Shown: piece after piece, positions 1 to 64,000 of the stretch | How positions within the stretch are numbered: the first letter of the stretch is position 1 | How the letters are laid out: the number at the start of each line of letters is the position of its first letter | Assembly: GCF_004293625.1 (NCBI RefSeq) | Contig: NZ_CP033040.1 | Span: 1,674,001-1,738,000, forward strand | Reading direction: 5' to 3' | DNA length: 64,000 nt | Source: Thiomicrorhabdus indica | Lineage (GTDB): Bacteria > Pseudomonadota > Gammaproteobacteria > Thiomicrospirales > Thiomicrospiraceae | The notes under the pieces: model-generated | What the model saw: the letters and a program-made list of their open reading frames with translations, nothing else | What the model was told of the DNA's origin: nothing | Database searches by the model: none | Position numbers and translations under genes: made by a program

Positions 1-668
1 AGATGTGCTTGACGCTGCAAAATAGTTAAAAAATTATCTGCAAAATTTTCATACTCATTCATCAACAAATCCACGCGATTACTCAAACGGTTATAGGCAA
101 TCACCGCCGGAATTGCAGCAAAAAGACCGATTGCAGTAGCAATCAATGCCTCAGAAATCCCTGGAGCAACCGCGGCTAGAGTTGCGTGTTGTACGTTACC
201 TAATGATTGAAAGGCATGCATTACTCCCCAAACTGTTCCAAACAAGCCAATGTAAGGTGCTGAAGAGCCAACTGTGGCCAAAAAATTCAAATGTTTTTCG
301 AGACGATCATTTTCACGAGAAAAGGCGATTTTAATGGCGCGTTGTGAAGCAGAAACTAAATCAGTAGTATTGGTGACACCTTGATTTTGTAAACGTATAA
401 ATTCTCGAAAACCATCTGCAAAAATTAAGGAAAGACCTTTATGGGTGTCACGATTAGACTCCACTTCTTTAAAAAGATTTGTTAGCTCTTGAGAACTCCA
501 AAAATTGGCTTCAAATTGCTCAGCCTGCAAACGTGATTTTCTTAATTCGTTACTTTTGGCAAAGGCAATTGCCCATACAGCTACAGACATCAGTGCCAAA
601 ATTAACATGACAGCTTGGACAACTGGACTTGCAGTTAAAACCAATGTCATTAAATCCATTTCTTGCAT
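1..668 (-). CDS. tolQ: TolQ, Tol-Pal inner-membrane proton channel subunit (partial, runs off left edge)
   Basis: Only the first 222 codons are in the window. The protein opens with a hydrophobic segment (about residues 10-33). It ends with the polytopic block typical of MotA/TolQ/ExbB proteins, including GTVWGVMHAF and AVAPGISEALIATAIGL. TolQ with TolR forms the proton-driven motor that energises TolA-Pal during outer-membrane constriction. The ATG at 668 follows an AGAGGA ribosome site. It lies 107 bases after ruvB on the same strand. In many gammaproteobacteria ybgC sits between ruvB and tolQ; here there is no room for it. ExbB is the alternative, but the ruv neighbourhood favours TolQ. 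Confidence 0.88.
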   Translation of the reverse strand, partial: MQEMDLMTLVLTASPVVQAVMLILALMSVAVWAIAFAKSNELRKSRLQAEQFEANFWSSQELTNLFKEVESNRDTHKGLSLIFADGFREFIRLQNQGVTNTTDLVSASQRAIKIAFSRENDRLEKHLNFLATVGSSAPYIGLFGTVWGVMHAFQSLGNVQHATLAAVAPGISEALIATAIGLFAAIPAVIAYNRLSNRVDLLMNEYENFADNFLTILQRQAH

Positions 669-775
669 TGAGCATTCCTCTTTTCTATGACGACATTCTG
701 CTGAACAAAATCCCTACATTTCTATACTGGTTTTCTTATTAGAAATCATTTATACAAAATTAATTGACAAGAACT

Positions 776-1789
776 TTACTCATTCACATCTGATTTTTCA
801 ACTTTCAAATGTGAATAAGCACTTGAGGTTGCGACTCGACCTCTTGGCGTTCGTATTAAAAACCCTTCTTGAACCAAAAATGGCTCAATTACATCTTCAA
901 TCGTACCGCGTTCTTCGCCTAAGGCTGTAGCTATACTATCAATTCCTACTGGCCGGCCTTCAAATTTATGAATTAAAGTTTCTAAGAACTTCACATCCAT
1001 TTTATCCAACCCAAGATTATCGACCTCCAAAAGATTTAATGCCAAATTTGCCATTTCTTGGGTAATTATTCCTTCCCCTTTGACCTGGGCATAATCTCGT
1101 ACTCTGCGCAATAACCGATTGGCAATACGGGGTGTTCCTCTTGAACGCCGGGCAATTTCAAGTGCTCCGGCCTCATCCGCTTCCAATCCTAAAATATTGG
1201 CTGAACGCTGGACGATTAAAGAAAGTTCGGTGTGCGAATAAAACTCCAACCGTTGGACGAGACCGAAGCGATCTCGAAGCGGCGAAGTCAAAAGTCCTGC
1301 CCGGGTCGTCGCACCAACTAGTGTAAACGGAGGGATATCAATTTTGACACTTTGAGCTGCTGGCCCTTCACCAATGACAATATCAATTTGATAATCTTCC
1401 ATTGCAGGATAGAGAACTTCTTCAACAATTGGGCTAAGACGATGAATTTCATCAACAAACAGTACATCATGCGGTTCAAGACGAGTGAGAATTGCGGCTA
1501 AATCGCCCGGCTTTTCAATGACGGGTCCAGAAGTTTGGCGAAGAGTCACTCCCATCTCTTGCGCAATAATATTAGACAAAGTTGTTTTTCCAAGTCCAGG
1601 GGGGCCATAAAGCAAAACATGGTCTAAAGATTCGCCACGCATTTTCGCAGCTTGCATTGACAACATCAATTGATCCCGAACCGCTTCTTGACCGATATAT
1701 TCATGGATTTGTTTTGGACGAACAGAGGGAGCTTGATAAATATCGTCCTCAACCTCTTGGCTACCAACAATGCGATCTGTTTCAATCAT
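776..1789 (-). CDS. ruvB: RuvB, Holliday junction branch-migration ATPase
   Basis: Hexameric AAA+ motor that drives branch migration with RuvA. The 337 residues match the usual family length. Visible motifs are the Walker A loop GPPGLGKTT (62-70), Walker B DEIH (113-116), the GATTRAG sensor segment and a C-terminal winged-helix region ending near RGRVATS. It is the last ruv gene of a ruvC-ruvA-ruvB series, 31 bases after ruvA, and is probably cotranscribed from aspS/nadA. Nothing is unusual in the protein. Confidence 0.98.
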
Positions 1790-1820
1790 TCTTAATTCTC
1801 TCTACCCTGTAGATCTTTCC

Positions 1821-2459
1821 TTAAAGCTTAATGCTCTGCAAAGACTTTTTAATGAGCGTTTCAAGGTTATCATTCGGATCAAATACCGCCTCAACCATTT
1901 TCAGGGCTTGCGACTCTTTATAACCTAAGGAAACTAATGCGGATACTGCATTGTTTTTAATACCAATTTGCGGTGCAGGTTTTACAGACGAAGATTCACC
2001 GGCCGGTTGCGTTAAACTGAAATCATCGGTTTGGTAATCAATCTGCTGTGAGTCAATTAATGGCTTTAAGCGATCTCGCATTTCAATTTGCAAGCGCTCG
2101 GCTGTTTTTTTGCCGACACCTGGAATTTTGGTTAAAGCCACAATATCTGCCTGATCTACCTTCTGGCAAAATTCATGAACACTCATGGTCGATAAAATCG
2201 CCAGTGCCATTTTGGCACCAATTCCATTTACCTTAATCAAGGTTTTGAAAAGCGTTTTTTCGGATTCTGTTGCAAAACCAAACAATTGCATCGCATCTTC
2301 ACGTACATGCATATGCGTTAAAATTACCACCTCATGCCCGAGTTCCAATGAATAGAACGTCGACATAGGTGCTTCCACTTCATAACCAACACCGGCCACA
2401 TCAATAAACATCAATGGAGGGGTTTTCTTAACCAATTTACCGCGTAGAAATCCAATCAT
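1821..2459 (-). CDS. ruvA: RuvA, Holliday junction-binding subunit
   Basis: Tetrameric protein that holds the four-way junction and loads RuvB. At 212 residues it shows the N-terminal OB-fold start (MIGFLRG), two helix-hairpin-helix motifs (VNGIGAKMA and [12 protein letters not shown]) and a C-terminal RuvB-contact domain ([12 protein letters not shown]). The acidic linker between domains II and III carries a copy of ACCGGCCGGT read as Pro-Ala-Gly. It is flanked by ruvC (39 bases upstream) and ruvB (31 bases downstream). Confidence 0.97.
1998..2007. repeat. ACCGGCCGGT palindrome, in ruvA
   Basis: Exact copy, read as Pro-Ala-Gly in the flexible linker of RuvA. Confidence 0.95.
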
Positions 2460-2498
2460 AATTTCAAGTTATACCTTAAAACGTCAAAAACGAATATT

Positions 2499-3017
2499 TT
2501 AAAACTTCGAGCCTTTTGATACCTTTTCAGCATCAATCCCCAATGACATATAACGATCATGGCACAAAGCGCAGGCCAAAGCATCAGCAGCATCTTCTTG
2601 CGGACTATCGGTAAGCTTTAAAAGATTTTGCACCATATACTGCACTTGGTCCTTTCCTGCGTGACCTTTGCCAACTATCGTACTTTTAATTTGGGTAGGC
2701 GTGTATTCCATAATCGGTACATCATGCATGGCCGCAGCACACAAGATAACGCCACGAGCCTGCCCAAGAGTGATAGCAGATTTGGGATTTTTATACACAA
2801 AGACTTTTTCTACAGCCATAACATCAGGTTGATATTGTTCAATCAACTGACAAATCGATAGATAAATATTTTTGAGGCGTTGCGCGCCAGACAACTTTTC
2901 GACACGGATTACACCACTTACAAGATATGAGGGGTTATAGCGTCCTGATTCGACAATACCAAAACCAGTTTTACGAGAACCGGGGTCAATCCCTAAGACA
3001 CGACGCGGCTTTTTCAA
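2499..3017 (-). CDS. ruvC: RuvC, Holliday junction resolvase
   Basis: Dimeric endonuclease that cuts junctions positioned by RuvAB. The four acidic catalytic residues of the family are present: D11 (GIDPGSRKTGFG), E70 (AVEKVFV), and D142 and D145 (EDAADALA). Length of 172 is typical. The start is a TTG at 3017; no ATG is available ahead of the essential GIDPG strand, so the rare start is needed. The gene begins only 8 bases after the nadA stop, suggesting translational coupling. Confidence 0.96.
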   Translation of the reverse strand: MKKPRRVLGIDPGSRKTGFGIVESGRYNPSYLVSGVIRVEKLSGAQRLKNIYLSICQLIEQYQPDVMAVEKVFVYKNPKSAITLGQARGVILCAAAMHDVPIMEYTPTQIKSTIVGKGHAGKDQVQYMVQNLLKLTDSPQEDAADALACALCHDRYMSLGIDAEKVSKGSKF

Positions 3018-3025
3018 ATCAAAGC

Positions 3026-4108
3026 CTAGGACTGTTTCGGAGCAATTAGCCCCGCTTGACGTGAAAAATCTAACATTCGCTCAAGGGAAACTAAGGCTTT
3101 AGTTCGAATGGTATTATCCACTAAAACTTCCGGCGCTTGATTTTTTAGACAATCTCGGAGATTTTGAAGGCTATTCATCGCCATCCAAGGACAATGTGCA
3201 CAACTTTTACATGTCGCTCCATGGCCCCCTGTTGGCGCAACAATCAATGTTTTATTCGGAGCCAACTGCTGCATTTTATAAAAAATATTGTAGTCAGTTG
3301 CCACAATAAATTTTTCATAAGGCATGGTTTGAACCGCATTCAGCAAAACCTTAGTCGAGCCTACAACATCAGCCTGAGATACAACAGAAGCCGGAGACTC
3401 CGGATGAATTAAAAGCTTGGCTTCAGGATGTTTTTGACGTAACTCTTCAAGCTCAAAACTTTTGAATTCATCATGCACAATACAATGCCCTTGCCAGCGA
3501 ATCATTTCAATACCGGTTTCTTTTTCAATCCAATCACCTAAATGGCGATCTGGTGCCCAAATAATTTTTTCGCCCTGCTCTTTTAAGTAAGTGACTATTT
3601 GCAAAGCATTTCCGGAAGTCACAACCCAATCAGCTACCGCTTTAACCTCAGCACTGGTATTTGCATAAACCACCACCTTGTGTTCAGGGTATTGTGCACA
3701 GAACTCTGCAAACTCATCTGCGGGACAACCGATATCCAACGAACACGTTGCCTCAAGGTCGGGCATTAGAACCGTTTTCTCAGGAGAGAAGATCTTGGCA
3801 GTCTCTCCCATAAAACGAACACCACAGACGACCAGAACATCTGCATCCGATTGCGCACCGAAATTTGCCATTTCAAGTGAATCAGCGACCACACCACCGG
3901 TTTCTTCTGCCAAAGCTTGTAACTCGTCATCGACATAATAATGCGCTACTAACTGTGCATTACTCGCCTTAAGAAGCTGTTTAATCTCAGCTTTAAGTGC
4001 CTGTTTTTGCTGATCATTCAACCAAGGTTGAGTCGGCGCATCACTCGCAAGCTGCTGAATGCGTGACTCAAGTTGTACGGGAATGTTCTGTGCCTGTGAA
4101 ACTGTCAT
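3026..4108 (-). CDS. nadA: NadA, quinolinate synthase
   Basis: Condenses iminoaspartate with dihydroxyacetone phosphate to quinolinate in de novo NAD synthesis, using an oxygen-sensitive [4Fe-4S] cluster. The protein shows the family signatures [18 protein letters not shown] and [15 protein letters not shown], and the Cys-rich C-terminal [13 protein letters not shown] that supplies a cluster ligand. I take the ATG at 4108; a TTG six bases upstream is also in frame. It sits between aspS and ruvC, where yebC is commonly found, with only a few bases to either neighbour. The cotranscription with aspartyl-tRNA synthetase is curious but may be chance. Confidence 0.96.
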
Positions 4109-4120
4109 AGTCAACCGAAA

Positions 4121-5908
4121 TTATTTATCGCCACCGCGAGTTGGCTTTCGGAAGCGTAATAGCAACTCTTCAAGCTGGGCATTATCTACTAAACCAGGAG
4201 CCTCAGTTAATGGACAAGAAGCTGACTGAGTTTTTGGAAATGCGATAACGTCTCGAATCGATGGAATATCACCTAAAATCATGACCAGACGATCTAGGCC
4301 AAATGCCATACCCGCATGCGGTGGACAACCATATTTTAGAGCATCTAAAAGGAAACCAAATTTCTCTTGAGCTTCCTCATCAGAAATTCCAAGCAATTTA
4401 AATACTGCTGCTTGCATATTTGTATCATGAATACGCACTGAGCCACCGCCCACTTCAAGCCCATTAATAACAAGATCATAGGCGCGTGACAACATCTGCT
4501 CAGGCGCATCATGGTTTAGAATTTCTTCTGTCGTTGCTTTTGGCTGCGTAAATGGGTGGTGAATTGCTGTCATTCTAGCCGTTGCTTCATCTTCTTCAAA
4601 CATTGGGAAGTCGACTACCCAAACAGGCTTAAAGCGGCCATTTAACATACCAAGATCTTCACCCAGCTTGACACGTAAAGCACCAATTGCATCATTCACA
4701 ACTTTTGCAGAATCTGCGCCAAAGAAGACAATATCACCATCTTTTGCATCGACACGTTCCATGATTTGCATGACTTGATCTGGGAAGAATTTAATAATAG
4801 GTGATTGCAGACCGTCGATACCAGCTGACATATCATTGACTTTAATGTACGCCAAACCTTTTGCACCATAAATTCCAACAAACTTGGTGTATTCATCAAT
4901 TTCTTTGCGCGACATTGAGCCTGCACCTGGGACACGTAATGCAACAACACGTCCCTTCGGATCTTTAGCCGGTCCAGCAAAAACTTTGAACTCAATATCT
5001 TGTAGAAGATCTGCAATATCAACCAGTTGCATATCAATACGCAAATCTGGACGATCAATTCCGTATTTCGAAATGGCATCCGCATAGGTCATTCGTGGAA
5101 AGTCATCCTCAAATTCATACCCAATCGCTTCTTTAAAGATCGTTTTGGTCAGACCTTCCATGGTATTCATGACTTGCTCTTCCGTCATGAATGAAGTCTC
5201 AATATCTAACTGTGTAAATTCAGGTTGACGATCCGCACGCAAGTCTTCATCACGGAAACAGCGAGTAATTTGGTAATAACGGTCAAAGCCAGACATCATT
5301 AGCAACTGTTTAAAGAGTTGAGGTGATTGTGGAAGCGCAAAGAACTTATTTGCATGGGTACGACTTGGAACCAAGTAATCACGTGCCCCTTCTGGCGTTG
5401 ATTTCGTTAGGATTGGTGTTTCCATATCCATAAAGTTGTTGTCATCTAAATAGCGACGCATCGAGCGAGTAATCGCATATCGCAACTTCAGGTTGTTTTG
5501 CATTTCATCACGACGAAGATCAATATAACGATATTTCAGACGTGTCTCTTCGCCAACATTTTTCTCATCCAACTGGAATGGAATAGGTTCTGCCATTGAC
5601 AGCACGTCCAATTTTTCCACTACAATCTCGATTTTCCCAGTTTTCATATTTGGGTTAATCGTCCCTTCCGAACGAGCAATGACTTTACCAGTAATGCTTA
5701 AAACGCATTCAGCGCGTAGCTTTTCCGCGACTGCAAACTCTGGACGCTCATCAGGATTCACTACCACCTGCACAATTCCCTCACGGTCGCGCAAATCGAT
5801 AAAAATGACCCCACCGTGGTCACGGCGACGATGAACCCAACCGGCAACCTGTACCGTCTGGTCAATGAAAGTTTCTGTTACTTGTCCACAGTAATGCGTA
5901 CGCATCAT
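4121..5908 (-). CDS. aspS: AspS, aspartyl-tRNA synthetase
   Basis: Class II synthetase charging tRNA-Asp (possibly also tRNA-Asn; discrimination cannot be judged here). The 595 residues fit the bacterial type. It has an N-terminal OB anticodon-binding domain ([15 protein letters not shown]), class II motif 2 ([18 protein letters not shown]), an inserted GAD domain and motif 3 ([13 protein letters not shown]). The double ATG start follows AAAGG. It is first in a tight minus-strand series with nadA, ruvC, ruvA and ruvB. A DUF502 gene lies upstream, a common partner of aspS. Confidence 0.98.
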
Positions 5909-5957
5909 AACTAAAGCCTTTGTTAAATTATTTTTGTTAATTATTAAATACTTTTCT

Positions 5958-5967
5958 ACCGGCCGGT
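5958..5967. repeat. ACCGGCCGGT palindrome, intergenic (DUF502/aspS)
   Basis: Exact copy in the 90-base gap upstream of aspS, about 50 bases from its start. Confidence 0.95.
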
Positions 5968-5998
5968 TCCATCTTTACCTGAATCCAACCGATTAAAT

Positions 5999-6640
5999 TT
6001 ATGCTTCTTGCTCTCTAGCTTTTTTACCTGCTAGTTTTTCTGGCGAAACTACCCCACCTGAAATCACCATTTTTAAAGCATCATCCACTTCTAAATCAAG
6101 TTTTATGATATCCGAGCGGTCTGCCATAATAAAAAAACCAGAAGTTGGGTTTGGTGTGGTCGGCACAAACAAATTCACAACATCAGGCATTCCCGTTTTG
6201 CGTTGAGGTTCCGAAATGTTCTTTCCTGTCTGAAACGCCAACGTCCACAAACCTTTGCGCGGGTACTCTATCAAAAATACATTCTGAAATGTCTGTTCTC
6301 CAGAACCAAAAACGGCTTCTGCAATTTGTTTAACCGCTTTATAAATACTTCTAACAAGTGGAATTCGAGCTAAAAAGGACTCCCAGAAACCAACCAACTT
6401 ACTGCCAATCAAATTTGCCACCAGCATACCGGTAAATAAGATCAACAAAAATGACAGTAAAACGCCTAACCCCGGAATATCCATACCCAAAAGGGTTTCA
6501 GGCCGATATTTCATTGGCAGCAAAAGTAGGCTTTGATCGAATAAATCCACCAAAAACTTGACCACTGCAATTGTCACACCCAATGGCAACCAAACCAGAA
6601 GGCCAGCAATCAAATAACGCTTGAGAAACGACATATCCAT
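5999..6640 (-). CDS. DUF502 inner-membrane protein
   Basis: A 213-residue membrane protein of the DUF502 family, recognised by the start SFLKRYLIAGLLVWLPLG, a second hydrophobic hairpin (GLGVLLSFLLILFTGMLVANLIG) and the conserved patch IPLVRSIYKAVKQ followed by VFVPTTPNPTSGF-like sequence. Two or three transmembrane segments lie in the first 90 residues, with a soluble C-terminal half. The function is not established. Proteobacterial DUF502 genes often precede aspS, as here. The first ATG (6640) and a second ATG two codons in are both possible starts. Confidence 0.9.
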   Translation of the reverse strand: MDMSFLKRYLIAGLLVWLPLGVTIAVVKFLVDLFDQSLLLLPMKYRPETLLGMDIPGLGVLLSFLLILFTGMLVANLIGSKLVGFWESFLARIPLVRSIYKAVKQIAEAVFGSGEQTFQNVFLIEYPRKGLWTLAFQTGKNISEPQRKTGMPDVVNLFVPTTPNPTSGFFIMADRSDIIKLDLEVDDALKMVISGGVVSPEKLAGKKAREQEA

Positions 6641-6746
6641 TCGCCCGTCGAAAATATTTGAGCATTATAGAGGAATTCGCTTTTTAAATAAAAACAAACC
6701 GACCTTTAAAAGCAAATTTATTAAGTGGAGAAAATCGAAAGAAAAT

Positions 6747-6756
6747 ACCGGCCGGT
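6747..6756. repeat. ACCGGCCGGT palindrome, intergenic (CBS gene/DUF502)
   Basis: Exact copy in the gap between the CBS-domain gene stop and the DUF502 gene start on the same strand. Confidence 0.95.
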
Positions 6757-6804
6757 TATATTCTTATTGGCAGCCTTAAAAAAACAAAAGTCAAAAAGGA
6801 GAAT

Positions 6805-7428
6805 TTAGACGTAAATTTCAACTGGTGGTTCTTTAGCCAAACGTTTGACTAAATCACCTTGTGTGACAATCCCAACCAAGCGCTCTTCATCCGTGACCAC
6901 AATCGCCCCAACATCAAATTCACTGAACACTTGAGCGACTTGGCGAATCTCAGTGTCCATTGAAGTCGTAACAACTTGTCTCTGCATAATCTTGGCTAAA
7001 GACTGATTTGCACCTTGTTCAATGCTCCCTTGCTCATCAATAATTAAGCGCTTCAACAATTGGATGCGATTAACCATTCCAATCAAAACACCATCATCGA
7101 CAACTGGAAGGTAATCAATCTGTAAACGCTCCATTCGATCGTATACTTGCATCAACAAACTATTTAACTCGATGGTAATCACCGGATGACTCATCACTTC
7201 GGCCACCTTTACTGCAATCCGACGTTTCGACTCGGCTTGGTTTTTTTGATAAGCAGTTAATTTTTTTTGTGTTTGGGCTTGATTAGGCAGGTGTGAATCG
7301 ACATCCAATTCTTTTAATTGAGAATCCGTTACTTGGTTAATACGCGTAGCGGGGTCTACCCTGATAAGAGGTAATTGCTGAATATTTGCCGCAAATGATT
7401 GCCCTTCAGGGCTATAGACCACAAACAC
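6805..7428 (-). CDS. Tandem CBS-domain protein
   Basis: A 207-residue soluble protein. Residues 1-75 are a family-specific N-terminal segment rich in Gln and Lys. Residues 80-205 are a CBS pair: VAEVMSHPVITIELNS opens the first repeat, and IMQRQVVTTSMDTEIRQVA with GAIVVTDEERLVGIVTQGDLVKRL forms the second. CBS pairs usually bind adenine nucleotides and regulate attached or partner proteins; no effector domain is attached here. The start is a GTG at 7428 with GAGGAG six bases upstream. It stands alone, divergent from ispA, so its partner is unknown. Confidence 0.9.
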   Translation of the reverse strand: MFVVYSPEGQSFAANIQQLPLIRVDPATRINQVTDSQLKELDVDSHLPNQAQTQKKLTAYQKNQAESKRRIAVKVAEVMSHPVITIELNSLLMQVYDRMERLQIDYLPVVDDGVLIGMVNRIQLLKRLIIDEQGSIEQGANQSLAKIMQRQVVTTSMDTEIRQVAQVFSEFDVGAIVVTDEERLVGIVTQGDLVKRLAKEPPVEIYV

Positions 7429-7575
7429 TTTTAGCTCCTCATCTCACCCTATTCGAATACGTAACTTTTAGAATTCTATAGTTATTCTAACGGCCGGCAA
7501 TGGCATATTCTGAATTTTCGTCATTCTACAGCTATACTGTGCACCTTTTAATGACATTCTGAAACAGCATTCTAT

Positions 7576-8475
7576 ATGGAAGCCCTAAAACTCTACCAAG
7601 CTAAAATTGAACTCTTTCTTGATGATGCACTTCAAAACTTGCCAGCCAATCCTATAAACTTGCAAGAAGCCATTCGCTACTCAACGCTAAATCAAGGTAA
7701 GCGAATTCGCCCCGCAATGCTTTTAGCCATCGGTGAAATTTTTGAAATTGAAGAAAATAAACTTTCTGCACCGGCTTGTGCATTAGAACTGATTCACTGC
7801 TATTCATTAGTACATGACGATTTACCGGCAATGGACGATGATAACTTACGTCGAGGAAAACCGACTTGTCATATTGCGTTTAACGAAGCAACCGCTATTT
7901 TAGTCGGCGATGCCCAACAAACTCTAGCTTTTGAAATTCTGGCTACCGAGAACAAAATCTCAGCAGAACATCGAATTGAAATGATTCAAATTCTGTCAAA
8001 ATCCGCCGGCGTGAATGGCATGGTGGCCGGACAACAAATTGACTTAAACTCTGAAAATACCGAAGCGCCTATTTCATTAGACGAACTGAAAACTCTACAC
8101 CGACTCAAAACTGGGGCCTTAATTAAAGCAGCATTTTTACTGGGAGCTTGTCAAAGCACAAAATTTGAACAATACCGGCCGGTTCTGGAAAATTTAGGCG
8201 AAAGCATTGGATTGGCATTTCAAGTGCAAGACGACATTATCGATATTGAATCCGACACACAGACACTTGGAAAAACTCAAGGCAAAGATGAAGCGGCCAA
8301 TAAATCCACTTTTCCAAAATTACTCGGTTTAGAAGCGGCTAAAGGTTATCGAGACTCACTTATTGAACAAGCAAAAAACGCCTTAAAAAGCCTGCCAAAC
8401 AACTCTAAAACTGGAAAAAATACACACCGATTCTTGGAACAACTCATCGAATTTATTGCCCAAAGAAACCACTAA
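7576..8475 (+). CDS. ispA: IspA, farnesyl diphosphate synthase (short-chain prenyltransferase)
   Basis: Condenses IPP with DMAPP and GPP to farnesyl diphosphate for quinone, undecaprenyl and other isoprenoids. The first aspartate-rich motif, DDLPAMDDD, has the DDxxxxD spacing of bacterial FPP synthases. The second is QDDIID. GKRIRP near the N-terminus binds IPP. Length of 299 is typical. A palindrome copy is read as Arg-Pro-Val. xseB and dxs, common neighbours, are absent here. Geranyl-type specificity is not excluded. Confidence 0.93.
   Translation: MEALKLYQAKIELFLDDALQNLPANPINLQEAIRYSTLNQGKRIRPAMLLAIGEIFEIEENKLSAPACALELIHCYSLVHDDLPAMDDDNLRRGKPTCHIAFNEATAILVGDAQQTLAFEILATENKISAEHRIEMIQILSKSAGVNGMVAGQQIDLNSENTEAPISLDELKTLHRLKTGALIKAAFLLGACQSTKFEQYRPVLENLGESIGLAFQVQDDIIDIESDTQTLGKTQGKDEAANKSTFPKLLGLEAAKGYRDSLIEQAKNALKSLPNNSKTGKNTHRFLEQLIEFIAQRNH
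8174..8183. repeat. ACCGGCCGGT palindrome, in ispA
   Basis: Exact copy, read as Arg-Pro-Val (QYRPVLEN). Confidence 0.95.
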
Positions 8476-8570
8476 ACTAATTGCTGTTTTCAAGGTTTTC
8501 ACAACTCGAATTTTTTATAAAAAAAAGTTATAATAAACAACTTATTTTAGATAATTGAGAAAGCACTTCC

Positions 8571-8954
8571 ATGGCGCAAACATTTGTTTTAAAAACACTT
8601 TTAGATTTTGCCTCTGCACACAGCTTACGCGCTTACCCAGGTGATTGTGCAAAATTACATGGTCATAATTGGAAGATTGAGGTTCAAGTGCGCGGACACA
8701 AACTCAACGACATCGGTATGGTCATTGACTTTAAAGAGATCAAACGTCATGCAAAAGAAGTCGTCAAAGAGTTAGACCACACGTTTTTAAATGATCACCC
8801 CTATTTTAAAGAAGATCACAACCCCACCGCCGAGAATATTGCGGTATACCTCTATCGTGAAATTCAAAGCCGCATCCAAACCGATTTAGTTCAAATGCAT
8901 CAAATTACCGTTTGGGAAAATGATCGTAACTGTGTCATCTACTCAGAAGAGTAA
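8571..8954 (+). CDS. queD: QueD, 6-carboxytetrahydropterin synthase
   Basis: Second step of preQ0/queuosine synthesis: 7,8-dihydroneopterin triphosphate to 6-carboxytetrahydropterin. The 127-residue protein keeps the family layout. FASAHSLRAYPGDCAKLHGHNW holds the catalytic Cys and zinc His residues, and DHTFLND and NPTAENIA follow. A C-terminal WENDRNCVIY carries the conserved glutamate. The last step of the same pathway, queG, is encoded at 51.8 kb in this window. PTPS-like homologues of other function are possible, but the Cys-containing motif supports QueD. Confidence 0.93.
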   Translation: MAQTFVLKTLLDFASAHSLRAYPGDCAKLHGHNWKIEVQVRGHKLNDIGMVIDFKEIKRHAKEVVKELDHTFLNDHPYFKEDHNPTAENIAVYLYREIQSRIQTDLVQMHQITVWENDRNCVIYSEE

Positions 8955-8963
8955 AACAAAAAA

Positions 8964-8997
8964 CAATGGGCTGTTTCATCCATAGAAGCGCCCATTG
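8964..8997 (+). terminator. Possible terminator hairpin after queD
   Basis: An 8-bp perfect stem CAATGGGC/GCCCATTG with an 18-base loop begins just after the queD stop. No U-run follows on the plus strand, and an A-run precedes it, so termination strength is doubtful. Confidence 0.4.
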
Positions 8998-9097
8998 CCT
9001 AAGCATAAATCTTTTCCTCAGCTTCTTGTCCCTAGAAAATTGCGTTAATATATTCAGCTTGTTTTGCTCTGAAAGCTAGATTCTAAGGACTTCAATT

Positions 9098-9997
9098 TTG
9101 TTCACACACACCCAAATTCCTTTTTTCGAATTAAACTTACCTCAAATTATTGTATTTGGTAGTTTGTTTGGCTTAATTATTGGCAGCTTTATTTCAATGC
9201 TAAGCTGGCGATTACCTCGCTTATTAATGGCTCAATATACGCATGATATTGCACAAGAAACCGGAAATTCGGTCAGTGAAAATTCACCGGCCGGTAACGA
9301 ATCCAACACTATTGACTACAACCCAGAACAATCAATTCTCAGCCAACTAAGTGTTGGTGGCTCGAAATGCCCCCACTGCAAAACACGTTTAAAGTGGTAT
9401 CAACTGTTTCCATTATTTAGCTGGCTTTTCTCTCGCGGGAAATGCTTGCACTGTAAACACCCCATCTCCACCCGCTATCCTCTTATTGAATTATTTACAG
9501 CCGTTTCAACGGTTGTCATTTTGTGGCAATTTGAACTGTCTCCAATTGGAATTGCTGCATTAATTTTTAACTACACATTAATTACGATTAGTGTGATTGA
9601 CTTTGAACACCACTTAATCTTGGATGTCATCAATTACCCTTTTTTGTGGTTAGGTCTGCTAATAAACACGCAAGGCTGGTTTGCCTCACTGGAAGAAGCT
9701 GTTTGGGGGGCTGCAATCGGTTATCTATTGCTTTGGCTGGTGTTCCACGGTTTTAAATTCATAACTGGAAAAGAAGGCATGGGGTTTGGCGATTTTAAAA
9801 TGCTAGCAGCACTCGGCGCTTGGTTTGGTGCTTTAGCACTTGCACAAATTATACTGATTGCAGCCGTAGCAAGCATCCTAGCCGGAGTCATTGGAACCTT
9901 ACTCAAACGACACTCATACGAGCAACCTCTTGCATTCGGCCCTTTTCTTGCCATTGGTGGTTGGTGTACGCTTTTCTTTGGAGCAAGTTTGTTTTAA
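9098..9997 (+). CDS. pilD: PilD, type IV prepilin leader peptidase / N-methyltransferase
   Basis: Integral-membrane aspartyl protease (A24 family) that cleaves and N-methylates prepilins and pseudopilins. The N-terminal GSFISMLSWRLP is followed by a long soluble loop with the paired zinc motifs CPHC and CLHC. The two catalytic aspartates are in IDFEHHLILD and GFGDFK. About eight hydrophobic segments are visible. The start appears to be a TTG at 9098, seven bases after AAGGAC. pilB and pilC, usual neighbours, are not here. The cytosolic loop contains a palindrome copy (Pro-Ala-Gly) that the domain does not need. Confidence 0.95.
   Translation: MFTHTQIPFFELNLPQIIVFGSLFGLIIGSFISMLSWRLPRLLMAQYTHDIAQETGNSVSENSPAGNESNTIDYNPEQSILSQLSVGGSKCPHCKTRLKWYQLFPLFSWLFSRGKCLHCKHPISTRYPLIELFTAVSTVVILWQFELSPIGIAALIFNYTLITISVIDFEHHLILDVINYPFLWLGLLINTQGWFASLEEAVWGAAIGYLLLWLVFHGFKFITGKEGMGFGDFKMLAALGAWFGALALAQIILIAAVASILAGVIGTLLKRHSYEQPLAFGPFLAIGGWCTLFFGASLF
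9286..9295. repeat. ACCGGCCGGT palindrome, in pilD
   Basis: Exact copy, read as Pro-Ala-Gly in the poorly conserved cytosolic loop of PilD. Confidence 0.95.
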
Positions 9998-10027
9998 ATC
10001 ATTTTGCCATACATCAAAATAAAACCT

Positions 10028-10030
10028 CAA
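10028..10030. repeat. Target-site duplication, left copy (CAA)
   Basis: The 3 bases CAA immediately before the left IS end match CAA at 11347-11349. IS3-family elements duplicate 3-4 bases. The match is short, so the call depends on the inverted-repeat boundaries. Confidence 0.6.
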
Positions 10031-10061
10031 TGTCCCGTCCTGAAATAAGTTGACACTTTTT

Positions 10062-10934
10062 TCAGGTAAAAAACGCTCGATGAACTTCATCGGGCGTTTT
10101 GTATTTTAACGCCAAGTGTGGACGTTGAGTATTGTAGATTTCAATCGACTCTTTCACCATTTGTCGAGCCTGATCAACATCCTTTGGCTTGGTTAATAAA
10201 AACTCATTCTTCAGAATCCCGTTCACTCTCTCCGCCAAAGCGTTTTGATAGCAATCATAACCATCCGTCATCGAACAGATAATGCCATGTTTTTCATGGA
10301 ACACTTGATAAGGTTTTGAACAGTACTGAATCCCTCTATCCGAGTGATGAATGAGTGCCCCTTTTCCTAATCTATTTTTCACTGCGTTCTTTAATGCCTG
10401 AAGGACTGGTTGAGCATGCAAAGTGTCGTGCACATGGTAGCCAACGATCTTACGAGAACAGGCATCGGTGACTAAGCTGAGATAGGCCTGGCCGTGTTGT
10501 ACTGGTAAATAGGTAATGTCTGCAACCCAGAGTTTCTCTGGCGCTTTGGCTAAACGCCTTTGCCCCTGCTCTTTGATGAGATTGGGGTGCTTATAAAACC
10601 GATGATGACTGTGCGTGGTTTTATGATAGGCTCGCTTATTAGGCACTAATAAACGCTGCCAACGTAACAAGTCAAACAACTTGTCTCGTCCAATCTTCAA
10701 TCCTTCTTGGGCTTTAGCTAATAGCAAGTTGTGTAGCTTTCGGGTACCAATCCGCGGCTGGCTGATACGTATCGCTTGTACAAAATCCAGAATCATCCGG
10801 TATTGCTTTTCTTTGAGCCGCTGCCTTTGTAATCCTTGGTAGTAAGCCTGACGGCTTATCTGTAAGAATCGACAAGCATTGCTTATGTTGAGCCCTTGGA
10901 TCTGTTTTTGATCGATAACTCGGCTAACCGCTTT
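10062..10934 (-). CDS. IS3-family transposase OrfB (catalytic part of OrfAB)
   Basis: DDE integrase-type transposase. The catalytic triad sits in WVADITYLP, HHSDRGIQY and NALAERVNGILKNEF. A zinc-free HTH_21 region (SRQAYYQGLQRQRL) precedes the core. The frame is open from 10934, well upstream of the first ATG at 10796. The conserved N-terminal HTH segment lies in that upstream part, so the true product is most likely the OrfAB fusion made by -1 frameshifting at 10937-10931. The subgroup within IS3 was not determined. Confidence 0.93.
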   Translation of the reverse strand, partial: KAVSRVIDQKQIQGLNISNACRFLQISRQAYYQGLQRQRLKEKQYRMILDFVQAIRISQPRIGTRKLHNLLLAKAQEGLKIGRDKLFDLLRWQRLLVPNKRAYHKTTHSHHRFYKHPNLIKEQGQRRLAKAPEKLWVADITYLPVQHGQAYLSLVTDACSRKIVGYHVHDTLHAQPVLQALKNAVKNRLGKGALIHHSDRGIQYCSKPYQVFHEKHGIICSMTDGYDCYQNALAERVNGILKNEFLLTKPKDVDQARQMVKESIEIYNTQRPHLALKYKTPDEVHRAFFT

Positions 10935-11293
10935 TTTGTCAAGCTAACTCCAAAGTCCTCTTTCATGACTTTGACGACGCCTTCAAAGAATTGGGCTTTG
11001 AGTTTTTCTTCGGCGAGTTCTTGTTCAAGCTCTTTAATGCGCTGCTCTGGCGTCTTTTCAGCTTTAGTCGTCGGCATAATGATTCCTCGAAGATGTCGGT
11101 TAATGGCGTTGGCGTCAGACCAATTTAACTTACCATGCTTTCTAAGCCAAACTAAAACGGTAGATCGTCCTTGGATACCATAATGTGCTTGCGCTTGTTT
11201 ATAAGTCATTTCGCCTTTTTCGACTTGGTCTACAACGGACAATTTAAAAGCGAGGGAATAATCGCGCTGTGTGCGCTTAGTGTTTGAAGACAT
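10883..11293 (-). CDS. IS3-family OrfA (DNA-binding, HTH)
   Basis: A 136-residue protein with an N-terminal helix-turn-helix (RDYSLAFKLSVVDQVEKGEM, then YKQAQAHYGI) that binds the IS ends. A leucine-zipper-like coiled coil follows around EQRIKELEQELAEEKLKAQF. It ends shortly after the frameshift site, so it overlaps orfB by about 50 bases. OrfA alone usually regulates transposition; fused to OrfB it gives the transposase. Confidence 0.92.
   Translation of the reverse strand: MSSNTKRTQRDYSLAFKLSVVDQVEKGEMTYKQAQAHYGIQGRSTVLVWLRKHGKLNWSDANAINRHLRGIIMPTTKAEKTPEQRIKELEQELAEEKLKAQFFEGVVKVMKEDFGVSLTKKRLAELSIKNRSKGST
10931..10937 (-). promoter_or_regulatory. Programmed -1 frameshift site (A AAA AAG)
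   Basis: On the minus strand six A residues and a G lie in orfA phase as A-AAA-AAG, the classic bacterial slippery heptamer. A -1 slip puts ribosomes into the orfB frame exactly where it is open (next codon GCG). The stimulatory structure downstream was not identified. Confidence 0.85.
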
Positions 11294-11346
11294 TACTTTT
11301 TCCTTTTCGGTTCAGAAAAAGTGTCAATCTTATTTAGGACGGGTCA

Positions 11347-11349
11347 CAA
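11347..11349. repeat. Target-site duplication, right copy (CAA)
   Basis: Matches 10028-10030 on the other side of the IS3-family element. Confidence 0.6.
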
Positions 11350-11356
11350 CAAACAA

Positions 11357-11389
11357 AAAAACCGGCAAGGTTTTCACCAGCCGGTTTTC
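11357..11389. terminator. Terminator hairpin AAAACCGGC/GCCGGTTTT
   Basis: A 9-bp stem with a 13-base loop; T-rich sequence follows on both strands. It can end the DUF3579 gene (minus strand). Before the IS insertion it probably also served pilD from the plus strand. Confidence 0.75.
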
Positions 11390-11421
11390 TTTAATATTCA
11401 GTTAATCCCTGAATAGATGAA

Positions 11422-11751
11422 TTAAGCAGAGTCTTCTTTTTCTGCTTCGCCTTCATCATCTACTTTTTGCCAACTGCCTTCAACTTCACAAACTTGATGC
11501 ATTTGTAGCCCATTGCTTTTAACAAAGTTCATGACGTAGTTGAACATATTAGGGTTTTTGATTTCCAGTTCTGTATCAATCATCAAACACTTTTGACCTT
11601 CAAACAGTTCTGGATGCAACAAATCAGAATACACCAAACGATGCGCATCACCAAAACTCGCACACATTGATGAAATTCGATCAATCCAATCACTTGGTCG
11701 AAACTTGCGACCGTCCTCTGTAAAGCCCTTAATGATATATTTACAATGCAC
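11422..11751 (-). CDS. DUF3579 family protein
   Basis: A 109-residue soluble protein. The opening IIKGFTEDGRKFRPSDWIDR and the later HPELFEGQKCLMID are the DUF3579 signature as I recall it. The C-terminus is acidic. The family is found mainly in beta- and gammaproteobacteria; I know of no established function. It stands alone, divergent from the DAHP synthase gene. Confidence 0.8.
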   Translation of the reverse strand: MHCKYIIKGFTEDGRKFRPSDWIDRISSMCASFGDAHRLVYSDLLHPELFEGQKCLMIDTELEIKNPNMFNYVMNFVKSNGLQMHQVCEVEGSWQKVDDEGEAEKEDSA

Positions 11752-11938
11752 TTTTTTGTGTCCAAATACTCAATTTCAAAAACGGCTAAATGTTACCACA
11801 GTTAATTCGCTTTGTGACCCGTGAAGTAAATGATTTTTTCAATCGTTTTAATAGAGAGGTTTAAGCGTGCGGTACACAAACTCCTTGAAAAAAATGGCAT
11901 AATAAGCGGCTTGATAATTTAACTGAAAGATTTAGGCC

Positions 11939-13006
11939 ATGACAAAGTATCAAACCGACGATTTGCGAATCAAACACATTACCGAAGTTCAACCACCGGA
12001 AGTGTTGCATGAACAGTTTCCTATCACAGAATCTGCTGCGCAAACGGTTTACGATACTCGCCAGCAAATTCACAACATCCTTTCCGGCCGTGATGATCGT
12101 ATTTTAGTGGTTATTGGCCCATGCTCCATTCACGACCCTGCAGCGGCACGCGACTATGCAACCCAATTAAAAAATGAAATCGAGAAATACAAAGACGATT
12201 TATTGATTGTGATGCGCGTTTATTTTGAGAAGCCCCGTACAACCGTTGGCTGGAAGGGATTAATCAATGACCCAGACTTGGACGAATCTTTTGAAATCAA
12301 CAAAGGGCTTGGGCTTGCTCGCTCTTTGCTTCGTGATATCAATAACATTGGTGTCCCAGCCGCAACGGAATTCTTGGACTTAATTTCTCCACAATATATT
12401 TCCGACTTGGTTTCTTGGGGTGCCATTGGAGCTCGTACCACTGAAAGCCAAGGCCACCGTGAATTGGCTTCTGGTTTATCTTGTCCTGTTGGTTTCAAAA
12501 ACGGAACAGATGGCGGCTTCCAAGTTGCAGTTGATGCGATCCGCGCCGCCAACAATCCACACATTTTCATGTCGCTGACAAAAGCAGGCCACTCTGCTAT
12601 TTTTGAAACCACCGGCAATCCAGATTGCCATGTGATTCTGCGCGGTGGAAATGAAGGGCCAAACTACGAACCAAAGTTCGTGGCCGAAGCAGTTGATAAA
12701 CTTCAATCTGCTAAGGTTAATAGCAAGCTTATGGTCGATTGCTCCCATGCCAATTCCATGAAACAACATGAACGTCAATTATTGGTGGCCAAATCGATTT
12801 CAGAACAACTCACTGACGGCAATGAAAACCTAATGGGTGCAATGATTGAAAGTCACCTAGTAGAAGGGCGTCAAGATGTTGCAAATGGCAAGAGTCTAAA
12901 TTACGGTCAAAGCATCACCGATGCATGTCTAGGCTGGGACGATAGTATTCAAGCCTTAGAATTATTAGCGCAAGGCGTTCGTGCTCGTCGTGAAGCCAAT
13001 AGCTAA
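11939..13006 (+). CDS. aroG: 3-deoxy-7-phosphoheptulonate (DAHP) synthase, class I AroF/AroG/AroH type
   Basis: First step of the shikimate pathway: phosphoenolpyruvate plus erythrose-4-phosphate to DAHP. The 355-residue protein shows VVIGPCSIHDP (metal-binding Cys), the FEKPRTTVGWKG substrate loop, GARTTESQ, KNGTDG and DCSHANS. Length and motifs are those of the E. coli AroF/G/H enzymes. Which amino acid inhibits it cannot be told by eye, so the symbol is provisional. It is monocistronic and ends before a hairpin shared with thiL. Confidence 0.95.
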   Translation: MTKYQTDDLRIKHITEVQPPEVLHEQFPITESAAQTVYDTRQQIHNILSGRDDRILVVIGPCSIHDPAAARDYATQLKNEIEKYKDDLLIVMRVYFEKPRTTVGWKGLINDPDLDESFEINKGLGLARSLLRDINNIGVPAATEFLDLISPQYISDLVSWGAIGARTTESQGHRELASGLSCPVGFKNGTDGGFQVAVDAIRAANNPHIFMSLTKAGHSAIFETTGNPDCHVILRGGNEGPNYEPKFVAEAVDKLQSAKVNSKLMVDCSHANSMKQHERQLLVAKSISEQLTDGNENLMGAMIESHLVEGRQDVANGKSLNYGQSITDACLGWDDSIQALELLAQGVRARREANS

Positions 13007-13041
13007 ATAACTAAGCCCAACACCCTACAAATAGTAAAATT

Positions 13042-14103
13042 TTAAAAATGCTGAAAACCAAAAGTGAGATTTTCAGCATTTTGCCAATCCAAACTCTCAG
13101 TTTTGTTCTGGCCTACCAACTCTATGACCGGCCGGTTAATAATTTTTCCAATCCTAGTTACCTTAACATTTAACGCTTTTGCAAGTTCTTGCAAGGCCTG
13201 CCAATTAGTTTCCGAAACAGTCAGACACAACTGATAATCATCTCCACCACTCAACGCTAAGCCCCAATCCTTTGTCTGCGAAAAATAAGCTTTCATACCT
13301 TCTGATACCGGCACCTCTTGCAGATTAATTTTAGCGCCCAATCCTTTTTGCATCTGATTTTCAGCGGATATTGCGACACTATGATTACCAAAACTGGATT
13401 GCCTTAAAATATGAGTCAAATCCTGTAAAAGACCATCTGAAATATCAATTGCACTGTTCACAATACCAGACAGCATTTGCCCAACAGCTGTTTGTGGAAC
13501 AGGAGTATTCAAGGCCTTTAGTGCATGTAGTTTAAGTGCTTTGGGCATGCTACACACCTCTGGCTTATCAAGGTCTACCTGAAGACCTAAAGCCCCTTCA
13601 CCTAAATTTCCAGTGACAACAATCCAATCATTTACACATGCACCTCGACGATAAACTGCTTTTCCTTGTTTCACTAAACCTTGCGCACTGATAGTAACAC
13701 TCAAAGCCCCTTCTTTCGCTGAAGTGGTATCTCCTCCTACTAAAGGAATTTTTAAATTTAAATGCGCACATAAATCAGCTAACCCCTTGGAAAAATCAGC
13801 AAACCATTGCTGTTTCGCTAAGGATTTCGGAACACTTAAACTTAACGAATAGCACCATGGTTTCGCCCCCATTGCGGCTAAGTCACTTAAATTCACAGCC
13901 AAAGCTTTCCAAGCAACTTGCTGTGCAGGTGTTTTTTCTGGAAAGTGAATTCCCTGTACTAGAGTATCTGTTGCTACAACGACTTGATGTTCAACTGGAA
14001 CACTCAATACAGCAGCATCATCACCAATCCCTAAATCACCGGCCGGTAACTCTCGGCAAAGACCTACAAAGCAATTTTGAATGATATTAAATTCGGAAGA
14101 CAT
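13042..14103 (-). CDS. thiL: ThiL, thiamine-monophosphate kinase
   Basis: Phosphorylates thiamine monophosphate to the active diphosphate. Recognised by LGIGDDAAVL, ATDTLVQGIHFP, the NLSDLAAMGAKPW motif, VGGDTTSA, DISDGL and LSGGDDYQL. The usual family length is about 325; here it is 353. Two palindrome copies lie inside it (near the N-terminus as Pro-Ala-Gly, near the C-terminus as Arg-Pro-Val). It follows nusB, as in many gammaproteobacteria, but a terminator-like hairpin separates them. Its own 3' end forms a terminator-like stem. Confidence 0.95.
   Translation of the reverse strand: MSSEFNIIQNCFVGLCRELPAGDLGIGDDAAVLSVPVEHQVVVATDTLVQGIHFPEKTPAQQVAWKALAVNLSDLAAMGAKPWCYSLSLSVPKSLAKQQWFADFSKGLADLCAHLNLKIPLVGGDTTSAKEGALSVTISAQGLVKQGKAVYRRGACVNDWIVVTGNLGEGALGLQVDLDKPEVCSMPKALKLHALKALNTPVPQTAVGQMLSGIVNSAIDISDGLLQDLTHILRQSSFGNHSVAISAENQMQKGLGAKINLQEVPVSEGMKAYFSQTKDWGLALSGGDDYQLCLTVSETNWQALQELAKALNVKVTRIGKIINRPVIELVGQNKTESLDWQNAENLTFGFQHF
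13046..13083. terminator. Bidirectional terminator hairpin overlapping the thiL 3' end
   Basis: AAAATGCTGAAAA pairs with TTTTCAGCATTTT across a 12-base loop (13-bp perfect stem). It starts 2 bases beyond the thiL stop and lies mostly inside the last codons of thiL. T-runs are built into both arms, so it can stop both aroG and thiL transcripts. Confidence 0.8.
13127..13136. repeat. ACCGGCCGGT palindrome, in thiL (3' part)
   Basis: Exact copy, read as Arg-Pro-Val (INRPVIEL). Confidence 0.95.
14038..14047. repeat. ACCGGCCGGT palindrome, in thiL (5' part)
   Basis: Exact copy, read as Pro-Ala-Gly (ELPAGDLG). Confidence 0.95.
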
Positions 14104-14131
14104 AGATTTTCTTTCTTTAAATTTGAGGCAT

Positions 14132-14154
14132 AAAAAAAGGCCTTACGGCCTTTA
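14132..14154 (-). terminator. Terminator/attenuator between nusB and thiL
   Basis: On the minus strand AAAGGCCGTAAGGCC is followed by TTTTTTTA: a 7-bp stem, 4-base loop and U-run. It ends the riboflavin-nusB transcript and may let only part of it through into thiL. Confidence 0.85.
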
Positions 14155-14173
14155 TTAAGCACTTAACTGAACA

Positions 14174-14647
14174 TTACATCTCAGCTGTACGGAGTTGTTT
14201 AGCGACTTTATCCAAGACACCATTAATAAATTTATGACTTTCTTCCGCTCCAAAACGTTTTGCAAGCTCCACCGATTCGTTAATTACGGCTTTATAAGGA
14301 GTCGCTATCTGATGTTGCAACTCATAGGAACCTATTCGCAAAATCGCACGTTCAACAGGATCTAAGCGCTCAACCTTACGATCAAGAAATTCTGCATAAT
14401 TCGCATCAACTTCTTCATGTAACTCAATAATATTTTCAAGCAATTCTTTGAAAAGATCAAAATCCAAATCGCCTAAAAACCCGTTTTCTTGAAAATAACG
14501 CATAATTTCAATTGGAGAATTATTCGTCATCTGCCACTGATACAAAGCCTGTAAAGCCACGCGACGCGATTGCGTACGGGCAGAAACCTTTGGCTCATCT
14601 TCAATAATTTCTTCGCCTTTTCCAGGCTGAACTAAATCATTCATCAA
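14174..14647 (-). CDS. nusB: NusB, transcription antitermination factor
   Basis: All-helical RNA-binding protein that with NusE (S10) promotes rRNA antitermination. At 157 residues it carries SRRVALQALYQWQMT, DPVERAILRIGSYEL, PYKAVINESVELAKRFG and SHKFINGVLDKVA. An acidic N-terminal extension of about 25 residues precedes the core. It lies 23 bases after ribH, in the conserved ribH-nusB arrangement. Confidence 0.96.
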   Translation of the reverse strand: MMNDLVQPGKGEEIIEDEPKVSARTQSRRVALQALYQWQMTNNSPIEIMRYFQENGFLGDLDFDLFKELLENIIELHEEVDANYAEFLDRKVERLDPVERAILRIGSYELQHQIATPYKAVINESVELAKRFGAEESHKFINGVLDKVAKQLRTAEM

Positions 14648-14670
14648 TCAAATCTACACTCAACTTGCCA

Positions 14671-15132
14671 TTAAATCTGTTTTAAAACATTAACCATTTC
14701 GATGGCAGCAAGCGTGGCTTCTTCACCCTTGTTCCCCATCTTGGTACCCGAACGTTCAATGGCCTGTTCAATTGAGTTTACCGTTAAAATTCCAAAGGCT
14801 ACAGGAACACTGTGCTTCAGCATCACTTGGCTAATCCCTTTAACCGCTTCTCCCGCTACATAATCAAAGTGTGGAGTTCCGCCTTGAATGACGGCACCTA
14901 GTGCCACAATAGCGTCATATTTTCCCGAAGCCGCCATTTTTTCAACTGCCAAAGGGACTTCAAATGACCCAGGTACCATAACTTGAGTAATGTTATCTTC
15001 TGAACCACCGTGACGCACGATGGTTTCAATTGATCCTTTTACCAAGTGATCAACGACAAAGCTATTCCAACGTGTCACCACAAAACCAATTTTCATATCT
15101 TGAGCATTAAGATTACCCTCAACCATTTGCAT
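14671..15132 (-). CDS. ribH: RibH, 6,7-dimethyl-8-ribityllumazine synthase
   Basis: Condenses 5-amino-6-ribitylaminouracil with 3,4-dihydroxybutanone 4-phosphate, the penultimate riboflavin step. The family motifs [38 protein letters not shown] and [17 protein letters not shown] are present, with the catalytic His in PHFDYV. At 153 residues it is the normal length. The 152-base gap to the upstream ribB gene is larger than elsewhere in the cluster and may hold its own promoter, though I see no clear consensus. Confidence 0.97.
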
Positions 15133-15284
15133 CTTTTCTTCCTTTTGCGGTTACTTTTTTCATTCTGATATTAAAAACTACGAGCATTTTGCCATAAAGC
15201 TCACTCAAAGAGAATTTGATTATTTATTCTGACAGCACACAGCATGAATCAATGTTGATAAAAACACCCACTCACTTACTTAGC

Positions 15285-16400
15285 TCAATCTTGTTTTGCG
15301 ACCGTCTCGACAATTTCAAGACCAAAGCCACCTAGCGCGTGCATAGGCCAAGCAGAACCAATAACCTTTAACTTCTTAAGTCCTAGATCACCAAGAATCT
15401 GAGCTCCCAAACCATAGGTCTTTGCATCATCTTCCTGTAAAATTTCCGGGGCATGAATTCCACGGTCTTTTAATTGAAAACGTTGGATTTTATCCAATAA
15501 TTCAGTTGCTTCTTCATGTTTGCGAAGTACCACAATTGCCCCACTGCCTTCAGAGACAATTTGCTTCATAGCAGACTGTAAAGACCAACCACACTCCGTG
15601 CGTTTTGAACCGAAGACATCACATAGCGTGTCAAGCATATGGACACGAACAGCAGTAGGCTGGTCTTTTTCTAAAGTGCCATACACCAATGCAAAATGCG
15701 CTTTTTGATCCAGTATGCTTTGGTAACCAATTAATCTAAACTCACCGAACTCTGATGGCAATTTGCACTCTGAAACTCTCTCAATGGTTTTTTCGTTTTG
15801 TAAACGGTATTCGATTAAATCGGCAATGGTACCAATTTTAATATTGTGCTCTTTGGCATAATCTTCTAAGTCATCACGACGAGCCATAGAACCGTCTTCA
15901 TTCATAATTTCAACAATAACTGATGAAGGTTCAAAACCAGCCAATCGAGCTAAGTCACAGCCAGCCTCAGTATGACCAGCTCGTGTTAAAACTCCACCCG
16001 GCTGCGCCATCAACGGAAAAATATGCCCTGGAGTGACAATATCTTGAGGTCCTGCATTCTTGGCCACAGCCGTTCTCACTGTCACTGCACGATCGGCCGC
16101 TGAGATACCTGTGGTGACACCTTCCGCTGCTTCAATCGAAACCGTGAAATTAGTACCATGTGGATCAGTATTGTCTTTGACCATTAAAGGTAAATGAAGC
16201 TGATTGCATCGGTCACGAGTCATCGTTAGACAAATTAAACCACGTCCAAAACGTGCCATAAAATTGATATCTTCAGCAGTCACTGTCTGAGCAGGCACTA
16301 GAAGATCACCCTCATTTTCGCGATCTTCATCATCCATTAGGATGACCATTTTACCTTGTCTATAATCTTCAATCAGTTCTTCAATGGTGTTTAATGGCAT
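15285..16400 (-). CDS. ribB: RibB with degenerate GTP cyclohydrolase II-like C-terminal domain (RibBX type)
   Basis: Residues 1-200 are 3,4-dihydroxy-2-butanone 4-phosphate synthase, with the catalytic acidic loop DDEDRENEGDL, HTEAGCDLARLAG and GTNFTVSIEA. Residues 205-371 resemble GTP cyclohydrolase II. However, the zinc motif (usually C-x10-C-x-C around DVFGS) is broken: here only one Cys precedes DVFGS, displaced, and one follows (TECGW). This C-terminal domain should therefore lack cyclohydrolase activity, as reported for gammaproteobacterial RibBX proteins. A separate ribA is expected elsewhere in the genome. Confidence 0.93.
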   Translation of the reverse strand: MPLNTIEELIEDYRQGKMVILMDDEDRENEGDLLVPAQTVTAEDINFMARFGRGLICLTMTRDRCNQLHLPLMVKDNTDPHGTNFTVSIEAAEGVTTGISAADRAVTVRTAVAKNAGPQDIVTPGHIFPLMAQPGGVLTRAGHTEAGCDLARLAGFEPSSVIVEIMNEDGSMARRDDLEDYAKEHNIKIGTIADLIEYRLQNEKTIERVSECKLPSEFGEFRLIGYQSILDQKAHFALVYGTLEKDQPTAVRVHMLDTLCDVFGSKRTECGWSLQSAMKQIVSEGSGAIVVLRKHEEATELLDKIQRFQLKDRGIHAPEILQEDDAKTYGLGAQILGDLGLKKLKVIGSAWPMHALGGFGLEIVETVAKQD

Positions 16401-16433
16401 TGTCTTTTTTCCGTTTCGTAGTCCGTCAGTAAT

Positions 16434-17087
16434 CTATGATTTATAACCGTTTTCAGCTAAAAATTGTTCGGTGATGCTTGAGTTTGTGTTTGCTTGTGGC
16501 GCAGTCATCATACGCTCTAAATAACGTGCTAACAAATCCACTTCTAAATTTACGTGGCTACCCACTTCAAAATGTTTAATCGTGGTTTCTTGGCGCGTAT
16601 GAGGAACAATATTGACATCAAACACACAGCCATCGACCTTGTTAACCGTCAAACTAATGCCATTAATACAAATCGAACCTTTAGCCGCAATATATTTACA
16701 AATTTCAATTGGAGCTTCGACTTGATAGCGCCAAGAGCGTGCATCTTGTGAAATTTCTTTAACCTCGCCTACGCCATCAACATGCCCAGAGACTAGGTGA
16801 CCACCTAAACGGTCTTGAAGACGCAACGCTTTTTCTAAGTTTACAGGCGTACCCACTTTCCACTCGCCAGCAGTGGTCACTGATAATGTCTCACCGGAAA
16901 CATCGGCAACATAATAATCGTCACCAAATTCAATCGCCGTCAAACAAATTCCATTTGCGGCAATCGAATCCCCCAGTGCAACATCTAACATATCTAATTT
17001 TCCGGTTTGAATCGTCATTTTGACGTCGCCGTTTTGAGGCTCGATTTTGGCAATTTTGCCTTCGGCTTGGATAATTCCGGTAAACAT
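16434..17087 (-). CDS. ribE: Riboflavin synthase, alpha subunit (RibE/RibC)
   Basis: Dismutates two lumazines to riboflavin. The 217 residues hold two tandem lumazine-binding repeats: MFTGIIQAEGKI with LGDSIAANGICLTA, and GGHLVSGHVDGVGEV with KGSICINGISLTVN. The start ATG is the first residue of the conserved MFTG. It follows ribD by 9 bases and precedes ribB by 33, so it is cotranscribed. The symbol is ribE or ribC depending on convention. Confidence 0.96.
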   Translation of the reverse strand: MFTGIIQAEGKIAKIEPQNGDVKMTIQTGKLDMLDVALGDSIAANGICLTAIEFGDDYYVADVSGETLSVTTAGEWKVGTPVNLEKALRLQDRLGGHLVSGHVDGVGEVKEISQDARSWRYQVEAPIEICKYIAAKGSICINGISLTVNKVDGCVFDVNIVPHTRQETTIKHFEVGSHVNLEVDLLARYLERMMTAPQANTNSSITEQFLAENGYKS

Positions 17088-17096
17088 ACTTTTCCT

Positions 17097-18263
17097 TTAA
17101 TTGTTCATCTGTTTTGGCATCAATATCCAACGAATATCATTACCAAACATTTCACACGATTCTGGAACCAGCTCAACTTTATCATTCATAGTCTGTAATT
17201 CCGGTAACTCAAACATAGCCCGCGATTTAGAACCGAGAAGACAAGGCGCCATGTATAGATGATATTCATTCACTAAATTCTGCGCAATTAACCGGCCGGT
17301 AAGTTTTGCACCTGCTTCAACCATAATGCTTTGAATCCCAAAATCAGAAAATAGCGTCTGCATCAGACATTTCAAATCAATACCTTCTTGATCTGCCGGT
17401 AAACCAAGCACCTGTATCTTCTGCGTACTGAGCAATTCGACTTTTTCAGGATTATTTTTTAATGACTCACCTGAACATATTAATAAATTTTTGCCAGGCA
17501 TTTGCAATATTTTTGCTTGCGGTGAGATTTTTAGGTGCGTATCCAGAACGATCCGCAATGGATAACAATGACTTGTATCTTCTGGCAACCCAAGATGAGC
17601 GCTTTGAAGATCTTGTTCAGACAACCGTACGGTTAAACTAGGATCATCAGCCATAACTGTGCCAATCCCCGTCAAAATCGCCTGAGATTGCAAACGTAGC
17701 TTATGTACTTCTTTTCGCGCCTCTGAACCGGTAATCCATTGACTTTCACCATTTGGCATCGCTGTTCGACCATCAACGCTAGACGCCATTTTAAGACGAA
17801 CATACGGCTTCTTGTGACGCATCGCAAATAAAAAGCTTGGGTTCAATTTTTCTGCCTGAGCTTTTAAAACACCGACCGTCACCTCAATGCCTGCGGCTTG
17901 CAATATTTTCACCCCTTTCCCTGCAACTAATGGGTTTGGGTCATGCATGCCAATCACGCAACGCTGAATCTTCGAATCGACTAAGCGATTAGCACAGGGA
18001 GGCGTTCGACCATAATGCGAACAAGGCTCAAGAGTTACATAGGCCGTGGCTCCTTCTACCTCATTTCCGCGCTGCTTTGCATCCGCTATAGCCAAAGGTT
18101 CTGCATGAGGTAGACCGGCTTTGTGGTGCCAACCTTCACCAATTACGGTGCCATTTTTGACTAAAACACAACCAACCATTGGATTTGGTTTAGTGGAATA
18201 CAGGCCTTTTTTCGCCAATTCAATGGCCATCTGCATAAAGTATTCGTCACTGGCTATCTGCAC
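17097..18263 (-). CDS. ribD: RibD, bifunctional deaminase/reductase of riboflavin synthesis
   Basis: The N-terminal cytidine-deaminase-like domain has HAEPLAIADAK and the zinc motif PCSHYGRTPPC. The C-terminal domain is the NADPH reductase (VRLKMASSVDGRTA, QAILTGIGTVMADDPSLTVR, MVEAGAKLTGRLI). Together they convert the GTP cyclohydrolase II product to the ribitylaminouracil phosphate. Length of 388 is normal. A palindrome copy is read as Thr-Gly-Arg in the conserved VEAGAKLTGRLI stretch, the only copy in that frame. It follows nrdR by 12 bases. Confidence 0.97.
   Translation of the reverse strand: MQIASDEYFMQMAIELAKKGLYSTKPNPMVGCVLVKNGTVIGEGWHHKAGLPHAEPLAIADAKQRGNEVEGATAYVTLEPCSHYGRTPPCANRLVDSKIQRCVIGMHDPNPLVAGKGVKILQAAGIEVTVGVLKAQAEKLNPSFLFAMRHKKPYVRLKMASSVDGRTAMPNGESQWITGSEARKEVHKLRLQSQAILTGIGTVMADDPSLTVRLSEQDLQSAHLGLPEDTSHCYPLRIVLDTHLKISPQAKILQMPGKNLLICSGESLKNNPEKVELLSTQKIQVLGLPADQEGIDLKCLMQTLFSDFGIQSIMVEAGAKLTGRLIAQNLVNEYHLYMAPCLLGSKSRAMFELPELQTMNDKVELVPESCEMFGNDIRWILMPKQMNN
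17291..17300. repeat. ACCGGCCGGT palindrome, in ribD
   Basis: Exact copy, read as Thr-Gly-Arg (KLTGRLIA), in a conserved motif. Confidence 0.95.
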
Positions 18264-18275
18264 TGAATTTAACCT

Positions 18276-18746
18276 TCAACTATTTTTTGCGGCAGTTGCT
18301 TGCACCAACTTCTCAACCTCTTCACGGAATGCATTCACATCCTGGAAAGATCGGTAAACCGAAGCAAAGCGAACATAAGCGACTTGATCCAACTCTCGCA
18401 GCGAATCCATTAACCATTCACCGATTTGAGAAGATTGAATTTCGCGAACACCTTCGGTCATAGCTTGTTTCATAATCCCATTAACAACTTGCTCAATCGC
18501 ATCACTTTTAACCGGCCGCTTTTCCAGTGCTTTGACCAAGCCATTACGAATTTTATCTTCGTCAAAGCGCTCACGATTACCATCACTTTTAATAACTCGT
18601 GGCAAAGAGAGTTCGGCAGATTCATAGGTGGTATAGCGCTCACCACATTGCAAACACTCTCGACGACGGCGGACTTGAGCCCCTTCTGTCGCCAAACGTG
18701 AATCAACCACTTTGGTATCTGGGGCATTACAGAATGGACAATGCAT
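18276..18746 (-). CDS. nrdR: NrdR, ribonucleotide reductase transcriptional repressor
   Basis: Zinc-ribbon plus ATP-cone repressor of nrd genes that responds to ATP/dATP. The zinc ribbon is formed by CPFC and [12 protein letters not shown], and the ATP cone starts [19 protein letters not shown] take the ATG at 18746: AAGGAG lies six bases upstream and the family begins MHCPFC. A longer reading from 18764 adds six unlikely residues. It leads the nrdR-ribD-ribE-ribB-ribH-nusB run. An 11-bp hairpin containing a palindrome copy lies about 37 bases upstream. Confidence 0.96.
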
Positions 18747-18782
18747 GAAAAACTCCTTACACAACTAGTGCAATCACTTTTC

Positions 18783-18827
18783 CAAAGTTTACCGCTGTCG
18801 CTATTGTTACCGGCCGGTAAACTTTTG
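18783..18827. other. Hairpin upstream of nrdR built on a palindrome copy
   Basis: AAAGTTTACCG (18784-18794) pairs with CGGTAAACTTT (18815-18825), the second arm being the right half of a palindrome copy plus its flank. No U-run follows on the minus strand, so it is not an obvious terminator. It lies in the nrdR leader or promoter. Confidence 0.55.
18809..18818. repeat. ACCGGCCGGT palindrome, intergenic (glyA/nrdR)
   Basis: Exact copy, extended to TTACCGGCCGGTAA. Confidence 0.95.
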
Positions 18828-18850
18828 AAAAATGATTTGAAAAAACGAAA

Positions 18851-18884
18851 AAACCACTCAGAAACAAATCTGAGTGGTTTAGTT
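18851..18884. terminator. glyA terminator hairpin
   Basis: AAACCACTCAG/CTGAGTGGTTT perfect 11-bp stem with an 8-base loop, about 40 bases after the glyA stop. On the minus strand it is followed by TTTTTTCG. It separates glyA from the nrdR-rib transcript. Confidence 0.85.
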
Positions 18885-18922
18885 TAACGAACCATCAAAA
18901 TGATAAATTCGAATTTTTTGTC

Positions 18923-20194
18923 TTATTTATAAACTGGCTTCGCTGCACACAGTGCAGAAACTTTCTCACGAACGTCTGTCACAACTGCTTCATCCCAAGT
19001 TTCAGAAGCTTGGTCGCAAGCATCAATCACATCACACATCCATGTTGCTAAGTTTGTGCAATCTTCTTTTGTGAAGCCACGAGTCGTTGCCGCAGCAGTA
19101 CCTACACGAATACCGGATGTCACAAACGGTGACATTGGATCATTTGGCACTGAGTTTTTATTGATTGTAATGTGCGCAGAATCAAGCGCTGCATCGACCA
19201 ATTTACCCGTCAAGCCTTTTTCAATCAAAGACACTAGGAACAAGTGGTTTTCTGTTCCACCTGAAACCACATCACATCCACTCGCTTTAAACACTTCTGC
19301 CATCGCTTTTGCGTTTTCAACCACATTTTTACAATAAGTTTTCCATGAAGGCTCTAGACACTCTTTGAAGGCAACCGCTTTTGCTGCCATCACATGAACT
19401 AGGGGGCCACCCTGACCACCTGGGAAAATTGCAGAGTTCAATTTTTTCTCAATTTCTGGGTTTGAACGCGCCAGAATCAAACCACCGCGTGGGCCACGCA
19501 ATGTTTTATGAGTCGTGGTTGTCACGACATCTGCAAATGGTACAGGGTTTGGATATTCATCACCCGCAATTAAGCCTGCAACATGAGCCATATCGACAAA
19601 CAGGTAAGCGCCGACAGAATCCGCAATTTCACGGAATTTTGACCAATCAATCACTTGGGAATAAGCAGAGAAACCAGCAATAATCATTTTTGGCTTGTGT
19701 TCATCGGCCAACTTTTGCACTTCGTCATAATCAATTTGACCACTCACCGGATCAATTCCGTATTGAACCGCGTTATACATTTTTCCAGAGAAACTCACAT
19801 GAGAACCATGTGTTAAGTGGCCACCGTGAGCCAGGCTCATACCTAGAACCGTTTCGCCTGGTTGAAGCAATGCCATGTAAACTGCTGCGTTTGCTTGAGA
19901 ACCTGAGTGTGGCTGAACGTTTGCATAATCTGCACCAAACAGTTCTTTCGCACGATCAATAGCTGCTTGCTCAACGATGTCAGCAAATTCACACCCACCA
20001 TAGTAGCGCTTGCCAGGATAACCTTCAGCATATTTATTCGTAAAATACGAACCTTGAGCTTCCATTACACGTGGACTTGTGTAGTTTTCAGATGCAATCA
20101 ACTCAATATGAGATTCTTGGCGATTTTCTTCATTTTTAATCGCATCTGCAATTAGGTCATCGTATCCAGCGATTGTCATGGATTTGGTAAACAT
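18923..20194 (-). CDS. glyA: GlyA, serine hydroxymethyltransferase
   Basis: PLP enzyme interconverting serine and glycine with one-carbon transfer to tetrahydrofolate. Key motifs are ELIASENY, the [14 protein letters not shown]-phosphate region, [10 protein letters not shown] and the PLP-lysine segment [16 protein letters not shown]. The ATG at 20194 follows GGAGAG by seven bases and gives 423 residues, close to the family length. A longer in-frame reading adds 13 residues without support. glyA next to nrdR is a conserved order. Confidence 0.97.
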
Positions 20195-20545
20195 CGTTAA
20201 ACTCTCCGTTATCAAAGACAAGCCAATTGGCAATGGGAAAATTTGTCAATTTGAGCATTGTAAAGACAAGACACCAAATGATTTTTTGTACGCCCATTGA
20301 ACGGCCAATTGAAGTTGTAAATTTCAAAGCGGAAATTTTACCCTTTTTCGATGATTTAACCAAATTCAAAATCAATTCCATTTTCAAGCGCAAGACTTTC
20401 GCCATTTTCTTAGAATTTAAAGACTAAAACGTATAACAATCCCTTAACACCTTTATCTCAACACTAAATATCGTTAAACTTTCTCAAAATTTATTTATTG
20501 CAATGCCCGACAGGGTGTTTTCTAGAATACAAAGGACCACGTAAA
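20195..20545. other. Intergenic region between divergent glyA and ettA
   Basis: This 351-base AT-rich region must carry promoters for both genes. Short open frames exist on both strands, but none has a ribosome site or recognisable protein. I could not pick a convincing -35/-10 pair. No palindrome copy or hairpin of note is present. Confidence 0.5.
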
Positions 20546-22213
20546 ATGGCACAATTTGTTTACACCATGAACCGAGTAGGGAAAGTCGTCCCTCCAAATC
20601 GTCACATACTTAAAGATATTTCTTTGTCTTTTTTCCCTGGCGCTAAAATTGGTGTTTTAGGTTTAAATGGTGCAGGTAAATCCACTCTTCTTCGCATTAT
20701 GGCCGGAATCGATACAGATATTGTCGGGGAAGCTCGCCCACAGCCAGGCATTAAAGTTGGCTACCTTCCACAGGAACCACAACTAGATGAAACTCTGGAT
20801 GTCCGGGGTAATATCGAATTAGCTGTTAGCGAAGTAAAAAATGCAATGTCTGAATTGGATGCGGTCTATGCCGCTTATGCTGAGCCAGATGCAGACTTTG
20901 ACGCACTCGCCAAAAAACAAGCTGAAATAGAAGATATTATTCAAGCAATGGACGGTCATAACTTAGACCGTAATTTAGAAATTGCGGCAGATGCATTACG
21001 CCTTCCAGCTTGGGAGGCAGATGTATCAAAACTTTCTGGGGGTGAAAAACGTCGTGTTGCCTTGTGCAAACTGCTTCTTGAAAAGCCAGATATGTTGTTG
21101 CTGGATGAACCAACAAACCACTTGGATGCCGAATCCATTGCTTGGCTAGAGCGCTTCTTACTTGAGTTTCCTGGAACCGTTGTCGCCATCACACACGACC
21201 GTTACTTCTTAGACAATGCAGCACAATGGATTTTGGAACTTGACCGAGGTGAAGGAATTCCTTTTGAAGGCAACTATTCCTCATGGTTAGAGCAAAAAGA
21301 AAAACGTCTAGAGCAAGAGGCCAAATCAGAAGCTGCCCGTATGAAAACCATCAAAAATGAGTTGGAATGGGTACGTCAAGGTGCTAAAGGTCGCCATGCT
21401 AAATCTAAAGCACGTCTGGCACGCTTTGATGAATTAAGTTCTCAGGAATCTCAAAAACGAAATGAAACCAGCGAAATCTTTATTCCAGTTGCCGAGCGCT
21501 TAGGTGAAAAAGTTATTGAAGTGAACAATGTATCCAAAGGTTTCGGTGATCGTTTACTGATTGACGACTTGAATTTCCGTCTTCCTCAAGGTGGAATTGT
21601 TGGGATTATTGGTGCAAACGGGGCCGGTAAATCGACCCTTTTCCGCATGCTAACCGGTCAAGAACAACCTGATACGGGTTCGATTGAATTCGGTGAAACC
21701 GTTCAATTGTCTTATGTTGATCAAAGCCGTGATGCATTGAATGACAGTAAAACCGTTTGGGAAGAAATTTCTGAAGGCGACGATATCTTTATGGTGGGGA
21801 ATATTGAAGTGAACTCACGCGCCTATTGCTCGCGTTTCAATTTCCGAGGTGGCGACCAACAGAAAAAAATTGGCCAACTGTCAGGCGGTGAGCGTAACCG
21901 AGTGCATTTAGCAAAAACACTTCGTTCAGGTGGAAACGTGCTTTTGCTCGATGAACCAACCAACGATTTGGATGTGGAAACACTTCGTGCTTTGGAAGAA
22001 GCCCTGCTTGAATTTGCTGGCTGTGCAGTGGTTATTTCGCATGATCGCTGGTTCCTGGATCGTATCGCAACGCACATGCTTGCATTTGAAGGCGATTCTC
22101 ACGTTGAATGGTTTGAAGGAAATTTCTCGGATTATGAAGAAGACCTCAAACGTCGTAAAGGTGCGGATGCAGCTCAGCCACACAGAATCAAATACAAACC
22201 AATTAGCAAATAA
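20546..22213 (+). CDS. ettA: EttA, ABC-F translational throttle ATPase
   Basis: Cytoplasmic ABC-F protein that gates entry of ribosomes into elongation according to ADP/ATP. It carries two ABC cassettes: Walker A GLNGAGKST with LSGGEKRRVALC and LLLDEPTNHLD in the first, and GANGAGKST with LSGGERNRVHLAKTL and LLLDEPTNDLD in the second. A charged linker (EQEAKSEAARMKTIKNELEW) joins them. The ATG at 20546 preceded by AAAGGA gives 555 residues, the EttA length. An upstream in-frame extension is unlikely to be translated. Confidence 0.96.
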   Translation: MAQFVYTMNRVGKVVPPNRHILKDISLSFFPGAKIGVLGLNGAGKSTLLRIMAGIDTDIVGEARPQPGIKVGYLPQEPQLDETLDVRGNIELAVSEVKNAMSELDAVYAAYAEPDADFDALAKKQAEIEDIIQAMDGHNLDRNLEIAADALRLPAWEADVSKLSGGEKRRVALCKLLLEKPDMLLLDEPTNHLDAESIAWLERFLLEFPGTVVAITHDRYFLDNAAQWILELDRGEGIPFEGNYSSWLEQKEKRLEQEAKSEAARMKTIKNELEWVRQGAKGRHAKSKARLARFDELSSQESQKRNETSEIFIPVAERLGEKVIEVNNVSKGFGDRLLIDDLNFRLPQGGIVGIIGANGAGKSTLFRMLTGQEQPDTGSIEFGETVQLSYVDQSRDALNDSKTVWEEISEGDDIFMVGNIEVNSRAYCSRFNFRGGDQQKKIGQLSGGERNRVHLAKTLRSGGNVLLLDEPTNDLDVETLRALEEALLEFAGCAVVISHDRWFLDRIATHMLAFEGDSHVEWFEGNFSDYEEDLKRRKGADAAQPHRIKYKPISK

Positions 22214-22588
22214 AACTCTACTATCCCTTGCTGCAAAAGGCTTTTTTCTGCAATGCGTTGCTCATTTACTCACGTGTAAACTGCGCTACGCGTTTCGAAT
22301 AAAAGCCTTTTTCGCTGAGGCCTAGCGAGTTTCATACTTCTTTAAATAGCTAAAACTATAAACTCCGCTTTAAATCGCATTTTTTCCTCGACCTAACTCG
22401 CTTTCGGTAGTTTTAAAAACTATCATTCTAAAATTACAATGAATGTTGATATTTAACGTCATTACTACTCACTATTTTTAAACTTTACCGGCCGGTAAAG
22501 ATTTCATCCCCACCCACAGGTCAAAGTTTTGTTTGCATCTGCAAAAACCTTTTCTATAATCGAAACATCGATTTTGGGAGAGATATTC
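22214..22588. other. Structured intergenic region after ettA
   Basis: Several inverted repeats lie here: AAAAGGCTTTT (22235) with AAAAGCCTTTTT (about 22301); TCGCTGAGGCC-TAGCGA (22311-22329); TAGTTTTAAAAACTA (about 22409-22423); and an extended palindrome copy at 22483-22500. The first pair, ending in a T-run, could terminate ettA although the loop is long. No coding sequence is evident. Confidence 0.5.
22487..22496. repeat. ACCGGCCGGT palindrome, intergenic (ettA/PAS-GGDEF)
   Basis: Exact copy extended to the 18-bp perfect palindrome CTTTACCGGCCGGTAAAG (22483-22500), upstream of the PAS-GGDEF gene. Confidence 0.95.
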
Positions 22589-23503
22589 ATGAGCGAACAG
22601 CTACAACACACTTTTTCACACTTAGAAGCAATCGCCAATGCGATGCCTGATCCGATTTTTATTATGGGACAGGATGGCACCTATCTTGACATTGTTGGCG
22701 GTCAAGAACGCACACTCTATGCCGACGGCTCGAGTCTGATTGGTAAAAAATACCATGATGTCTTACCGGAAAAAATGGCTGAGCGTTTTTTGAAGGTGGT
22801 ACAAAAATCAATTACCTCTGGACGATTAGTCGAAATTGAATATCAACTAGCAAATAGTGAAGTCGATGGTGTGGATGCAGGCCCATCAGGCGGTCAGTGG
22901 TATGAAGCACGTGTTTATCCAGTGGACAGTGACAGTTATGGTCAACCTGCTGTGATTTGGCTGGCGATTAACATCACCGCCCGTAAGTACATGGAAGAAC
23001 AAATTGAACACTTGTCTTCAAATGATCCTCTCACCAATCTGTACAACCGAGATTTCTTTTTAGATGTGCTAAATGAGGAATTAAACCGTGCCAAGATGAA
23101 TAACCAGCCATTGTCACTCATTAAAATCAATCTGGATTGTTTTAAAAACATTACCGATGGTTATGGGCATGAAATGGGTGATAAAGCGATTCTCGGTGCG
23201 GCTCACGCCATTGAGAAAGTCGCCAAAGAGATGGGGCCGATTGGTCGATTGAGTTGCGATCAGTTTATGATTGCGTTGCCAGAAGTCAAAGCGGTCGATG
23301 CCTACCGAATCGGGAAACTGATTCAAGAAAAAATTTCAGGTCATAAGTTTAAATTGGATGACGGACAAACCACCTGTCTGACCTCTCATGCCGGAGTCAC
23401 AGAATTGCGTGATTCTGAAGAAGACAGCCAAATACTCTTTAAGCGTGTTAATGAAGCAATTCAGAATTTAGCTGGCTCAAGGGAAATCATTAAAATTCAG
23501 TAA
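22589..23503 (+). CDS. PAS-GGDEF protein with degenerate active site
   Basis: A 304-residue cytoplasmic protein. Residues 10-135 form a PAS domain (IANAMPDPIFIMGQDG, then WLAINITARKYMEEQIEHL). Residues 140-304 form a GGDEF fold (NDPLTNLYNRDFF, then the active-site loop). The signature is SCDQF (222-226) in place of GGDEF, and the RxxD inhibitory site is missing. Diguanylate cyclase activity is therefore doubtful; a GTP-binding or protein-interaction role is an alternative. The ATG at 22589 follows GGGAGAG by 8 bases. Confidence 0.88.
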   Translation: MSEQLQHTFSHLEAIANAMPDPIFIMGQDGTYLDIVGGQERTLYADGSSLIGKKYHDVLPEKMAERFLKVVQKSITSGRLVEIEYQLANSEVDGVDAGPSGGQWYEARVYPVDSDSYGQPAVIWLAINITARKYMEEQIEHLSSNDPLTNLYNRDFFLDVLNEELNRAKMNNQPLSLIKINLDCFKNITDGYGHEMGDKAILGAAHAIEKVAKEMGPIGRLSCDQFMIALPEVKAVDAYRIGKLIQEKISGHKFKLDDGQTTCLTSHAGVTELRDSEEDSQILFKRVNEAIQNLAGSREIIKIQ

Positions 23504-24053
23504 GATTGAAAATTACATAACAACAATTAACCTAGCCTAACAAATCTCGTCATAACTTACATAACTTAAGTAAGCCTTAAACGCCTGAGTAAGAACTCTT
23601 TTCTTTCGCCAAGGGCTGTTAAATATTTTTATCTATCTAACAGCCCTCCTTTACATCTATTTTCCTTGTTCCCCAAGAGCTAGTAAAGCGCGGTTTCAGG
23701 TAATTCAGCAATAGACCGTAAATGATTCATTCCAAAGTAAACATTTTAGAAAACATATAAACTCAAAAACCAATAACGATACAAATATTGTACAAAAAGC
23801 CTTATCTAAAATTAATTACCCAATCTTTTTCTATTTCCTCAATACTGAATGCGTGCGGATAATACATTACATACTTATACAAAACCTATACATTTAGATT
23901 TAATTCATTTAAGATGGATATAACAAAAAATATTATGAACCCAATAAAATAAGTAAAAAAACTTAATTCATTTTACTTATAATTTAAAGAATTCATTCAT
24001 ATACAAAATTCAATAGAATCAATTCATCATTAAGTTAAATCAAGGATATAGCT
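23504..24053. other. AT-rich intergenic region before the chemoreceptor gene
   Basis: The 550 bases hold one clear hairpin (23612-23647) and otherwise AT-rich sequence. No plausible gene was found. AAGGAT lies just before the chemoreceptor start. I see no match to a flagellar sigma-28 (GCCGATAA) -10 element. Confidence 0.5.
23612..23647 (+). terminator. Hairpin AGGGCTGTTA/TAACAGCCCT, probable terminator
   Basis: A 10-bp perfect stem with a 16-base loop about 110 bases after the PAS-GGDEF stop. It is followed by CCTTTACATCTATTTTCC, only moderately T-rich. Confidence 0.55.
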
Positions 24054-25808
24054 ATGCTTTGTTCACGCCACCTGAAAACGATTGAAAAGCTTGAAAAAGA
24101 AATCTACGATTTAAAAGCGACACAGAAAGCGATTAGCCAAGCGCAAGCCATCATTGAGTTTGACACCCAAGGCAGGGTTTTAATGGCCAATAAGAACTTT
24201 AGTCATGTAATGAGTTACCCTGATAATGAAATTGTAGGCAAACACCACAGCCTGTTTATTGAAAAAGAATATGCCAAAAGCCCACAATACCAAAAGTTTT
24301 GGCAAAACTTAGCAAGTGGAAAAAATATTTCAGGACGCTTCAAGCGCATTGATAAATTCGGGAAAGAAGTTTGGTTAGAAGCTTCCTATTCACCAGTCTT
24401 AAATGAAAATGGTCATCCATATAAAATCATTAAAATCGCAAGCGATATCACTGAACAAGTACAGAAAGAAATCGAAAATCAGGGACTTATTGATGCCATT
24501 AATCGAGTGATGGCAGTCATCTCATTTGACCTCAAAGGAAATATCCTAAATGCGAACCAAAACTTTTTATCTGCATCGGGTTACAGTCAAGAAGAACTAA
24601 AAGGGAAACATCATCGCACTTTTTTAGAAAGTGATTATGCCAACTCTCAAGAATATGCAAACTTTTGGACAGACCTTGCCAAAAAAGGTTTTTTAACCGG
24701 TACTTTCCATCGTAAAAACAAACAAGGTGAAGATTTATGGCTTGAGGCAAGCTATAACGCCATACTTGATAAAAACGGTATTCCATCTAAGTTTGTTAAA
24801 TTTGCTGTGGATGTCAGCGAAAATGAAAATACTCGCTACCTACAAAACATTATTCACCAAGCTTCGGGTGTTTTGCAAAGAATGGCTGAGGGCGACCTTA
24901 CAGCACAAATGCCAAACCAAGACCGTTCAGTCAATATGTTTACACCACAAATTAAACAATTGACCGATAATATCCAGAATATGGGCACCAAACTGTCAAA
25001 CGTCATTCACCACACCATTCAATCATCCTCTATCGTTTCTACAGCTTCAAACGAAGTCAGTGCAGGCGCAACGGATATTAGTCACAAAATACAAGATCAA
25101 GCTGCAGCCATTGAGCAAACATCAGCTGCGATGGAACAAATGACATCCATTGTGCAAAACAACTCGGATAGCGCCATACAGGCAAGCAAACTTGCTGCAG
25201 CAGCAAGCAGCAGCACCAATCAATGTGTATTGGAAATGGCAAATACAATTCATGCAATGAATGATATCCAAGACTCCAGCCATAAGATTGCTCAAATTGT
25301 TAACCTAATTGAAAGCATCGCCTTCCAAACCAACTTACTGGCTTTGAATGCGGCTGTTGAAGCTGCTCGTGCAGGAGAACATGGTCGAGGCTTTGCAGTC
25401 GTTGCAGGAGAAGTACGCTCCTTGGCACAAAAATCCTCACAAGCTTCTAAAGAGATTAACGTTCTCATCGAAGAAACCGTGAAGAGGATAGATCATGGTA
25501 CACATCAGGCAACAAAATCCAGCCAATTGATGGAAGAAATTAATGCATCAATGTCTGAAATGAACACAATTGTTTCCGAAATTTCAGAGGCCTCTTCCGA
25601 ACAACGTCAAGGAATCTTTCAGGTGAATCAAGCCCTTACACAAATTGATGAAGTAATGCAGGAAAATGCGTCACTCATTGAACAAACAGCTCAGGCATCT
25701 GCAAGCATGAAAGATCAAGCCCATAACCTACAACAAAACACTGCATACTTTGTTATAAGCCGAGAGAATCAACAATCATTAGAACAACAGCTGACTCAAT
25801 CGATTTAA
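24054..25808 (+). CDS. Soluble chemoreceptor with two PAS domains
   Basis: A 584-residue methyl-accepting chemotaxis-type protein with no transmembrane segment. PAS1 (about 30-136) and PAS2 (about 152-256) are clearly related: both contain GKHH, a Phe-Trp pair and EVWLEASY or DLWLEASY, and both end in a DITE or DVSE cap. The signalling hairpin tip is [28 protein letters not shown]. Glu/Gln-rich flanking helices are likely methylation sites. The PAS pair resembles Aer-type heme or flavin sensors, so an energy or redox role is plausible but not shown. No pentapeptide CheR tether is seen at the C-terminus. Confidence 0.93.
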
Positions 25809-25896
25809 GGTTTTTACTTTGATAAACGGTAACTTTTTTGCTTTTGAGGCGTCAATTAAAACCGCCAAAAATTATGATGATATCAGTACAGTACAG

Positions 25897-27756
25897 TCAA
25901 ATCTTATTCGATTGACTGGCAGCTTTAACCTTATACATCTGCTGATCGGCAATCTGAATCAGTTGTTGGATTTCTTCTGCCTCTTGTGGATAGTGGCTTA
26001 CCCCAATACTGGCAGAAACCGTCAAGGATAAATTATTCACCAGCATTTCCGATTCAATCGCTGTTGAAATTTTGCCGATAACTTTGTCTAAATTCCGTTT
26101 ATTGTGTAAATCCTTAATAATCACTAAAAATTCATCGCCAGACAAACGGCCAACTAAATCATTTTCTCTTAAGGATCGTTTCAGTCTGGTCGCTAGTTGT
26201 CTTAAAACTTCATCACCAACCAAATGGCCATAACGATCATTAATGCTCTTGAAGTCGTTTAAGTCAATAAAAAGAATCGCCATATGTTGCTGATGTCTTT
26301 TTGCATCAGCAATGGCTTCTTTAAAGAGACTTAGAACCAATGTACGGTTGGCAAGACCTGTCAGCTCATCATAATGCGCAGCTTGGTACAACTTTGCTTC
26401 CATGGCCTTTTCAGAAGTAATGTCTCTTGCCATACAGATGACTCGACTAAGACTTCTATCCTCAGTTTCAAATGGCAGGTTCGCCCACTGACATAAAAGT
26501 TGCTCACCATCTTTACGGATATTGGAGTTTTCAGGAACAATCAGTTCAAAGACATTTTGTCCTAATGCCTCATTGGCATAATACTGAAAAGTTTTTTCAG
26601 CCTCTCGGTTCCAGTTATAGATCATTCCATTGGTATCAATTTCCATCAAAGAGACTGGTGCATTCAAAAACAATGTTTCAAATTGCTGCCTCCGGATGTT
26701 CGCCAATTGATACTGTCGATAAAAAATAATCGCAAATAATAAAATTACACTGGATATGCCGATAGCATAATAAAACTGTTTTTTTAAGGCTTCATAGGCA
26801 AAGTCGACGGATTCATACATCAGCCCTTGAACATTATAATCTTCAGGAAGCAAGCCCAACTGGGAATAAGTATAGGCAATATGCTGCCAGCGCCCAGGAT
26901 TCATATAACCTATTTCGACTAAATCTGGACGCATTAAATTTAGCATTTTTTCAGCTTCGTAACGCAGATGCTCTCGGCTTTTTCGTTGAGAAAAGTCAGA
27001 AAGAATGAACTCTATAATTTCATCAGGATGCTGCACGGCATACTTCCAACCCTCAATAGATGCTTTACGAAAGTTTTCGACAACCTTTGGTTGACGGTCT
27101 ATCACATCCTGAGTGGTAAAAAGGTTATCGCCATAGAAATCAATTCCACTCGTAATTGGGCGAAACAACTGGTAATTAAGACCCTCTTCATCAAATGCAA
27201 ACGTCTCGTCTGTTATATAAATAGACATCGCGACTACTTTCTCTTTGATCAGTTGCTTTATGTCAAAACTATGTTCGAACAATTTCAAGTGATCTACATC
27301 AATTCCTTCACTTTTCAAATAAGCAAGCAGTTCTAAAGAGTTTGCCTCCATCATAATCGACTCAGCGGCAAGCTGATGGATATTAGTGATTCCAGATGAC
27401 TTAAGGGTAGCCAAAGCAAGTGGTGAGTGCTGCATAATTGCCGCTAAAACCACCACAGGGTCTCCCTTATGATAGTTCAACAAGAGCTCACTTGTTCCCA
27501 CACCAAATTCCGCTTCACCGGAAAGCACGGCTTGAACAGGGTTTTTATCAGCACTCGCTTCAACCAAAGCGACATCCAACCCAGCCTCTTGGTAAAACCC
27601 TTTTTTAAGAGCTGCATAATAACCAGCAAACTGGAATTGATGCTGCCATTTTAAATGCAATTTAACAGGTGTTAAATCATCAGAACCTGCCGCGATGGAT
27701 AAAGAAAATAAACTGCAAAACACCCATAACACAGCCGACCTAATCAGAAGAGTCAC
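25897..27756 (-). CDS. Membrane sensor: THI5/NMT1-like periplasmic domain, PAS, GGDEF
   Basis: A 619-residue protein. A signal peptide (1-23) precedes a NMT1/THI5-like solute-binding domain (30-320; LKWQHQFQFAGYYAALKKGFYQEAGLDV). One transmembrane helix (about 328-347) follows, then PAS (355-450) and GGDEF (460-615). The active site is SGDEF with the RxxD inhibitory site (REND) five residues before it, so an active, product-inhibited diguanylate cyclase is likely. THI5-like domains bind pyrimidine thiamine precursors and related compounds. The gene overlaps a cytosine deaminase gene by 17 bases, so the ligand may be a pyrimidine (inference). Confidence 0.93.
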   Translation of the reverse strand: MTLLIRSAVLWVFCSLFSLSIAAGSDDLTPVKLHLKWQHQFQFAGYYAALKKGFYQEAGLDVALVEASADKNPVQAVLSGEAEFGVGTSELLLNYHKGDPVVVLAAIMQHSPLALATLKSSGITNIHQLAAESIMMEANSLELLAYLKSEGIDVDHLKLFEHSFDIKQLIKEKVVAMSIYITDETFAFDEEGLNYQLFRPITSGIDFYGDNLFTTQDVIDRQPKVVENFRKASIEGWKYAVQHPDEIIEFILSDFSQRKSREHLRYEAEKMLNLMRPDLVEIGYMNPGRWQHIAYTYSQLGLLPEDYNVQGLMYESVDFAYEALKKQFYYAIGISSVILLFAIIFYRQYQLANIRRQQFETLFLNAPVSLMEIDTNGMIYNWNREAEKTFQYYANEALGQNVFELIVPENSNIRKDGEQLLCQWANLPFETEDRSLSRVICMARDITSEKAMEAKLYQAAHYDELTGLANRTLVLSLFKEAIADAKRHQQHMAILFIDLNDFKSINDRYGHLVGDEVLRQLATRLKRSLRENDLVGRLSGDEFLVIIKDLHNKRNLDKVIGKISTAIESEMLVNNLSLTVSASIGVSHYPQEAEEIQQLIQIADQQMYKVKAASQSNKI

Positions 27757-28201
27757 AACTACACTCTCCTATATCTTCATTCCAGATTTCTGGGTTATTT
27801 TCAATAAATTTCGCCATCAACTCAATACACCTTGAATCGTTCAATTCCACAACCTTGACTCCAGCCTCTGTAAGCCAATCCAAATGGCCTGAGAAATTTA
27901 CTGATTCGCCTATCACAACAGTACCTATATTGAACTGGCGAATCAGTCCTGAACAGTACCAACAAGGTGCAAGTGTGGTGACCAAGATTTTGTCTCGATA
28001 CGTCGTTTGTCGTCCAGCCTTTCGAAAAGCATCAGTTTCACCGTGTATCGACGGATCATCCTCCTGAACCCGCCGGTTACGCCCACGACTCAGCAATTTT
28101 CCACTAGAATCGAACAGCGCTGCACCAACCGGAACCCCTCCTTCTTGAAAACCAATCTCAGCTTCTTGAAGAGCTGATTCGAGTAATGCCCTATAATCCA
28201 C
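27740..28201 (-). CDS. Cytosine deaminase, yeast (FCY1-like) type
   Basis: A 153-residue zinc deaminase of the CDA/dCMP superfamily. The zinc site is HGETDAF plus PCWYC. The flanking sequence closely resembles fungal cytosine deaminase: EGGVPVGAALFD, SRGRNRRVQ, VVIGESVNFSGHLDWL and a C-terminal ENNPEIWNEDIGE. Bacterial CodA belongs to a different, amidohydrolase family. Likely reaction: cytosine, or a related aminopyrimidine, to its oxo form. It is translationally coupled to the downstream THI5-like GGDEF sensor by a 17-base overlap. Related guanine or tRNA-adenosine deaminases are less likely given the C-terminal motif. Confidence 0.88.
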   Translation of the reverse strand: MDYRALLESALQEAEIGFQEGGVPVGAALFDSSGKLLSRGRNRRVQEDDPSIHGETDAFRKAGRQTTYRDKILVTTLAPCWYCSGLIRQFNIGTVVIGESVNFSGHLDWLTEAGVKVVELNDSRCIELMAKFIENNPEIWNEDIGECSCDSSD

Positions 28202-28396
28202 TTTAAAACCTTTGCTTCACATTCGCCAAATAAACCGTAAATTAAGCCATAAAAAAGCATGCAAAACAAATAAATACTGTCAATAATATCAAGTAGATAC
28301 TTACGAATTTTTAGAAAAAACAAAGGCAATTAAAAATTTGCGAACCTTTATGAAATTATTAAGATTCAATAGTCGTGTAATCAGTTAATATTTGTT

Positions 28397-28406
28397 ACCG
28401 GCCGGT
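28397..28406. repeat. ACCGGCCGGT palindrome, intergenic (deaminase/DsrE-like)
   Basis: Exact copy, extended to TTACCGGCCGGTAA, between divergent genes about 80 bases before the DsrE-like start. Confidence 0.95.
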
Positions 28407-28478
28407 AAAAAATGATAATGTTTGTGTGAATGACATTCTCAAACTTTAAAAATAAATTTATCTCAGAGGATATAAATT

Positions 28479-28973
28479 ATGAAAAAACTTATCACGTCAA
28501 TTATGACCGCCATCGTGTTCTCATTGGCATTTTTCGGCCTTGTTCAAACTGCCCAGGCGGCTGATGATGGAGCAAAAGTGGTTTACCATGTAGATTTTAA
28601 AGATCCAACCCGTTATTCAGCCACTTTAACTTCCATTAACAATATTATGAACTTTTATGAAAATGAACTCATGGAACCAGAGATTCATTTAGTATTTGTC
28701 GGTTTTGGACTTCGCTTTACCACGGATGATGCCTTGAAAGGTACGCCTTATGAACATGATGCAGCTCTACTAGAACGACGTGACGAGCTAAAAGGTCGCT
28801 TAGACGCTTTAATGAACGTTCGCGGTGTGAAGGTTCACCTGTGTGATAAAACCCGTGATGAAGTCGGTTTAGCCAAAGACAAAGTCTATGATGGAATTGA
28901 GCTAACAACATCAGGTGTTGCAAAAATTGCCATTCTTCAGAGTGAAGGCTTCAGTTACTTGAAAATTCAATAA
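28479..28973 (+). CDS. Periplasmic DsrE-like protein
   Basis: A 164-residue secreted protein. A signal peptide (LITSIMTAIVFSLAFFGL, then VQTAQA-A) is followed by a DsrE/DsrF-like fold: VVYHVDFKDPTRYSATLTSINNIMNFY, EIHLVFVGFGLRF, GVKVHLCDKT and a C-terminal GVAKIAILQSEGFSYLKI. Cytoplasmic DsrE relatives carry persulfide sulfur. The single cysteine in HLCDKT could do this, but no function is proven for secreted members. The location near soxB is suggestive. It has a strong downstream terminator and is monocistronic. Confidence 0.88.
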   Translation: MKKLITSIMTAIVFSLAFFGLVQTAQAADDGAKVVYHVDFKDPTRYSATLTSINNIMNFYENELMEPEIHLVFVGFGLRFTTDDALKGTPYEHDAALLERRDELKGRLDALMNVRGVKVHLCDKTRDEVGLAKDKVYDGIELTTSGVAKIAILQSEGFSYLKIQ

Positions 28974-28988
28974 CCCTCTTATCGACTA

Positions 28989-29013
28989 AACCCGCTTCAA
29001 GCGGGTTTTTTTA
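28989..29013 (+). terminator. Rho-independent terminator after the DsrE-like gene
   Basis: AACCCGCTTcaAGCGGGTT followed by TTTTTTA: a compact GC-rich stem and U-run, 15 bases after the stop. Confidence 0.93.
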
Positions 29014-29054
29014 TTACCCGATATCCTTAAGGTCAATCACAAGGAATCCAAGCA

Positions 29055-29480
29055 ATGCCTTTAATTACAGTACATCTCCCAGAAAATACCTTTACCGGCC
29101 GGCAGAAACAGGAATTCGCCCAAAATGCGACTGATATATTACTGACGTTAGAAGGAATGGTGGAAAATCCAAAAGCGCAAAACTTAAGCTGGGTACAATT
29201 TTTAGAATTTACGACTAGTGACTTTTTCCTTGCTGGACACCCTGTCGAAAAACCGCACTATCGAATTGAAGTCAAAGTCTTCCAAGGCACAATGAATGCA
29301 GACAAAAAGCAGAAACTGACTGAACAGCTTACTCACTTAATCCTTCAATTAGAACAAACCGATAACAACCTGCTTAATGCGGCAAGAATTTGGATCATGA
29401 TTGAAGAAGTGCCCAATGGTAACTGGGGAGGGGCCGGTAAGATTTATCGTATTGAGGATTTAATGCACATGATGCAATAA
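29055..29480 (+). CDS. Tautomerase-superfamily protein
   Basis: A 141-residue protein starting Met-Pro-Leu-Ile-Thr-Val; the proline exposed after Met removal is the general base of 4-oxalocrotonate tautomerase-like enzymes. Residues 1-50 and 70-135 look like the two beta-alpha-beta halves of a longer (fused-repeat) member. Substrate unknown. A variant palindrome (accggccggc, 29094-29103) is read as Thr-Gly-Arg near the N-terminus. RBS AAGGA lies upstream. Confidence 0.78.
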   Translation: MPLITVHLPENTFTGRQKQEFAQNATDILLTLEGMVENPKAQNLSWVQFLEFTTSDFFLAGHPVEKPHYRIEVKVFQGTMNADKKQKLTEQLTHLILQLEQTDNNLLNAARIWIMIEEVPNGNWGGAGKIYRIEDLMHMMQ

Positions 29481-29507
29481 ACCCTATCCACACTTTAGGA
29501 ACTTGAA

Positions 29508-29822
29508 CTAATAGTCTGATGAGGCGTTAATCAATTCATTATTCACTAAGTTTTTAGCCACATCTTGGCTAAATTGACCGGCCGGTAAATCGTCAATCCA
29601 GTCAGGTTGCTTTTCATTGGCTTCAAAAAAGGCATAACCCACCTTTTGCTCTTCACCTAGTTTTGCCATCATAAAAACCAAACGGCGGCCGGTTGTTTTG
29701 TGTTCTAACATACATGAGCCGTTCTTAGCCAATTGAAACTCACAGACCTCGTCTAACTCCTCATGAATTAACTTTGCAACTTCTTGCAACATTAAATATA
29801 GCTCTTTGTAATTTTCTACCAT
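29508..29822 (-). CDS. Small protein of unknown function
   Basis: A 104-residue soluble, acidic protein without signal peptide or membrane segment. I do not recognise the family. It shows a plausible alpha/beta pattern: a helical N-terminus (YKELYLMLQEVAKLIHEELD), then strands around CEFQLAKNGSCMLEHK and GRRLVFMMAKLG. One exact palindrome copy (Pro-Ala-Gly) and one variant lie within its 315 bases. It is convergent with the tautomerase gene and precedes soxB's terminator on the same strand. Confidence 0.65.
   Translation of the reverse strand: MVENYKELYLMLQEVAKLIHEELDEVCEFQLAKNGSCMLEHKTTGRRLVFMMAKLGEEQKVGYAFFEANEKQPDWIDDLPAGQFSQDVAKNLVNNELINASSDY
29577..29586. repeat. ACCGGCCGGT palindrome, in the small unknown gene
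   Basis: Exact copy, read as Pro-Ala-Gly (DLPAGQFS). A variant, gcggccggtt, lies about 100 bases further on in the same gene. Confidence 0.95.
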
Positions 29823-29858
29823 TTTTATCTCAACAATTTTTTTGCGTCATTAAAAACA

Positions 29859-29895
29859 AAAAACCCAGCACAGTCAAACTGTACTGGGTTTTTAT
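29859..29895. terminator. soxB terminator hairpin
   Basis: AAAACCCAG-CAGT pairs with ACTG-CTGGGTTTT around a short loop, about 25 bases after the soxB stop. On the minus strand the hairpin is followed by TTTTGTTTTTAATG. T-runs on both sides allow either direction. Confidence 0.85.
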
Positions 29896-29917
29896 TGTGT
29901 TAAAACCTAATTGAGAA

Positions 29918-31837
29918 TTAAGCCATTTCACCTGGGTAGTTTTCGATACCTGGGTTGTTTTTAACACCTTTAAGCTTAGGATGGTTAACTTTCTGAAGCT
30001 TCGTATCACCTTTGTGACGACGTAGGTAATCAGCCGTTACATCCCACATTAAGCGACCTTCACCCACAGCTTCAACTTGCGCCCAACCAGCAACAGAGTA
30101 TGTTTTGTTGGCTTCAAGAGGAGTACCATCATCCAAACGCATGTCAGAGATGCGGTTACCGAATGAACCATTTGGCTCACACGTATAGTCCATACCACCC
30201 AAACGAACCATATCACCACCAGATTGTAGGTATGGGTCTTTTTGGAATAGGTTTTCACAGATACCTTCTAGGATATCTTTCATTTGAGCACCCGTTACTT
30301 CAGACTTATAAGTTTCACCATAAGTCATTGAAGTCTCGTCCATAACACGTTCCATAGTGATAGTTTCACCCGCTAGAACTGAAGTACCCCAACGAACACC
30401 AGCAGACATCGCGATTTGAGTATCATGCTCTTCACGTAGAGAGTTTACGATAATTTGGTCCCAAGTACCCATGAAGTTACCACGACGGTATAGAGTGTCT
30501 TCTGCTACTGCTAGTTCTTCACCTAGGATTTCACCATAAGTCTTACCTAGACGATCTTTATTCACATACGCATCCGGACGACGTGATTCGATGATGTTTT
30601 CATCGTACTTAGTCATGTATAGGTCATCAATGAACTTCTGAACACCCGCATCCGCTTCAACAACGTTCGAGAATACCGGTAGCAATGAATAGTTAACGCC
30701 TTTCAGTTTGCCGCCTTGGATATCCAAATCCATACAACCAACATACTTACCGTTTGAACCAGCGTTTGTTACGTAACAAACACCACCTTCTGGTGTTTTA
30801 ACGTTGATTGTTTTTGGAATACCATCATGCGTGTGACCACCGAATACAGCATCGATACCGTTGATGCGAGAAGCCATCTTGATATCAACATCCATACCGT
30901 TGTGAGAAATCATCACAACTGCCGCAACTTTTTCAGTTGCACGAATTTTGTCAACTGTCTCTTGAAGCGCGTCCTCACGAAGACCGAAAGACCAATCTGG
31001 GAAGTTCGATTGAGGGTTAGCATTTGCAGTACGTGGGAATGCTTGACCAACAATCGCAACACGCTCACCGTTAATTTCTTTGACGACGTATGGTTTGAAG
31101 GCACGAGCTTCATCTTCAGAATACAAACCAGTACCGTTATTGCGCTCCACCATTTCTAGATAAGCATCACCGAAAAGTGAATCTTCTTTGATACGGATGT
31201 TTTGAGCTACAAACTCACCTTTGAAGTTATTCAAGTTTTTAAGAACTTCTTCAGCTTTGTAAGTAAATTCCCAGTGACCAGTCATAATGTCAACACCGAT
31301 TTGGTTTGACGCTTCAACCATATCTGCACCACGAGTCCATAGTGCTGTACCAGAACCGTGCCACAAGTCACCACCATCCATAGTGATAGTGTTTTGTGAA
31401 CCACCGGCTTGATCTCGCAACATATCTAGAACTGTTTTAAGGTGTGCAAAACCACCAACCTTACCGTAAGTTTCAGATGCATCTTGGAAGTTTAGGTAAG
31501 TAAATGCATGCGCTAACTCAGGATTCTTGCTCGCATCAATATTTAATTCTTTAAGTAGCTTATCGCCTACAACGTGTGGAAGCTTACCAAACGCAGGACC
31601 CACACCTAAGTTCACATTCGGCTCACGGAAGTAAATAGGCTTCAACTGAGCGTGTGTATCTGTAATGTGAAGTAGACGAACCTTACCTTTCATAGGACGG
31701 TTGTAAATCTCTGCTGAAGCTTTCGCAGCAGCTGCTTTATCCGCACCACCAGACATTGCTGACGCTGTACCAGGTAACATACCTGCCGCAGCAGCCAATG
31801 ACATTACATGAAGAAATTCTCGGCGATTTAAAGACAT
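29918..31837 (-). CDS. soxB: SoxB, periplasmic thiosulfohydrolase
   Basis: Dimanganese enzyme that hydrolytically releases sulfate from sulfane-sulfonate carried on SoxYZ during thiosulfate oxidation. A Tat signal (NRREFLHVMSLAAAAG) begins the 639-residue protein. Metallophosphoesterase ligands are seen in HITDTHAQ, DGGDLWHGSG, GHWEFTY, ISHNGMD and GGHTHD, followed by the 5'-nucleotidase C-terminal domain. No other sox gene is in the window; dispersed sox loci are typical of the Thiomicrospira group. GGAGAG precedes the ATG. A good TATAAT element lies about 75 bases upstream. Confidence 0.97.
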   Translation of the reverse strand: MSLNRREFLHVMSLAAAAGMLPGTASAMSGGADKAAAAKASAEIYNRPMKGKVRLLHITDTHAQLKPIYFREPNVNLGVGPAFGKLPHVVGDKLLKELNIDASKNPELAHAFTYLNFQDASETYGKVGGFAHLKTVLDMLRDQAGGSQNTITMDGGDLWHGSGTALWTRGADMVEASNQIGVDIMTGHWEFTYKAEEVLKNLNNFKGEFVAQNIRIKEDSLFGDAYLEMVERNNGTGLYSEDEARAFKPYVVKEINGERVAIVGQAFPRTANANPQSNFPDWSFGLREDALQETVDKIRATEKVAAVVMISHNGMDVDIKMASRINGIDAVFGGHTHDGIPKTINVKTPEGGVCYVTNAGSNGKYVGCMDLDIQGGKLKGVNYSLLPVFSNVVEADAGVQKFIDDLYMTKYDENIIESRRPDAYVNKDRLGKTYGEILGEELAVAEDTLYRRGNFMGTWDQIIVNSLREEHDTQIAMSAGVRWGTSVLAGETITMERVMDETSMTYGETYKSEVTGAQMKDILEGICENLFQKDPYLQSGGDMVRLGGMDYTCEPNGSFGNRISDMRLDDGTPLEANKTYSVAGWAQVEAVGEGRLMWDVTADYLRRHKGDTKLQKVNHPKLKGVKNNPGIENYPGEMA

Positions 31838-31912
31838 CAGGTCTCTCCGTTGTTATTAATTTGATCGCTTAAAACGATTGTATTTTCTATCCAAACCTTA
31901 ACGGTTCGAGGC

Positions 31913-31918
31913 ATTATA
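31913..31918 (-). promoter_or_regulatory. Probable soxB -10 element (TATAAT)
   Basis: A perfect TATAAT on the minus strand, 76 bases before the soxB start. A GGGCGCAGCCC inverted repeat sits immediately upstream of it. No good -35 is at 16-18 bases, so an activator may be needed. That last step is inference. Confidence 0.5.
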
Positions 31919-32153
31919 GGGGCTGCGCCCTTTAAAATTGCGCTCAAATGTAAGGGTTGAGTTATTTAAAGTCAAATAAAGGAAAATTATTTTGGTAAAG
32001 AAAATATTTATTAGAAGATTCTAACAAAAGCATTTCTCTTTTAAATTCATTCAATTACTTAATTTTTCCAATAAAAATTCCAATAAGACTAGGCTTTAAA
32101 ACTAATAAATTTAGCTTTTTTTGACTGCAATTTGTAAAAGTACTAAAAAGGGA

Positions 32154-32185
32154 GAGTGTGGTCAATAACAATACTATCCACACTC
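32154..32185 (-). terminator. Possible purL terminator
   Basis: GAGTGTGG/CCACACTC stem (8 bp, 16-base loop). On the minus strand it is followed by TCCCTTTTTAG. It lies about 130 bases after the purL stop. Confidence 0.5.
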
Positions 32186-32317
32186 AGTTCAATTTAAAGT
32201 ACATTATTTAAATTTAAAAAAGAACTAAATACTGTCAAACTAAGAAAAACTTCTTAGCGAACGCATAAGTATTCGCATAAAGATTAACTCTACCCTGTGA
32301 TTCAAGTTTTTTGATTT

Positions 32318-35300
32318 TTAACCAACCCAACGTCTAGCATTACGGAACAAACGCATCCAAGGCGCATCCTCTTGCCACTCATCAGGATGCCAAGAGTTCT
32401 GCACCGTGCGGAAAACTCGCTCAGGGTGCGGCATCATAATGGTCACACGACCATCAGGAGTCGTCAGTCCGGTCATGCCATTAGCAGTACCATTTGGATT
32501 AAATGGATAAGTTTCGGTTGGATTACCTTGCGCATCGACATAACGAATACCAACAAGCCCTTCGACCTGAGACGCATCACCATGACCAAAATCCATACGC
32601 CCCTCGCCGTGTGCAACCGCAACTGGAATGCGCGTACCCTCCATCCCTTTTAATAGAATGGATGGAGATTCTTCAATTTGTACCTGAGAGAAACGAGCTT
32701 CAAACTGCTCTGACTCGTTTCGAACAAATGCCGGCCAGTTCTGTGCGCCTGGAATAATTTCTTTTAAGTTTGATAACATCTGGCAGCCGTTACAAACACC
32801 CAAAGTAAACGTATCTTCACGCTGGAAGAAATTCTCAAATGTTGAACGTGCATTGTCATTGAACAAAATTGAATTCGCCCAACCGCGTCCTGCTCCTAAA
32901 ACATCTCCATAAGAAAAACCACCACAAGCGACCAATCCTCGGAAATCGTCAAATCTCACTTCACCAGAAAGCACATCACTCATATGCACATCAATCGCAT
33001 CAAAACCGGCCTTAGTAAAGGCAGCAGCCATCTCTTGCTGACCATTTACACCCTGCTCTCGAAGGATTGCGACTTTTGGCCGCTGTGAATTCGCAAATTC
33101 AGCTGAAATATCCTCATTAATGTCGAATGTCACGAAAGGATTAATTTCGATATTTGTATCGTTTTCAATCGAATCAAACTCTTGTTGAGCACAGACTTCA
33201 TTGTCACGAATCGCCTGCATACGGAATGAGGTTTCAGACCACCATTGTTGCAACTGCTTACGAGGCATACTGAAAATTTCAGATCCATTCGCAGAAATGG
33301 AAATTACATCATCACCCGATACTGAACCAATAAACTGCGTCATCTCAATAAGATTGTGTTCAGCAAGAACCGCCTTTACCGCAGCTTTTTCTGATGCTTT
33401 TATTTGCAACACCACGCCAACTTCTTCCGCACAAAGAGCTGCTACAGGTTCATTACCAAGCTCAGAAATATCAACCTTAATTCCAGTATGTCCTGCAAAA
33501 GCCATTTCTGCTAAGGTCACCAACAAACCACCATCCGCACGATCATGATAAGCAAGCAGCATATCTTTAGCCATTAAACTCTGAGTAGCATTAAACAGGT
33601 TCAACAAGTCCTCAGCAGAATCCAAATCCGCAGATACATCGCCAATTTGACCATACACTTGTGCCAAACAACTGGCACCAATACGGTTTTGTCCACGACC
33701 TAAATCAATGACAACCAATTCAGTTTCACCTAAATCAGTGCGTAGCTGCGGGGTAACCGTTTTACGAACATCCGTAACCGGTGCAAAAGTCGTGATATTC
33801 AAAGACATTGGCGAAATAACGGCTTTATCTTGCCCATCATCATTCCAGACAGTCTTCATAGACATTGAGTCTTTACCTACTGGAACAGCAATCCCTAATG
33901 CTGGACAGAGCTCCATACCAACCGCTTCAACCGCATCATACAACGCTGAATCTTCACCAGGGTGACCAGCAGCTGCCATCCAGTTTGCCGAGATTTTAAT
34001 ATCCGACATTTTGTTAATTTTTGCACAGGCAATATTGGTAATCGCTTCAGCAATCGACAAACGAGCCGAAGCTTTTGGATTGATTAACGCAACGGGCGGA
34101 CGCTCACCAGATGCCATGGCTTCACCGGTATAACCATTGTAGTCAGATGCAGTAATACCAGCATTTGCTACTGGAACCTGCCAAGGACCTACCATCTGAT
34201 CCCTCGTCACCATACCAGTAATCGATCGGTCTCCGATAGTGATTAGGAAATTTTTCGACGCAATAGTCGGCAATTTCATTAATCGCTCAGCGACCTCATT
34301 TAAATCCAAGTTTGCAGTTTCAAAGCCGGCTTGAGGAATTGAACGTGTCTCAGCTGTACGGTGCATTTTAGGCGGCTTACCTAGCAACACATTAAGAGGC
34401 ATATCAACCGGATTATTTTCAAAAACCGTATCATTGACTACCAACTCTTGCTCTTTAGTCGCTTCACCGACAATGGCATAAATAGCTCGCTCACGCTCAC
34501 ATATTTCAACGAACTGATCAATTTTTTCTGGATAAACAGCAATCACATAACGTTCTTGGGATTCATTTGACCAAATCTCCATTGGCGACATACCTGGCTC
34601 ATCATTTGGAACTGAACGCAGATCAATCTTACCGCCTCGACCGGCATCGTTAACCAGCTCAGGAAAGGCATTCGAAATACCTCCAGCACCCACATCGTGA
34701 ATCGATGCAATAGGAGAATCCTCACCCAAATACGTACATCGATCAATCACCTCTTGTGCACGGCGCTCCATTTCAGGATTTTCACGCTGAACCGAAGCAA
34801 AATCTAAATTTTCAGCACCAGAACCGGTTTCAACCGAAGAGGCTGCACCACCACCTAGACCGATTAACATCGCAGGGCCACCAAGAATAACAAGTTTCGC
34901 ACCAATCGGAATATCGCCTTTTTCGATATGCATTTCACGAATCGAGCCAAGACCTCCTGCCAGCATAATTGGCTTGTGGTAACCTCGAATCTCTTCACCT
35001 TCATGCGTAATCAAGGCATTTTCATAGGTACGGAAATACCCATTAATAGCTGGACGACCAAACTCATTGTTAAACCCCGCTGCACCCAAAGGCCCTTCTA
35101 GCATAATTTCCATTGGCGTAACAATACGACCCGGTTTGCCATATGGTTTTTCCCAAGGTTGCTCAAAACCGGGGATATTCAAGTTAGAAACCGTAAAACC
35201 AGTCAGACCAGATTTCGGTTTAGAGCCACGACCGGTTGCTCCTTCATCACGAATTTCTCCTCCCGAGCCTGTCGCAGCGCCAGGCCAAGGAGAAATTGCC

Positions 35301-36187
35301 GTTGGGTGGTTATGTGTTTCCACCTTAATTTGGAAATGAACTGGTTCCTCATTAAACTTGTATTGACGTGTTTTAGGGTCAGGAAAAAAGCGGGTGGCCA
35401 TCGCCCCTTCAACTACCGCTGCATTATCGCTGTAAGCAGATAAAACACCGGCCGGTGAAGTTTGATAGGTATTACGGATCATTCCAAACAGTGATTTTTC
35501 TTTGTCTTTGCCATCAATTGTCCAATCCGCATTGAAGATTTTATGGCGACAATGCTCTGAGTTTGCCTGAGCAAACATCATTAATTCTGCATCCACTGGA
35601 TTACGGTTAAGGCCTGTAAACGCCTCAATAAGATAATCAATTTCATCATCCGATAACGCTAAGCCCATTTCTCTATTAGCGTCAACCAAAGCGGAACGCC
35701 CACCGTTTAAAATATCGACAGTGGTCATTGGTTTAGGCGACTGGTGCGAGAAAAGATTTTCAAGCTGATCAAAGTTATGACTCACTGTTTCCATCATTCG
35801 GTCATGAATCAAAGTCTCTACTGCAGTTTTATCCTCAGCTTTTACACCCTTAAAGTGATACACAATTCCACGTTCAATACGTTTTACTTTCTCAATACCA
35901 CAAGTATGAGTAATATCCGTTGCTTTTGAAGACCAAGGAGAAATCGTGCCGACACGTGGTGTCACAATACAACTATCCTCTGATAGCTCACCGGTTAGAT
36001 CATCCGACGCTTGGTTTAACAAGATATTTAAATGCGACTTTTCCAGCGCATCTAATTGATCCGTAGTTTCAACAAAATAAACAAATTGAGAAGTAACTGC
36101 ATTAATCGATACAGTTTTTTGTATTTTCTCAAGTAATTGTTGAGTACGGTAAGCGGAATGAGCAGGATTTCCCCAAATGATTTGCAT
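32318..36187 (-). CDS. purL: PurL, phosphoribosylformylglycinamidine synthase (large single-chain type)
   Basis: ATP- and glutamine-dependent amidation of FGAR to FGAM in purine synthesis. The 1289-residue single chain is the proteobacterial type. It has an N-terminal PurS-like domain, two AIRS-type halves ([39 protein letters not shown] linker; [11 protein letters not shown]) and a C-terminal class I glutaminase. The glutaminase has the nucleophile in GVCNGCQML and the His-Glu pair in MPHPERVFR. It is monocistronic. A palindrome copy is read as Pro-Ala-Gly (TSPAGVLS). Confidence 0.98.
35447..35456. repeat. ACCGGCCGGT palindrome, in purL
   Basis: Exact copy extended to CACCGGCCGGTG; read as Pro-Ala-Gly. 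Confidence 0.95.
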
Positions 36188-36311
36188 AGTTGTTTATCCC
36201 TATAAAATGAGTGCTTAGTCCACAAGGGATAAACACGAGATAATAAAATTATTAAAACTGGCTAAAGTTTTCCTGAGCTTTGTTCATAAGTAAACTTATG
36301 CAAAGCACTCA

Positions 36312-36341
36312 GAAAAAACAAAACCCTCAGAATTGAGGGTT
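36312..36341 (-). terminator. bamC terminator
   Basis: On the minus strand AACCCTCAattcTGAGGGTT is followed by TTGTTTTTTC. The 8-bp stem lies about 15 bases after the bamC stop. Confidence 0.85.
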
Positions 36342-36355
36342 GTTGATGGTTTGGA

Positions 36356-37474
36356 TTATTTTGTTAGCAATCCAAGGCTTTCAAATATGTATTTCTTTTG
36401 CTCAGCAGTCAATCCAGACTCATCTTGTGGAGCCTTAACCATAAGGCTTGTTTGAGCTTGATCTACGGATTTCACGTTAATCAAAACAGTTTCTGGAATT
36501 TCCGTTTTATCTTTTTCACGCCAAAAAGCTAAAGCACCTAACAAAGTCTCTTCGTTTCGTGCGGTTTCTGGAACTTTCACTTCAATCAAACCTGTCGCTT
36601 GATTGATTTTCCCGAGATCCCAACCCGCACGGAATACTGCTGACTGTAAATAGTTCCAAGTCTCTTCAAATCCAGCATTTACTGTCAGACCCACAAACTC
36701 TTCACCTTCAAACACTTCCATTGTCTTTTGAGTTGCGGCCAATTGCTGCAACGCATGCTCAGGCGAAGATCCGAAGAATACCATTGCTTGATAAAGCGCT
36801 TCGGCTTCCATAACTGGATTAGATGGTTTTAAAGAATAACCTTCAACCGTGTACTCTGCATTACGATCACCTGCAAACATTTCATGGTGAGCAAAAAACA
36901 CTTTGATTTTTCCGGTTTGCGGATCACTCTCTAGTCGAGCAGTAAACTTATCATAAATGCCTTCGGCATATTGATCACGCCAGCTATTCAGTAACTTTGT
37001 AATAGGTCCTTGATCATCGGTCGGGACAATTTGTTGTCTCGCCAAAAAAGCTGTTTTCATAATGCCGATATCTTTTCGAGCTTCTTCCACTCGAAAACCT
37101 TGACTGACAAAGAAACGCTGCAACTGCTTCCAGACCATTTGAGAGTCATCTTCGGTAATTTCCAACCAACGCTCAGATAAATTGCTTTGAATACTTAAGC
37201 CATCAGATTTAAAAGTTGGAATATTACCTTTCTCAGCACTACGTTTAGCCGCCAACGCACGCCTTTCAGCATCAAGCATCGCCATTGCTGTCGCATTAGA
37301 TGCTTTAGCAGGATTAAATAAATTTGGTGGAACTTCTAAATCCGAGACCATCAAACCTTCTTGAGTGCGGTAGTTTTCATCGGAACCAAATAGGCCTCCA
37401 ATCGTTGAACATCCTGATAGCCCTACAGTGGCAATAATCACAGCACTCATCAGTGGTTTCTTTAGCAAAGACAT
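36356..37474 (-). CDS. bamC: BamC, outer-membrane assembly lipoprotein
   Basis: Lipoprotein subunit of the BAM complex that inserts beta-barrels. The lipobox is LSGC, after a short hydrophobic segment. The extended N-terminal region SDLEVPPNL, which contacts BamD in known structures, is present. Two helix-grip domains follow. The ATG at 37474 gives 372 residues and a normal signal peptide; an upstream TTG at 37501 is less likely. It follows dapA by about 55 bases in the conserved dapA-bamC order. Confidence 0.93.
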   Translation of the reverse strand: MSLLKKPLMSAVIIATVGLSGCSTIGGLFGSDENYRTQEGLMVSDLEVPPNLFNPAKASNATAMAMLDAERRALAAKRSAEKGNIPTFKSDGLSIQSNLSERWLEITEDDSQMVWKQLQRFFVSQGFRVEEARKDIGIMKTAFLARQQIVPTDDQGPITKLLNSWRDQYAEGIYDKFTARLESDPQTGKIKVFFAHHEMFAGDRNAEYTVEGYSLKPSNPVMEAEALYQAMVFFGSSPEHALQQLAATQKTMEVFEGEEFVGLTVNAGFEETWNYLQSAVFRAGWDLGKINQATGLIEVKVPETARNEETLLGALAFWREKDKTEIPETVLINVKSVDQAQTSLMVKAPQDESGLTAEQKKYIFESLGLLTK

Positions 37475-37529
37475 AAAGTTTGGGCCTTTAAGTTTATTCA
37501 AGTAAGAAGAAAGATAGATGCGAATCCGT

Positions 37530-38411
37530 TTAACTCAATTTAATTCCAGCTTGCTCCATCGCTGCTACGACTTTTGGCTGCGCTGACTCGGATAAAACCG
37601 TTAAAGGTAAACGAATGGTTTTTGACATCATCCCCATGCGATAGAGAGCCCATTTAACAGGGATAGGATTCGCTTCTAGGAATAAATCTGAATGCAAAGC
37701 CTTTAATGAAGCATCCAACTCTTGTGCTTTTACTGCATCACCGTCAAGAGCTGCCATATAAATATCATGAACGGCTTCAGGTGCTACATTCGCAGTCACC
37801 GAAATACCTCCATGCCCGCCAGCCAAAATAAATTCAACAGCGGTAGCATCATCACCGGTGTACAAGTCAAACTCTTCACCCGCACCGGCTTTTATTTGTG
37901 CAACACGAGAAATGTCTCCAGTGGCTTCTTTAATACCAATAATGTTGGTAATTTTTGACAATCGGATGACAGTTTTAGGCGTCATATCAACTGCAGTCCG
38001 ACCTGGCACATTATAGAGAATTTGAGGAATATCCACTGCTTCCGCAATGGTTTTGTGATGAAGAAACAAACCTTCTTGGGTTGGTTTGTTGTAATAAGGA
38101 GTCACCAACAAACAAGCGTCCACACCTGCATCTTTCGCACATTGCGTAAGTTCAATTGCTTCACGAGTTGAATTTGCCCCAGTTCCAGCTATGACGGGAA
38201 TTCTGCCAGCAACTTTTGACACCACAAAACGAAGAACTTCACAATGCTCTTTATAGTCAAGGGTTGCCGATTCCCCCGTGGTTCCAACAGCAACAATTGC
38301 ATCGGTTTTGGACTTGATGTGAAATTCAATTAACGCTTCTAAAGCCACATAATCAATTGATTCATCTTCTAACATAGGTGTGACTAACGCCACCATACTG
38401 CCTCTAAACAC
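37530..38411 (-). CDS. dapA: DapA, 4-hydroxy-tetrahydrodipicolinate synthase
   Basis: Condenses pyruvate with aspartate semialdehyde for lysine and diaminopimelate. Motifs: GTTGESATLDYKEH, GTGANSTREAIELT, PYYNKPTQEGL, LYNVPGRTAVDM and the Schiff-base lysine in IIGIKEATGD. I choose the GTG at 38411: GGAGAG lies about eight bases upstream, the family starts F-x-GS-x-VALVTP, and the result is 293 residues, the expected length. A longer reading from 38444 adds 11 unsupported residues. Confidence 0.95.
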   Translation of the reverse strand: MFRGSMVALVTPMLEDESIDYVALEALIEFHIKSKTDAIVAVGTTGESATLDYKEHCEVLRFVVSKVAGRIPVIAGTGANSTREAIELTQCAKDAGVDACLLVTPYYNKPTQEGLFLHHKTIAEAVDIPQILYNVPGRTAVDMTPKTVIRLSKITNIIGIKEATGDISRVAQIKAGAGEEFDLYTGDDATAVEFILAGGHGGISVTANVAPEAVHDIYMAALDGDAVKAQELDASLKALHSDLFLEANPIPVKWALYRMGMMSKTIRLPLTVLSESAQPKVVAAMEQAGIKLS

Positions 38412-38695
38412 CGACAATCTCTCCAAAACCCGAACGTAACACAACAGAAATACTTCGTTGCAATTTTCAAAAAAGTAATATTAACCGTTCATTACTAGGA
38501 CTTCAACCAAATTCCATCGCTAAAAGTTAACGACTTAACTTTCGTCAGAACGCAGTCCATTTGTACTTGCTACCCCTTCATTCAAGGTGCATACTTGAAG
38601 CTGCGTTTTTTGTCTTTTTTATCGGTGATAAAGAAAAAAATTAAAAAAGCAACAAACCAATCAATTTATTCCAAAAACATAAAGGCTTAGATTAA

Positions 38696-39172
38696 ATGTC
38701 GAATCTTAAATTGAACGTAGGCGATTGCATTCCAAACTTTTCAATTGAAGCAACGGGTGAAAAGACAATCACTCAGGAAGATTTTTTAGGGAAATATACA
38801 GTTGTCTATTTTTATCCCAAAGACAGTACTCCTGGATGCACAACAGAAGGTTTAGATTTTACATCACTTCATTCGGAATTCTCTCAGCTAAACACCCAAA
38901 TATTTGGTGTTTCAATGGACTCCATGAAACGTCACGACAATTTTAAAACTAAGCAAAATTTTTCATTTGAACTCTTATCTGATCCAGAAGGTGAATTTTG
39001 TAACCTATTCGGAACCTACCAGCTCAAGAAAAACTTCGGAAAAGAATATATGGGGATTGTTAGAACGACCTTTTTAATTTCGCCGGAAGGAAAAGTCATC
39101 CAAGTATGGCCAAACGTCAAAGTCAAAGATCACGCTAAAAACGTTTTAGAATTCCTAAAAACAAATGCTTAG
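38696..39172 (+). CDS. bcp: Bcp/PrxQ-type peroxiredoxin
   Basis: Thiol peroxidase of the AhpC/TSA superfamily, 158 residues. The peroxidatic cysteine is in PKDSTPGCTTE. The resolving cysteine found five residues later in E. coli Bcp is absent (GLDF instead), so this is a one-cysteine form or uses another cysteine. It is followed after 52 bases by the PIN-PhoH gene on the same strand, with a palindrome copy in the gap. Confidence 0.93.
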   Translation: MSNLKLNVGDCIPNFSIEATGEKTITQEDFLGKYTVVYFYPKDSTPGCTTEGLDFTSLHSEFSQLNTQIFGVSMDSMKRHDNFKTKQNFSFELLSDPEGEFCNLFGTYQLKKNFGKEYMGIVRTTFLISPEGKVIQVWPNVKVKDHAKNVLEFLKTNA

Positions 39173-39188
39173 ACATAAACAAAAGATT

Positions 39189-39198
39189 ACCGGCCGGT
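39189..39198. repeat. ACCGGCCGGT palindrome, intergenic (bcp/PhoH2)
   Basis: Exact copy, extended to TTACCGGCCGGTAA, 27 bases before the PIN-PhoH start codon. Confidence 0.95.
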
Positions 39199-39224
39199 AA
39201 CATTTAAGAAAAGGATACAACTCA

Positions 39225-40631
39225 ATGACCGATGAACCAAGACGCTTATTTATCCTAGATACCAACGTGCTGATGCACGATCCAATGGCACTATTCAATT
39301 TCGAAGAACATGACATCTTTATCTCCATGACTGTCTTAGAAGAACTAGACGCTGGGAAAAAAGGCATGTCAGAAGTCGCACGAAATGTTCGTGAAACAAA
39401 CCGATTAATTGATCAAATCATCAGCGATGCATCTTTTGAGGAAATCAAAAAAGGCCTAAGCCTTGAGCGTATTCACCCTAATGCTGATAATGAAAATATA
39501 CATTTAGGGAAGCTATTCTTTGAGACAGAACCTCTTATTGCGGAGCTTCCTGCGTCACTTCCAAGTCATAAAGCGGATAACCATATCCTGCAAACCGGTC
39601 TAGCACTCAAAGAACATTATCCGAACCGCAATGTCACTCTAGTAACCAAAGACATCAACATGCGGATTAAATCTTCAGCTGTAGGCTTGCACTCTGAAGA
39701 TTACTACAACGACCGCGTTTTAGAGGATACCGACCTCTTGTTCCGAGGTTGGGAGAGCCTACCAGAACACTTCTTAGAAACCCATGGCAACCAAATGAAA
39801 TCTTGGCAGGAAGATAGTAGAACTTTCTATGAAATTGCCGTTGACAAGGATACTCATTGGTTCCCAAATCAAGCTTTAATCAGCCAAAACGATGCTGGAT
39901 TTAATGCCATTGTACGCACAGTGGATAGCAAAACGGCAAAGCTTGAGTATATGCAGGATTACTTTCAGGAAGGACACAATGTCTGGGGAATTACTGCTCG
40001 CAATATGGAACAAAACATTGCTCTAAACTACTTAATGGATCCAGAAATAGATTTTGTTTCTTTATTAGGTGTTGCTGGAACAGGGAAAACATTATTGACC
40101 CTTGCTGCAGCCCTTGAGCAAACCCTGGAAGAAAACCTTTACAGCGAAATCATTATGACACGTGCCACCATTCCAATTGGTGAAGACATCGGCTTCCTGC
40201 CTGGAACCGAAGAAGAAAAAATGACGCCTTGGATGGGGGCTTTAATGGATAACCTTGAAGTTCTAACTGACTCAGACGGCTATACTGACTGGGAAAAAGA
40301 GAGTACTCAAGAACTGATGAATAAGCGCATCAAGATTAAATCCATGAATTTCATGCGAGGTCGCACTTTCCAGAAAAAATTCATCATTATCGATGAAGCG
40401 CAAAACTTAACCCCTAAACAGATGAAAGCTTTGATTACGCGTGCAGGTGAAGACACTAAGGTTGTGTGTCTTGGTAACATAGGTCAGATTGATTCACCAT
40501 ACCTGACCGAAACGACCACTGGATTAACCTACATTGTCGACAGGTTTAAATCATGGGAACACAGTGCTCATATCACTTTAGAGCAAGGAGAACGCTCTCG
40601 ACTCTCTGAATACGCTTCAGATTGCCTATAA
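39225..40631 (+). CDS. PIN domain-PhoH ATPase fusion (PhoH2/YlaK type)
   Basis: A 468-residue protein. The N-terminal PIN nuclease domain has LFILDTNVLMHDP and VLEELDAGKKG, with a second acidic cluster TLVTKDINMRIKS. The C-terminal PhoH domain is a P-loop helicase-like ATPase with Walker A GVAGTGKTLL and Walker B FIIIDEAQNLTP. PhoH2 proteins of mycobacteria are RNA helicase/ribonucleases with a small upstream partner. No such partner gene is seen here, and bcp precedes it directly. GGATAC lies before the ATG. Confidence 0.92.
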   Translation: MTDEPRRLFILDTNVLMHDPMALFNFEEHDIFISMTVLEELDAGKKGMSEVARNVRETNRLIDQIISDASFEEIKKGLSLERIHPNADNENIHLGKLFFETEPLIAELPASLPSHKADNHILQTGLALKEHYPNRNVTLVTKDINMRIKSSAVGLHSEDYYNDRVLEDTDLLFRGWESLPEHFLETHGNQMKSWQEDSRTFYEIAVDKDTHWFPNQALISQNDAGFNAIVRTVDSKTAKLEYMQDYFQEGHNVWGITARNMEQNIALNYLMDPEIDFVSLLGVAGTGKTLLTLAAALEQTLEENLYSEIIMTRATIPIGEDIGFLPGTEEEKMTPWMGALMDNLEVLTDSDGYTDWEKESTQELMNKRIKIKSMNFMRGRTFQKKFIIIDEAQNLTPKQMKALITRAGEDTKVVCLGNIGQIDSPYLTETTTGLTYIVDRFKSWEHSAHITLEQGERSRLSEYASDCL

Positions 40632-40722
40632 AATCAAATGAGATAAAGATTGCAACCGGCTGGTTAAAAACCTTATTTACACTGGTCGGTGTACTCCTAA
40701 ACCATTAAAGAATCTTAAAACA

Positions 40723-40754
40723 AAAAAGCCGAATCATTATGATTCGGCTTTTTT
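40723..40754. terminator. Bidirectional terminator between PhoH2 and the LysR gene
   Basis: AAAAAAGCCGAATCAT/ATGATTCGGCTTTTTT perfect stem with built-in T-runs on both strands; the two flanking genes converge on it. Confidence 0.95.
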
Positions 40755-40772
40755 GTGAAACAATATATGCGA

Positions 40773-41726
40773 TTAACGCCCCATTGTTTTTTGCTCTTCT
40801 TCGGTTGGGATTCTAAAGCCCAATTCTTGCGCACGCGCTCGACAGTAATTAATTGCAAACTCAAGCAACTCTCCCACTGCACGATGACGGAATTTATGTT
40901 TTTGACGAACATGTGAGAAAGGACGAAGAATTGGAGGATCCAATGGAATCGCTTTCAAAGTTCCTAACTGCAATTCTTTGACCAATGTTGTACGTGATAC
41001 AACAGCAACACCCACATCAGATTCAACCGCCATTTTAACAGCTTCAGGACTTCCCAATTCCATAACAACTTTCAAGTCACTGTAACTGAAGCCTTGCTCA
41101 CGAATATAAGAATCAATAACTTGACGAGAGCCAGACCCTTCTTCACGAGAGATGTAACCAAATTTTCGGAAATCATCAACCGTAACGCTGTCTTTTGTTG
41201 CAAGCGGATGATTCTTCGGACAAATCAATTGCATCTCATCAATTCGACAAACATCGACTTCTAAGTTTTTGTTTTGAACAGGCGCTTCAACTAAACCGAG
41301 ATCGATCATATTATTTTCAACCATCGAAACAATCGCATCGGTGTTCCCAACTTGCAAACGAATATTGACATCTTCAAATTGCTTTTTGAATGCCCCCAGA
41401 AGGCTAGGCAGCATATATTCAGCAATTGTCGTACTCGCTCCAATGACCAGAGATCCTGTGACTTCACCAGTCAACTCTCTAACATCACTATTCATCTTTT
41501 CATAAAGTTCAAGAATTTGATCCGCATAGTCGTAAACCACTTTACCGGCATCGGTCAGGGTGATTTTGTTATGAGTACGATCAAAAAGACGGGTATTAAA
41601 AAAGTCTTCGAGTTGTTTAACCTGGAATGTTACGGCAGGTTGAGTCATATGTAATGTTTCAGCAGCTTTAGTAAAGCTCATTACTTTTGCAACAGTGTGA
41701 AACACCTGAAGACGTCTATCAGCCAT
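40773..41726 (-). CDS. LysR-type transcriptional regulator (CbbR-like)
   Basis: A 317-residue LTTR. The N-terminal HTH (LQVFHTVAKVMSFTKAAETL, then HMTQPAVTFQVKQLE) is followed by an effector-binding domain with QVGNTDAIVSMVENN and SREEGSGSRQVID. CbbR-family regulators of Calvin-cycle genes have the same general look, but no cbb gene is adjacent. The target is therefore unknown and could be the upstream or an unlinked locus. Confidence 0.87.
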   Translation of the reverse strand: MADRRLQVFHTVAKVMSFTKAAETLHMTQPAVTFQVKQLEDFFNTRLFDRTHNKITLTDAGKVVYDYADQILELYEKMNSDVRELTGEVTGSLVIGASTTIAEYMLPSLLGAFKKQFEDVNIRLQVGNTDAIVSMVENNMIDLGLVEAPVQNKNLEVDVCRIDEMQLICPKNHPLATKDSVTVDDFRKFGYISREEGSGSRQVIDSYIREQGFSYSDLKVVMELGSPEAVKMAVESDVGVAVVSRTTLVKELQLGTLKAIPLDPPILRPFSHVRQKHKFRHRAVGELLEFAINYCRARAQELGFRIPTEEEQKTMGR

Positions 41727-41916
41727 GCGGTTTCCTCTAATTTATGAGTTCATAATCAATGGTTGATGAATATAGGTGTTTAATGACAAAATGTCAATCT
41801 TCTTTATAACTGTATAAAATTAAGAATAAATACTTACTCTCGAACCCTACTGAATTACATTTCATAAACTTCACAACAGCAAGTCATCAGACTAACTCTC
41901 TGATTATTTTAATGTT

Positions 41917-43086
41917 TCAATCTTTCTTGGGTCTTTTATGCAAAAAGCCAAAGCGATGAAATCCTTTTTCTGTGGTTGGTTCATCAGTCTGGTCACCTTT
42001 TTCATCAGCTTGACCAGATTCTGAGTCTTGTTTAGCCTCAAACTCTGTTTCATTTTTCCGATGTTGTTCTTGAGATTTTAAGTTTTTTTGCGCATCTGAC
42101 TCAAAGCCAGATTTCATTGAAGAAAATCCGTTTCCTGAAAAACTCGGAGCAGGAATCGGTTTATCTGTTGCTAATTCAGACTCGTTCTGTTCAGAACTTT
42201 TCTCAATCGTCGACTCTGAGAAATGGCTTGTTCGACTTTCAAGTTCTGCCCTCAAACGCTGAATCTCTTTCTGCCTCAAGTCATTCAATTCTTCTTTCAG
42301 TTGCACAAGTTCATTTGACATATGCAACATGATATATTCAACATGACGTTCATTTTCAGTGGAGAGTTTCGTTAAACGTTTTTCAGTGTTTTGGACATAA
42401 CCTAAAATTTCTTTTTCCAACTTCCTCTGTTCAGAGCCAATCAAAAATGCGGAAAAATTTGCAGTGACTAAAGAGAAAAATAAAACGCCAAACACAATCA
42501 AAATTGTTCCAAAAATACGCCCATTTTCTGTTTGCGGAACCACATCGCCATAACCGACAGTTGTAATGGTCACAACTGCATACCAAATACCATCAATAAA
42601 CGGTCGATCCTCGATATAGACAAACACTCCCCCTGCACCAACAACCAAAAATGCAAACCCGACCAAAATCTGCCCAAACCGGTTTTTCCGTAAAAGCTTT
42701 ACAACGTCTTGAAAGAAATTGACGAAAAAGCGCATCAGCAGGAGTAAACGCAAGGTTCGAATAATAATTGCCCACTCACTACTCCACTCAATCCACGGGA
42801 ATGCCAAGATGACAATGGCAAAATTCAACCAGTTTTGTTGAAAATACCGAACACGATTATTAACCATCGTTAAATTGACTATAAATTCTAGTGCGAATAC
42901 TGCCCAGACAAGATGGTTTAACCACTCGGATTCATACGAAAATTCAGTATAGGAAAGAATCAGTTGAACAAAGACTGCCAACAAAGCCGCAAGCACAAGG
43001 TATTCAAAAAACTGGCCAATTTGCCTGGCTTGTTTATTTTCAAATGGACTAACTCCCGCAACCCCTAAAACGGCACGAATGTTCAT
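41917..43086 (-). CDS. Voltage-gated-type potassium channel with long C-terminal tail
   Basis: A 389-residue inner-membrane protein. Five or six hydrophobic segments lie in residues 25-215, including an S4-like IIIRTLRLLLLMRFF. The pore helix and selectivity filter are TITTVGYGDVVP. After the pore comes a coiled coil (EQRKLEKEILGYVQNTEKRL, then HVEYIMLHMSNELVQLKEEL), and from about residue 270 a long low-complexity Ser/Glu/Lys-rich tail. The tail is not conserved-looking. No RCK/TrkA-N domain is present. Confidence 0.9.
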   Translation of the reverse strand: MNIRAVLGVAGVSPFENKQARQIGQFFEYLVLAALLAVFVQLILSYTEFSYESEWLNHLVWAVFALEFIVNLTMVNNRVRYFQQNWLNFAIVILAFPWIEWSSEWAIIIRTLRLLLLMRFFVNFFQDVVKLLRKNRFGQILVGFAFLVVGAGGVFVYIEDRPFIDGIWYAVVTITTVGYGDVVPQTENGRIFGTILIVFGVLFFSLVTANFSAFLIGSEQRKLEKEILGYVQNTEKRLTKLSTENERHVEYIMLHMSNELVQLKEELNDLRQKEIQRLRAELESRTSHFSESTIEKSSEQNESELATDKPIPAPSFSGNGFSSMKSGFESDAQKNLKSQEQHRKNETEFEAKQDSESGQADEKGDQTDEPTTEKGFHRFGFLHKRPKKD

Positions 43087-43290
43087 AGTGCGACTCTTTT
43101 TATTGAATTATTTACATTGAGAAAAGTACGTGCATACTTCACAGGTTGCATGCATGCAAGCAATAGCTTATCAGCAGAAGATACCAAAGCTAAACGAATT
43201 TGCCTAGCCAGTAAAACCTAACTCTTGAGAAAAATTATGTTTACAAGAAGTTTGACCCAAAAAGTGAACGCTTATCGAAGTTTATCCTCA

Positions 43291-44574
43291 TTAGAGAGGC
43301 TTTGATGACTTTGCCAAACTTGGGATCTCCTCTCGTCCATTCAATACCTGCGCCATTAACCAATGTTTCAAAGGCGCACTTAGTTTTGACTGGCCGGTCA
43401 AATCTATAACGGTATGACGAAAGTTTTCAAGAAGTTCCGCAGCGAAAAGCTTGTCAAAAAACTCCATCGAACGTTGCACAATGACATTGTCACCGCGTCT
43501 TTGGCGCTCATACTTGCGCAACATTGGCAAGGTTCCGATTTGTCTTCCTTGTCTGAGTGCTACGGAGACTTGATCAATCAAAGCCGCCGCATCCAAAAGA
43601 CCTATATTCACACCTTGACCTGCTTGCGGATTAATCGTGTGTGCCGCATCGCCAACCAACGCGAAACAAGGCTTCACATAGCTTCGAGCATGTCTTCGCA
43701 CTAGTGGAAATGCCGAACGCTCAGCCACATGGATAACCCGCCCTAATTCAAATCCTGACGCCTGCTCAATCTCTCGAGCAAAAGCTTTATCGTCTAACGA
43801 CAATGCCCACTGCATTTTATCTAACGGCAAATACCAAGCAATAGAGCTCACTTCTTCTGCCATGCCTAAATAAGCAAAAGGTCCATCGGGAGTATATCGT
43901 TGCCAACACGCATTCTGATGCGACTTTTCGGTTTTCACACAACCAACCACTGCACACTGCTCATAATCAAGCTGTTCAAGGCCAATACTAGCCAATTGAC
44001 GCAGCTTGGAAAATGCGCCATCCGCTCCGACAACCAGCTGTGTTGTGATCTTTCGCCCTGAATCGAGCATTAAAACGGCATCTGCCTGAAAATCTTTACC
44101 GGCCGGTAAAGTTAACGTATCAATTTTTTCAGTAAGATTAATTTTAATATTGGGCTGTTGTTCTAGCTGTTCCCACAAAGCCGCCTGCACGATAAAATTC
44201 TCTACTGTGTGGCCTAAATTCGGCTCCATAATTTCTTGAGCATGAAAAGCAAGCTTGTTTTCTGAGCCCGACTCCCATACATTCATCGCCACAAATGGCT
44301 GAAAACGACGGTTTTCAATTCCTGACCACGCGCCTAAATTTTTTAGGATATTCTCTGAACTACGAGTTAATGCACTCACTCGAACAGCAAATGGCGTCGC
44401 ATCGTCCCACACAAGCTCAGGCGCTTTTTGTTCAAACAACAACACTTTCAAACCCAGCTTCGCCAAACCTAAAGCAGTTGCAGCGCCAACCATTCCGCCT
44501 CCAACCACAACAGAGTCATAAGAATTTTCCTGATTTGAATTGAATTGATTTAACGTCGTTTTCATTGAATCCAT
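43291..44574 (-). CDS. UbiI/UbiF/VisC-type FAD-dependent ubiquinone hydroxylase
   Basis: A 427-residue flavin monooxygenase of the UbiH/Coq6 family. The FAD motifs are VVGGGMVGAATALGLAK, VGADGAFSKLR and VGDAAHTINPQAGQGVNIGL. RVSALTRSSENIL is typical of UbiI/UbiF rather than UbiH. The paralogous UbiH is encoded directly upstream (45 bases), as in the E. coli pepP-ubiH-ubiI order. Which ring position it hydroxylates cannot be settled by eye. Start at 44574 or the ATG three codons later. Confidence 0.88.
   Translation of the reverse strand: MDSMKTTLNQFNSNQENSYDSVVVGGGMVGAATALGLAKLGLKVLLFEQKAPELVWDDATPFAVRVSALTRSSENILKNLGAWSGIENRRFQPFVAMNVWESGSENKLAFHAQEIMEPNLGHTVENFIVQAALWEQLEQQPNIKINLTEKIDTLTLPAGKDFQADAVLMLDSGRKITTQLVVGADGAFSKLRQLASIGLEQLDYEQCAVVGCVKTEKSHQNACWQRYTPDGPFAYLGMAEEVSSIAWYLPLDKMQWALSLDDKAFAREIEQASGFELGRVIHVAERSAFPLVRRHARSYVKPCFALVGDAAHTINPQAGQGVNIGLLDAAALIDQVSVALRQGRQIGTLPMLRKYERQRRGDNVIVQRSMEFFDKLFAAELLENFRHTVIDLTGQSKLSAPLKHWLMAQVLNGREEIPSLAKSSKPL
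44098..44107. repeat. ACCGGCCGGT palindrome, in the UbiI-like gene
   Basis: Exact copy extended to TTTACCGGCCGGTAAA (44095-44110); read as Pro-Ala-Gly (TLPAGKDF). Confidence 0.95.
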
Positions 44575-44619
44575 TTCTCTAAACTCTGTTGTTCAAATAC
44601 ATATTTAAATGGTTTGAGT

Positions 44620-45885
44620 CTAAGCTTTACCCATTGCAAAGCGGGCAAAACGTTTCTTTAAAGGCGGTAATAATTGCATTGCGGCTAAGCCTAAACCTCT
44701 CGCATGGCCAACTATAGGCGAAGGATGCTCAAAAATTTGAATCAAACCATCTGTCATACCCATCACTTTTTCGTGTTGTTTTTGCTGACGAGACGCATAA
44801 TCCGAGATCAACTCGCTTAAGATTGTCGGATTGGACAAATCTACCGGCCGGTTAAATTGATTTTCAAACCGATCCAGAGCCGCAACAAACTCAAAAACGT
44901 CTTTAATCCCCAAATTCAAACCTTGAGCCGCCACCGGGTGCTGGGTATGCGCAGCATTCCCCATCAACACAACACACCCTTCAGAAATTTGATCCAGACT
45001 GGTTTCTTTTAGCGGATAAGCCAGACGTTTTGACACCGACACAAAGCCACCGAAACGCTCACCCATTCTTTCAGAAAATGCTTGCATAAAGGCTTGATCA
45101 TCCATGTCCAAAATACGCGCCTTATCCTCGACAGAACAAACCCAAACCGCTTTATGAAAGCGCTCCGCCATCGGTAACAAGGCCATTGGGCCTTGAGGGG
45201 TAAAACGTTCAAAGGCTAATCCATGATGCACATCTCTGGTCTCAATACGGGCAAGCACTCCAAAAGCTTCATAAGACTTGGTATGTAATTCAAAACCCAG
45301 CCCTTTGCGAACTTGCGAATCGGTTCCATCTGCACCAATCAAGCAGTGAGAGCAAACTTCAATGGATAAATTAGATTCAGTCTCTTTTAAAACCGATAAA
45401 ACTGCAAACTCATTGGCGGTTTCATTAGATACATTATCCAGCTCACAAAATTGGGAAAACTGCTTAAACTCAACCGGTGATAACAATTGGATATTTTCTT
45501 GCCTCTCAGCAACTTTCCATAATTGATTACCTAAATCCCAGCCTTGAACACTATATCCAAGCGCATCTATCCCTAACTCTTCGTTCGAAATAGTCGTCAG
45601 CCCCAAATAGCCTTTTTGAGAAACATGAACTTTTTTGATGGGCGTGCTTAATGGCAACAATGAAGGCCAAATACCAAATTCTCTGAGTACATCAGCAGAA
45701 CCTTGAGAAAGTGCTAAAACTCGACCATCAAAAGCATTCTCTTGCTGCTCAATTTTATTCGGAAAATTCGGTGTAAATTGTTCAGCAACAATCACCTCGT
45801 AACCTTTACGAGATAAACCAATCGCAAGAATTAACCCGACTGGACCCGCACCAGAAATCAAAAAGTCACATGATAGGGTTTTCAT
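44620..45885 (-). CDS. ubiH: UbiH, 2-octaprenyl-6-methoxyphenol hydroxylase
   Basis: FAD monooxygenase adding a ring hydroxyl in ubiquinone synthesis. The 421-residue protein shows FLISGAGPVGLILAIGLSRK, the UbiH-type RVLALSQGSADVLREFGIWP and KKVHVSQKGYLG, LIGADGTDSQVRK, and VLMGNAAHTQHPVAAQGLNLGI. It follows pepP by 86 bases and precedes a paralogue. In aerobic sulfur oxidisers ubiquinone accepts electrons from the oxidation chain. A palindrome copy is read as Arg-Pro-Val. Confidence 0.93.
   Translation of the reverse strand: MKTLSCDFLISGAGPVGLILAIGLSRKGYEVIVAEQFTPNFPNKIEQQENAFDGRVLALSQGSADVLREFGIWPSLLPLSTPIKKVHVSQKGYLGLTTISNEELGIDALGYSVQGWDLGNQLWKVAERQENIQLLSPVEFKQFSQFCELDNVSNETANEFAVLSVLKETESNLSIEVCSHCLIGADGTDSQVRKGLGFELHTKSYEAFGVLARIETRDVHHGLAFERFTPQGPMALLPMAERFHKAVWVCSVEDKARILDMDDQAFMQAFSERMGERFGGFVSVSKRLAYPLKETSLDQISEGCVVLMGNAAHTQHPVAAQGLNLGIKDVFEFVAALDRFENQFNRPVDLSNPTILSELISDYASRQQKQHEKVMGMTDGLIQIFEHPSPIVGHARGLGLAAMQLLPPLKKRFARFAMGKA
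44843..44852. repeat. ACCGGCCGGT palindrome, in ubiH
   Basis: Exact copy, read as Arg-Pro-Val (FNRPVDLS). Confidence 0.95.
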
Positions 45886-45951
45886 AAGTTTACCTATAAT
45901 TCAGTTTTAGTCAGTTTTCCGCTTTATACTGTATTTTCAAATACGTTTATT

Positions 45952-45971
45952 TTTCTACCGGCCGGTAGAAA
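45952..45971. repeat. 20-bp perfect palindrome around an ACCGGCCGGT copy, at the pepP stop
   Basis: TTTCTACCGGCCGGTAGAAA is perfect over 20 bases (core 45957-45966) and directly abuts the pepP stop codon at 45972. It could fold as a hairpin in the pepP-ubiH mRNA. It is the longest extension in the window. Confidence 0.95.
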
Positions 45972-47309
45972 TCATCGTGAATACTGTTGCATCCAATTCT
46001 CAATTTCTTGAACGGTTCGCGGCAAACCTTTCGTCAAGACTTCACACCTAGACTCTGTGACCAGAACATCATCTTCAATACGAACCCCAATTGAGTGCCA
46101 CTTTTTATCCAAACCTTGGATTGAAGACGAAAGATACAAACCAGGTTCAACCGTTAACACCATGCCGGCTTCTAACTTACACCAGCGGCCACCTTTTTTG
46201 TAGTCGCCTACATCATGAACATCCATCCCTAACCAATGCCCCGTACCATGCATGAAAAATGGTTGATAAGCATGTTGATCAATCAACTTTTGAAGCGATT
46301 CTCCGTCACTATTTATAATGCCAAGCTCAATCAGCCCTGCGGTTAAGACTTCTAAAGTTTTCTTGTGCATTGCATCGTAAGAAACGCCTGGTTGAATCAT
46401 CTCAATCACTGCCTGTTGAGCCTTTAAAACAAGGTTATACACCTGCGCTTGCGCGTCAGAAAATTGACCCGAAACGGGAAAAGTGGTGGTGATATCGCCC
46501 GCATAAAATTCATATTCAGCCCCAGCATCAACCAACACTAAATCACCCGATTTGAGTAAATGGTTGTTTTCAGTGTAATGCAGAATACAGGCGTTTTCGC
46601 CTCCCGCGACAATTGAGTTGAATGCTTCACGCTGCGCACCATGCTGCCAAAAACCATTTTCCAAATCGCCCTGCAGTTGACGCTCAGATAGATTTGGCCG
46701 CACGTTTTGCATGGCTTGTAAATGACCGTTCACTGAAATTTGTGCGGCTTTTCGCATTTTTTCAATCTCAAACGGCTGCTTAATGACTCTTAATTCATGC
46801 AACGGCTTATCTAAATCGCTTAATTGCGTCGGTGTCGTCATACCTTGACGACTTTTAGACTTGGCAAATTCAATGACCGGATGCAATAAAGCGCTCCAAG
46901 ACTCCAACTCTGCAAAACTGACAAACACCGTATCACAACCATCCAAAAGACTTGGAAGCTGTTCTTCCAACATGTCTATCGAAAATGCTTGACTTGTTCC
47001 AAGCTGATGAGCGGCTTCAACACCCAACCGACGCCCTTCCCAAACCTCTTTTTCGGGATCTTTCTCACGTAAGAAAAGTGTATACGTATTCGAGTCGGCG
47101 AGTTTTTTTAACACCATCACCGCTTCAGGTTCACTAAATGCAGTCAGATATTGAAAATCACTATTCACTCGAAAGGAGTATTCCACATCTCGGTTACGAA
47201 TGGTTTCCTCTCCCGAACGAACCAGTACCGCCGAACCAACAGGCAATTGGTCGAGCAATCGACTGCGATTATTGTGAGCAAATTCTTGCCAAGCCTTTTG
47301 ATCCAACAT
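45972..47309 (-). CDS. pepP: PepP, Xaa-Pro aminopeptidase
   Basis: Dimanganese metalloprotease (M24B) removing N-terminal residues before proline. The 445-residue chain has the PepP N-terminal domain (LPVGSAVLVRSGEETIRNRD) and the metal ligands in LVDAGAEY, AGDITTTFP, HGTGHWLGMDVHD, VEPGLYL and GVRIEDDVLVT. It sits between ygfB and ubiH, a conserved gammaproteobacterial order. Confidence 0.96.
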   Translation of the reverse strand: MLDQKAWQEFAHNNRSRLLDQLPVGSAVLVRSGEETIRNRDVEYSFRVNSDFQYLTAFSEPEAVMVLKKLADSNTYTLFLREKDPEKEVWEGRRLGVEAAHQLGTSQAFSIDMLEEQLPSLLDGCDTVFVSFAELESWSALLHPVIEFAKSKSRQGMTTPTQLSDLDKPLHELRVIKQPFEIEKMRKAAQISVNGHLQAMQNVRPNLSERQLQGDLENGFWQHGAQREAFNSIVAGGENACILHYTENNHLLKSGDLVLVDAGAEYEFYAGDITTTFPVSGQFSDAQAQVYNLVLKAQQAVIEMIQPGVSYDAMHKKTLEVLTAGLIELGIINSDGESLQKLIDQHAYQPFFMHGTGHWLGMDVHDVGDYKKGGRWCKLEAGMVLTVEPGLYLSSSIQGLDKKWHSIGVRIEDDVLVTESRCEVLTKGLPRTVQEIENWMQQYSR

Positions 47310-47382
47310 ACTTAATACATACTCCTCAAACTTTTAAGTAAACAGTCTATCCATTATCATTTTCAAGATTCTTCAAAAAGCC

Positions 47383-47973
47383 TTAATGAACTGTTGCCAC
47401 ATGATCTTCTTCTGTTTCCATAATCGGTGGCGCCTGAGTTGGATTCAACTCCTCATTGAGCATTAAAACGCCTACCTTGATAAATTCCATCAACTGCGTA
47501 AGGTCGTTTTCAATTTGATCAGGATCCACCTCATCAGCCTTCAGATCGGTCACATCAATTCGAGCAATTTCGCCCAAATCATTCACGATTTCACGAACTT
47601 CTTCAGAAAGTTTACTTTCCATTTCACTGAGACCACCGGCCAAACCAATGCCATAAAGAACGCCCTCGCATAATTGACCAATCATGGATGCACGAAAGGC
47701 AATCGATTCTTTATCATCTGGCAAACAAAGCTCTAACTCAAATCCTGAGCCATTTAAACCTTTATCCGTTGCGAGATATAGTTCATGTAAGTTTTTTAGA
47801 AAAGCTTCTTTCACAGACTTAATCTGAGCCTCTTCAATAAGCTTTTTAATCCACACAGCTTCCTGAATGTCATTATCGACACAAATTAAGCCAATTAACA
47901 TTCCGTGAATGAATGATGGTGATTCTAATTCTGCGTAGGGCTCAATTACCTCACGTATTTGGTCAAAATCCAT
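47383..47973 (-). CDS. ygfB: UPF0149 family protein (YgfB)
   Basis: A 196-residue acidic, all-helical protein of the YgfB/YecA family: SPSFIHGMLIGLICVD, then CEGVLYGIGLAGG and a C-terminal LTQLMEFIKVGVLML. It precedes pepP by 73 bases, as in E. coli. In Pseudomonas YgfB affects beta-lactamase regulation; the role here is unknown. It is divergent from zapA with only about 110 bases between starts. Confidence 0.92.
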   Translation of the reverse strand: MDFDQIREVIEPYAELESPSFIHGMLIGLICVDNDIQEAVWIKKLIEEAQIKSVKEAFLKNLHELYLATDKGLNGSGFELELCLPDDKESIAFRASMIGQLCEGVLYGIGLAGGLSEMESKLSEEVREIVNDLGEIARIDVTDLKADEVDPDQIENDLTQLMEFIKVGVLMLNEELNPTQAPPIMETEEDHVATVH

Positions 47974-48085
47974 AGAAACTTCTCTTGATTAACGAGTTTG
48001 GGTTGGGAATAATATCATATTACTTTGGCAGTTTATGAAACTGCCAATACACCTAGAAATTGTTATTAAACACTTGGAGCTCTTC

Positions 48086-48379
48086 ATGGTTAGTCTAAAT
48101 ATAATGAATCACGCCTTCGATTTAGAATGTCCACAAGATGAAGAAGCCTCTCTAATCTCTGCTGCGAAGTTGCTAGAAAGTAAACTAAATGAAATGCCTG
48201 CCAGCATGCCGAATGAGCGAAAAGCGCTACTGGTTGCTCTAAATATTTGTTACGACTACCTTGTGTTAAAAGATGAAAGCTTGGCAAATAGCGAAAGCAT
48301 TGAAAAGAAACTGCAACAACTACTGAAACTTTTGCAACAAAGCAATTTAGACAATCTAAATATCACGTCTCAAAATTAA
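48086..48379 (+). CDS. zapA: ZapA, FtsZ-ring stabilising protein
   Basis: Small protein bundling FtsZ filaments at mid-cell. I take the ATG at 48086 (97 residues): TTGGAG lies about six bases upstream, and the protein then begins MVSLNIM...FDLECPQDEEASLISAAKLL, like other ZapA proteins. A frame open from 48035 would add 17 residues unlike the family. The C-terminal half is a predicted coiled coil. Its neighbours, 6S RNA and the formyl-THF cyclo-ligase, support the call. Confidence 0.88.
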   Translation: MVSLNIMNHAFDLECPQDEEASLISAAKLLESKLNEMPASMPNERKALLVALNICYDYLVLKDESLANSESIEKKLQQLLKLLQQSNLDNLNITSQN

Positions 48380-48502
48380 ACTCTAAGCGCTCAATCATTA
48401 TCATAGAACTCTCGTTACGTTTTAAAAATCATTTAATCAGCGCAATTAATATTATCAATCACTTTTTTTTAATTCAGATTCTTATCAGGACGGCTGTTTT
48501 GG

Positions 48503-48508
48503 TATACT
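48503..48508 (+). promoter_or_regulatory. -10 element of the 6S RNA promoter (TATACT)
   Basis: TATACT lies 5-8 bases before the predicted RNA 5' end. A -35 like TTATCA (48482-48487) is at a short 15-base spacing. Confidence 0.55.
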
Positions 48509-48511
48509 GGT

Positions 48512-48686
48512 GGCAAGCAAGGATGGTAGGGTTCAAAGCCCGTTCCGATAATTACTATCTTGGGGCCAGAGGCTTGAAATGGTGAGCATCTCGCTAAATA
48601 TTTTTAGCCCGAGAAGCCTAAATTTCTTGAAGAGGCTGCCACCTGTTCCTTACGGTTCAGGGAATTTAGCCCTATTGTTCTTGCCT
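48512..48686 (+). ncRNA. ssrS: 6S RNA (SsrS)
   Basis: About 175 bases folding as a long rod that mimics an open promoter and binds sigma-70 RNA polymerase. The ends pair (GGCAAG...GTAGGG with CCCTAT...CTTGCC). The conserved segment GGTGAGCAT-CTCG, later CCGAGAAGCC, matches E. coli 6S RNA, whose central bubble region contains it. It lies between zapA and the cyclo-ligase gene, the standard gammaproteobacterial position. Ends are estimated from pairing. Confidence 0.92.
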
Positions 48687-48708
48687 CCTTTCCTACAAAA
48701 GTTTCCCA

Positions 48709-49332
48709 ATGACTGAAAAAACCGCTTTGATTCAACAATCAGACATTCGAAAAACCATTCGTGCAGCTCGTAATGCTTTACCTGAACAGACCCATATCCA
48801 GCATGGAGAATCTGCAGCTAATCTTTTTTTTGAGTGGATAGCACATAATCAAATTATCAATCATAAACAAGGCCCCCTTAAGGTTGGCGTCTTCCTTTCT
48901 CAAGATGGTGAATTATCGACGGCGCATTTAATTCAGCGACTTTGGCAGTCAAGAGCTTACGAAGTCTATCTTCCTATTATTTATGCTGATAACACTTGCC
49001 CTATGGATTTTGGTCACTATACCGAAAATACCCAGTTTGAACTCAACCACTTCAAAATGAAGCAACCTAAAAAAATCCACTCGCAGCCGAGAATTTCTGC
49101 CATTGAGTTGGATTTAGTCATTACCCCTCTAGTTGCGTTTGATCAACATGGATTTCGAATTGGAATGGGAGGCGGATACTATGATCGAAGCTTTGCAGGT
49201 AAAAAACCGCATGAATCACCGCTTCTTGTAGGGTGGGCACATAGCTGCCAAAAAGTTGACAACATTGAAAGAAACGTTTGGGATATTCCCCTCGATTGGG
49301 CGATTACTGATCAAGAATCGTTTGAGTTTTAA
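48709..49332 (+). CDS. ygfA: 5-formyltetrahydrofolate cyclo-ligase
   Basis: Converts 5-formyl-THF to 5,10-methenyl-THF with ATP. At 207 residues it shows the N-terminal RKTIRAARNALP, central VGVFLSQDGELST and the phosphate-binding FRIGMGGGYYDR, then LVGWAHSCQ. It is probably cotranscribed with 6S RNA, as in E. coli where processing releases the RNA. Confidence 0.94.
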   Translation: MTEKTALIQQSDIRKTIRAARNALPEQTHIQHGESAANLFFEWIAHNQIINHKQGPLKVGVFLSQDGELSTAHLIQRLWQSRAYEVYLPIIYADNTCPMDFGHYTENTQFELNHFKMKQPKKIHSQPRISAIELDLVITPLVAFDQHGFRIGMGGGYYDRSFAGKKPHESPLLVGWAHSCQKVDNIERNVWDIPLDWAITDQESFEF

Positions 49333-49371
49333 TCAGGAATCATTATTCAACTTACCGCTAACTAACAATTA

Positions 49372-49381
49372 ACCGGCCGGT
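49372..49381. repeat. ACCGGCCGGT palindrome, intergenic (ygfA/amiB)
   Basis: Exact copy just before the convergent-gene hairpin. Confidence 0.95.
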
Positions 49382-49386
49382 AAATT

Positions 49387-49428
49387 AAGGAGCCTCCGAT
49401 TAAATTCTGATTGAATCAGAGGTTCCTT
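49387..49428. terminator. Hairpin between convergent ygfA and amiB
   Basis: AAGGAGCCTCCGATT pairs with AATCAGAGGTTCCTT with two mismatches, 12-base loop. Runs of T are short, so terminator strength is moderate. Confidence 0.6.
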
Positions 49429-49456
49429 AATCAACTACTCCGGCGCTTCAACAATT

Positions 49457-51010
49457 TCACGACAACTGTGCTAAACGACGCTCAGACACTGGGATTTTCA
49501 TCACTTTCCCTTTATAGAGCTGATTCGCATTACGAATTCCGTTGATTTTTTTCAACTCCGCCACACTCACATTATGTGCTTCTGCAATTTCTGACAAAGT
49601 ATCACCTGACTGGACTCTGTAACGCACATACAGTTTTTCCCCCCAACGTGGCTGATCAGAATAAGCAACAACAAATTCATTCAATCCTCCAACGATCGCT
49701 TTAGCGACCTTTTGCTGGAAACGAGGATCTTTCAATTTTCGTTCTTCTTCAGGATTCGATAGAAAAGCCGTTTCAATCAGTAACGCTGGCATATCTAAAG
49801 TTTTCAATACAGCAAAATTTGCACTTTGAACAGTCTCTTTGTGCATCTCAACTGAACCATTCATTGAACGCAAAACGTTCTTCGCCAACTTTCGACTAAC
49901 CCGAACATTGGCTTCACGCGACATGTCACTCAAAGCATAGGCGACATCATTTTCAAAGCCAGACAAATCCACTGCTTGCAAAGATCGGTTTTCACGCTGA
50001 GCAATTAGTTGCGCCATTGCACTACTCGCTCCTCTTTGTGAAAGTACGTATACCGTTCCACCTTTCACTCGGCTGTCTCGAAATGCATCGGCATGAATCG
50101 ACAAGAAAATATCTGCCCTATGTTGTTTGGCAATTCTGACACGCTCTTTTAAAGGAACAAAAATATCTCTATCACGAATCATGACCGCACGCATGTTAGG
50201 CGATTTTTCTATTAGCGCTTTCAATCGCTTCGCCACCTGCAAAGTCGCATCTTTTTCATAAAGACCGTTGTTACCAATCGCCCCAGGATCTTTTCCACCG
50301 TGACCGGCATCAATTGCGACCACAATTTTATGTTGACTCGGCACAGCCTGCTTAATCAGTTCTGTAACTTCAATGGTTTTTGATCGAGTATTAACTTTTT
50401 GCGATGCTGTTACAGATTTAACAGCTTCTTTCTGATTGATTTCTTTCGCTTTTTTGGTTACTGACTTTTTAGAAGACTGAGCAATCTTTTTAGCCGATGG
50501 CAACGTCTTTTTCAGCGGTTCCATTTCTGATAAATCGACCACCAAACGCTCATGTCCACGTTTATTTTTGCCTAAGATGAATTGGTTATAATCAAGGGAT
50601 TTATGTAACGCCAGAACAATTCGAGTTTGATGAGCCGTATTTTTGACATCAATCGAAAACAGCCGTGGATCTTTGATAAATTTTTGACGAAAACTTAAAC
50701 CATTTTGGGTTTTATCAAAATCAATAATCAATCGATTTGGGGAGGAAAGTGTTTGAATGGTGTAATCAGGTACATCATTGAAATCAAAAACAATGCGTGT
50801 TTTATTCGGTTGGTCACCAACTCGCAATTGTTCTAATTTTGATAACCCTGCAAAAGCGCTTGTTTGCAAGACAAACAGCAAGGTGACAGCAAACATTATA
50901 AAGAACAAGATCGAAGACAATGGCTTTGAACTCATAATATGATATTTATCCAACCTTTGCTCAAGGATTTCAATCGTTGCACTAGATGTCAGTTTTTCTG
51001 GTGTCAGCAT
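49457..51010 (-). CDS. amiB: AmiB-type N-acetylmuramoyl-L-alanine amidase (AMIN, amidase_3, LysM)
   Basis: Periplasmic zinc amidase splitting septal peptidoglycan. Order: signal/anchor segment (SILFFIMFAVTLLFVLQTSAFA), AMIN domain, Ser/Lys-rich linker, amidase_3 (VVAIDAGHGGKDPGAIG, SIHADAF, LIETAFLSNPEEE), C-terminal LysM (YRVQSGDTLSEIAEAHNVS). The ATG at 51010 has an excellent AAAGGTGA site, giving 517 residues with 25 extra before the signal-like segment. An internal ATG at MSSKPL would make a normal signal peptide but lacks a clear ribosome site. tsaE-amiB is a conserved pair. Confidence 0.92.
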   Translation of the reverse strand: MLTPEKLTSSATIEILEQRLDKYHIMSSKPLSSILFFIMFAVTLLFVLQTSAFAGLSKLEQLRVGDQPNKTRIVFDFNDVPDYTIQTLSSPNRLIIDFDKTQNGLSFRQKFIKDPRLFSIDVKNTAHQTRIVLALHKSLDYNQFILGKNKRGHERLVVDLSEMEPLKKTLPSAKKIAQSSKKSVTKKAKEINQKEAVKSVTASQKVNTRSKTIEVTELIKQAVPSQHKIVVAIDAGHGGKDPGAIGNNGLYEKDATLQVAKRLKALIEKSPNMRAVMIRDRDIFVPLKERVRIAKQHRADIFLSIHADAFRDSRVKGGTVYVLSQRGASSAMAQLIAQRENRSLQAVDLSGFENDVAYALSDMSREANVRVSRKLAKNVLRSMNGSVEMHKETVQSANFAVLKTLDMPALLIETAFLSNPEEERKLKDPRFQQKVAKAIVGGLNEFVVAYSDQPRWGEKLYVRYRVQSGDTLSEIAEAHNVSVAELKKINGIRNANQLYKGKVMKIPVSERRLAQLS

Positions 51011-51137
51011 GATAATCACCTTTCGAATGACCTATTTTAATAAATCTTGCTACGACTAAAACAAACTTCATGCCAATTTTAAAACTGGCCAATAATTCAT
51101 GAGAAAGTAAGTACCCAATATCTCTACTAAGTTACTT

Positions 51138-51659
51138 TTATGACATTGAATCGATTATCACTTGCCCAACATCAGACTGAGCATATAGTTGTACATTTCT
51201 GCCAGCATCCAAATGCTGCAATTCAATCACTAAGTCTGCTTCCGGCATGACCCCTTTTCCTTTTGATGGCCACTCAACCAAGTTTAATGACTTATGTGCG
51301 AGTAAATCGCGAATGGCTAGATACTCAAGTTCTTCTGGATCACATAGTCGATACAGGTCAAAGTGATGAATCGCAAAAGGCGCAATTCCTTCAACGGAAT
51401 AGGTCTCTACTAATGTATACGTCGGACTTTTAACTTTTTGCTCAGGCAAAAAATACTGGATCAATGCTCGGCTTAGAAAAGATTTACCGGCCCCTAAATC
51501 CCCCAACAAATATACAATCACGCCCTCATTGGAATTGTCTTTGGAGAACGAGTTTACTCCTCCAAATAAATTCTCTAGTGCTGCTGCAATGTTCGTAGCC
51601 AGTTCCGTCGTCGCCTTTTCATCTTCTAAAAAAAGAGTTTTATCCAAAAACTTTGTCAT
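51138..51659 (-). CDS. tsaE: TsaE, ATPase of tRNA t6A synthesis
   Basis: P-loop ATPase that energises the TsaB-TsaD complex for t6A37 formation on ANN-decoding tRNAs. The 173-residue protein has GDLGAGKSFLSRALI, SPTYTLVETY and HHFDLYRL. A Walker A Ser replaces the more usual Thr, a conservative change. It is 127 bases upstream of amiB and divergent from queG. Confidence 0.94.
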   Translation of the reverse strand: MTKFLDKTLFLEDEKATTELATNIAAALENLFGGVNSFSKDNSNEGVIVYLLGDLGAGKSFLSRALIQYFLPEQKVKSPTYTLVETYSVEGIAPFAIHHFDLYRLCDPEELEYLAIRDLLAHKSLNLVEWPSKGKGVMPEADLVIELQHLDAGRNVQLYAQSDVGQVIIDSMS

Positions 51660-51771
51660 TCCATTGATTCCAAATTTATCTTAAACATCGCAATTTTATT
51701 GTAATTTTAGGCACTTAACTTACAAAGCTCTATAATGTGCAAACCTTAAAAAAAATGCAATCATAAATTCT

Positions 51772-52989
51772 ATGACTATTGAGAACAAGCCATCACTGGT
51801 AGAACAAATCAAAGAATGGGGAAAAGCACTGGGTTTTGCGGATATAGGCATAACGAATTGTGACTTATCTGCATACGAAAACGATTTCTTTCAAAAAGTA
51901 GAGAACGGATTATTTGGAGAAATGGATTACATGCATACGCATGGAACCAAGCGCACTCGGCCGGTCGAACTTGTCCCAGGAACTCAGTCGTTGATTTCAG
52001 TACGCATGAATTACTTTGACTTACACGCTGAAAATGCACTCGGCCAACTTCATCGCTCACACTCTGCCTATATTTCTCGATACGCTCTTGGCAAGGATTA
52101 TCACAAGTTACTTCGTAAGCGTTTACAACAACTCGCCAAAAAAATTCAAACAGAAGTCCCTAACCTTGAATACCGAGCTTTTACCGATAGCGCCCCTGTT
52201 TTGGAACAGTCCATCGCTCAAAAATCAGGACTTGGCTTTATTGGCAAAAATAGTTTATTGATTCATCCAAGAGCGGGTTCTTGGTTCTTTCTTGGTGAAC
52301 TGTATCTCAATATTGAACTACCTTCCGATCCACCTTTTGAAAAACAAGGATGCGGACCTTGTACCGCATGTATTCAAGAATGCCCGACGCAAGCCATCTT
52401 GGAAAATAACCAAATTGATGCCAGACGCTGCATTTCTTATCTCACCATTGAATATTCTGGAGTCATTCCCAACGAGTTTCGCCGTGCAATGGGTAACCGC
52501 ATTTATGGGTGTGATGATTGCCAACTGGTCTGCCCGTGGAATCGTTTTGCGAACCCAACCCAAGAATCTGGATTTGAATCGCAATATGCGTTGGACAATG
52601 CAAATTTAATTGACTTGTGGGCTTGGGATGAAAGCACATTTTTAAAACATTTTGAAGGCTCTGCCATTCGTCGAATTGGCTTCGAAAAATGGCGTAGAAA
52701 CCTCGCCATAGCGCTTGGAAATATAGAGAATGCTGCATACCAAAAAGAGGCTCTGAAACTGCTTCAAAACGGCCAAGATGAAACCGAGTTGGTTCAAGTT
52801 CATATTGATTGGGCTATTGAAAGTTTACAAAAAAACATAAACAACAAAACAGACGAACTTTTGACAAAACTCTCACGAAAATCGTTACCGGCCGGTAAGG
52901 TTTTGAATGCCCATGCCACGCAAACCATTCGCCCTTTTGTTGCCAAAAAATATTACTATCCAGCAGACAAAATTAAAACTCGACATTAA
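51772..52989 (+). CDS. queG: QueG, epoxyqueuosine reductase
   Basis: Cobalamin- and iron-sulfur-dependent enzyme completing queuosine in tRNA. The 405 residues include AFTDSAPVLEQSIAQKSGLGFIGKN and two ferredoxin-like clusters (CGPCTACIQECPTQAI and CDDCQLVCPW). A C-terminal HEAT-like part (FLKHFEGSAIRRIGFEKWRRN) follows. It depends on B12, whose uptake and synthesis genes lie at the right end of this window. A palindrome copy near the C-terminus is Pro-Ala-Gly. Confidence 0.96.
   Translation: MTIENKPSLVEQIKEWGKALGFADIGITNCDLSAYENDFFQKVENGLFGEMDYMHTHGTKRTRPVELVPGTQSLISVRMNYFDLHAENALGQLHRSHSAYISRYALGKDYHKLLRKRLQQLAKKIQTEVPNLEYRAFTDSAPVLEQSIAQKSGLGFIGKNSLLIHPRAGSWFFLGELYLNIELPSDPPFEKQGCGPCTACIQECPTQAILENNQIDARRCISYLTIEYSGVIPNEFRRAMGNRIYGCDDCQLVCPWNRFANPTQESGFESQYALDNANLIDLWAWDESTFLKHFEGSAIRRIGFEKWRRNLAIALGNIENAAYQKEALKLLQNGQDETELVQVHIDWAIESLQKNINNKTDELLTKLSRKSLPAGKVLNAHATQTIRPFVAKKYYYPADKIKTRH
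52887..52896. repeat. ACCGGCCGGT palindrome, in queG
   Basis: Exact copy extended to TTACCGGCCGGTAA; read as Pro-Ala-Gly (SLPAGKVL). Confidence 0.95.
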
Positions 52990-53035
52990 AAAAGTCACAG
53001 AGTTCTATTCAGCAACGTGTAGCTATGCAATTGCA

Positions 53036-54529
53036 TTACAGCAAATCGAAGATTGACCCCTGAGCTGGCGTAAACAATTTTGCATAAAGCCTCGAAGCAT
53101 AGGTATTGGTCATACCAGCGATATAATCCGAAATCACTCTTTGACGCGCCTGCTCGCAATCAGCTGCCTGATATTTAGCATAACTCTTAGACGGCAATAG
53201 CGCACTCGGATTGGCTCTAAGCGCTTTAAAAAGCTCCAGCACCACTTGCTGTCCTTTGTATTCCATCTGCTTCACTTCGGGAATTGTAATGACATTCTTA
53301 AAAACAAAACGCTTCAAAAGCTCTAAAACCGCCATTGGTCCAGGCTTTAAGCTTGCTTGATAGTCCAAAAGTGGATGCTCAAAGCGTTCCTGACGCGATA
53401 TTTGCACAGCCTCGACCATAATACCGACCATTTTACTGATGGCATGTTTTCGCCCTTTCGATGAATTGCTGAATAATCGCTCTGTCATTTCATCATCCCA
53501 CAATGGGTCAGCTTGCAATTCAGGACTCTGCATCACTTCCGTTTGCCAAATCTCTCGACTCAGCATTTTCATTGCAATCGCATCCTCCAAATCATGGATA
53601 CCATAAGCAATATCATCGGCTAATTCCATAATCGTTGTGTCGAGCGACTTAAAACAAGTACGTAAATGGACGTTGTGTGCTTGCGCGTCACCGGCGAGTA
53701 AAGTTTCCTGGCTAGCAGACTGTAAACAGATAAATTTTTGTCGGTCTTCTCTATTAAAGGGGGCAAGCACCCAATTAACATAGTCTCGCTCTTCCTCAAA
53801 CAGACTTTTAGGAGGAAGCCATTTATCCATTTGCAAGGTGCGAAAATCATTATTTTCTGGCTGCTGCAACTGAGCTTGATAGGCTGTATTTTTAGCAATC
53901 ACATCATTGTAAATCGCAGGATACTTCATCACTCCAAGCGCGGCACGGCGTGACAAATCCAAACCATTTTTCGGCGTATATTCTCCTAACTTTGCCAATA
54001 CACGTAATGTTTGCGCATTCCCCTCAAACCCACCGTAATGACGCATCATGTAATTCAATGCAACCTCTCCCCCATGTCCATAAGGAGGATGACCTAAATC
54101 ATGGGCCAAACAGATGGCTTCAATCAAATACATTGAAGGCAACCATTGTAAATACTCAGGTTCCGAATCTTGCCGTTCGGCGAGCGTAATCAAGTGTTCG
54201 ACTAAACCAGAACCGATTTGTGCCACTTCCATTGAGTGTGTCAAACGGGTTCGATAAAAATCCGATTCACTTAAGCCAAATATCTGAGTTTTGGCTTGTA
54301 GACGTCTAAAAGACGCAGAATGAATAACACGAGCACGGTCACGCTGGTACACAATTCGCGCTTTACGCGCCTCTTTATTTTCAAGTGCATCAGTAAATCG
54401 CTGAGTCCAAACGCCTTTGTCTGGATGATGAACATCATTCTTTGAAAACGGCTTATCTTGCGAAGCAGTTTGCAACTGAGATGCACTCTTCATCGTGCCC
54501 TGGTTTGTCTCATTCATTGAATTTTTCAT
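53036..54529 (-). CDS. dgt: Dgt, dGTP triphosphohydrolase
   Basis: HD-domain enzyme releasing triphosphate from dGTP, which affects dNTP balance and phage defence in some species. The 497-residue protein has RRLQAKTQIFGLSESDFYRT, the metal motif THSMEV, AHDLGHPPYGHGGE, and later LADDIAYGIHDLEDA. The N-terminal 25 residues are poorly conserved, so the exact start is uncertain. It is monocistronic between queG (convergent) and the small lipoprotein (divergent). Confidence 0.93.
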   Translation of the reverse strand: MKNSMNETNQGTMKSASQLQTASQDKPFSKNDVHHPDKGVWTQRFTDALENKEARKARIVYQRDRARVIHSASFRRLQAKTQIFGLSESDFYRTRLTHSMEVAQIGSGLVEHLITLAERQDSEPEYLQWLPSMYLIEAICLAHDLGHPPYGHGGEVALNYMMRHYGGFEGNAQTLRVLAKLGEYTPKNGLDLSRRAALGVMKYPAIYNDVIAKNTAYQAQLQQPENNDFRTLQMDKWLPPKSLFEEERDYVNWVLAPFNREDRQKFICLQSASQETLLAGDAQAHNVHLRTCFKSLDTTIMELADDIAYGIHDLEDAIAMKMLSREIWQTEVMQSPELQADPLWDDEMTERLFSNSSKGRKHAISKMVGIMVEAVQISRQERFEHPLLDYQASLKPGPMAVLELLKRFVFKNVITIPEVKQMEYKGQQVVLELFKALRANPSALLPSKSYAKYQAADCEQARQRVISDYIAGMTNTYASRLYAKLFTPAQGSIFDLL

Positions 54530-54727
54530 TTCAAAATCTGCACTAACTGATTGTGATTAATAAATTTTATTGTTCACAAAAGACATTCAAGGTCAATTGA
54601 AAATAACACTTCTGGCTAAATTAACCCTTTTACGGATAAGATAAGTCAACATAAAAGAATCAACAAAAAAGCAGAATGAGCTCAGTTGAATAAAGGTTGA
54701 CTAAAATGCGTTAGAGGAGTGACAAAA

Positions 54728-54922
54728 ATGTCAATAAAAACCATGATTTTGAAGGTCAGTGCAGCGATTACAGTAATATTAGCGCTATCGGCCTGTTCAA
54801 ATGCCGAACAACAAGCTTGTTTAGATAAAGCCAGTAAGCTTTGGGACAACAAAACAAATGACAAAAATGCCAATCAAGCCTACTGGCAAGCCGTTGAAGC
54901 CTGCAAGGAAAAGTACCCATAA
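54728..54922 (+). CDS. Small lipoprotein
   Basis: A 64-residue protein with a lipoprotein signal: hydrophobic ILKVSAAITVILA and lipobox LSAC. The mature part is about 44 residues with three further Cys residues and a helical, charged sequence (WDNKTNDKNANQAYWQAV). No family was recognised. The ATG follows AGAGGAG by eight bases, a strong site, and supports real translation. It stands alone before the AsmA-family gene. Confidence 0.75.
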   Translation: MSIKTMILKVSAAITVILALSACSNAEQQACLDKASKLWDNKTNDKNANQAYWQAVEACKEKYP

Positions 54923-55132
54923 AGCTCACTATTTAGTCGACTCTGAATAACTGGTTTAGATTTATGTGGGATGTTTAAGTAGATAGGCTCTAGGCGTGGA
55001 TTGAAGATAATGGTTATTCCATTATTGAGAATCGACTATTTACTCTTGTGATTCACTCACAAACTGTCACAATAAAAATTCAAAAATCACTAAAATTTTA
55101 ATTGACCTTACATTCAGGAATTAGGTGTCTAC

Positions 55133-57565
55133 ATGCAAACGATTCGATTACTTTTGAAAGTACTTCTTGGCCTATTTACAGTCGTAGTGCTTGCGGTTGT
55201 TGCACTTGTGGTCTTTGTTGATCCAAATGACTTTAAAGACGATATTAAACAAGTCGTTGAAACACAAACCGGCCGGGAATTTGAAATGCAATCCATTGAG
55301 CTATCATTTTTCCCCAAAGTGGGTTTGCAACTCCAAAAAGTAAAACTTAGCAACGCTCAAGGTTTCAGTGAGCAACCGTTTGCTCAAATCGATTCTGTCA
55401 ACATCGGCGCTGAAATCTTACCTCTCTTTTCCCAGCAACTGATTGTTGATACTCTTGGTTTAACAGGACTGAAATTAAGCCTTGAAAAAAATAAAGATGG
55501 CACGACAAATTGGCAAGATTTAGCCAAAAGCTCACCGGCCAGTGACGAAACCACCGAAGACGCGCAAGCTTCCTCAAACCCACTTGAAGTATTAAAATCT
55601 CTGCAATTTGGAGGCTTGAATATTGTTGACGGCCAAGTGGCTTGGCTAGACGACTCGACGGATCAAGCCATCACATTAAACGGCCTGAACATCACCAGTG
55701 GTCAAGTTCGATTTGGTGAATATTTCCCAATGGAAATTTCTGTGCAAACCGAATTAAAACAACCAAACCTTAGCAGTGATTTAACGATCACTCTAGAAGC
55801 ACAAATTCAAGAAACCGGAACAGTTTCTGCAAAAAACATTCAATTGGTGAACTCTCTTAATTCAAAAGAGCTTCCAATGAAGACCGTTCAAAGCAACCTA
55901 AAACTTCCGCAACTAGTGTTTGACTTAACTGCACAGACCCTCACGGTTGATAGTATTTCAATTGAACAGCAAGCCACTGCCCAAGACGGTTTTATAATTG
56001 AAAAATTGGCAAGCAATTTATCGATTAAAGAAATTGCATTGGATTTAGTCAAACAAACTTATGAGGCAAATGACATTGCTTTAAACGCAAATGTTGAATC
56101 CGAACAGCTTGGCCTGACAGCAAACGATGCGATTCAATTAACGACCGCCCTCAATGCAAGTTTAGCGCCCAAAAGTGAGACAAACCCCAAAACACCTAAC
56201 GCGAATCTAGAAAACCTAACCCTTAGTGCCCTTGGAACAGCGACAACCGGAAACCTTAAAGCATTAAACTTGTTAGAAAAACCTGTCATTTCCGGTTCTT
56301 TGGCAACTCAAGCATTTGATCTGAAGGCAATACTTAGCAAACTTAAAATTAGTTTGCCGGAAATGTCGAATGCAGAAGCCTTAAAGCAAGTAGCCCAATC
56401 ATTTGACTTTACATTCGATGTGAATGCTCAGGCAATTAAGGTTTCAAATGTGAAGGTTCAACTAGACAAATCGACATTGATTGGAAAATCCGATATTCGT
56501 AATTTTTCTACCCCTGCTGTGAAGTTTGATTTTGCTTTAGACACCATTAAAATCGATGACTATCTACCGCCAAAAATTGCAAAACAATCAAATAAGGATG
56601 CACCCGTAGAACCAACGTCGCAACCTTCACAAGAAAGCACTGGGGATATTGAGATTCCACTTCCAACAGAATTGCTTCGTCAACTGAATCTAGATGGACA
56701 AGTTAAAATCGCAGACCTCACTTACGACAAATTGAACCCTAAAAATATTTTGGTTAAGCTTAAAGCCAAAAACGGTAAGATTGATATCACTCCAGCAAAA
56801 GCCGATATTTTCGACACTCAAGTCACGGTTAAAAGCAGCTTAGATGTTCAAACCGACACACCGAAATATTTTGTCGACCTATCTGCACCCAAAGTCCCTG
56901 TGGGCGATGTACTGTTGGCATTCATGGAAAAAGATCCTCTAACAGGACTGGGTTCAGTCAAAGCAACCCTCAACACGCAAGGAAACAAACTCTCATTAAT
57001 GAAAGCTAACCTATCGGGTACTGCAGATGTCGATCTTAAGGATGGTGCGGTTAAAGGCTTCAATTTGGCACAAATGATTCGGGAAGCCAAGGCCAAAATC
57101 TCTGGCGCAACCGCTCAAGAAAGTACAGCACCTCAGCAAACAGATTTTAGCCAACTCATTGCCAATATCTCAATTAAAAATGGTTTGGTAACTGATCGCG
57201 AAATCTCAGCAATGTCTCCATTTATGCGTGTTCAAGCTCAAGGAAACGCACACCTTGCCAAAGAAACCATCGATTTCTTGGTCAAAACCAAAATTGTTGG
57301 CACTTCAAAAGGCCAAGGTGGTGATGGGCTTGAAGACCTTACTGGCTTGACCGTTCCGGTCAAAGTCCAAGGAACTTTTACAGATCCAAAATTCTCTCTG
57401 GACTTAAAGTCTTTACTTGATGCCAAGATGAAACAAAAATTGGACGAGAAAAAGGATGAGCTCAAGCAAAAAGCTCAAGAAAAAGTTCAGGATGAATTGA
57501 AAGGTAAACTGGATGATCAAGTTCAAGACAAATTAAAAGATGCTTTAAAAGGTTTTGGCTTTTAA
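55133..57565 (+). CDS. AsmA-family protein
   Basis: An 810-residue envelope protein with one N-terminal membrane helix (LLLKVLLGLFTVVVLAVVAL) followed by a large periplasmic beta-rich domain. The AsmA_2 C-terminal part includes GLGSVKATLNTQGN, LSGTADVDLKDGAVKGFNLAQMIREAKAK and VPVKVQGTFTDPKFSLDLKSLL. It ends in a Lys/Glu/Asp-rich repetitive coil. Relatives bridge inner and outer membranes and move phospholipids. Nearly exact palindrome variants occur at 55268 and 55534. Confidence 0.93.
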   Translation: MQTIRLLLKVLLGLFTVVVLAVVALVVFVDPNDFKDDIKQVVETQTGREFEMQSIELSFFPKVGLQLQKVKLSNAQGFSEQPFAQIDSVNIGAEILPLFSQQLIVDTLGLTGLKLSLEKNKDGTTNWQDLAKSSPASDETTEDAQASSNPLEVLKSLQFGGLNIVDGQVAWLDDSTDQAITLNGLNITSGQVRFGEYFPMEISVQTELKQPNLSSDLTITLEAQIQETGTVSAKNIQLVNSLNSKELPMKTVQSNLKLPQLVFDLTAQTLTVDSISIEQQATAQDGFIIEKLASNLSIKEIALDLVKQTYEANDIALNANVESEQLGLTANDAIQLTTALNASLAPKSETNPKTPNANLENLTLSALGTATTGNLKALNLLEKPVISGSLATQAFDLKAILSKLKISLPEMSNAEALKQVAQSFDFTFDVNAQAIKVSNVKVQLDKSTLIGKSDIRNFSTPAVKFDFALDTIKIDDYLPPKIAKQSNKDAPVEPTSQPSQESTGDIEIPLPTELLRQLNLDGQVKIADLTYDKLNPKNILVKLKAKNGKIDITPAKADIFDTQVTVKSSLDVQTDTPKYFVDLSAPKVPVGDVLLAFMEKDPLTGLGSVKATLNTQGNKLSLMKANLSGTADVDLKDGAVKGFNLAQMIREAKAKISGATAQESTAPQQTDFSQLIANISIKNGLVTDREISAMSPFMRVQAQGNAHLAKETIDFLVKTKIVGTSKGQGGDGLEDLTGLTVPVKVQGTFTDPKFSLDLKSLLDAKMKQKLDEKKDELKQKAQEKVQDELKGKLDDQVQDKLKDALKGFGF

Positions 57566-57639
57566 AAAGCTGAACGGAGCATATTCAAACAACTCTTGAT
57601 TATCAATCAATGACCATTCAGTTAGGTACTGAATATTTC

Positions 57640-57649
57640 ACCGGCCGGT
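57640..57649. repeat. ACCGGCCGGT palindrome, in the asmA-family terminator
   Basis: Exact copy; its right part is an arm of the terminator at 57643-57668. Confidence 0.95.
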
Positions 57650-57677
57650 AAAGTTTTCTTTATCGGCCTTTTGTTTT
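57643..57677 (+). terminator. Terminator of the AsmA-family gene, built on a palindrome copy
   Basis: GGCCGGTAAA (57643-57652) pairs with TTTATCGGCC (57659-57668), one G-U pair, 6-base loop, then TTTTGTTTTT. The left arm is part of an ACCGGCCGGT copy. Confidence 0.88.
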
Positions 57678-57791
57678 TCGGATTACCCTCAAATTTCTTT
57701 AGCCAAACTGTCATGACTTTGCCAACCTTGCTGGTGCAATACTCGCTATAATATTTCTTTGAATTTTTCTCAGACAGAACTCGCTGGCTTT

Positions 57792-58322
57792 ATGATTCGT
57801 TATCTGACACTGAAAATGCATCAAATTGGCCGAGCCACAAAACGCTCCGCTTTTTTGAACAAATACTTTCCAAGATTTAAAGACAGAATCTACTGGGCAG
57901 GTGACCGTCAGTCATTCGCCCGTGCCGGATTTATAGGATGTTTTTGCATGATGCTACCGGTTCCGTTTCAAATGGTGTTAGGTTCTATCCTCGCCTATTA
58001 TCTCCGTGCCAACATCCCTCTTTCGACCGCACTCGCTTGGATTACAAATCCATTAACCATGTGGCCAATTTGGTATGGCGGTTACGTTTTTGGCACTTGG
58101 GTTTTGGGAACACCGGATTTATTTCATGCTAGCCAAGGTATTTCCGTCGGCTCGGAACTATGGTTTGCTGAAGTCTTCCCGCATATTTGGCAACCGTTTC
58201 TGTTCGGTAATATCCTACTAGGGGTCATTTTGGGAAGCTTCTTGTATTTCATTATTGGCCACTTTCATTTGGCGACAATCGCTGACTGGGCAAAACGCTT
58301 ATTTCCAAAACGTACTAACTGA
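57792..58322 (+). CDS. DUF2062 membrane protein
   Basis: A polytopic protein of the DUF2062 family, recognised by FARAGFIGCFCMMLPVPFQMVLGSILAYYLRANIPLS-like sequence followed by TNPLTMWPIWYGGYVFG. At least three hydrophobic segments are visible, the last near ILLGVILGSFLYFIIGHF. The ATG at 57792 gives 176 residues; an upstream TTG (57759) would add 11. Function unknown. A palindrome copy follows the stop. Confidence 0.85.
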   Translation: MIRYLTLKMHQIGRATKRSAFLNKYFPRFKDRIYWAGDRQSFARAGFIGCFCMMLPVPFQMVLGSILAYYLRANIPLSTALAWITNPLTMWPIWYGGYVFGTWVLGTPDLFHASQGISVGSELWFAEVFPHIWQPFLFGNILLGVILGSFLYFIIGHFHLATIADWAKRLFPKRTN

Positions 58323-58367
58323 TAATCTATCACTAAAGACACGTTTTCGTGCTTCCTTTTGACTTCG

Positions 58368-58377
58368 ACCGGCCGGT
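58368..58377. repeat. ACCGGCCGGT palindrome, intergenic (DUF2062/proS)
   Basis: Exact copy between the DUF2062 gene and proS, outside any obvious terminator. Confidence 0.95.
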
Positions 58378-58508
58378 GCCATTCAATTCGATTGAATTTC
58401 ATTGACCGGTTGACACTTATTTCGCACCAAAGTACCCCTGTTTGCTAAAATACGCCAATTCCGTAAATTGATCTTCGTAATACTTCCTAATGGAGACCCA
58501 AAGCCAAT

Positions 58509-60224
58509 ATGAAAACCTCTAACCTTTTACTTTCAACAACGCGTGAAACCCCTTCTGACGCAGCGATTATCAGTCACCAGCTAATGATTCGTGCGGGGCT
58601 AATTCGCCCACTTGCCAACGGCCTTTACAACTGGCTTCCAATGGGATTGAAAGTACTGCGTAAAGTTGAAAATATTATTCGTGATGAAATGAATAAAGCA
58701 GGTGCTCAAGAGGTTTTGATGCCAGTCGTTCAACCACTGGAACTTTGGGAAGAGTCAGGACGTGACTCAACCATGGGTGGCGAGATGTTGCGTTTTAAAG
58801 ATCGTCACGATCGAGATTTTGTTTTAGGCCCAACGCATGAAGAAGTGATTACCGATATTGTGCGCAAAGAAATTCGTAGCTATAAACAACTGCCAATTAA
58901 TTTCTACCAGATTCAAACCAAATTCCGTGATGAACGTCGTCCTCGTTTTGGGGTAATGCGTTCGCGTGAATTCATAATGAAAGATGCCTATTCATTTCAT
59001 TTGAGTGAAGCATGTTTACAGAAAACATACGATGTGATGTTTAACACCTACAGTAATATCTTTAGTCGCATTGGCCTGAACTTTCGCGCAGTTCAGGCAG
59101 ATACTGGTGCGATTGGTGGCGATGGTTCCCACGAATTCCATGTCATTGCAGATTCAGGTGAAGACGCGATTGCCATCTCAAATGCATCGGGATACGCCGC
59201 TAATGTGGAATTAGCTCAAGCACTTCCACCTCGCGGGGAAAGACCTGCCGCGAATGAAGAATTATCAGAGGTGGCAACACCAAATGTTCATTCTATTGAA
59301 GAAGTCGCTAGCTTCTTACAAATTAAGAAAAAGAAAACTGTCAAAACCCTATTGGTAAAAGGGGCAACAGAAGCCAATCCTGTGGTTGCATTAGTGGTTC
59401 GCGGTGACTATGAAATCAATGAAGTAAAGGCAGAAAAACTGCCTTTAGTTGCCAGTCCATTTGAATTGGCATCCGATGACGAAATCAAAGCTGTTGCTAG
59501 CTGTGGTGCTGGCTCAATTGGTCCGATTGGGTTGGACATTCCTGTCATTGCCGATTTTACCGCGGCACATATGGCTGATTTTGTCTGTGGTGCGAATAAA
59601 GATGGTTTCCATTACACTGGAGCAAACTGGGATCGAGACGCAACGCCTGAACAAATTACCGATATTCGAAATGTCGTCAAAGGCGATCCTAGTCCAGATG
59701 GTCACGGGAAACTTGAAATTCACCGTGGTATTGAAGTCGGCCACATTTTCCAATTAGGTAACAAGTACTCAGAAGCTCTAAATGCCAACGTTCAAAATGA
59801 GTCTTCACGAGCACAAATTTTGGAAATGGGCTGCTACGGCATTGGCGTAACACGTGTTGTTGCTGCCGCTATTGAACAAAACTATGACGATCGTGGTATT
59901 ATCTGGCCGGATGCAATTGCCCCCTTTCAAGTGTGTATTGTTCCAATGCAAATGCATAAATCACCTCGGGTTGAAAAAGCCGCCATGGAAATTTATGAAA
60001 CGCTATTAGCTCACGATATTGATGTCATTTTAGATGACCGAGCAGAACGCCCAGGCGTCATGTTCTCTGATATGGATTTAATCGGAATCCCACACCGAAT
60101 CGTTATTGGTGAACGTGGATTAGATAACGGCCAAATCGAATACAAAGCTCGCCGTGATGAAAAACCTCAAGACATTGCCGAAGCTGATTTTATCGCGTTC
60201 ATTTTAGACAAACTAAACAAGTAA
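58509..60224 (+). CDS. proS: ProS, prolyl-tRNA synthetase (bacterial type)
   Basis: Class IIa synthetase. The 571-residue chain has motif 1 ([16 protein letters not shown]), motif 2 ([27 protein letters not shown]), an inserted editing domain (about 225-400, with VKTLLVKGA and [13 protein letters not shown]), motif 3 ([17 protein letters not shown]) and a C-terminal anticodon domain. This is the long bacterial form with the cis-editing insertion. Standalone gene with a strong terminator. Confidence 0.98.
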
Positions 60225-60273
60225 AGTAATCTTTAACCACAGTTTTTACTGTTTTTACTGTTTTTTAAACGTT

Positions 60274-60283
60274 ACCGGCCGGT
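60274..60283. repeat. ACCGGCCGGT palindrome, in the proS terminator
   Basis: Exact copy; its last four bases begin the stem of the proS terminator. Confidence 0.95.
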
Positions 60284-60311
60284 TTATTGATAACCAATAA
60301 GCCGGTTTTTT
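60279..60311 (+). terminator. proS terminator, built on a palindrome copy
   Basis: CCGGTTTATTG (60279-60289) pairs with CAATAAGCCGG (60295-60305) with one G-U pair and a 5-base loop, then TTTTTT. The left arm starts within an ACCGGCCGGT copy, and the second arm supplies its own CCGG. Confidence 0.9.
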
Positions 60312-60417
60312 ATTTCTAAAATATAATTACTCTTATAGCTTTTAAATTAGCTCGTTAAGAAAAATATAATATCGACTCTGTCTAACAGGGTTTGACGACC
60401 TTTGAGAACTATCCTAG

Positions 60418-61248
60418 ATGAAAGAAGATAAACTTCGCCGAGCATTTGAATCCATAAAAGGAATCCGTATTCCGGAGTTACCGGGGGAAATTATCGAACT
60501 CGAGCATGAGCTCAGTCGAAAACTGTGTAATTCTTTTACTGTGGCTCAAATCATCGAACGCAATGCAACCTTATCGGGTGAAGTAATTCGCTTAGCGAAC
60601 TCACCGATGATGCGGCTGCGAGAACCTGCTGGCACCATCCGAGACGCAATCAACGTCATTGGGTTAGATAATATCTATAACCTTGTTGTTTCAGCCGCAT
60701 ATCAACGAATTTTTGGCAGTGACCGGCTCTATAAAGATATCTTAACGCACAGTGTTGATGTCGGGTTTGTGATGGCATACTTATCTGAATGGGTTCAAGG
60801 CGTATCTCGTGACGAAGCTTATATGGTCGGACTATTCCATAATATTGGGAGTTTGATGTATGCGAATAAAAATCCAGAAGTCTACAGTAAACTGTTTATT
60901 AATAGCATGAGCTTTCCAGTCCGTATTATTGAAAAAGAAGAAGAGATAATGGGAGCAAATCACTGTATGGTGGGGATTCTCGTAGCTAAAAAATGGTCCT
61001 TACCCATGGACGTGCTGAACACCATTATGTTGCACCATACACCTAAGGTCTCAGTCATCCAAGACGATCGTGTAAGAGCTTTGGTCGCTATGATTAAGGT
61101 TGCAAACGCGGTCGTAGCCGAAGTTTCTCTAGGGGCTTATCGAGGCCAAGAAATGAAAGATTATGAAAAAGATGGCATGAATGAACTTATGATTGACTAC
61201 GATGTCATTAAAGAACTTCGCAATCGGTTAATGACCGATCAAAAATAA
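60418..61248 (+). CDS. HDOD-domain protein
   Basis: A 276-residue cytoplasmic protein. The HDOD domain spans about 15-215: IPELPGEIIELEHELSRKL, ATLSGEVIRLANSPMMRL, RDAINVIGLDNIYNLVVSAA and the histidine-containing YMVGLFHNIGSLM. The usual HD metal pair is replaced by HN, as in other HDOD proteins that act as signalling scaffolds. No GGDEF or EAL partner is attached. It converges on the YjfB-like gene. Confidence 0.9.
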   Translation: MKEDKLRRAFESIKGIRIPELPGEIIELEHELSRKLCNSFTVAQIIERNATLSGEVIRLANSPMMRLREPAGTIRDAINVIGLDNIYNLVVSAAYQRIFGSDRLYKDILTHSVDVGFVMAYLSEWVQGVSRDEAYMVGLFHNIGSLMYANKNPEVYSKLFINSMSFPVRIIEKEEEIMGANHCMVGILVAKKWSLPMDVLNTIMLHHTPKVSVIQDDRVRALVAMIKVANAVVAEVSLGAYRGQEMKDYEKDGMNELMIDYDVIKELRNRLMTDQK

Positions 61249-61252
61249 TTTC

Positions 61253-61266
61253 TGACCGGCCGGTCA
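61253..61266. repeat. ACCGGCCGGT palindrome, intergenic (HDOD/YjfB)
   Basis: The core 61255-61264 extends to the 14-bp palindrome TGACCGGCCGGTCA between convergent genes. Confidence 0.95.
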
Positions 61267-61285
61267 TATCAGGCAATGAAACTGA

Positions 61286-61501
61286 CTATGCGGTCGTATT
61301 AATATTTTGCCCAAGATTTGCTGGCAAACCTTGAGTTGAAGGCGCTTGTGGCAAAGAGTTGATTAACTGCATTGCCCCTTGAGTCTCCGTATCAATCGCT
61401 TTTTTCAACATGGTCACTTGTGCATCACCTTGCGCATAAACTTCTTTCTGTGCAAGTGCTGCAGAAACTGCACCATTGGCGCTAACCCCTGAAATATCCA
61501 T
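61286..61501 (-). CDS. YjfB-like small protein (putative motility family)
   Basis: A 71-residue protein starting MDISGVSANGAV, then helical VTMLKKAIDTETQGAMQLINSL, resembling the YjfB/putative motility protein family in length and layout. The ATG at 61501 follows AGGAG by about six bases; a longer frame from 61540 adds 13 unlikely residues. No flagellar genes are near. The family role is not established. Confidence 0.7.
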   Translation of the reverse strand: MDISGVSANGAVSAALAQKEVYAQGDAQVTMLKKAIDTETQGAMQLINSLPQAPSTQGLPANLGQNINTTA

Positions 61502-61639
61502 ACTCAACTCCTGTTTGACAAGTGCTCGAAAATCGAACACCTAAATTTGTTATCGGCCACCCACCCACATACTTTAGGCCAAATACGGTAATCTATTATT
61601 TGATTTGACGCTTTTCTCCTATTTATCTATACTCCACGT

Positions 61640-61880
61640 TTTTAGGTGCTGCTCCAAGAGATTGGAGCTGTTAAACGGGAAGTTTGGTGAGAATTTCGAA
61701 CTGTCTAGCTTGTTTCAAACAAGTTAGGTTAACAGTTAAATCAATTCCAACGCTGCCCCCGCAACGGTAATAGAGAAAACTGCGCAAGCCGAAAGGCTAA
61801 CCACTGATTCATAAACTTAAACAATTGAATTGGGAAGGTGCGAAGAAATTGCTCTTAAGCCCGGATACCGGCCTGAAATC
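61640..61880 (+). promoter_or_regulatory. Cobalamin (AdoCbl) riboswitch
   Basis: The B12-box is visible as GCTGCCCCCGCAACGGTAA (61752-61770), with the 5' GGTGCTGCTCC-type stem near 61644, AAGCCGAAAGGCT (about 61787) and the closing AAGCCCGGATACCGGCC (about 61857-61873). It lies 170 bases before the BtuB-like gene on the same strand. It should repress that gene, and perhaps cobQ, when cobalamin is plentiful. A 16-bp palindrome AAACATTTAAATGTTT follows (61881-61896) and may be part of the expression platform. Confidence 0.93.
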
Positions 61881-62049
61881 AAACATTTAAATGTTTTCAA
61901 CCGATTGCGGTGGGCAATACGGAAGAATAGGCCAAATTGAGACACGCTTTCTTGTGAAAAGTACGTTTCATCAGTAATTTATTCTCGGGTTTCTTTTCTG
62001 AAACTGACCGTTTTGCCTTCGTTCATCATGTATGAATTGAAGGAATATC

Positions 62050-63849
62050 ATGAAACTTAACAAGTTGACACTGGCAATAACGACTGCCCTGTTTACAACA
62101 ACGTCTTTAGCCAATACCCAATTGAATGACATTGTTGTTTCAGCCAACAAAACAGAGCAATCCCTTAAACAAATTACATCAAATATAAATGTAATCACTG
62201 CTGAAGATATTGAAGCAAAGCACTATACAACACTGACTCAGGTTTTAAATACAGTACCTGGTATAAGCTTTACCTCTAATGGCGGCTTAGGAAAAAGCAC
62301 CTCACTTTACCTTCGTGGTTTTGATTCAAAAAGAACGCTTGTTGTCATTGATGGCATTCGTTACAACGACCCAAGCTCGTCAAGCGGCGCCCCATTTGAA
62401 CATATCATGCTTGCAGACATCGAACGTATCGAAGTCATTAAAGGGCCACAATCTGGTATCTGGGGAGCAGATGCCTCGGCCGGTGTCATTAATATCATCA
62501 CTAAAACGGCTAAGAATGGCTTTGCAGGAAATGCGAATGTAGAATCCGGTAGTTACAATACGCAAAAAGCATCAGGAACCATCAAATATGGCTCGAAAGC
62601 CTTTGATGCTTCTTTATCCGTATCAAATATTGATAGCGATGGCTATACTGCATACTCACCGGCATTTGACGACATTGATCAGTATGAAGAAGATGGCTAC
62701 CGCAACACGACGGTTAACGCAAAACTTGGTGTAAATTTAACCAACAAAGATCGTATCCAAATCATTCATAATGAAGTTAACTCATCTACGGACCTTGATA
62801 GCTACCAAGCTCCAGATAGTGATACCACCTATGGTGATAACGAATACAAACAATCAAAAATTGAATACACACACCAAGCTCCAACCTTCGACTTGAGCTT
62901 AAGTCACCAAAGAAGCCTTTCCAATTGGGAGTATGGCTCGCCAAGTTATAGCGATCCGTCTACCCTGAGTGTTTCTGAATATGATGGGCAAGTTAATGAG
63001 ACCCAAGGGATAATTAACTGGCAATATTCACCACAACAAATGCTAAGTGCCGGTGCCTCAATAACCCAATTCGAACATAAAAACACCATTGACAAAGATT
63101 ACTCTTCAAAAAGCGTTTTTATGAACCACTCTCATTCATTCGGGAAAACCGTGTTCAATGAAAGCATTCGTCACGATAATTATGATGAATTTAATAACAA
63201 AACCACCTATAAACTGGGTGTCAAACACCCTATTTCGGATGACTTAACCCTATCTGCAAACTACGGTACAGCCTATAACGTTCCAACCTTATCTCAACTC
63301 TATCATCCAAGCTGGGGAAATGCAGATATCCAAGCTGAAACGACCAAAGGTTGGGATATTTCTGCTCAATATCAATCAGTAAGTGTCACCTATTTCAATA
63401 ATAAAATTACAGACATGATTGATTATGACTACTCAACGTACACCTATGGAAATCTAAAGGGAACCACTCGAATTAAGGGTGTTGAAACCGAATGGAAGCA
63501 TTCCTTTAGCGACGTTGACTTAGCGTTAAACCACACCCGTCTCTGGACAGAAGACCCACAAGGTGAAGAACTGGCTCGTCGCCCGAAAGATCAAATCGGT
63601 TTCGATATGACATGGTTTGCCTCATCGCAATGGGGAATCAACCTAAATGGTCAATACATCGGTGAACGTTCAGAAAGCAATGCCACTGATTACTATGCAT
63701 TGTTTAACAGTGCCATTAACTATCAAGCAAACCCTCAGACTCAAATCTACTTGAAAATCAATAACTTATTTGATAAATACTATCAAGTGGTCGATGGCTA
63801 TGCAACGGCAGAGCGTAGTGCTTATCTTGGTCTGAACTACCAATTCTAA
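62050..63849 (+). CDS. btuB: BtuB-like TonB-dependent cobalamin receptor
   Basis: Outer-membrane 22-strand barrel with N-terminal plug, 599 residues. A signal peptide (about 1-21) precedes a TonB box NDIVVSANKT, then the plug (LTQVLNTVPGISFTSNGG, SLYLRGFDSKRTLVVIDGIR, IEVIKGPQSGIWGADASAGVINIIT). Barrel strands follow, ending in the aromatic LGLNYQF. The riboswitch upstream and cobQ downstream point to cobalamin. Other TonB receptors share the plug motifs, so the ligand rests on context. Confidence 0.9.
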   Translation: MKLNKLTLAITTALFTTTSLANTQLNDIVVSANKTEQSLKQITSNINVITAEDIEAKHYTTLTQVLNTVPGISFTSNGGLGKSTSLYLRGFDSKRTLVVIDGIRYNDPSSSSGAPFEHIMLADIERIEVIKGPQSGIWGADASAGVINIITKTAKNGFAGNANVESGSYNTQKASGTIKYGSKAFDASLSVSNIDSDGYTAYSPAFDDIDQYEEDGYRNTTVNAKLGVNLTNKDRIQIIHNEVNSSTDLDSYQAPDSDTTYGDNEYKQSKIEYTHQAPTFDLSLSHQRSLSNWEYGSPSYSDPSTLSVSEYDGQVNETQGIINWQYSPQQMLSAGASITQFEHKNTIDKDYSSKSVFMNHSHSFGKTVFNESIRHDNYDEFNNKTTYKLGVKHPISDDLTLSANYGTAYNVPTLSQLYHPSWGNADIQAETTKGWDISAQYQSVSVTYFNNKITDMIDYDYSTYTYGNLKGTTRIKGVETEWKHSFSDVDLALNHTRLWTEDPQGEELARRPKDQIGFDMTWFASSQWGINLNGQYIGERSESNATDYYALFNSAINYQANPQTQIYLKINNLFDKYYQVVDGYATAERSAYLGLNYQF

Positions 63850-63920
63850 ACAGGTATTTACCAACCTCTTAAAGGAACATTTGCTGAGACAATTTCTGTC
63901 TCAGTCAATGTATGTATCTC

Positions 63921-64000
63921 ATGACCCATGGCTTAATGATTCAAGGCTGTACATCTGATGCGGGGAAAAGCACCGTAGTAGCAGGCTTGTGTCGTGTTTT
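63921..64000 (+). CDS. cobQ: CobQ, adenosylcobyric acid synthase (partial, runs off right edge)
   Basis: The 26 visible codons begin MTHGLMIQGCTSDAGKST and continue VVAGLCRVF. This is the N-terminal P-loop of CobQ (dethiobiotin synthetase-like fold, amidates cobyrinic acid side chains). It starts 72 bases after the btuB stop, so it may share the riboswitch-controlled transcript. The ribosome site is weak. Confidence 0.85.
   Translation, partial: MTHGLMIQGCTSDAGKSTVVAGLCRV

Follow-up and report, generated by a model that had tools for sequence, protein, structure and literature searches.

A highly iterated palindrome with lineage-specific spellings in Thiomicrorhabdus, a putative DNA-uptake tag

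The 64-kb stretch of DNA analysed here (the window) carries 23 exact copies of the palindrome ACCGGCCGGT, scattered within and between open reading frames that include purL, proS and a queG-like gene (Table 1). The original prediction had described a highly iterated palindrome, and each of the 23 coordinates that it gave was recovered. Not a single ACCGGCCGGT was encountered in 100 dinucleotide shuffles of the window, and a second-order Markov model predicts 0.04 copies, where the earlier chance figure was about 0.02. When one mismatch is tolerated the window holds 31 matches (shuffle mean 0.57), among them all four near matches that had been singled out (18511, 29094, 55268 and 55534). Taking ORFs of at least 150 aa as the measure, 10 of the 23 copies lie inside an ORF and 13 outside, which agrees well enough with the previous tally of twelve intergenic copies (the one at 29577 being judged at that cut-off alone).

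Table 1. Exact copies of ACCGGCCGGT in the window. ORFs are those of at least 150 aa; relatives are those with an aligned protein.
Feature	Position	Context
Motif copy	1998..2007	ORF 1821-2459 (-), frame xPAG
Motif copy	5958..5967	Outside ORFs
Motif copy	6747..6756	Outside ORFs
Motif copy	8174..8183	Inside ORF 7576-8475 (+)
Motif copy	9286..9295	Inside ORF 9098-9997 (+); residues gapped in 4/4 relatives
Motif copy	13127..13136	Inside ORF 13042-14103 (-)
Motif copy	14038..14047	Inside ORF 13042-14103 (-); gap-free in 4/5 relatives
Motif copy	17291..17300	Inside ORF 17097-18263 (-)
Motif copy	18809..18818	Outside ORFs
Motif copy	22487..22496	Outside ORFs
Motif copy	28397..28406	Flanked by divergent ORFs
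Motif copy	29577..29586	Outside ORFs
Motif copy	35447..35456	Within purL (32318-36187, -); gap-free in 5/5 relatives; PAG here, PEG or PQG there
Motif copy	39189..39198	Outside ORFs
Motif copy	44098..44107	Inside ORF 43291-44574 (-); gapped in 5/5 relatives
Motif copy	44843..44852	Inside ORF 44620-45885 (-); gapped in 4/5 relatives
Motif copy	45957..45966	Outside ORFs
Motif copy	49372..49381	Outside ORFs
Motif copy	52887..52896	Inside queG-like ORF 51772-52989 (+)
Motif copy	57640..57649	Outside ORFs
Motif copy	58368..58377	Upstream of proS; outside ORFs
Motif copy	60274..60283	Just downstream of proS; outside ORFs
Motif copy	61255..61264	Outside ORFs

The 2.83 Mb Thiomicrorhabdus genome contains 1,025 copies of ACCGGCCGGT, against one copy of the reversed control and an expectation of 0.6–1.7 (Markov orders 1 to 3, motif masked), or about 1–2 overall. 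The original prediction had staked itself on the genome-wide count not being near expectation, and since 1,025 copies stand against about 1–2 this holds. Such a number falls within the hundreds to thousands of chromosome-wide exact copies that characterise uptake sequences. Among the literature matches listed there was no description of ACCGGCCGGT, or of uptake sequences in the Thiomicrorhabdus group. The footprint of the motif spans 24 bp and is a dyad edged by AT-rich sequence, AAWnTTT-ACCGGCCGGT-AAAnWTT, beyond which no conservation was seen around the copies.

The placement of 172 copies was determined in 464 kb of this genome, using a home-made gene caller. Of these, 79 are intergenic, with gaps making up about 22% of the sequence; this upholds the earlier claim that gaps hold more than their share of copies, while by this caller the estimate of gaps as a tenth of the sequence is too low. 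The 93 copies within genes are read as xPAG in 68 cases. Motif density differs little with gene orientation: 42 copies fall in 43.9 kb of tandem gaps, 16 in 17.3 kb of divergent gaps and 11 in 13.5 kb of convergent ones. Close pairs of ACCGGCCGGT are able to form hairpins, a T run following at least one of them. Twenty 20-kb stretches held 5–11 copies apiece, and counts were under-dispersed in 10-kb bins (variance/mean 0.675, p 0.005) and 20-kb bins (0.601, p 0.012); this evenness is confined to two of six bin sizes, the remaining sizes giving p 0.05–0.21. Among the first 100 sites, spacing had a CV no lower than random. Long motif-free stretches comprise a surface-polysaccharide cluster (24–41 kb), a region with MauG/MbnP-like genes (173–189 kb), one with the core genes ftsH and nuo (1100–1113 kb) and one with ordinary genes (1210–1225 kb). 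The notion that such stretches are foreign DNA was set aside as mixed, the latter two containing core or ordinary genes.

Coding sites were compared with relatives by protein-level alignment, in place of nucleotide alignment, which reached 14 sites. Of 211 coding-like sites, 33 proved alignable by this means, some at low identity (33–50%). The alignment is gap-free at the motif in 51 of 79 cases, and for 23 of the 33 sites one relative or more aligns without a gap. Together with the purL copy, these sites indicate the origin by substitution rather than insertion that is expected of uptake sequences. The other 28 alignments are gapped, with gaps of varied length rather than of one unit; the resulting 35% may be set against the 24% reported for the USS of H. 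influenzae (PMC1626085).

Among 31 other Thiomicrorhabdus genomes, ACCGGCCGGT occurs 0–15 times each, a background level, and 16 of them have a different spelling of the GGCC-centred motif. These spellings are ACCAGGCCTGGT, AACAGGCCTGTT, AGCAGGCCTGCT and the lopsided AACAGGCCGGGT, making five with ACCGGCCGGT. Counting that of the window, 17 of the 32 genus genomes have one of the spellings, as do 3 of the 5 genomes sampled elsewhere in the family; the class sample outside the family gave background levels only. In 14 of the 32 no such motif was seen in samples of 11–40 kb, and in these ACCAGGCCTGG has at most 3 copies per strand genome-wide. On a proS tree the spellings cluster, with 6 label changes versus a shuffled mean of 12.8 (6 unlabelled rows left out), so that the five constitute within-family dialects following phylogeny, as uptake sequences do. 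In the ACCAGG species an AT-rich edge lies at an equal distance from the motif centre, and the spelling of G021 is one-sided (n=11 sites). Co-occurrence of sites between dialects is weak (8/26 vs 10/87, p 0.024 with non-independent rows; p 0.07 by distinct gap). Of 20 relatives, 6 have their own spelling near the position of the window copy upstream of proS (G015, G022, G030, G016, G008 and partly G010), and 6 at that of the copy just downstream of it (G016, G019, G018, G025, G021, G010). Exact ACCGGCCGGT numbers 15 in each of the motif-less sisters G013 and G024, versus 3–6 expected under models of order 2–3, but falls short of expectation in G020 and G026; that the copies in G013 and G024 are relics of the window species' own spelling is suggestive only.

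In its placement, gap-free sites, even spread and dialects the motif resembles the uptake sequences of Neisseriaceae and Pasteurellaceae, and ACCGGCCGGT is best read as a putative genome-wide DNA-uptake (self-recognition) tag, to which we assign a probability of roughly 0.5. We propose that a receptor of natural transformation, probably a type IV minor pilin, would bind the 24-bp dyad and thereby confer a preference for DNA of the cell's own dialect. Point mutation and biased recombination would accumulate copies at tolerated places, because tagged fragments are proposed to enter and recombine more often, and this would continue until nearly each 10-kb piece is tagged. Receptor specificity drifting between lineages would yield dialects around the GGCC core. 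The DUS of Neisseriaceae, which is read by the pilin ComP, is likewise present in hundreds to thousands of copies, with permissive intergenic placement and dialects that track phylogeny, and its inverted pairs act as terminators, to which at least one hairpin pair with a T run corresponds here; the nearest precedent for a palindrome among these sources is the overlapping DUS dyads of Simonsiella muelleri (PMC3630211, PMC5031613). The present motif differs from the DUS in its family and core, in having a dyad as the rule and AT-rich flanks, and in that its receptor and uptake are putative. With the USS of Pasteurellaceae it shares a core of 9–10 bp with AT-rich flanking segments, origin by substitution and more than one spelling per family (PMC1626085), whereas the USS is described as non-palindromic with flanks on the 3' side only, and here flanks occur on both sides except in G021.

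As for the competence machinery, ComEC is present in 28 of the 32 genus genomes, including that of the window, where its frame is open; it does not track the motif, since 16 of the 17 genomes with a spelling have it and so do 12 of the 14 with none. Prepilin-type matches number 10 in the window species and 7–14 in six relatives. A receptor search covering the prepilin-type matches of 7 genomes, a signature scan of 18 stretches and Pfam analysis of 8 prepilin-type proteins of the window species yielded no motif-tracking candidate. The cluster L244 has T2SS G and J proteins among its members. Our literature search found no paper on transformation in Thiomicrorhabdus. We count against the uptake reading the receptor search that yielded no candidate, the lack of a transformation paper from the genus among the literature matches, the distribution of ComEC, the 35% of gapped alignments, the weak co-occurrence, the partial evenness and the motif-free ftsH/nuo stretch.

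Described uptake sequences are not palindromes, and the symmetric dyad would also suit a putative dimeric protein of chromosome organisation, replication or recombination that needs a site every few kb. The two-sidedness of the dyad, AT-rich edges at equal distance in other spellings, the even spread at 10–20 kb and the presence of copies in all 20 of the 20-kb stretches are all consistent with such a protein; a change in its specificity would, however, require about a thousand sites to be re-spelled, and the 14 genomes sampled as motif-less and the one lopsided dialect also argue against it, such that we consider it unlikely. Intergenic enrichment, at least one terminator-like close pair and the gapped alignments could instead point to transcription terminators, regulatory sites or a miniature mobile element, but we rejected terminators, promoters and mobile elements given the similar density in all gap types, the 93 of 172 copies within genes and gap lengths that fit no single unit; with conservation also ending at the dyad, this explanation is very improbable.

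Two further alternatives involve modification of DNA. HIP1 and the alternate HIPs of cyanobacteria, proposed to arise from DNA methylation and mismatch repair, are highly iterated palindromes that in certain lineages give way to other palindromes (Elhai 2015, PMC4390886), much as seen here; ACCGGCCGGT contains two overlapping rCCGGy sites, rCCGGy being an alternate-HIP target in that source, and 10 of 16 motif-bearing relatives match one or more of three methylase families. HIPs are, however, generally described as having cognate DNA methyltransferases (PMC4390886), whereas PF00145, PF01555 and PF02086 gave zero matches in the window species (G000) and are equally absent from motif-bearing G015, G022, G027, G018, G025 and G010. 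Outside the motif CCGG occurs about as often as expected (1513/1403) and GGCC less often (1415/1879), and even spacing, we infer, is not predicted by gain through repair bias alone. A methylase-driven HIP was rejected on the absence of the three families, and of the roles offered by the original prediction the uptake signal fits best, while that of a HIP1-like site with a cognate methylase was not borne out and is improbable. A phosphorothioation (Dnd) target was attractive because DndC occurs in the window species and just one other of the 32 genomes; the former also has dndB, dndD, a dndE-like gene and a 136-aa ORF resembling the C-terminal end of DndH, and GGCC is among the known Dnd cores (PMC12193691). 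Yet DndC in 2 of 32 genomes contrasts with spellings in 17 of 32, leaving most dialect species without it, and its loop, GYPAPTRSFRW, is as in E. coli B7A, with target GAAC/GTTC; by the rule given in PMC12193691 its Thr-Arg-Ser is of the GAAC/GTTC type, and the Arg-x-Lys/Arg of GGCC-type loops is absent. The 8.3 kb of the locus that were examined hold zero copies, which is only mildly unusual at the motif's density. The Dnd explanation was rejected on the GAAC-type loop and the species lacking DndC, and is scarcely credible.

Returning to the uptake tag, we tentatively suggest that the family to which Thiomicrorhabdus belongs has a third, independent uptake system. Its tags would be palindromic and two-sided, its receptor dimeric or orientation-blind, and its spellings at least five, of which one is lopsided; about a thousand tags would have been re-spelled in the window species. 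Sequence-specific uptake is named for two families, Pasteurellaceae and Neisseriaceae, in PMC1626085 (2006) and PMC5031613 (2016). If true, a further case among sulfur oxidisers would make it testable how these systems originate, whether receptor or tag shifts first and whether biased uptake predicts even spacing, and its dialects would be natural crosses. If the motif is instead the site of a chromosome protein, it would be equally surprising that about a thousand sites have been re-spelled from one related species to another. Either way, Thiomicrorhabdus is a sulfur-oxidising genus in which one species carries its own spelling in about a thousand copies and several relatives are spelled differently.

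The prediction of a highly iterated palindrome in this region was borne out by counts in both the window and the genome. All 23 copies of ACCGGCCGGT predicted in the window were found exactly where they had been placed, as against none in 100 shuffles, and the single 2,829,883-base contig of the T. indica genome (G000:C1, of which the window covers 1674001-1738000) holds 1,025 copies, as against 1 for a control with the letters reversed and 0.6 to 1.7 expected under Markov models with the motif masked. Allowing up to one mismatch gave 1,310 sites (control 51), indicating that the majority of the copies are exact. The window genes include soxB, Thiomicrorhabdus being a sulfur-oxidising genus.

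Exact ACCGGCCGGT occurs 0–15 times in each of the other 31 Thiomicrorhabdus genomes (G001-G031), 0–4 times in five genomes of other genera of the family (G032-G036) and 0–20 times in 21 genomes of the class. Other spellings of the GGCC-centred motif were recovered across the genus. The palindrome ACCAGGCCTGGT is iterated in G015, G022, G030, G009 and G016 (k-mer counts, 40-kb samples), AACAGGCCTG(TT) is the spelling of G005, G018 and G025, partly mixed with AGCAGG, AGCAGGCCTG(CT) is that of G008 and AACAGGCCGGGT that of G021, and CAGGCCTG and ACAGGCCTG each occur 6 times in 14 kb of G002. Counted along the forward strand of each whole genome, ACCAGGCCTGG occurs 780 times in G019, 637 in G030, 553 in G016, 533 in G022, 495 in G015, 489 in G009, 439 in G007, 365 in G027, 209 in G010, 92 in G006 and 0 in T. 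indica. Thus 17 of the 32 genus genomes, T. indica included, have some spelling. G004 is assigned neither to these nor to the motif-less group below. None was seen in 11–40 kb samples of G014, G026, G031, G020, G013, G024, G003, G011, G017, G028, G012, G023, G029 and G001, and in none of these 14 motif-less genomes does ACCAGGCCTGG exceed 3 copies per strand over the whole genome. Among the other genera, the ACCAGGCCTGG type is present in G033, G035 and G036 (40 kb), and no spelling was seen in the 10–12 kb examined of G032 and G034. When AVCAGGCCTGBT was counted in 369 genomes sampled from the class, G035, a member of the family, had 512 matches, and none of the 365 genomes from outside the family had more than 10. 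We infer that ACCAGGCCTGGT is the ancestral family spelling and that of T. indica derived. The proS tree places T. indica as sister to five motif-less species (100/99), which include the long-branched G011. C/G runs of at least 7 are over-represented in stretches of motif-less relatives (L096 of G017, L258 and L265 of G023, L097 of G028, L263 of G029), and are possibly phase-variable tracts.

Across 295 own sites, information reaches 7 bases either side of the motif, yielding the 24-bp consensus AAWnTTT-ACCGGCCGGT-AAAnWTT, with position 8 outward near background and hardly any correlation (0.10) between left and right flank scores. In G019, G016 and G022 an A-rich edge lies as far from the centre as in T. 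indica despite a different core, with single-base frequencies of only ~40–60%. The G021 spelling has a flank on one side only (n=11), indicating that the dyad is usual and perhaps not obligatory.

A home-made gene caller, applied to 464 kb of T. indica DNA with 172 copies, placed 79 of them between genes and 93 inside genes, and 68 of the latter read nnA-CCG-GCC-GGT, encoding xPAG. The 69 intergenic copies flanked on both sides by called genes are similarly dense whatever the gene orientation, with 11 in 13.5 kb of convergent gaps, 16 in 17.3 kb of divergent gaps and 42 in 43.9 kb of tandem gaps. Copies are under-dispersed per 10 kb (variance/mean 0.675, p 0.005) and per 20 kb (0.601, p 0.012), with p of 0.05 to 0.21 for the remaining four bin sizes; spacing between the first 100 sites has a CV of 1.12, which is not below random. 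Eight pairs in 400 kb lie at most 60 bp apart; such pairs could form stem-loops, and a T run follows at least one (1201168). In the own-genome sample GATC is far under expectation (1832 vs 3096), and non-motif GGCC is also under it (1415 vs 1879).

A relative's protein could be aligned at 33 of 211 coding-like sites. The alignments were gap-free in 51 of 79 cases and gapped, with varied gap lengths, in 28, and at 23 of the 33 sites one or more relatives align without a gap. At the purL site all five relatives are gap-free, with PEG or PQG where T. indica has PAG. Most coding sites, judged by eye, sit in variable stretches; contrary to these, two sit on a conserved PAG, one at 5019 of stretch L227 (6/6 relatives) and one in G027. 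Upstream of proS a relative's own spelling lies near the place of the T. indica copy in 6 of 20 cases, and likewise downstream in 6 of 20. Dialect co-occurrence at orthologous gaps is modest (8/26 vs 10/87), with p 0.024 over non-independent rows and 0.07 by distinct gap.

Coordinates of loci in the window and the T. indica genome
Feature	Location	Strand	Remarks
Cobalamin riboswitch	window 61627-61890	+	
BtuB-like TonB-dependent receptor ORF	window 62050-63849		downstream of riboswitch; match below curated cut-off
17-kb stretch without motif (L203)	G000:C1:24352-41330		contains surface-polysaccharide cluster (WbsX, RgpF, Wzt-type ABC transporter)
Pilus-like cluster (L228)	G000:C1:1860001-1870000		two ATPases, platform protein, prepilin-like proteins
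Dnd phosphorothioation locus (L266 4056-11926)	G000:C1:2034056-2041926		dndB, dndC, dndD, dndE-like gene

The strongest rival explanation is that the motif is the site of a chromosome-organising protein, since a dimer would suit the 24-bp dyad and its even spread. Elhai ties alternate HIPs, the cyanobacterial highly iterated palindromes, to cognate methyltransferases (PMC4390886), and a similar methylation-linked role would accord with the 10 of 16 motif-bearing relatives that match at least one of three methylase families searched; however, the T. indica genome and the remaining 6 relatives lack a match to these families. A phosphorothioation target might be suspected from the Dnd locus, in which the DndE match falls below the NCBIfam cut-off and a 136-aa ORF resembles the DndH C-terminal end, but the DndC loop of T. 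indica is of the GAAC/GTTC type. DndC is found in 2 of the 32 genus genomes.

Dialects that follow phylogeny, origin by substitution, permissive placement, inverted-pair terminators and AT-rich flanks are traits ascribed to uptake sequences (PMC3630211 and PMC1626085), and it is on these that we liken the motif to them; judged by the features examined, it behaves as such a sequence would. The closest precedent for a palindromic tag is Simonsiella muelleri, in which, according to Frye et al., 1,294 overlapping DNA uptake sequences form dyads, with dimer-based recognition suggested (PMC3630211). As a guess at its kind, the receptor would be a minor pilin, because that of the Pasteurellaceae uptake signal sequence is predicted to be one (PMC12616744); none of the prepilin-type candidates examined stood out. 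ComEC is found in 28 of the 32 genus genomes, T. indica included, and also in 12 of the 14 motif-less ones. The pilus-like cluster resembles, by eye, a type IV pilus or secretion system, and each of its two ATPase ORFs encodes a peptide with PAG close to the start. We put at roughly one in two the probability that the motif is a palindromic self tag of the uptake type, with dialects, which would place such tags in a third family.
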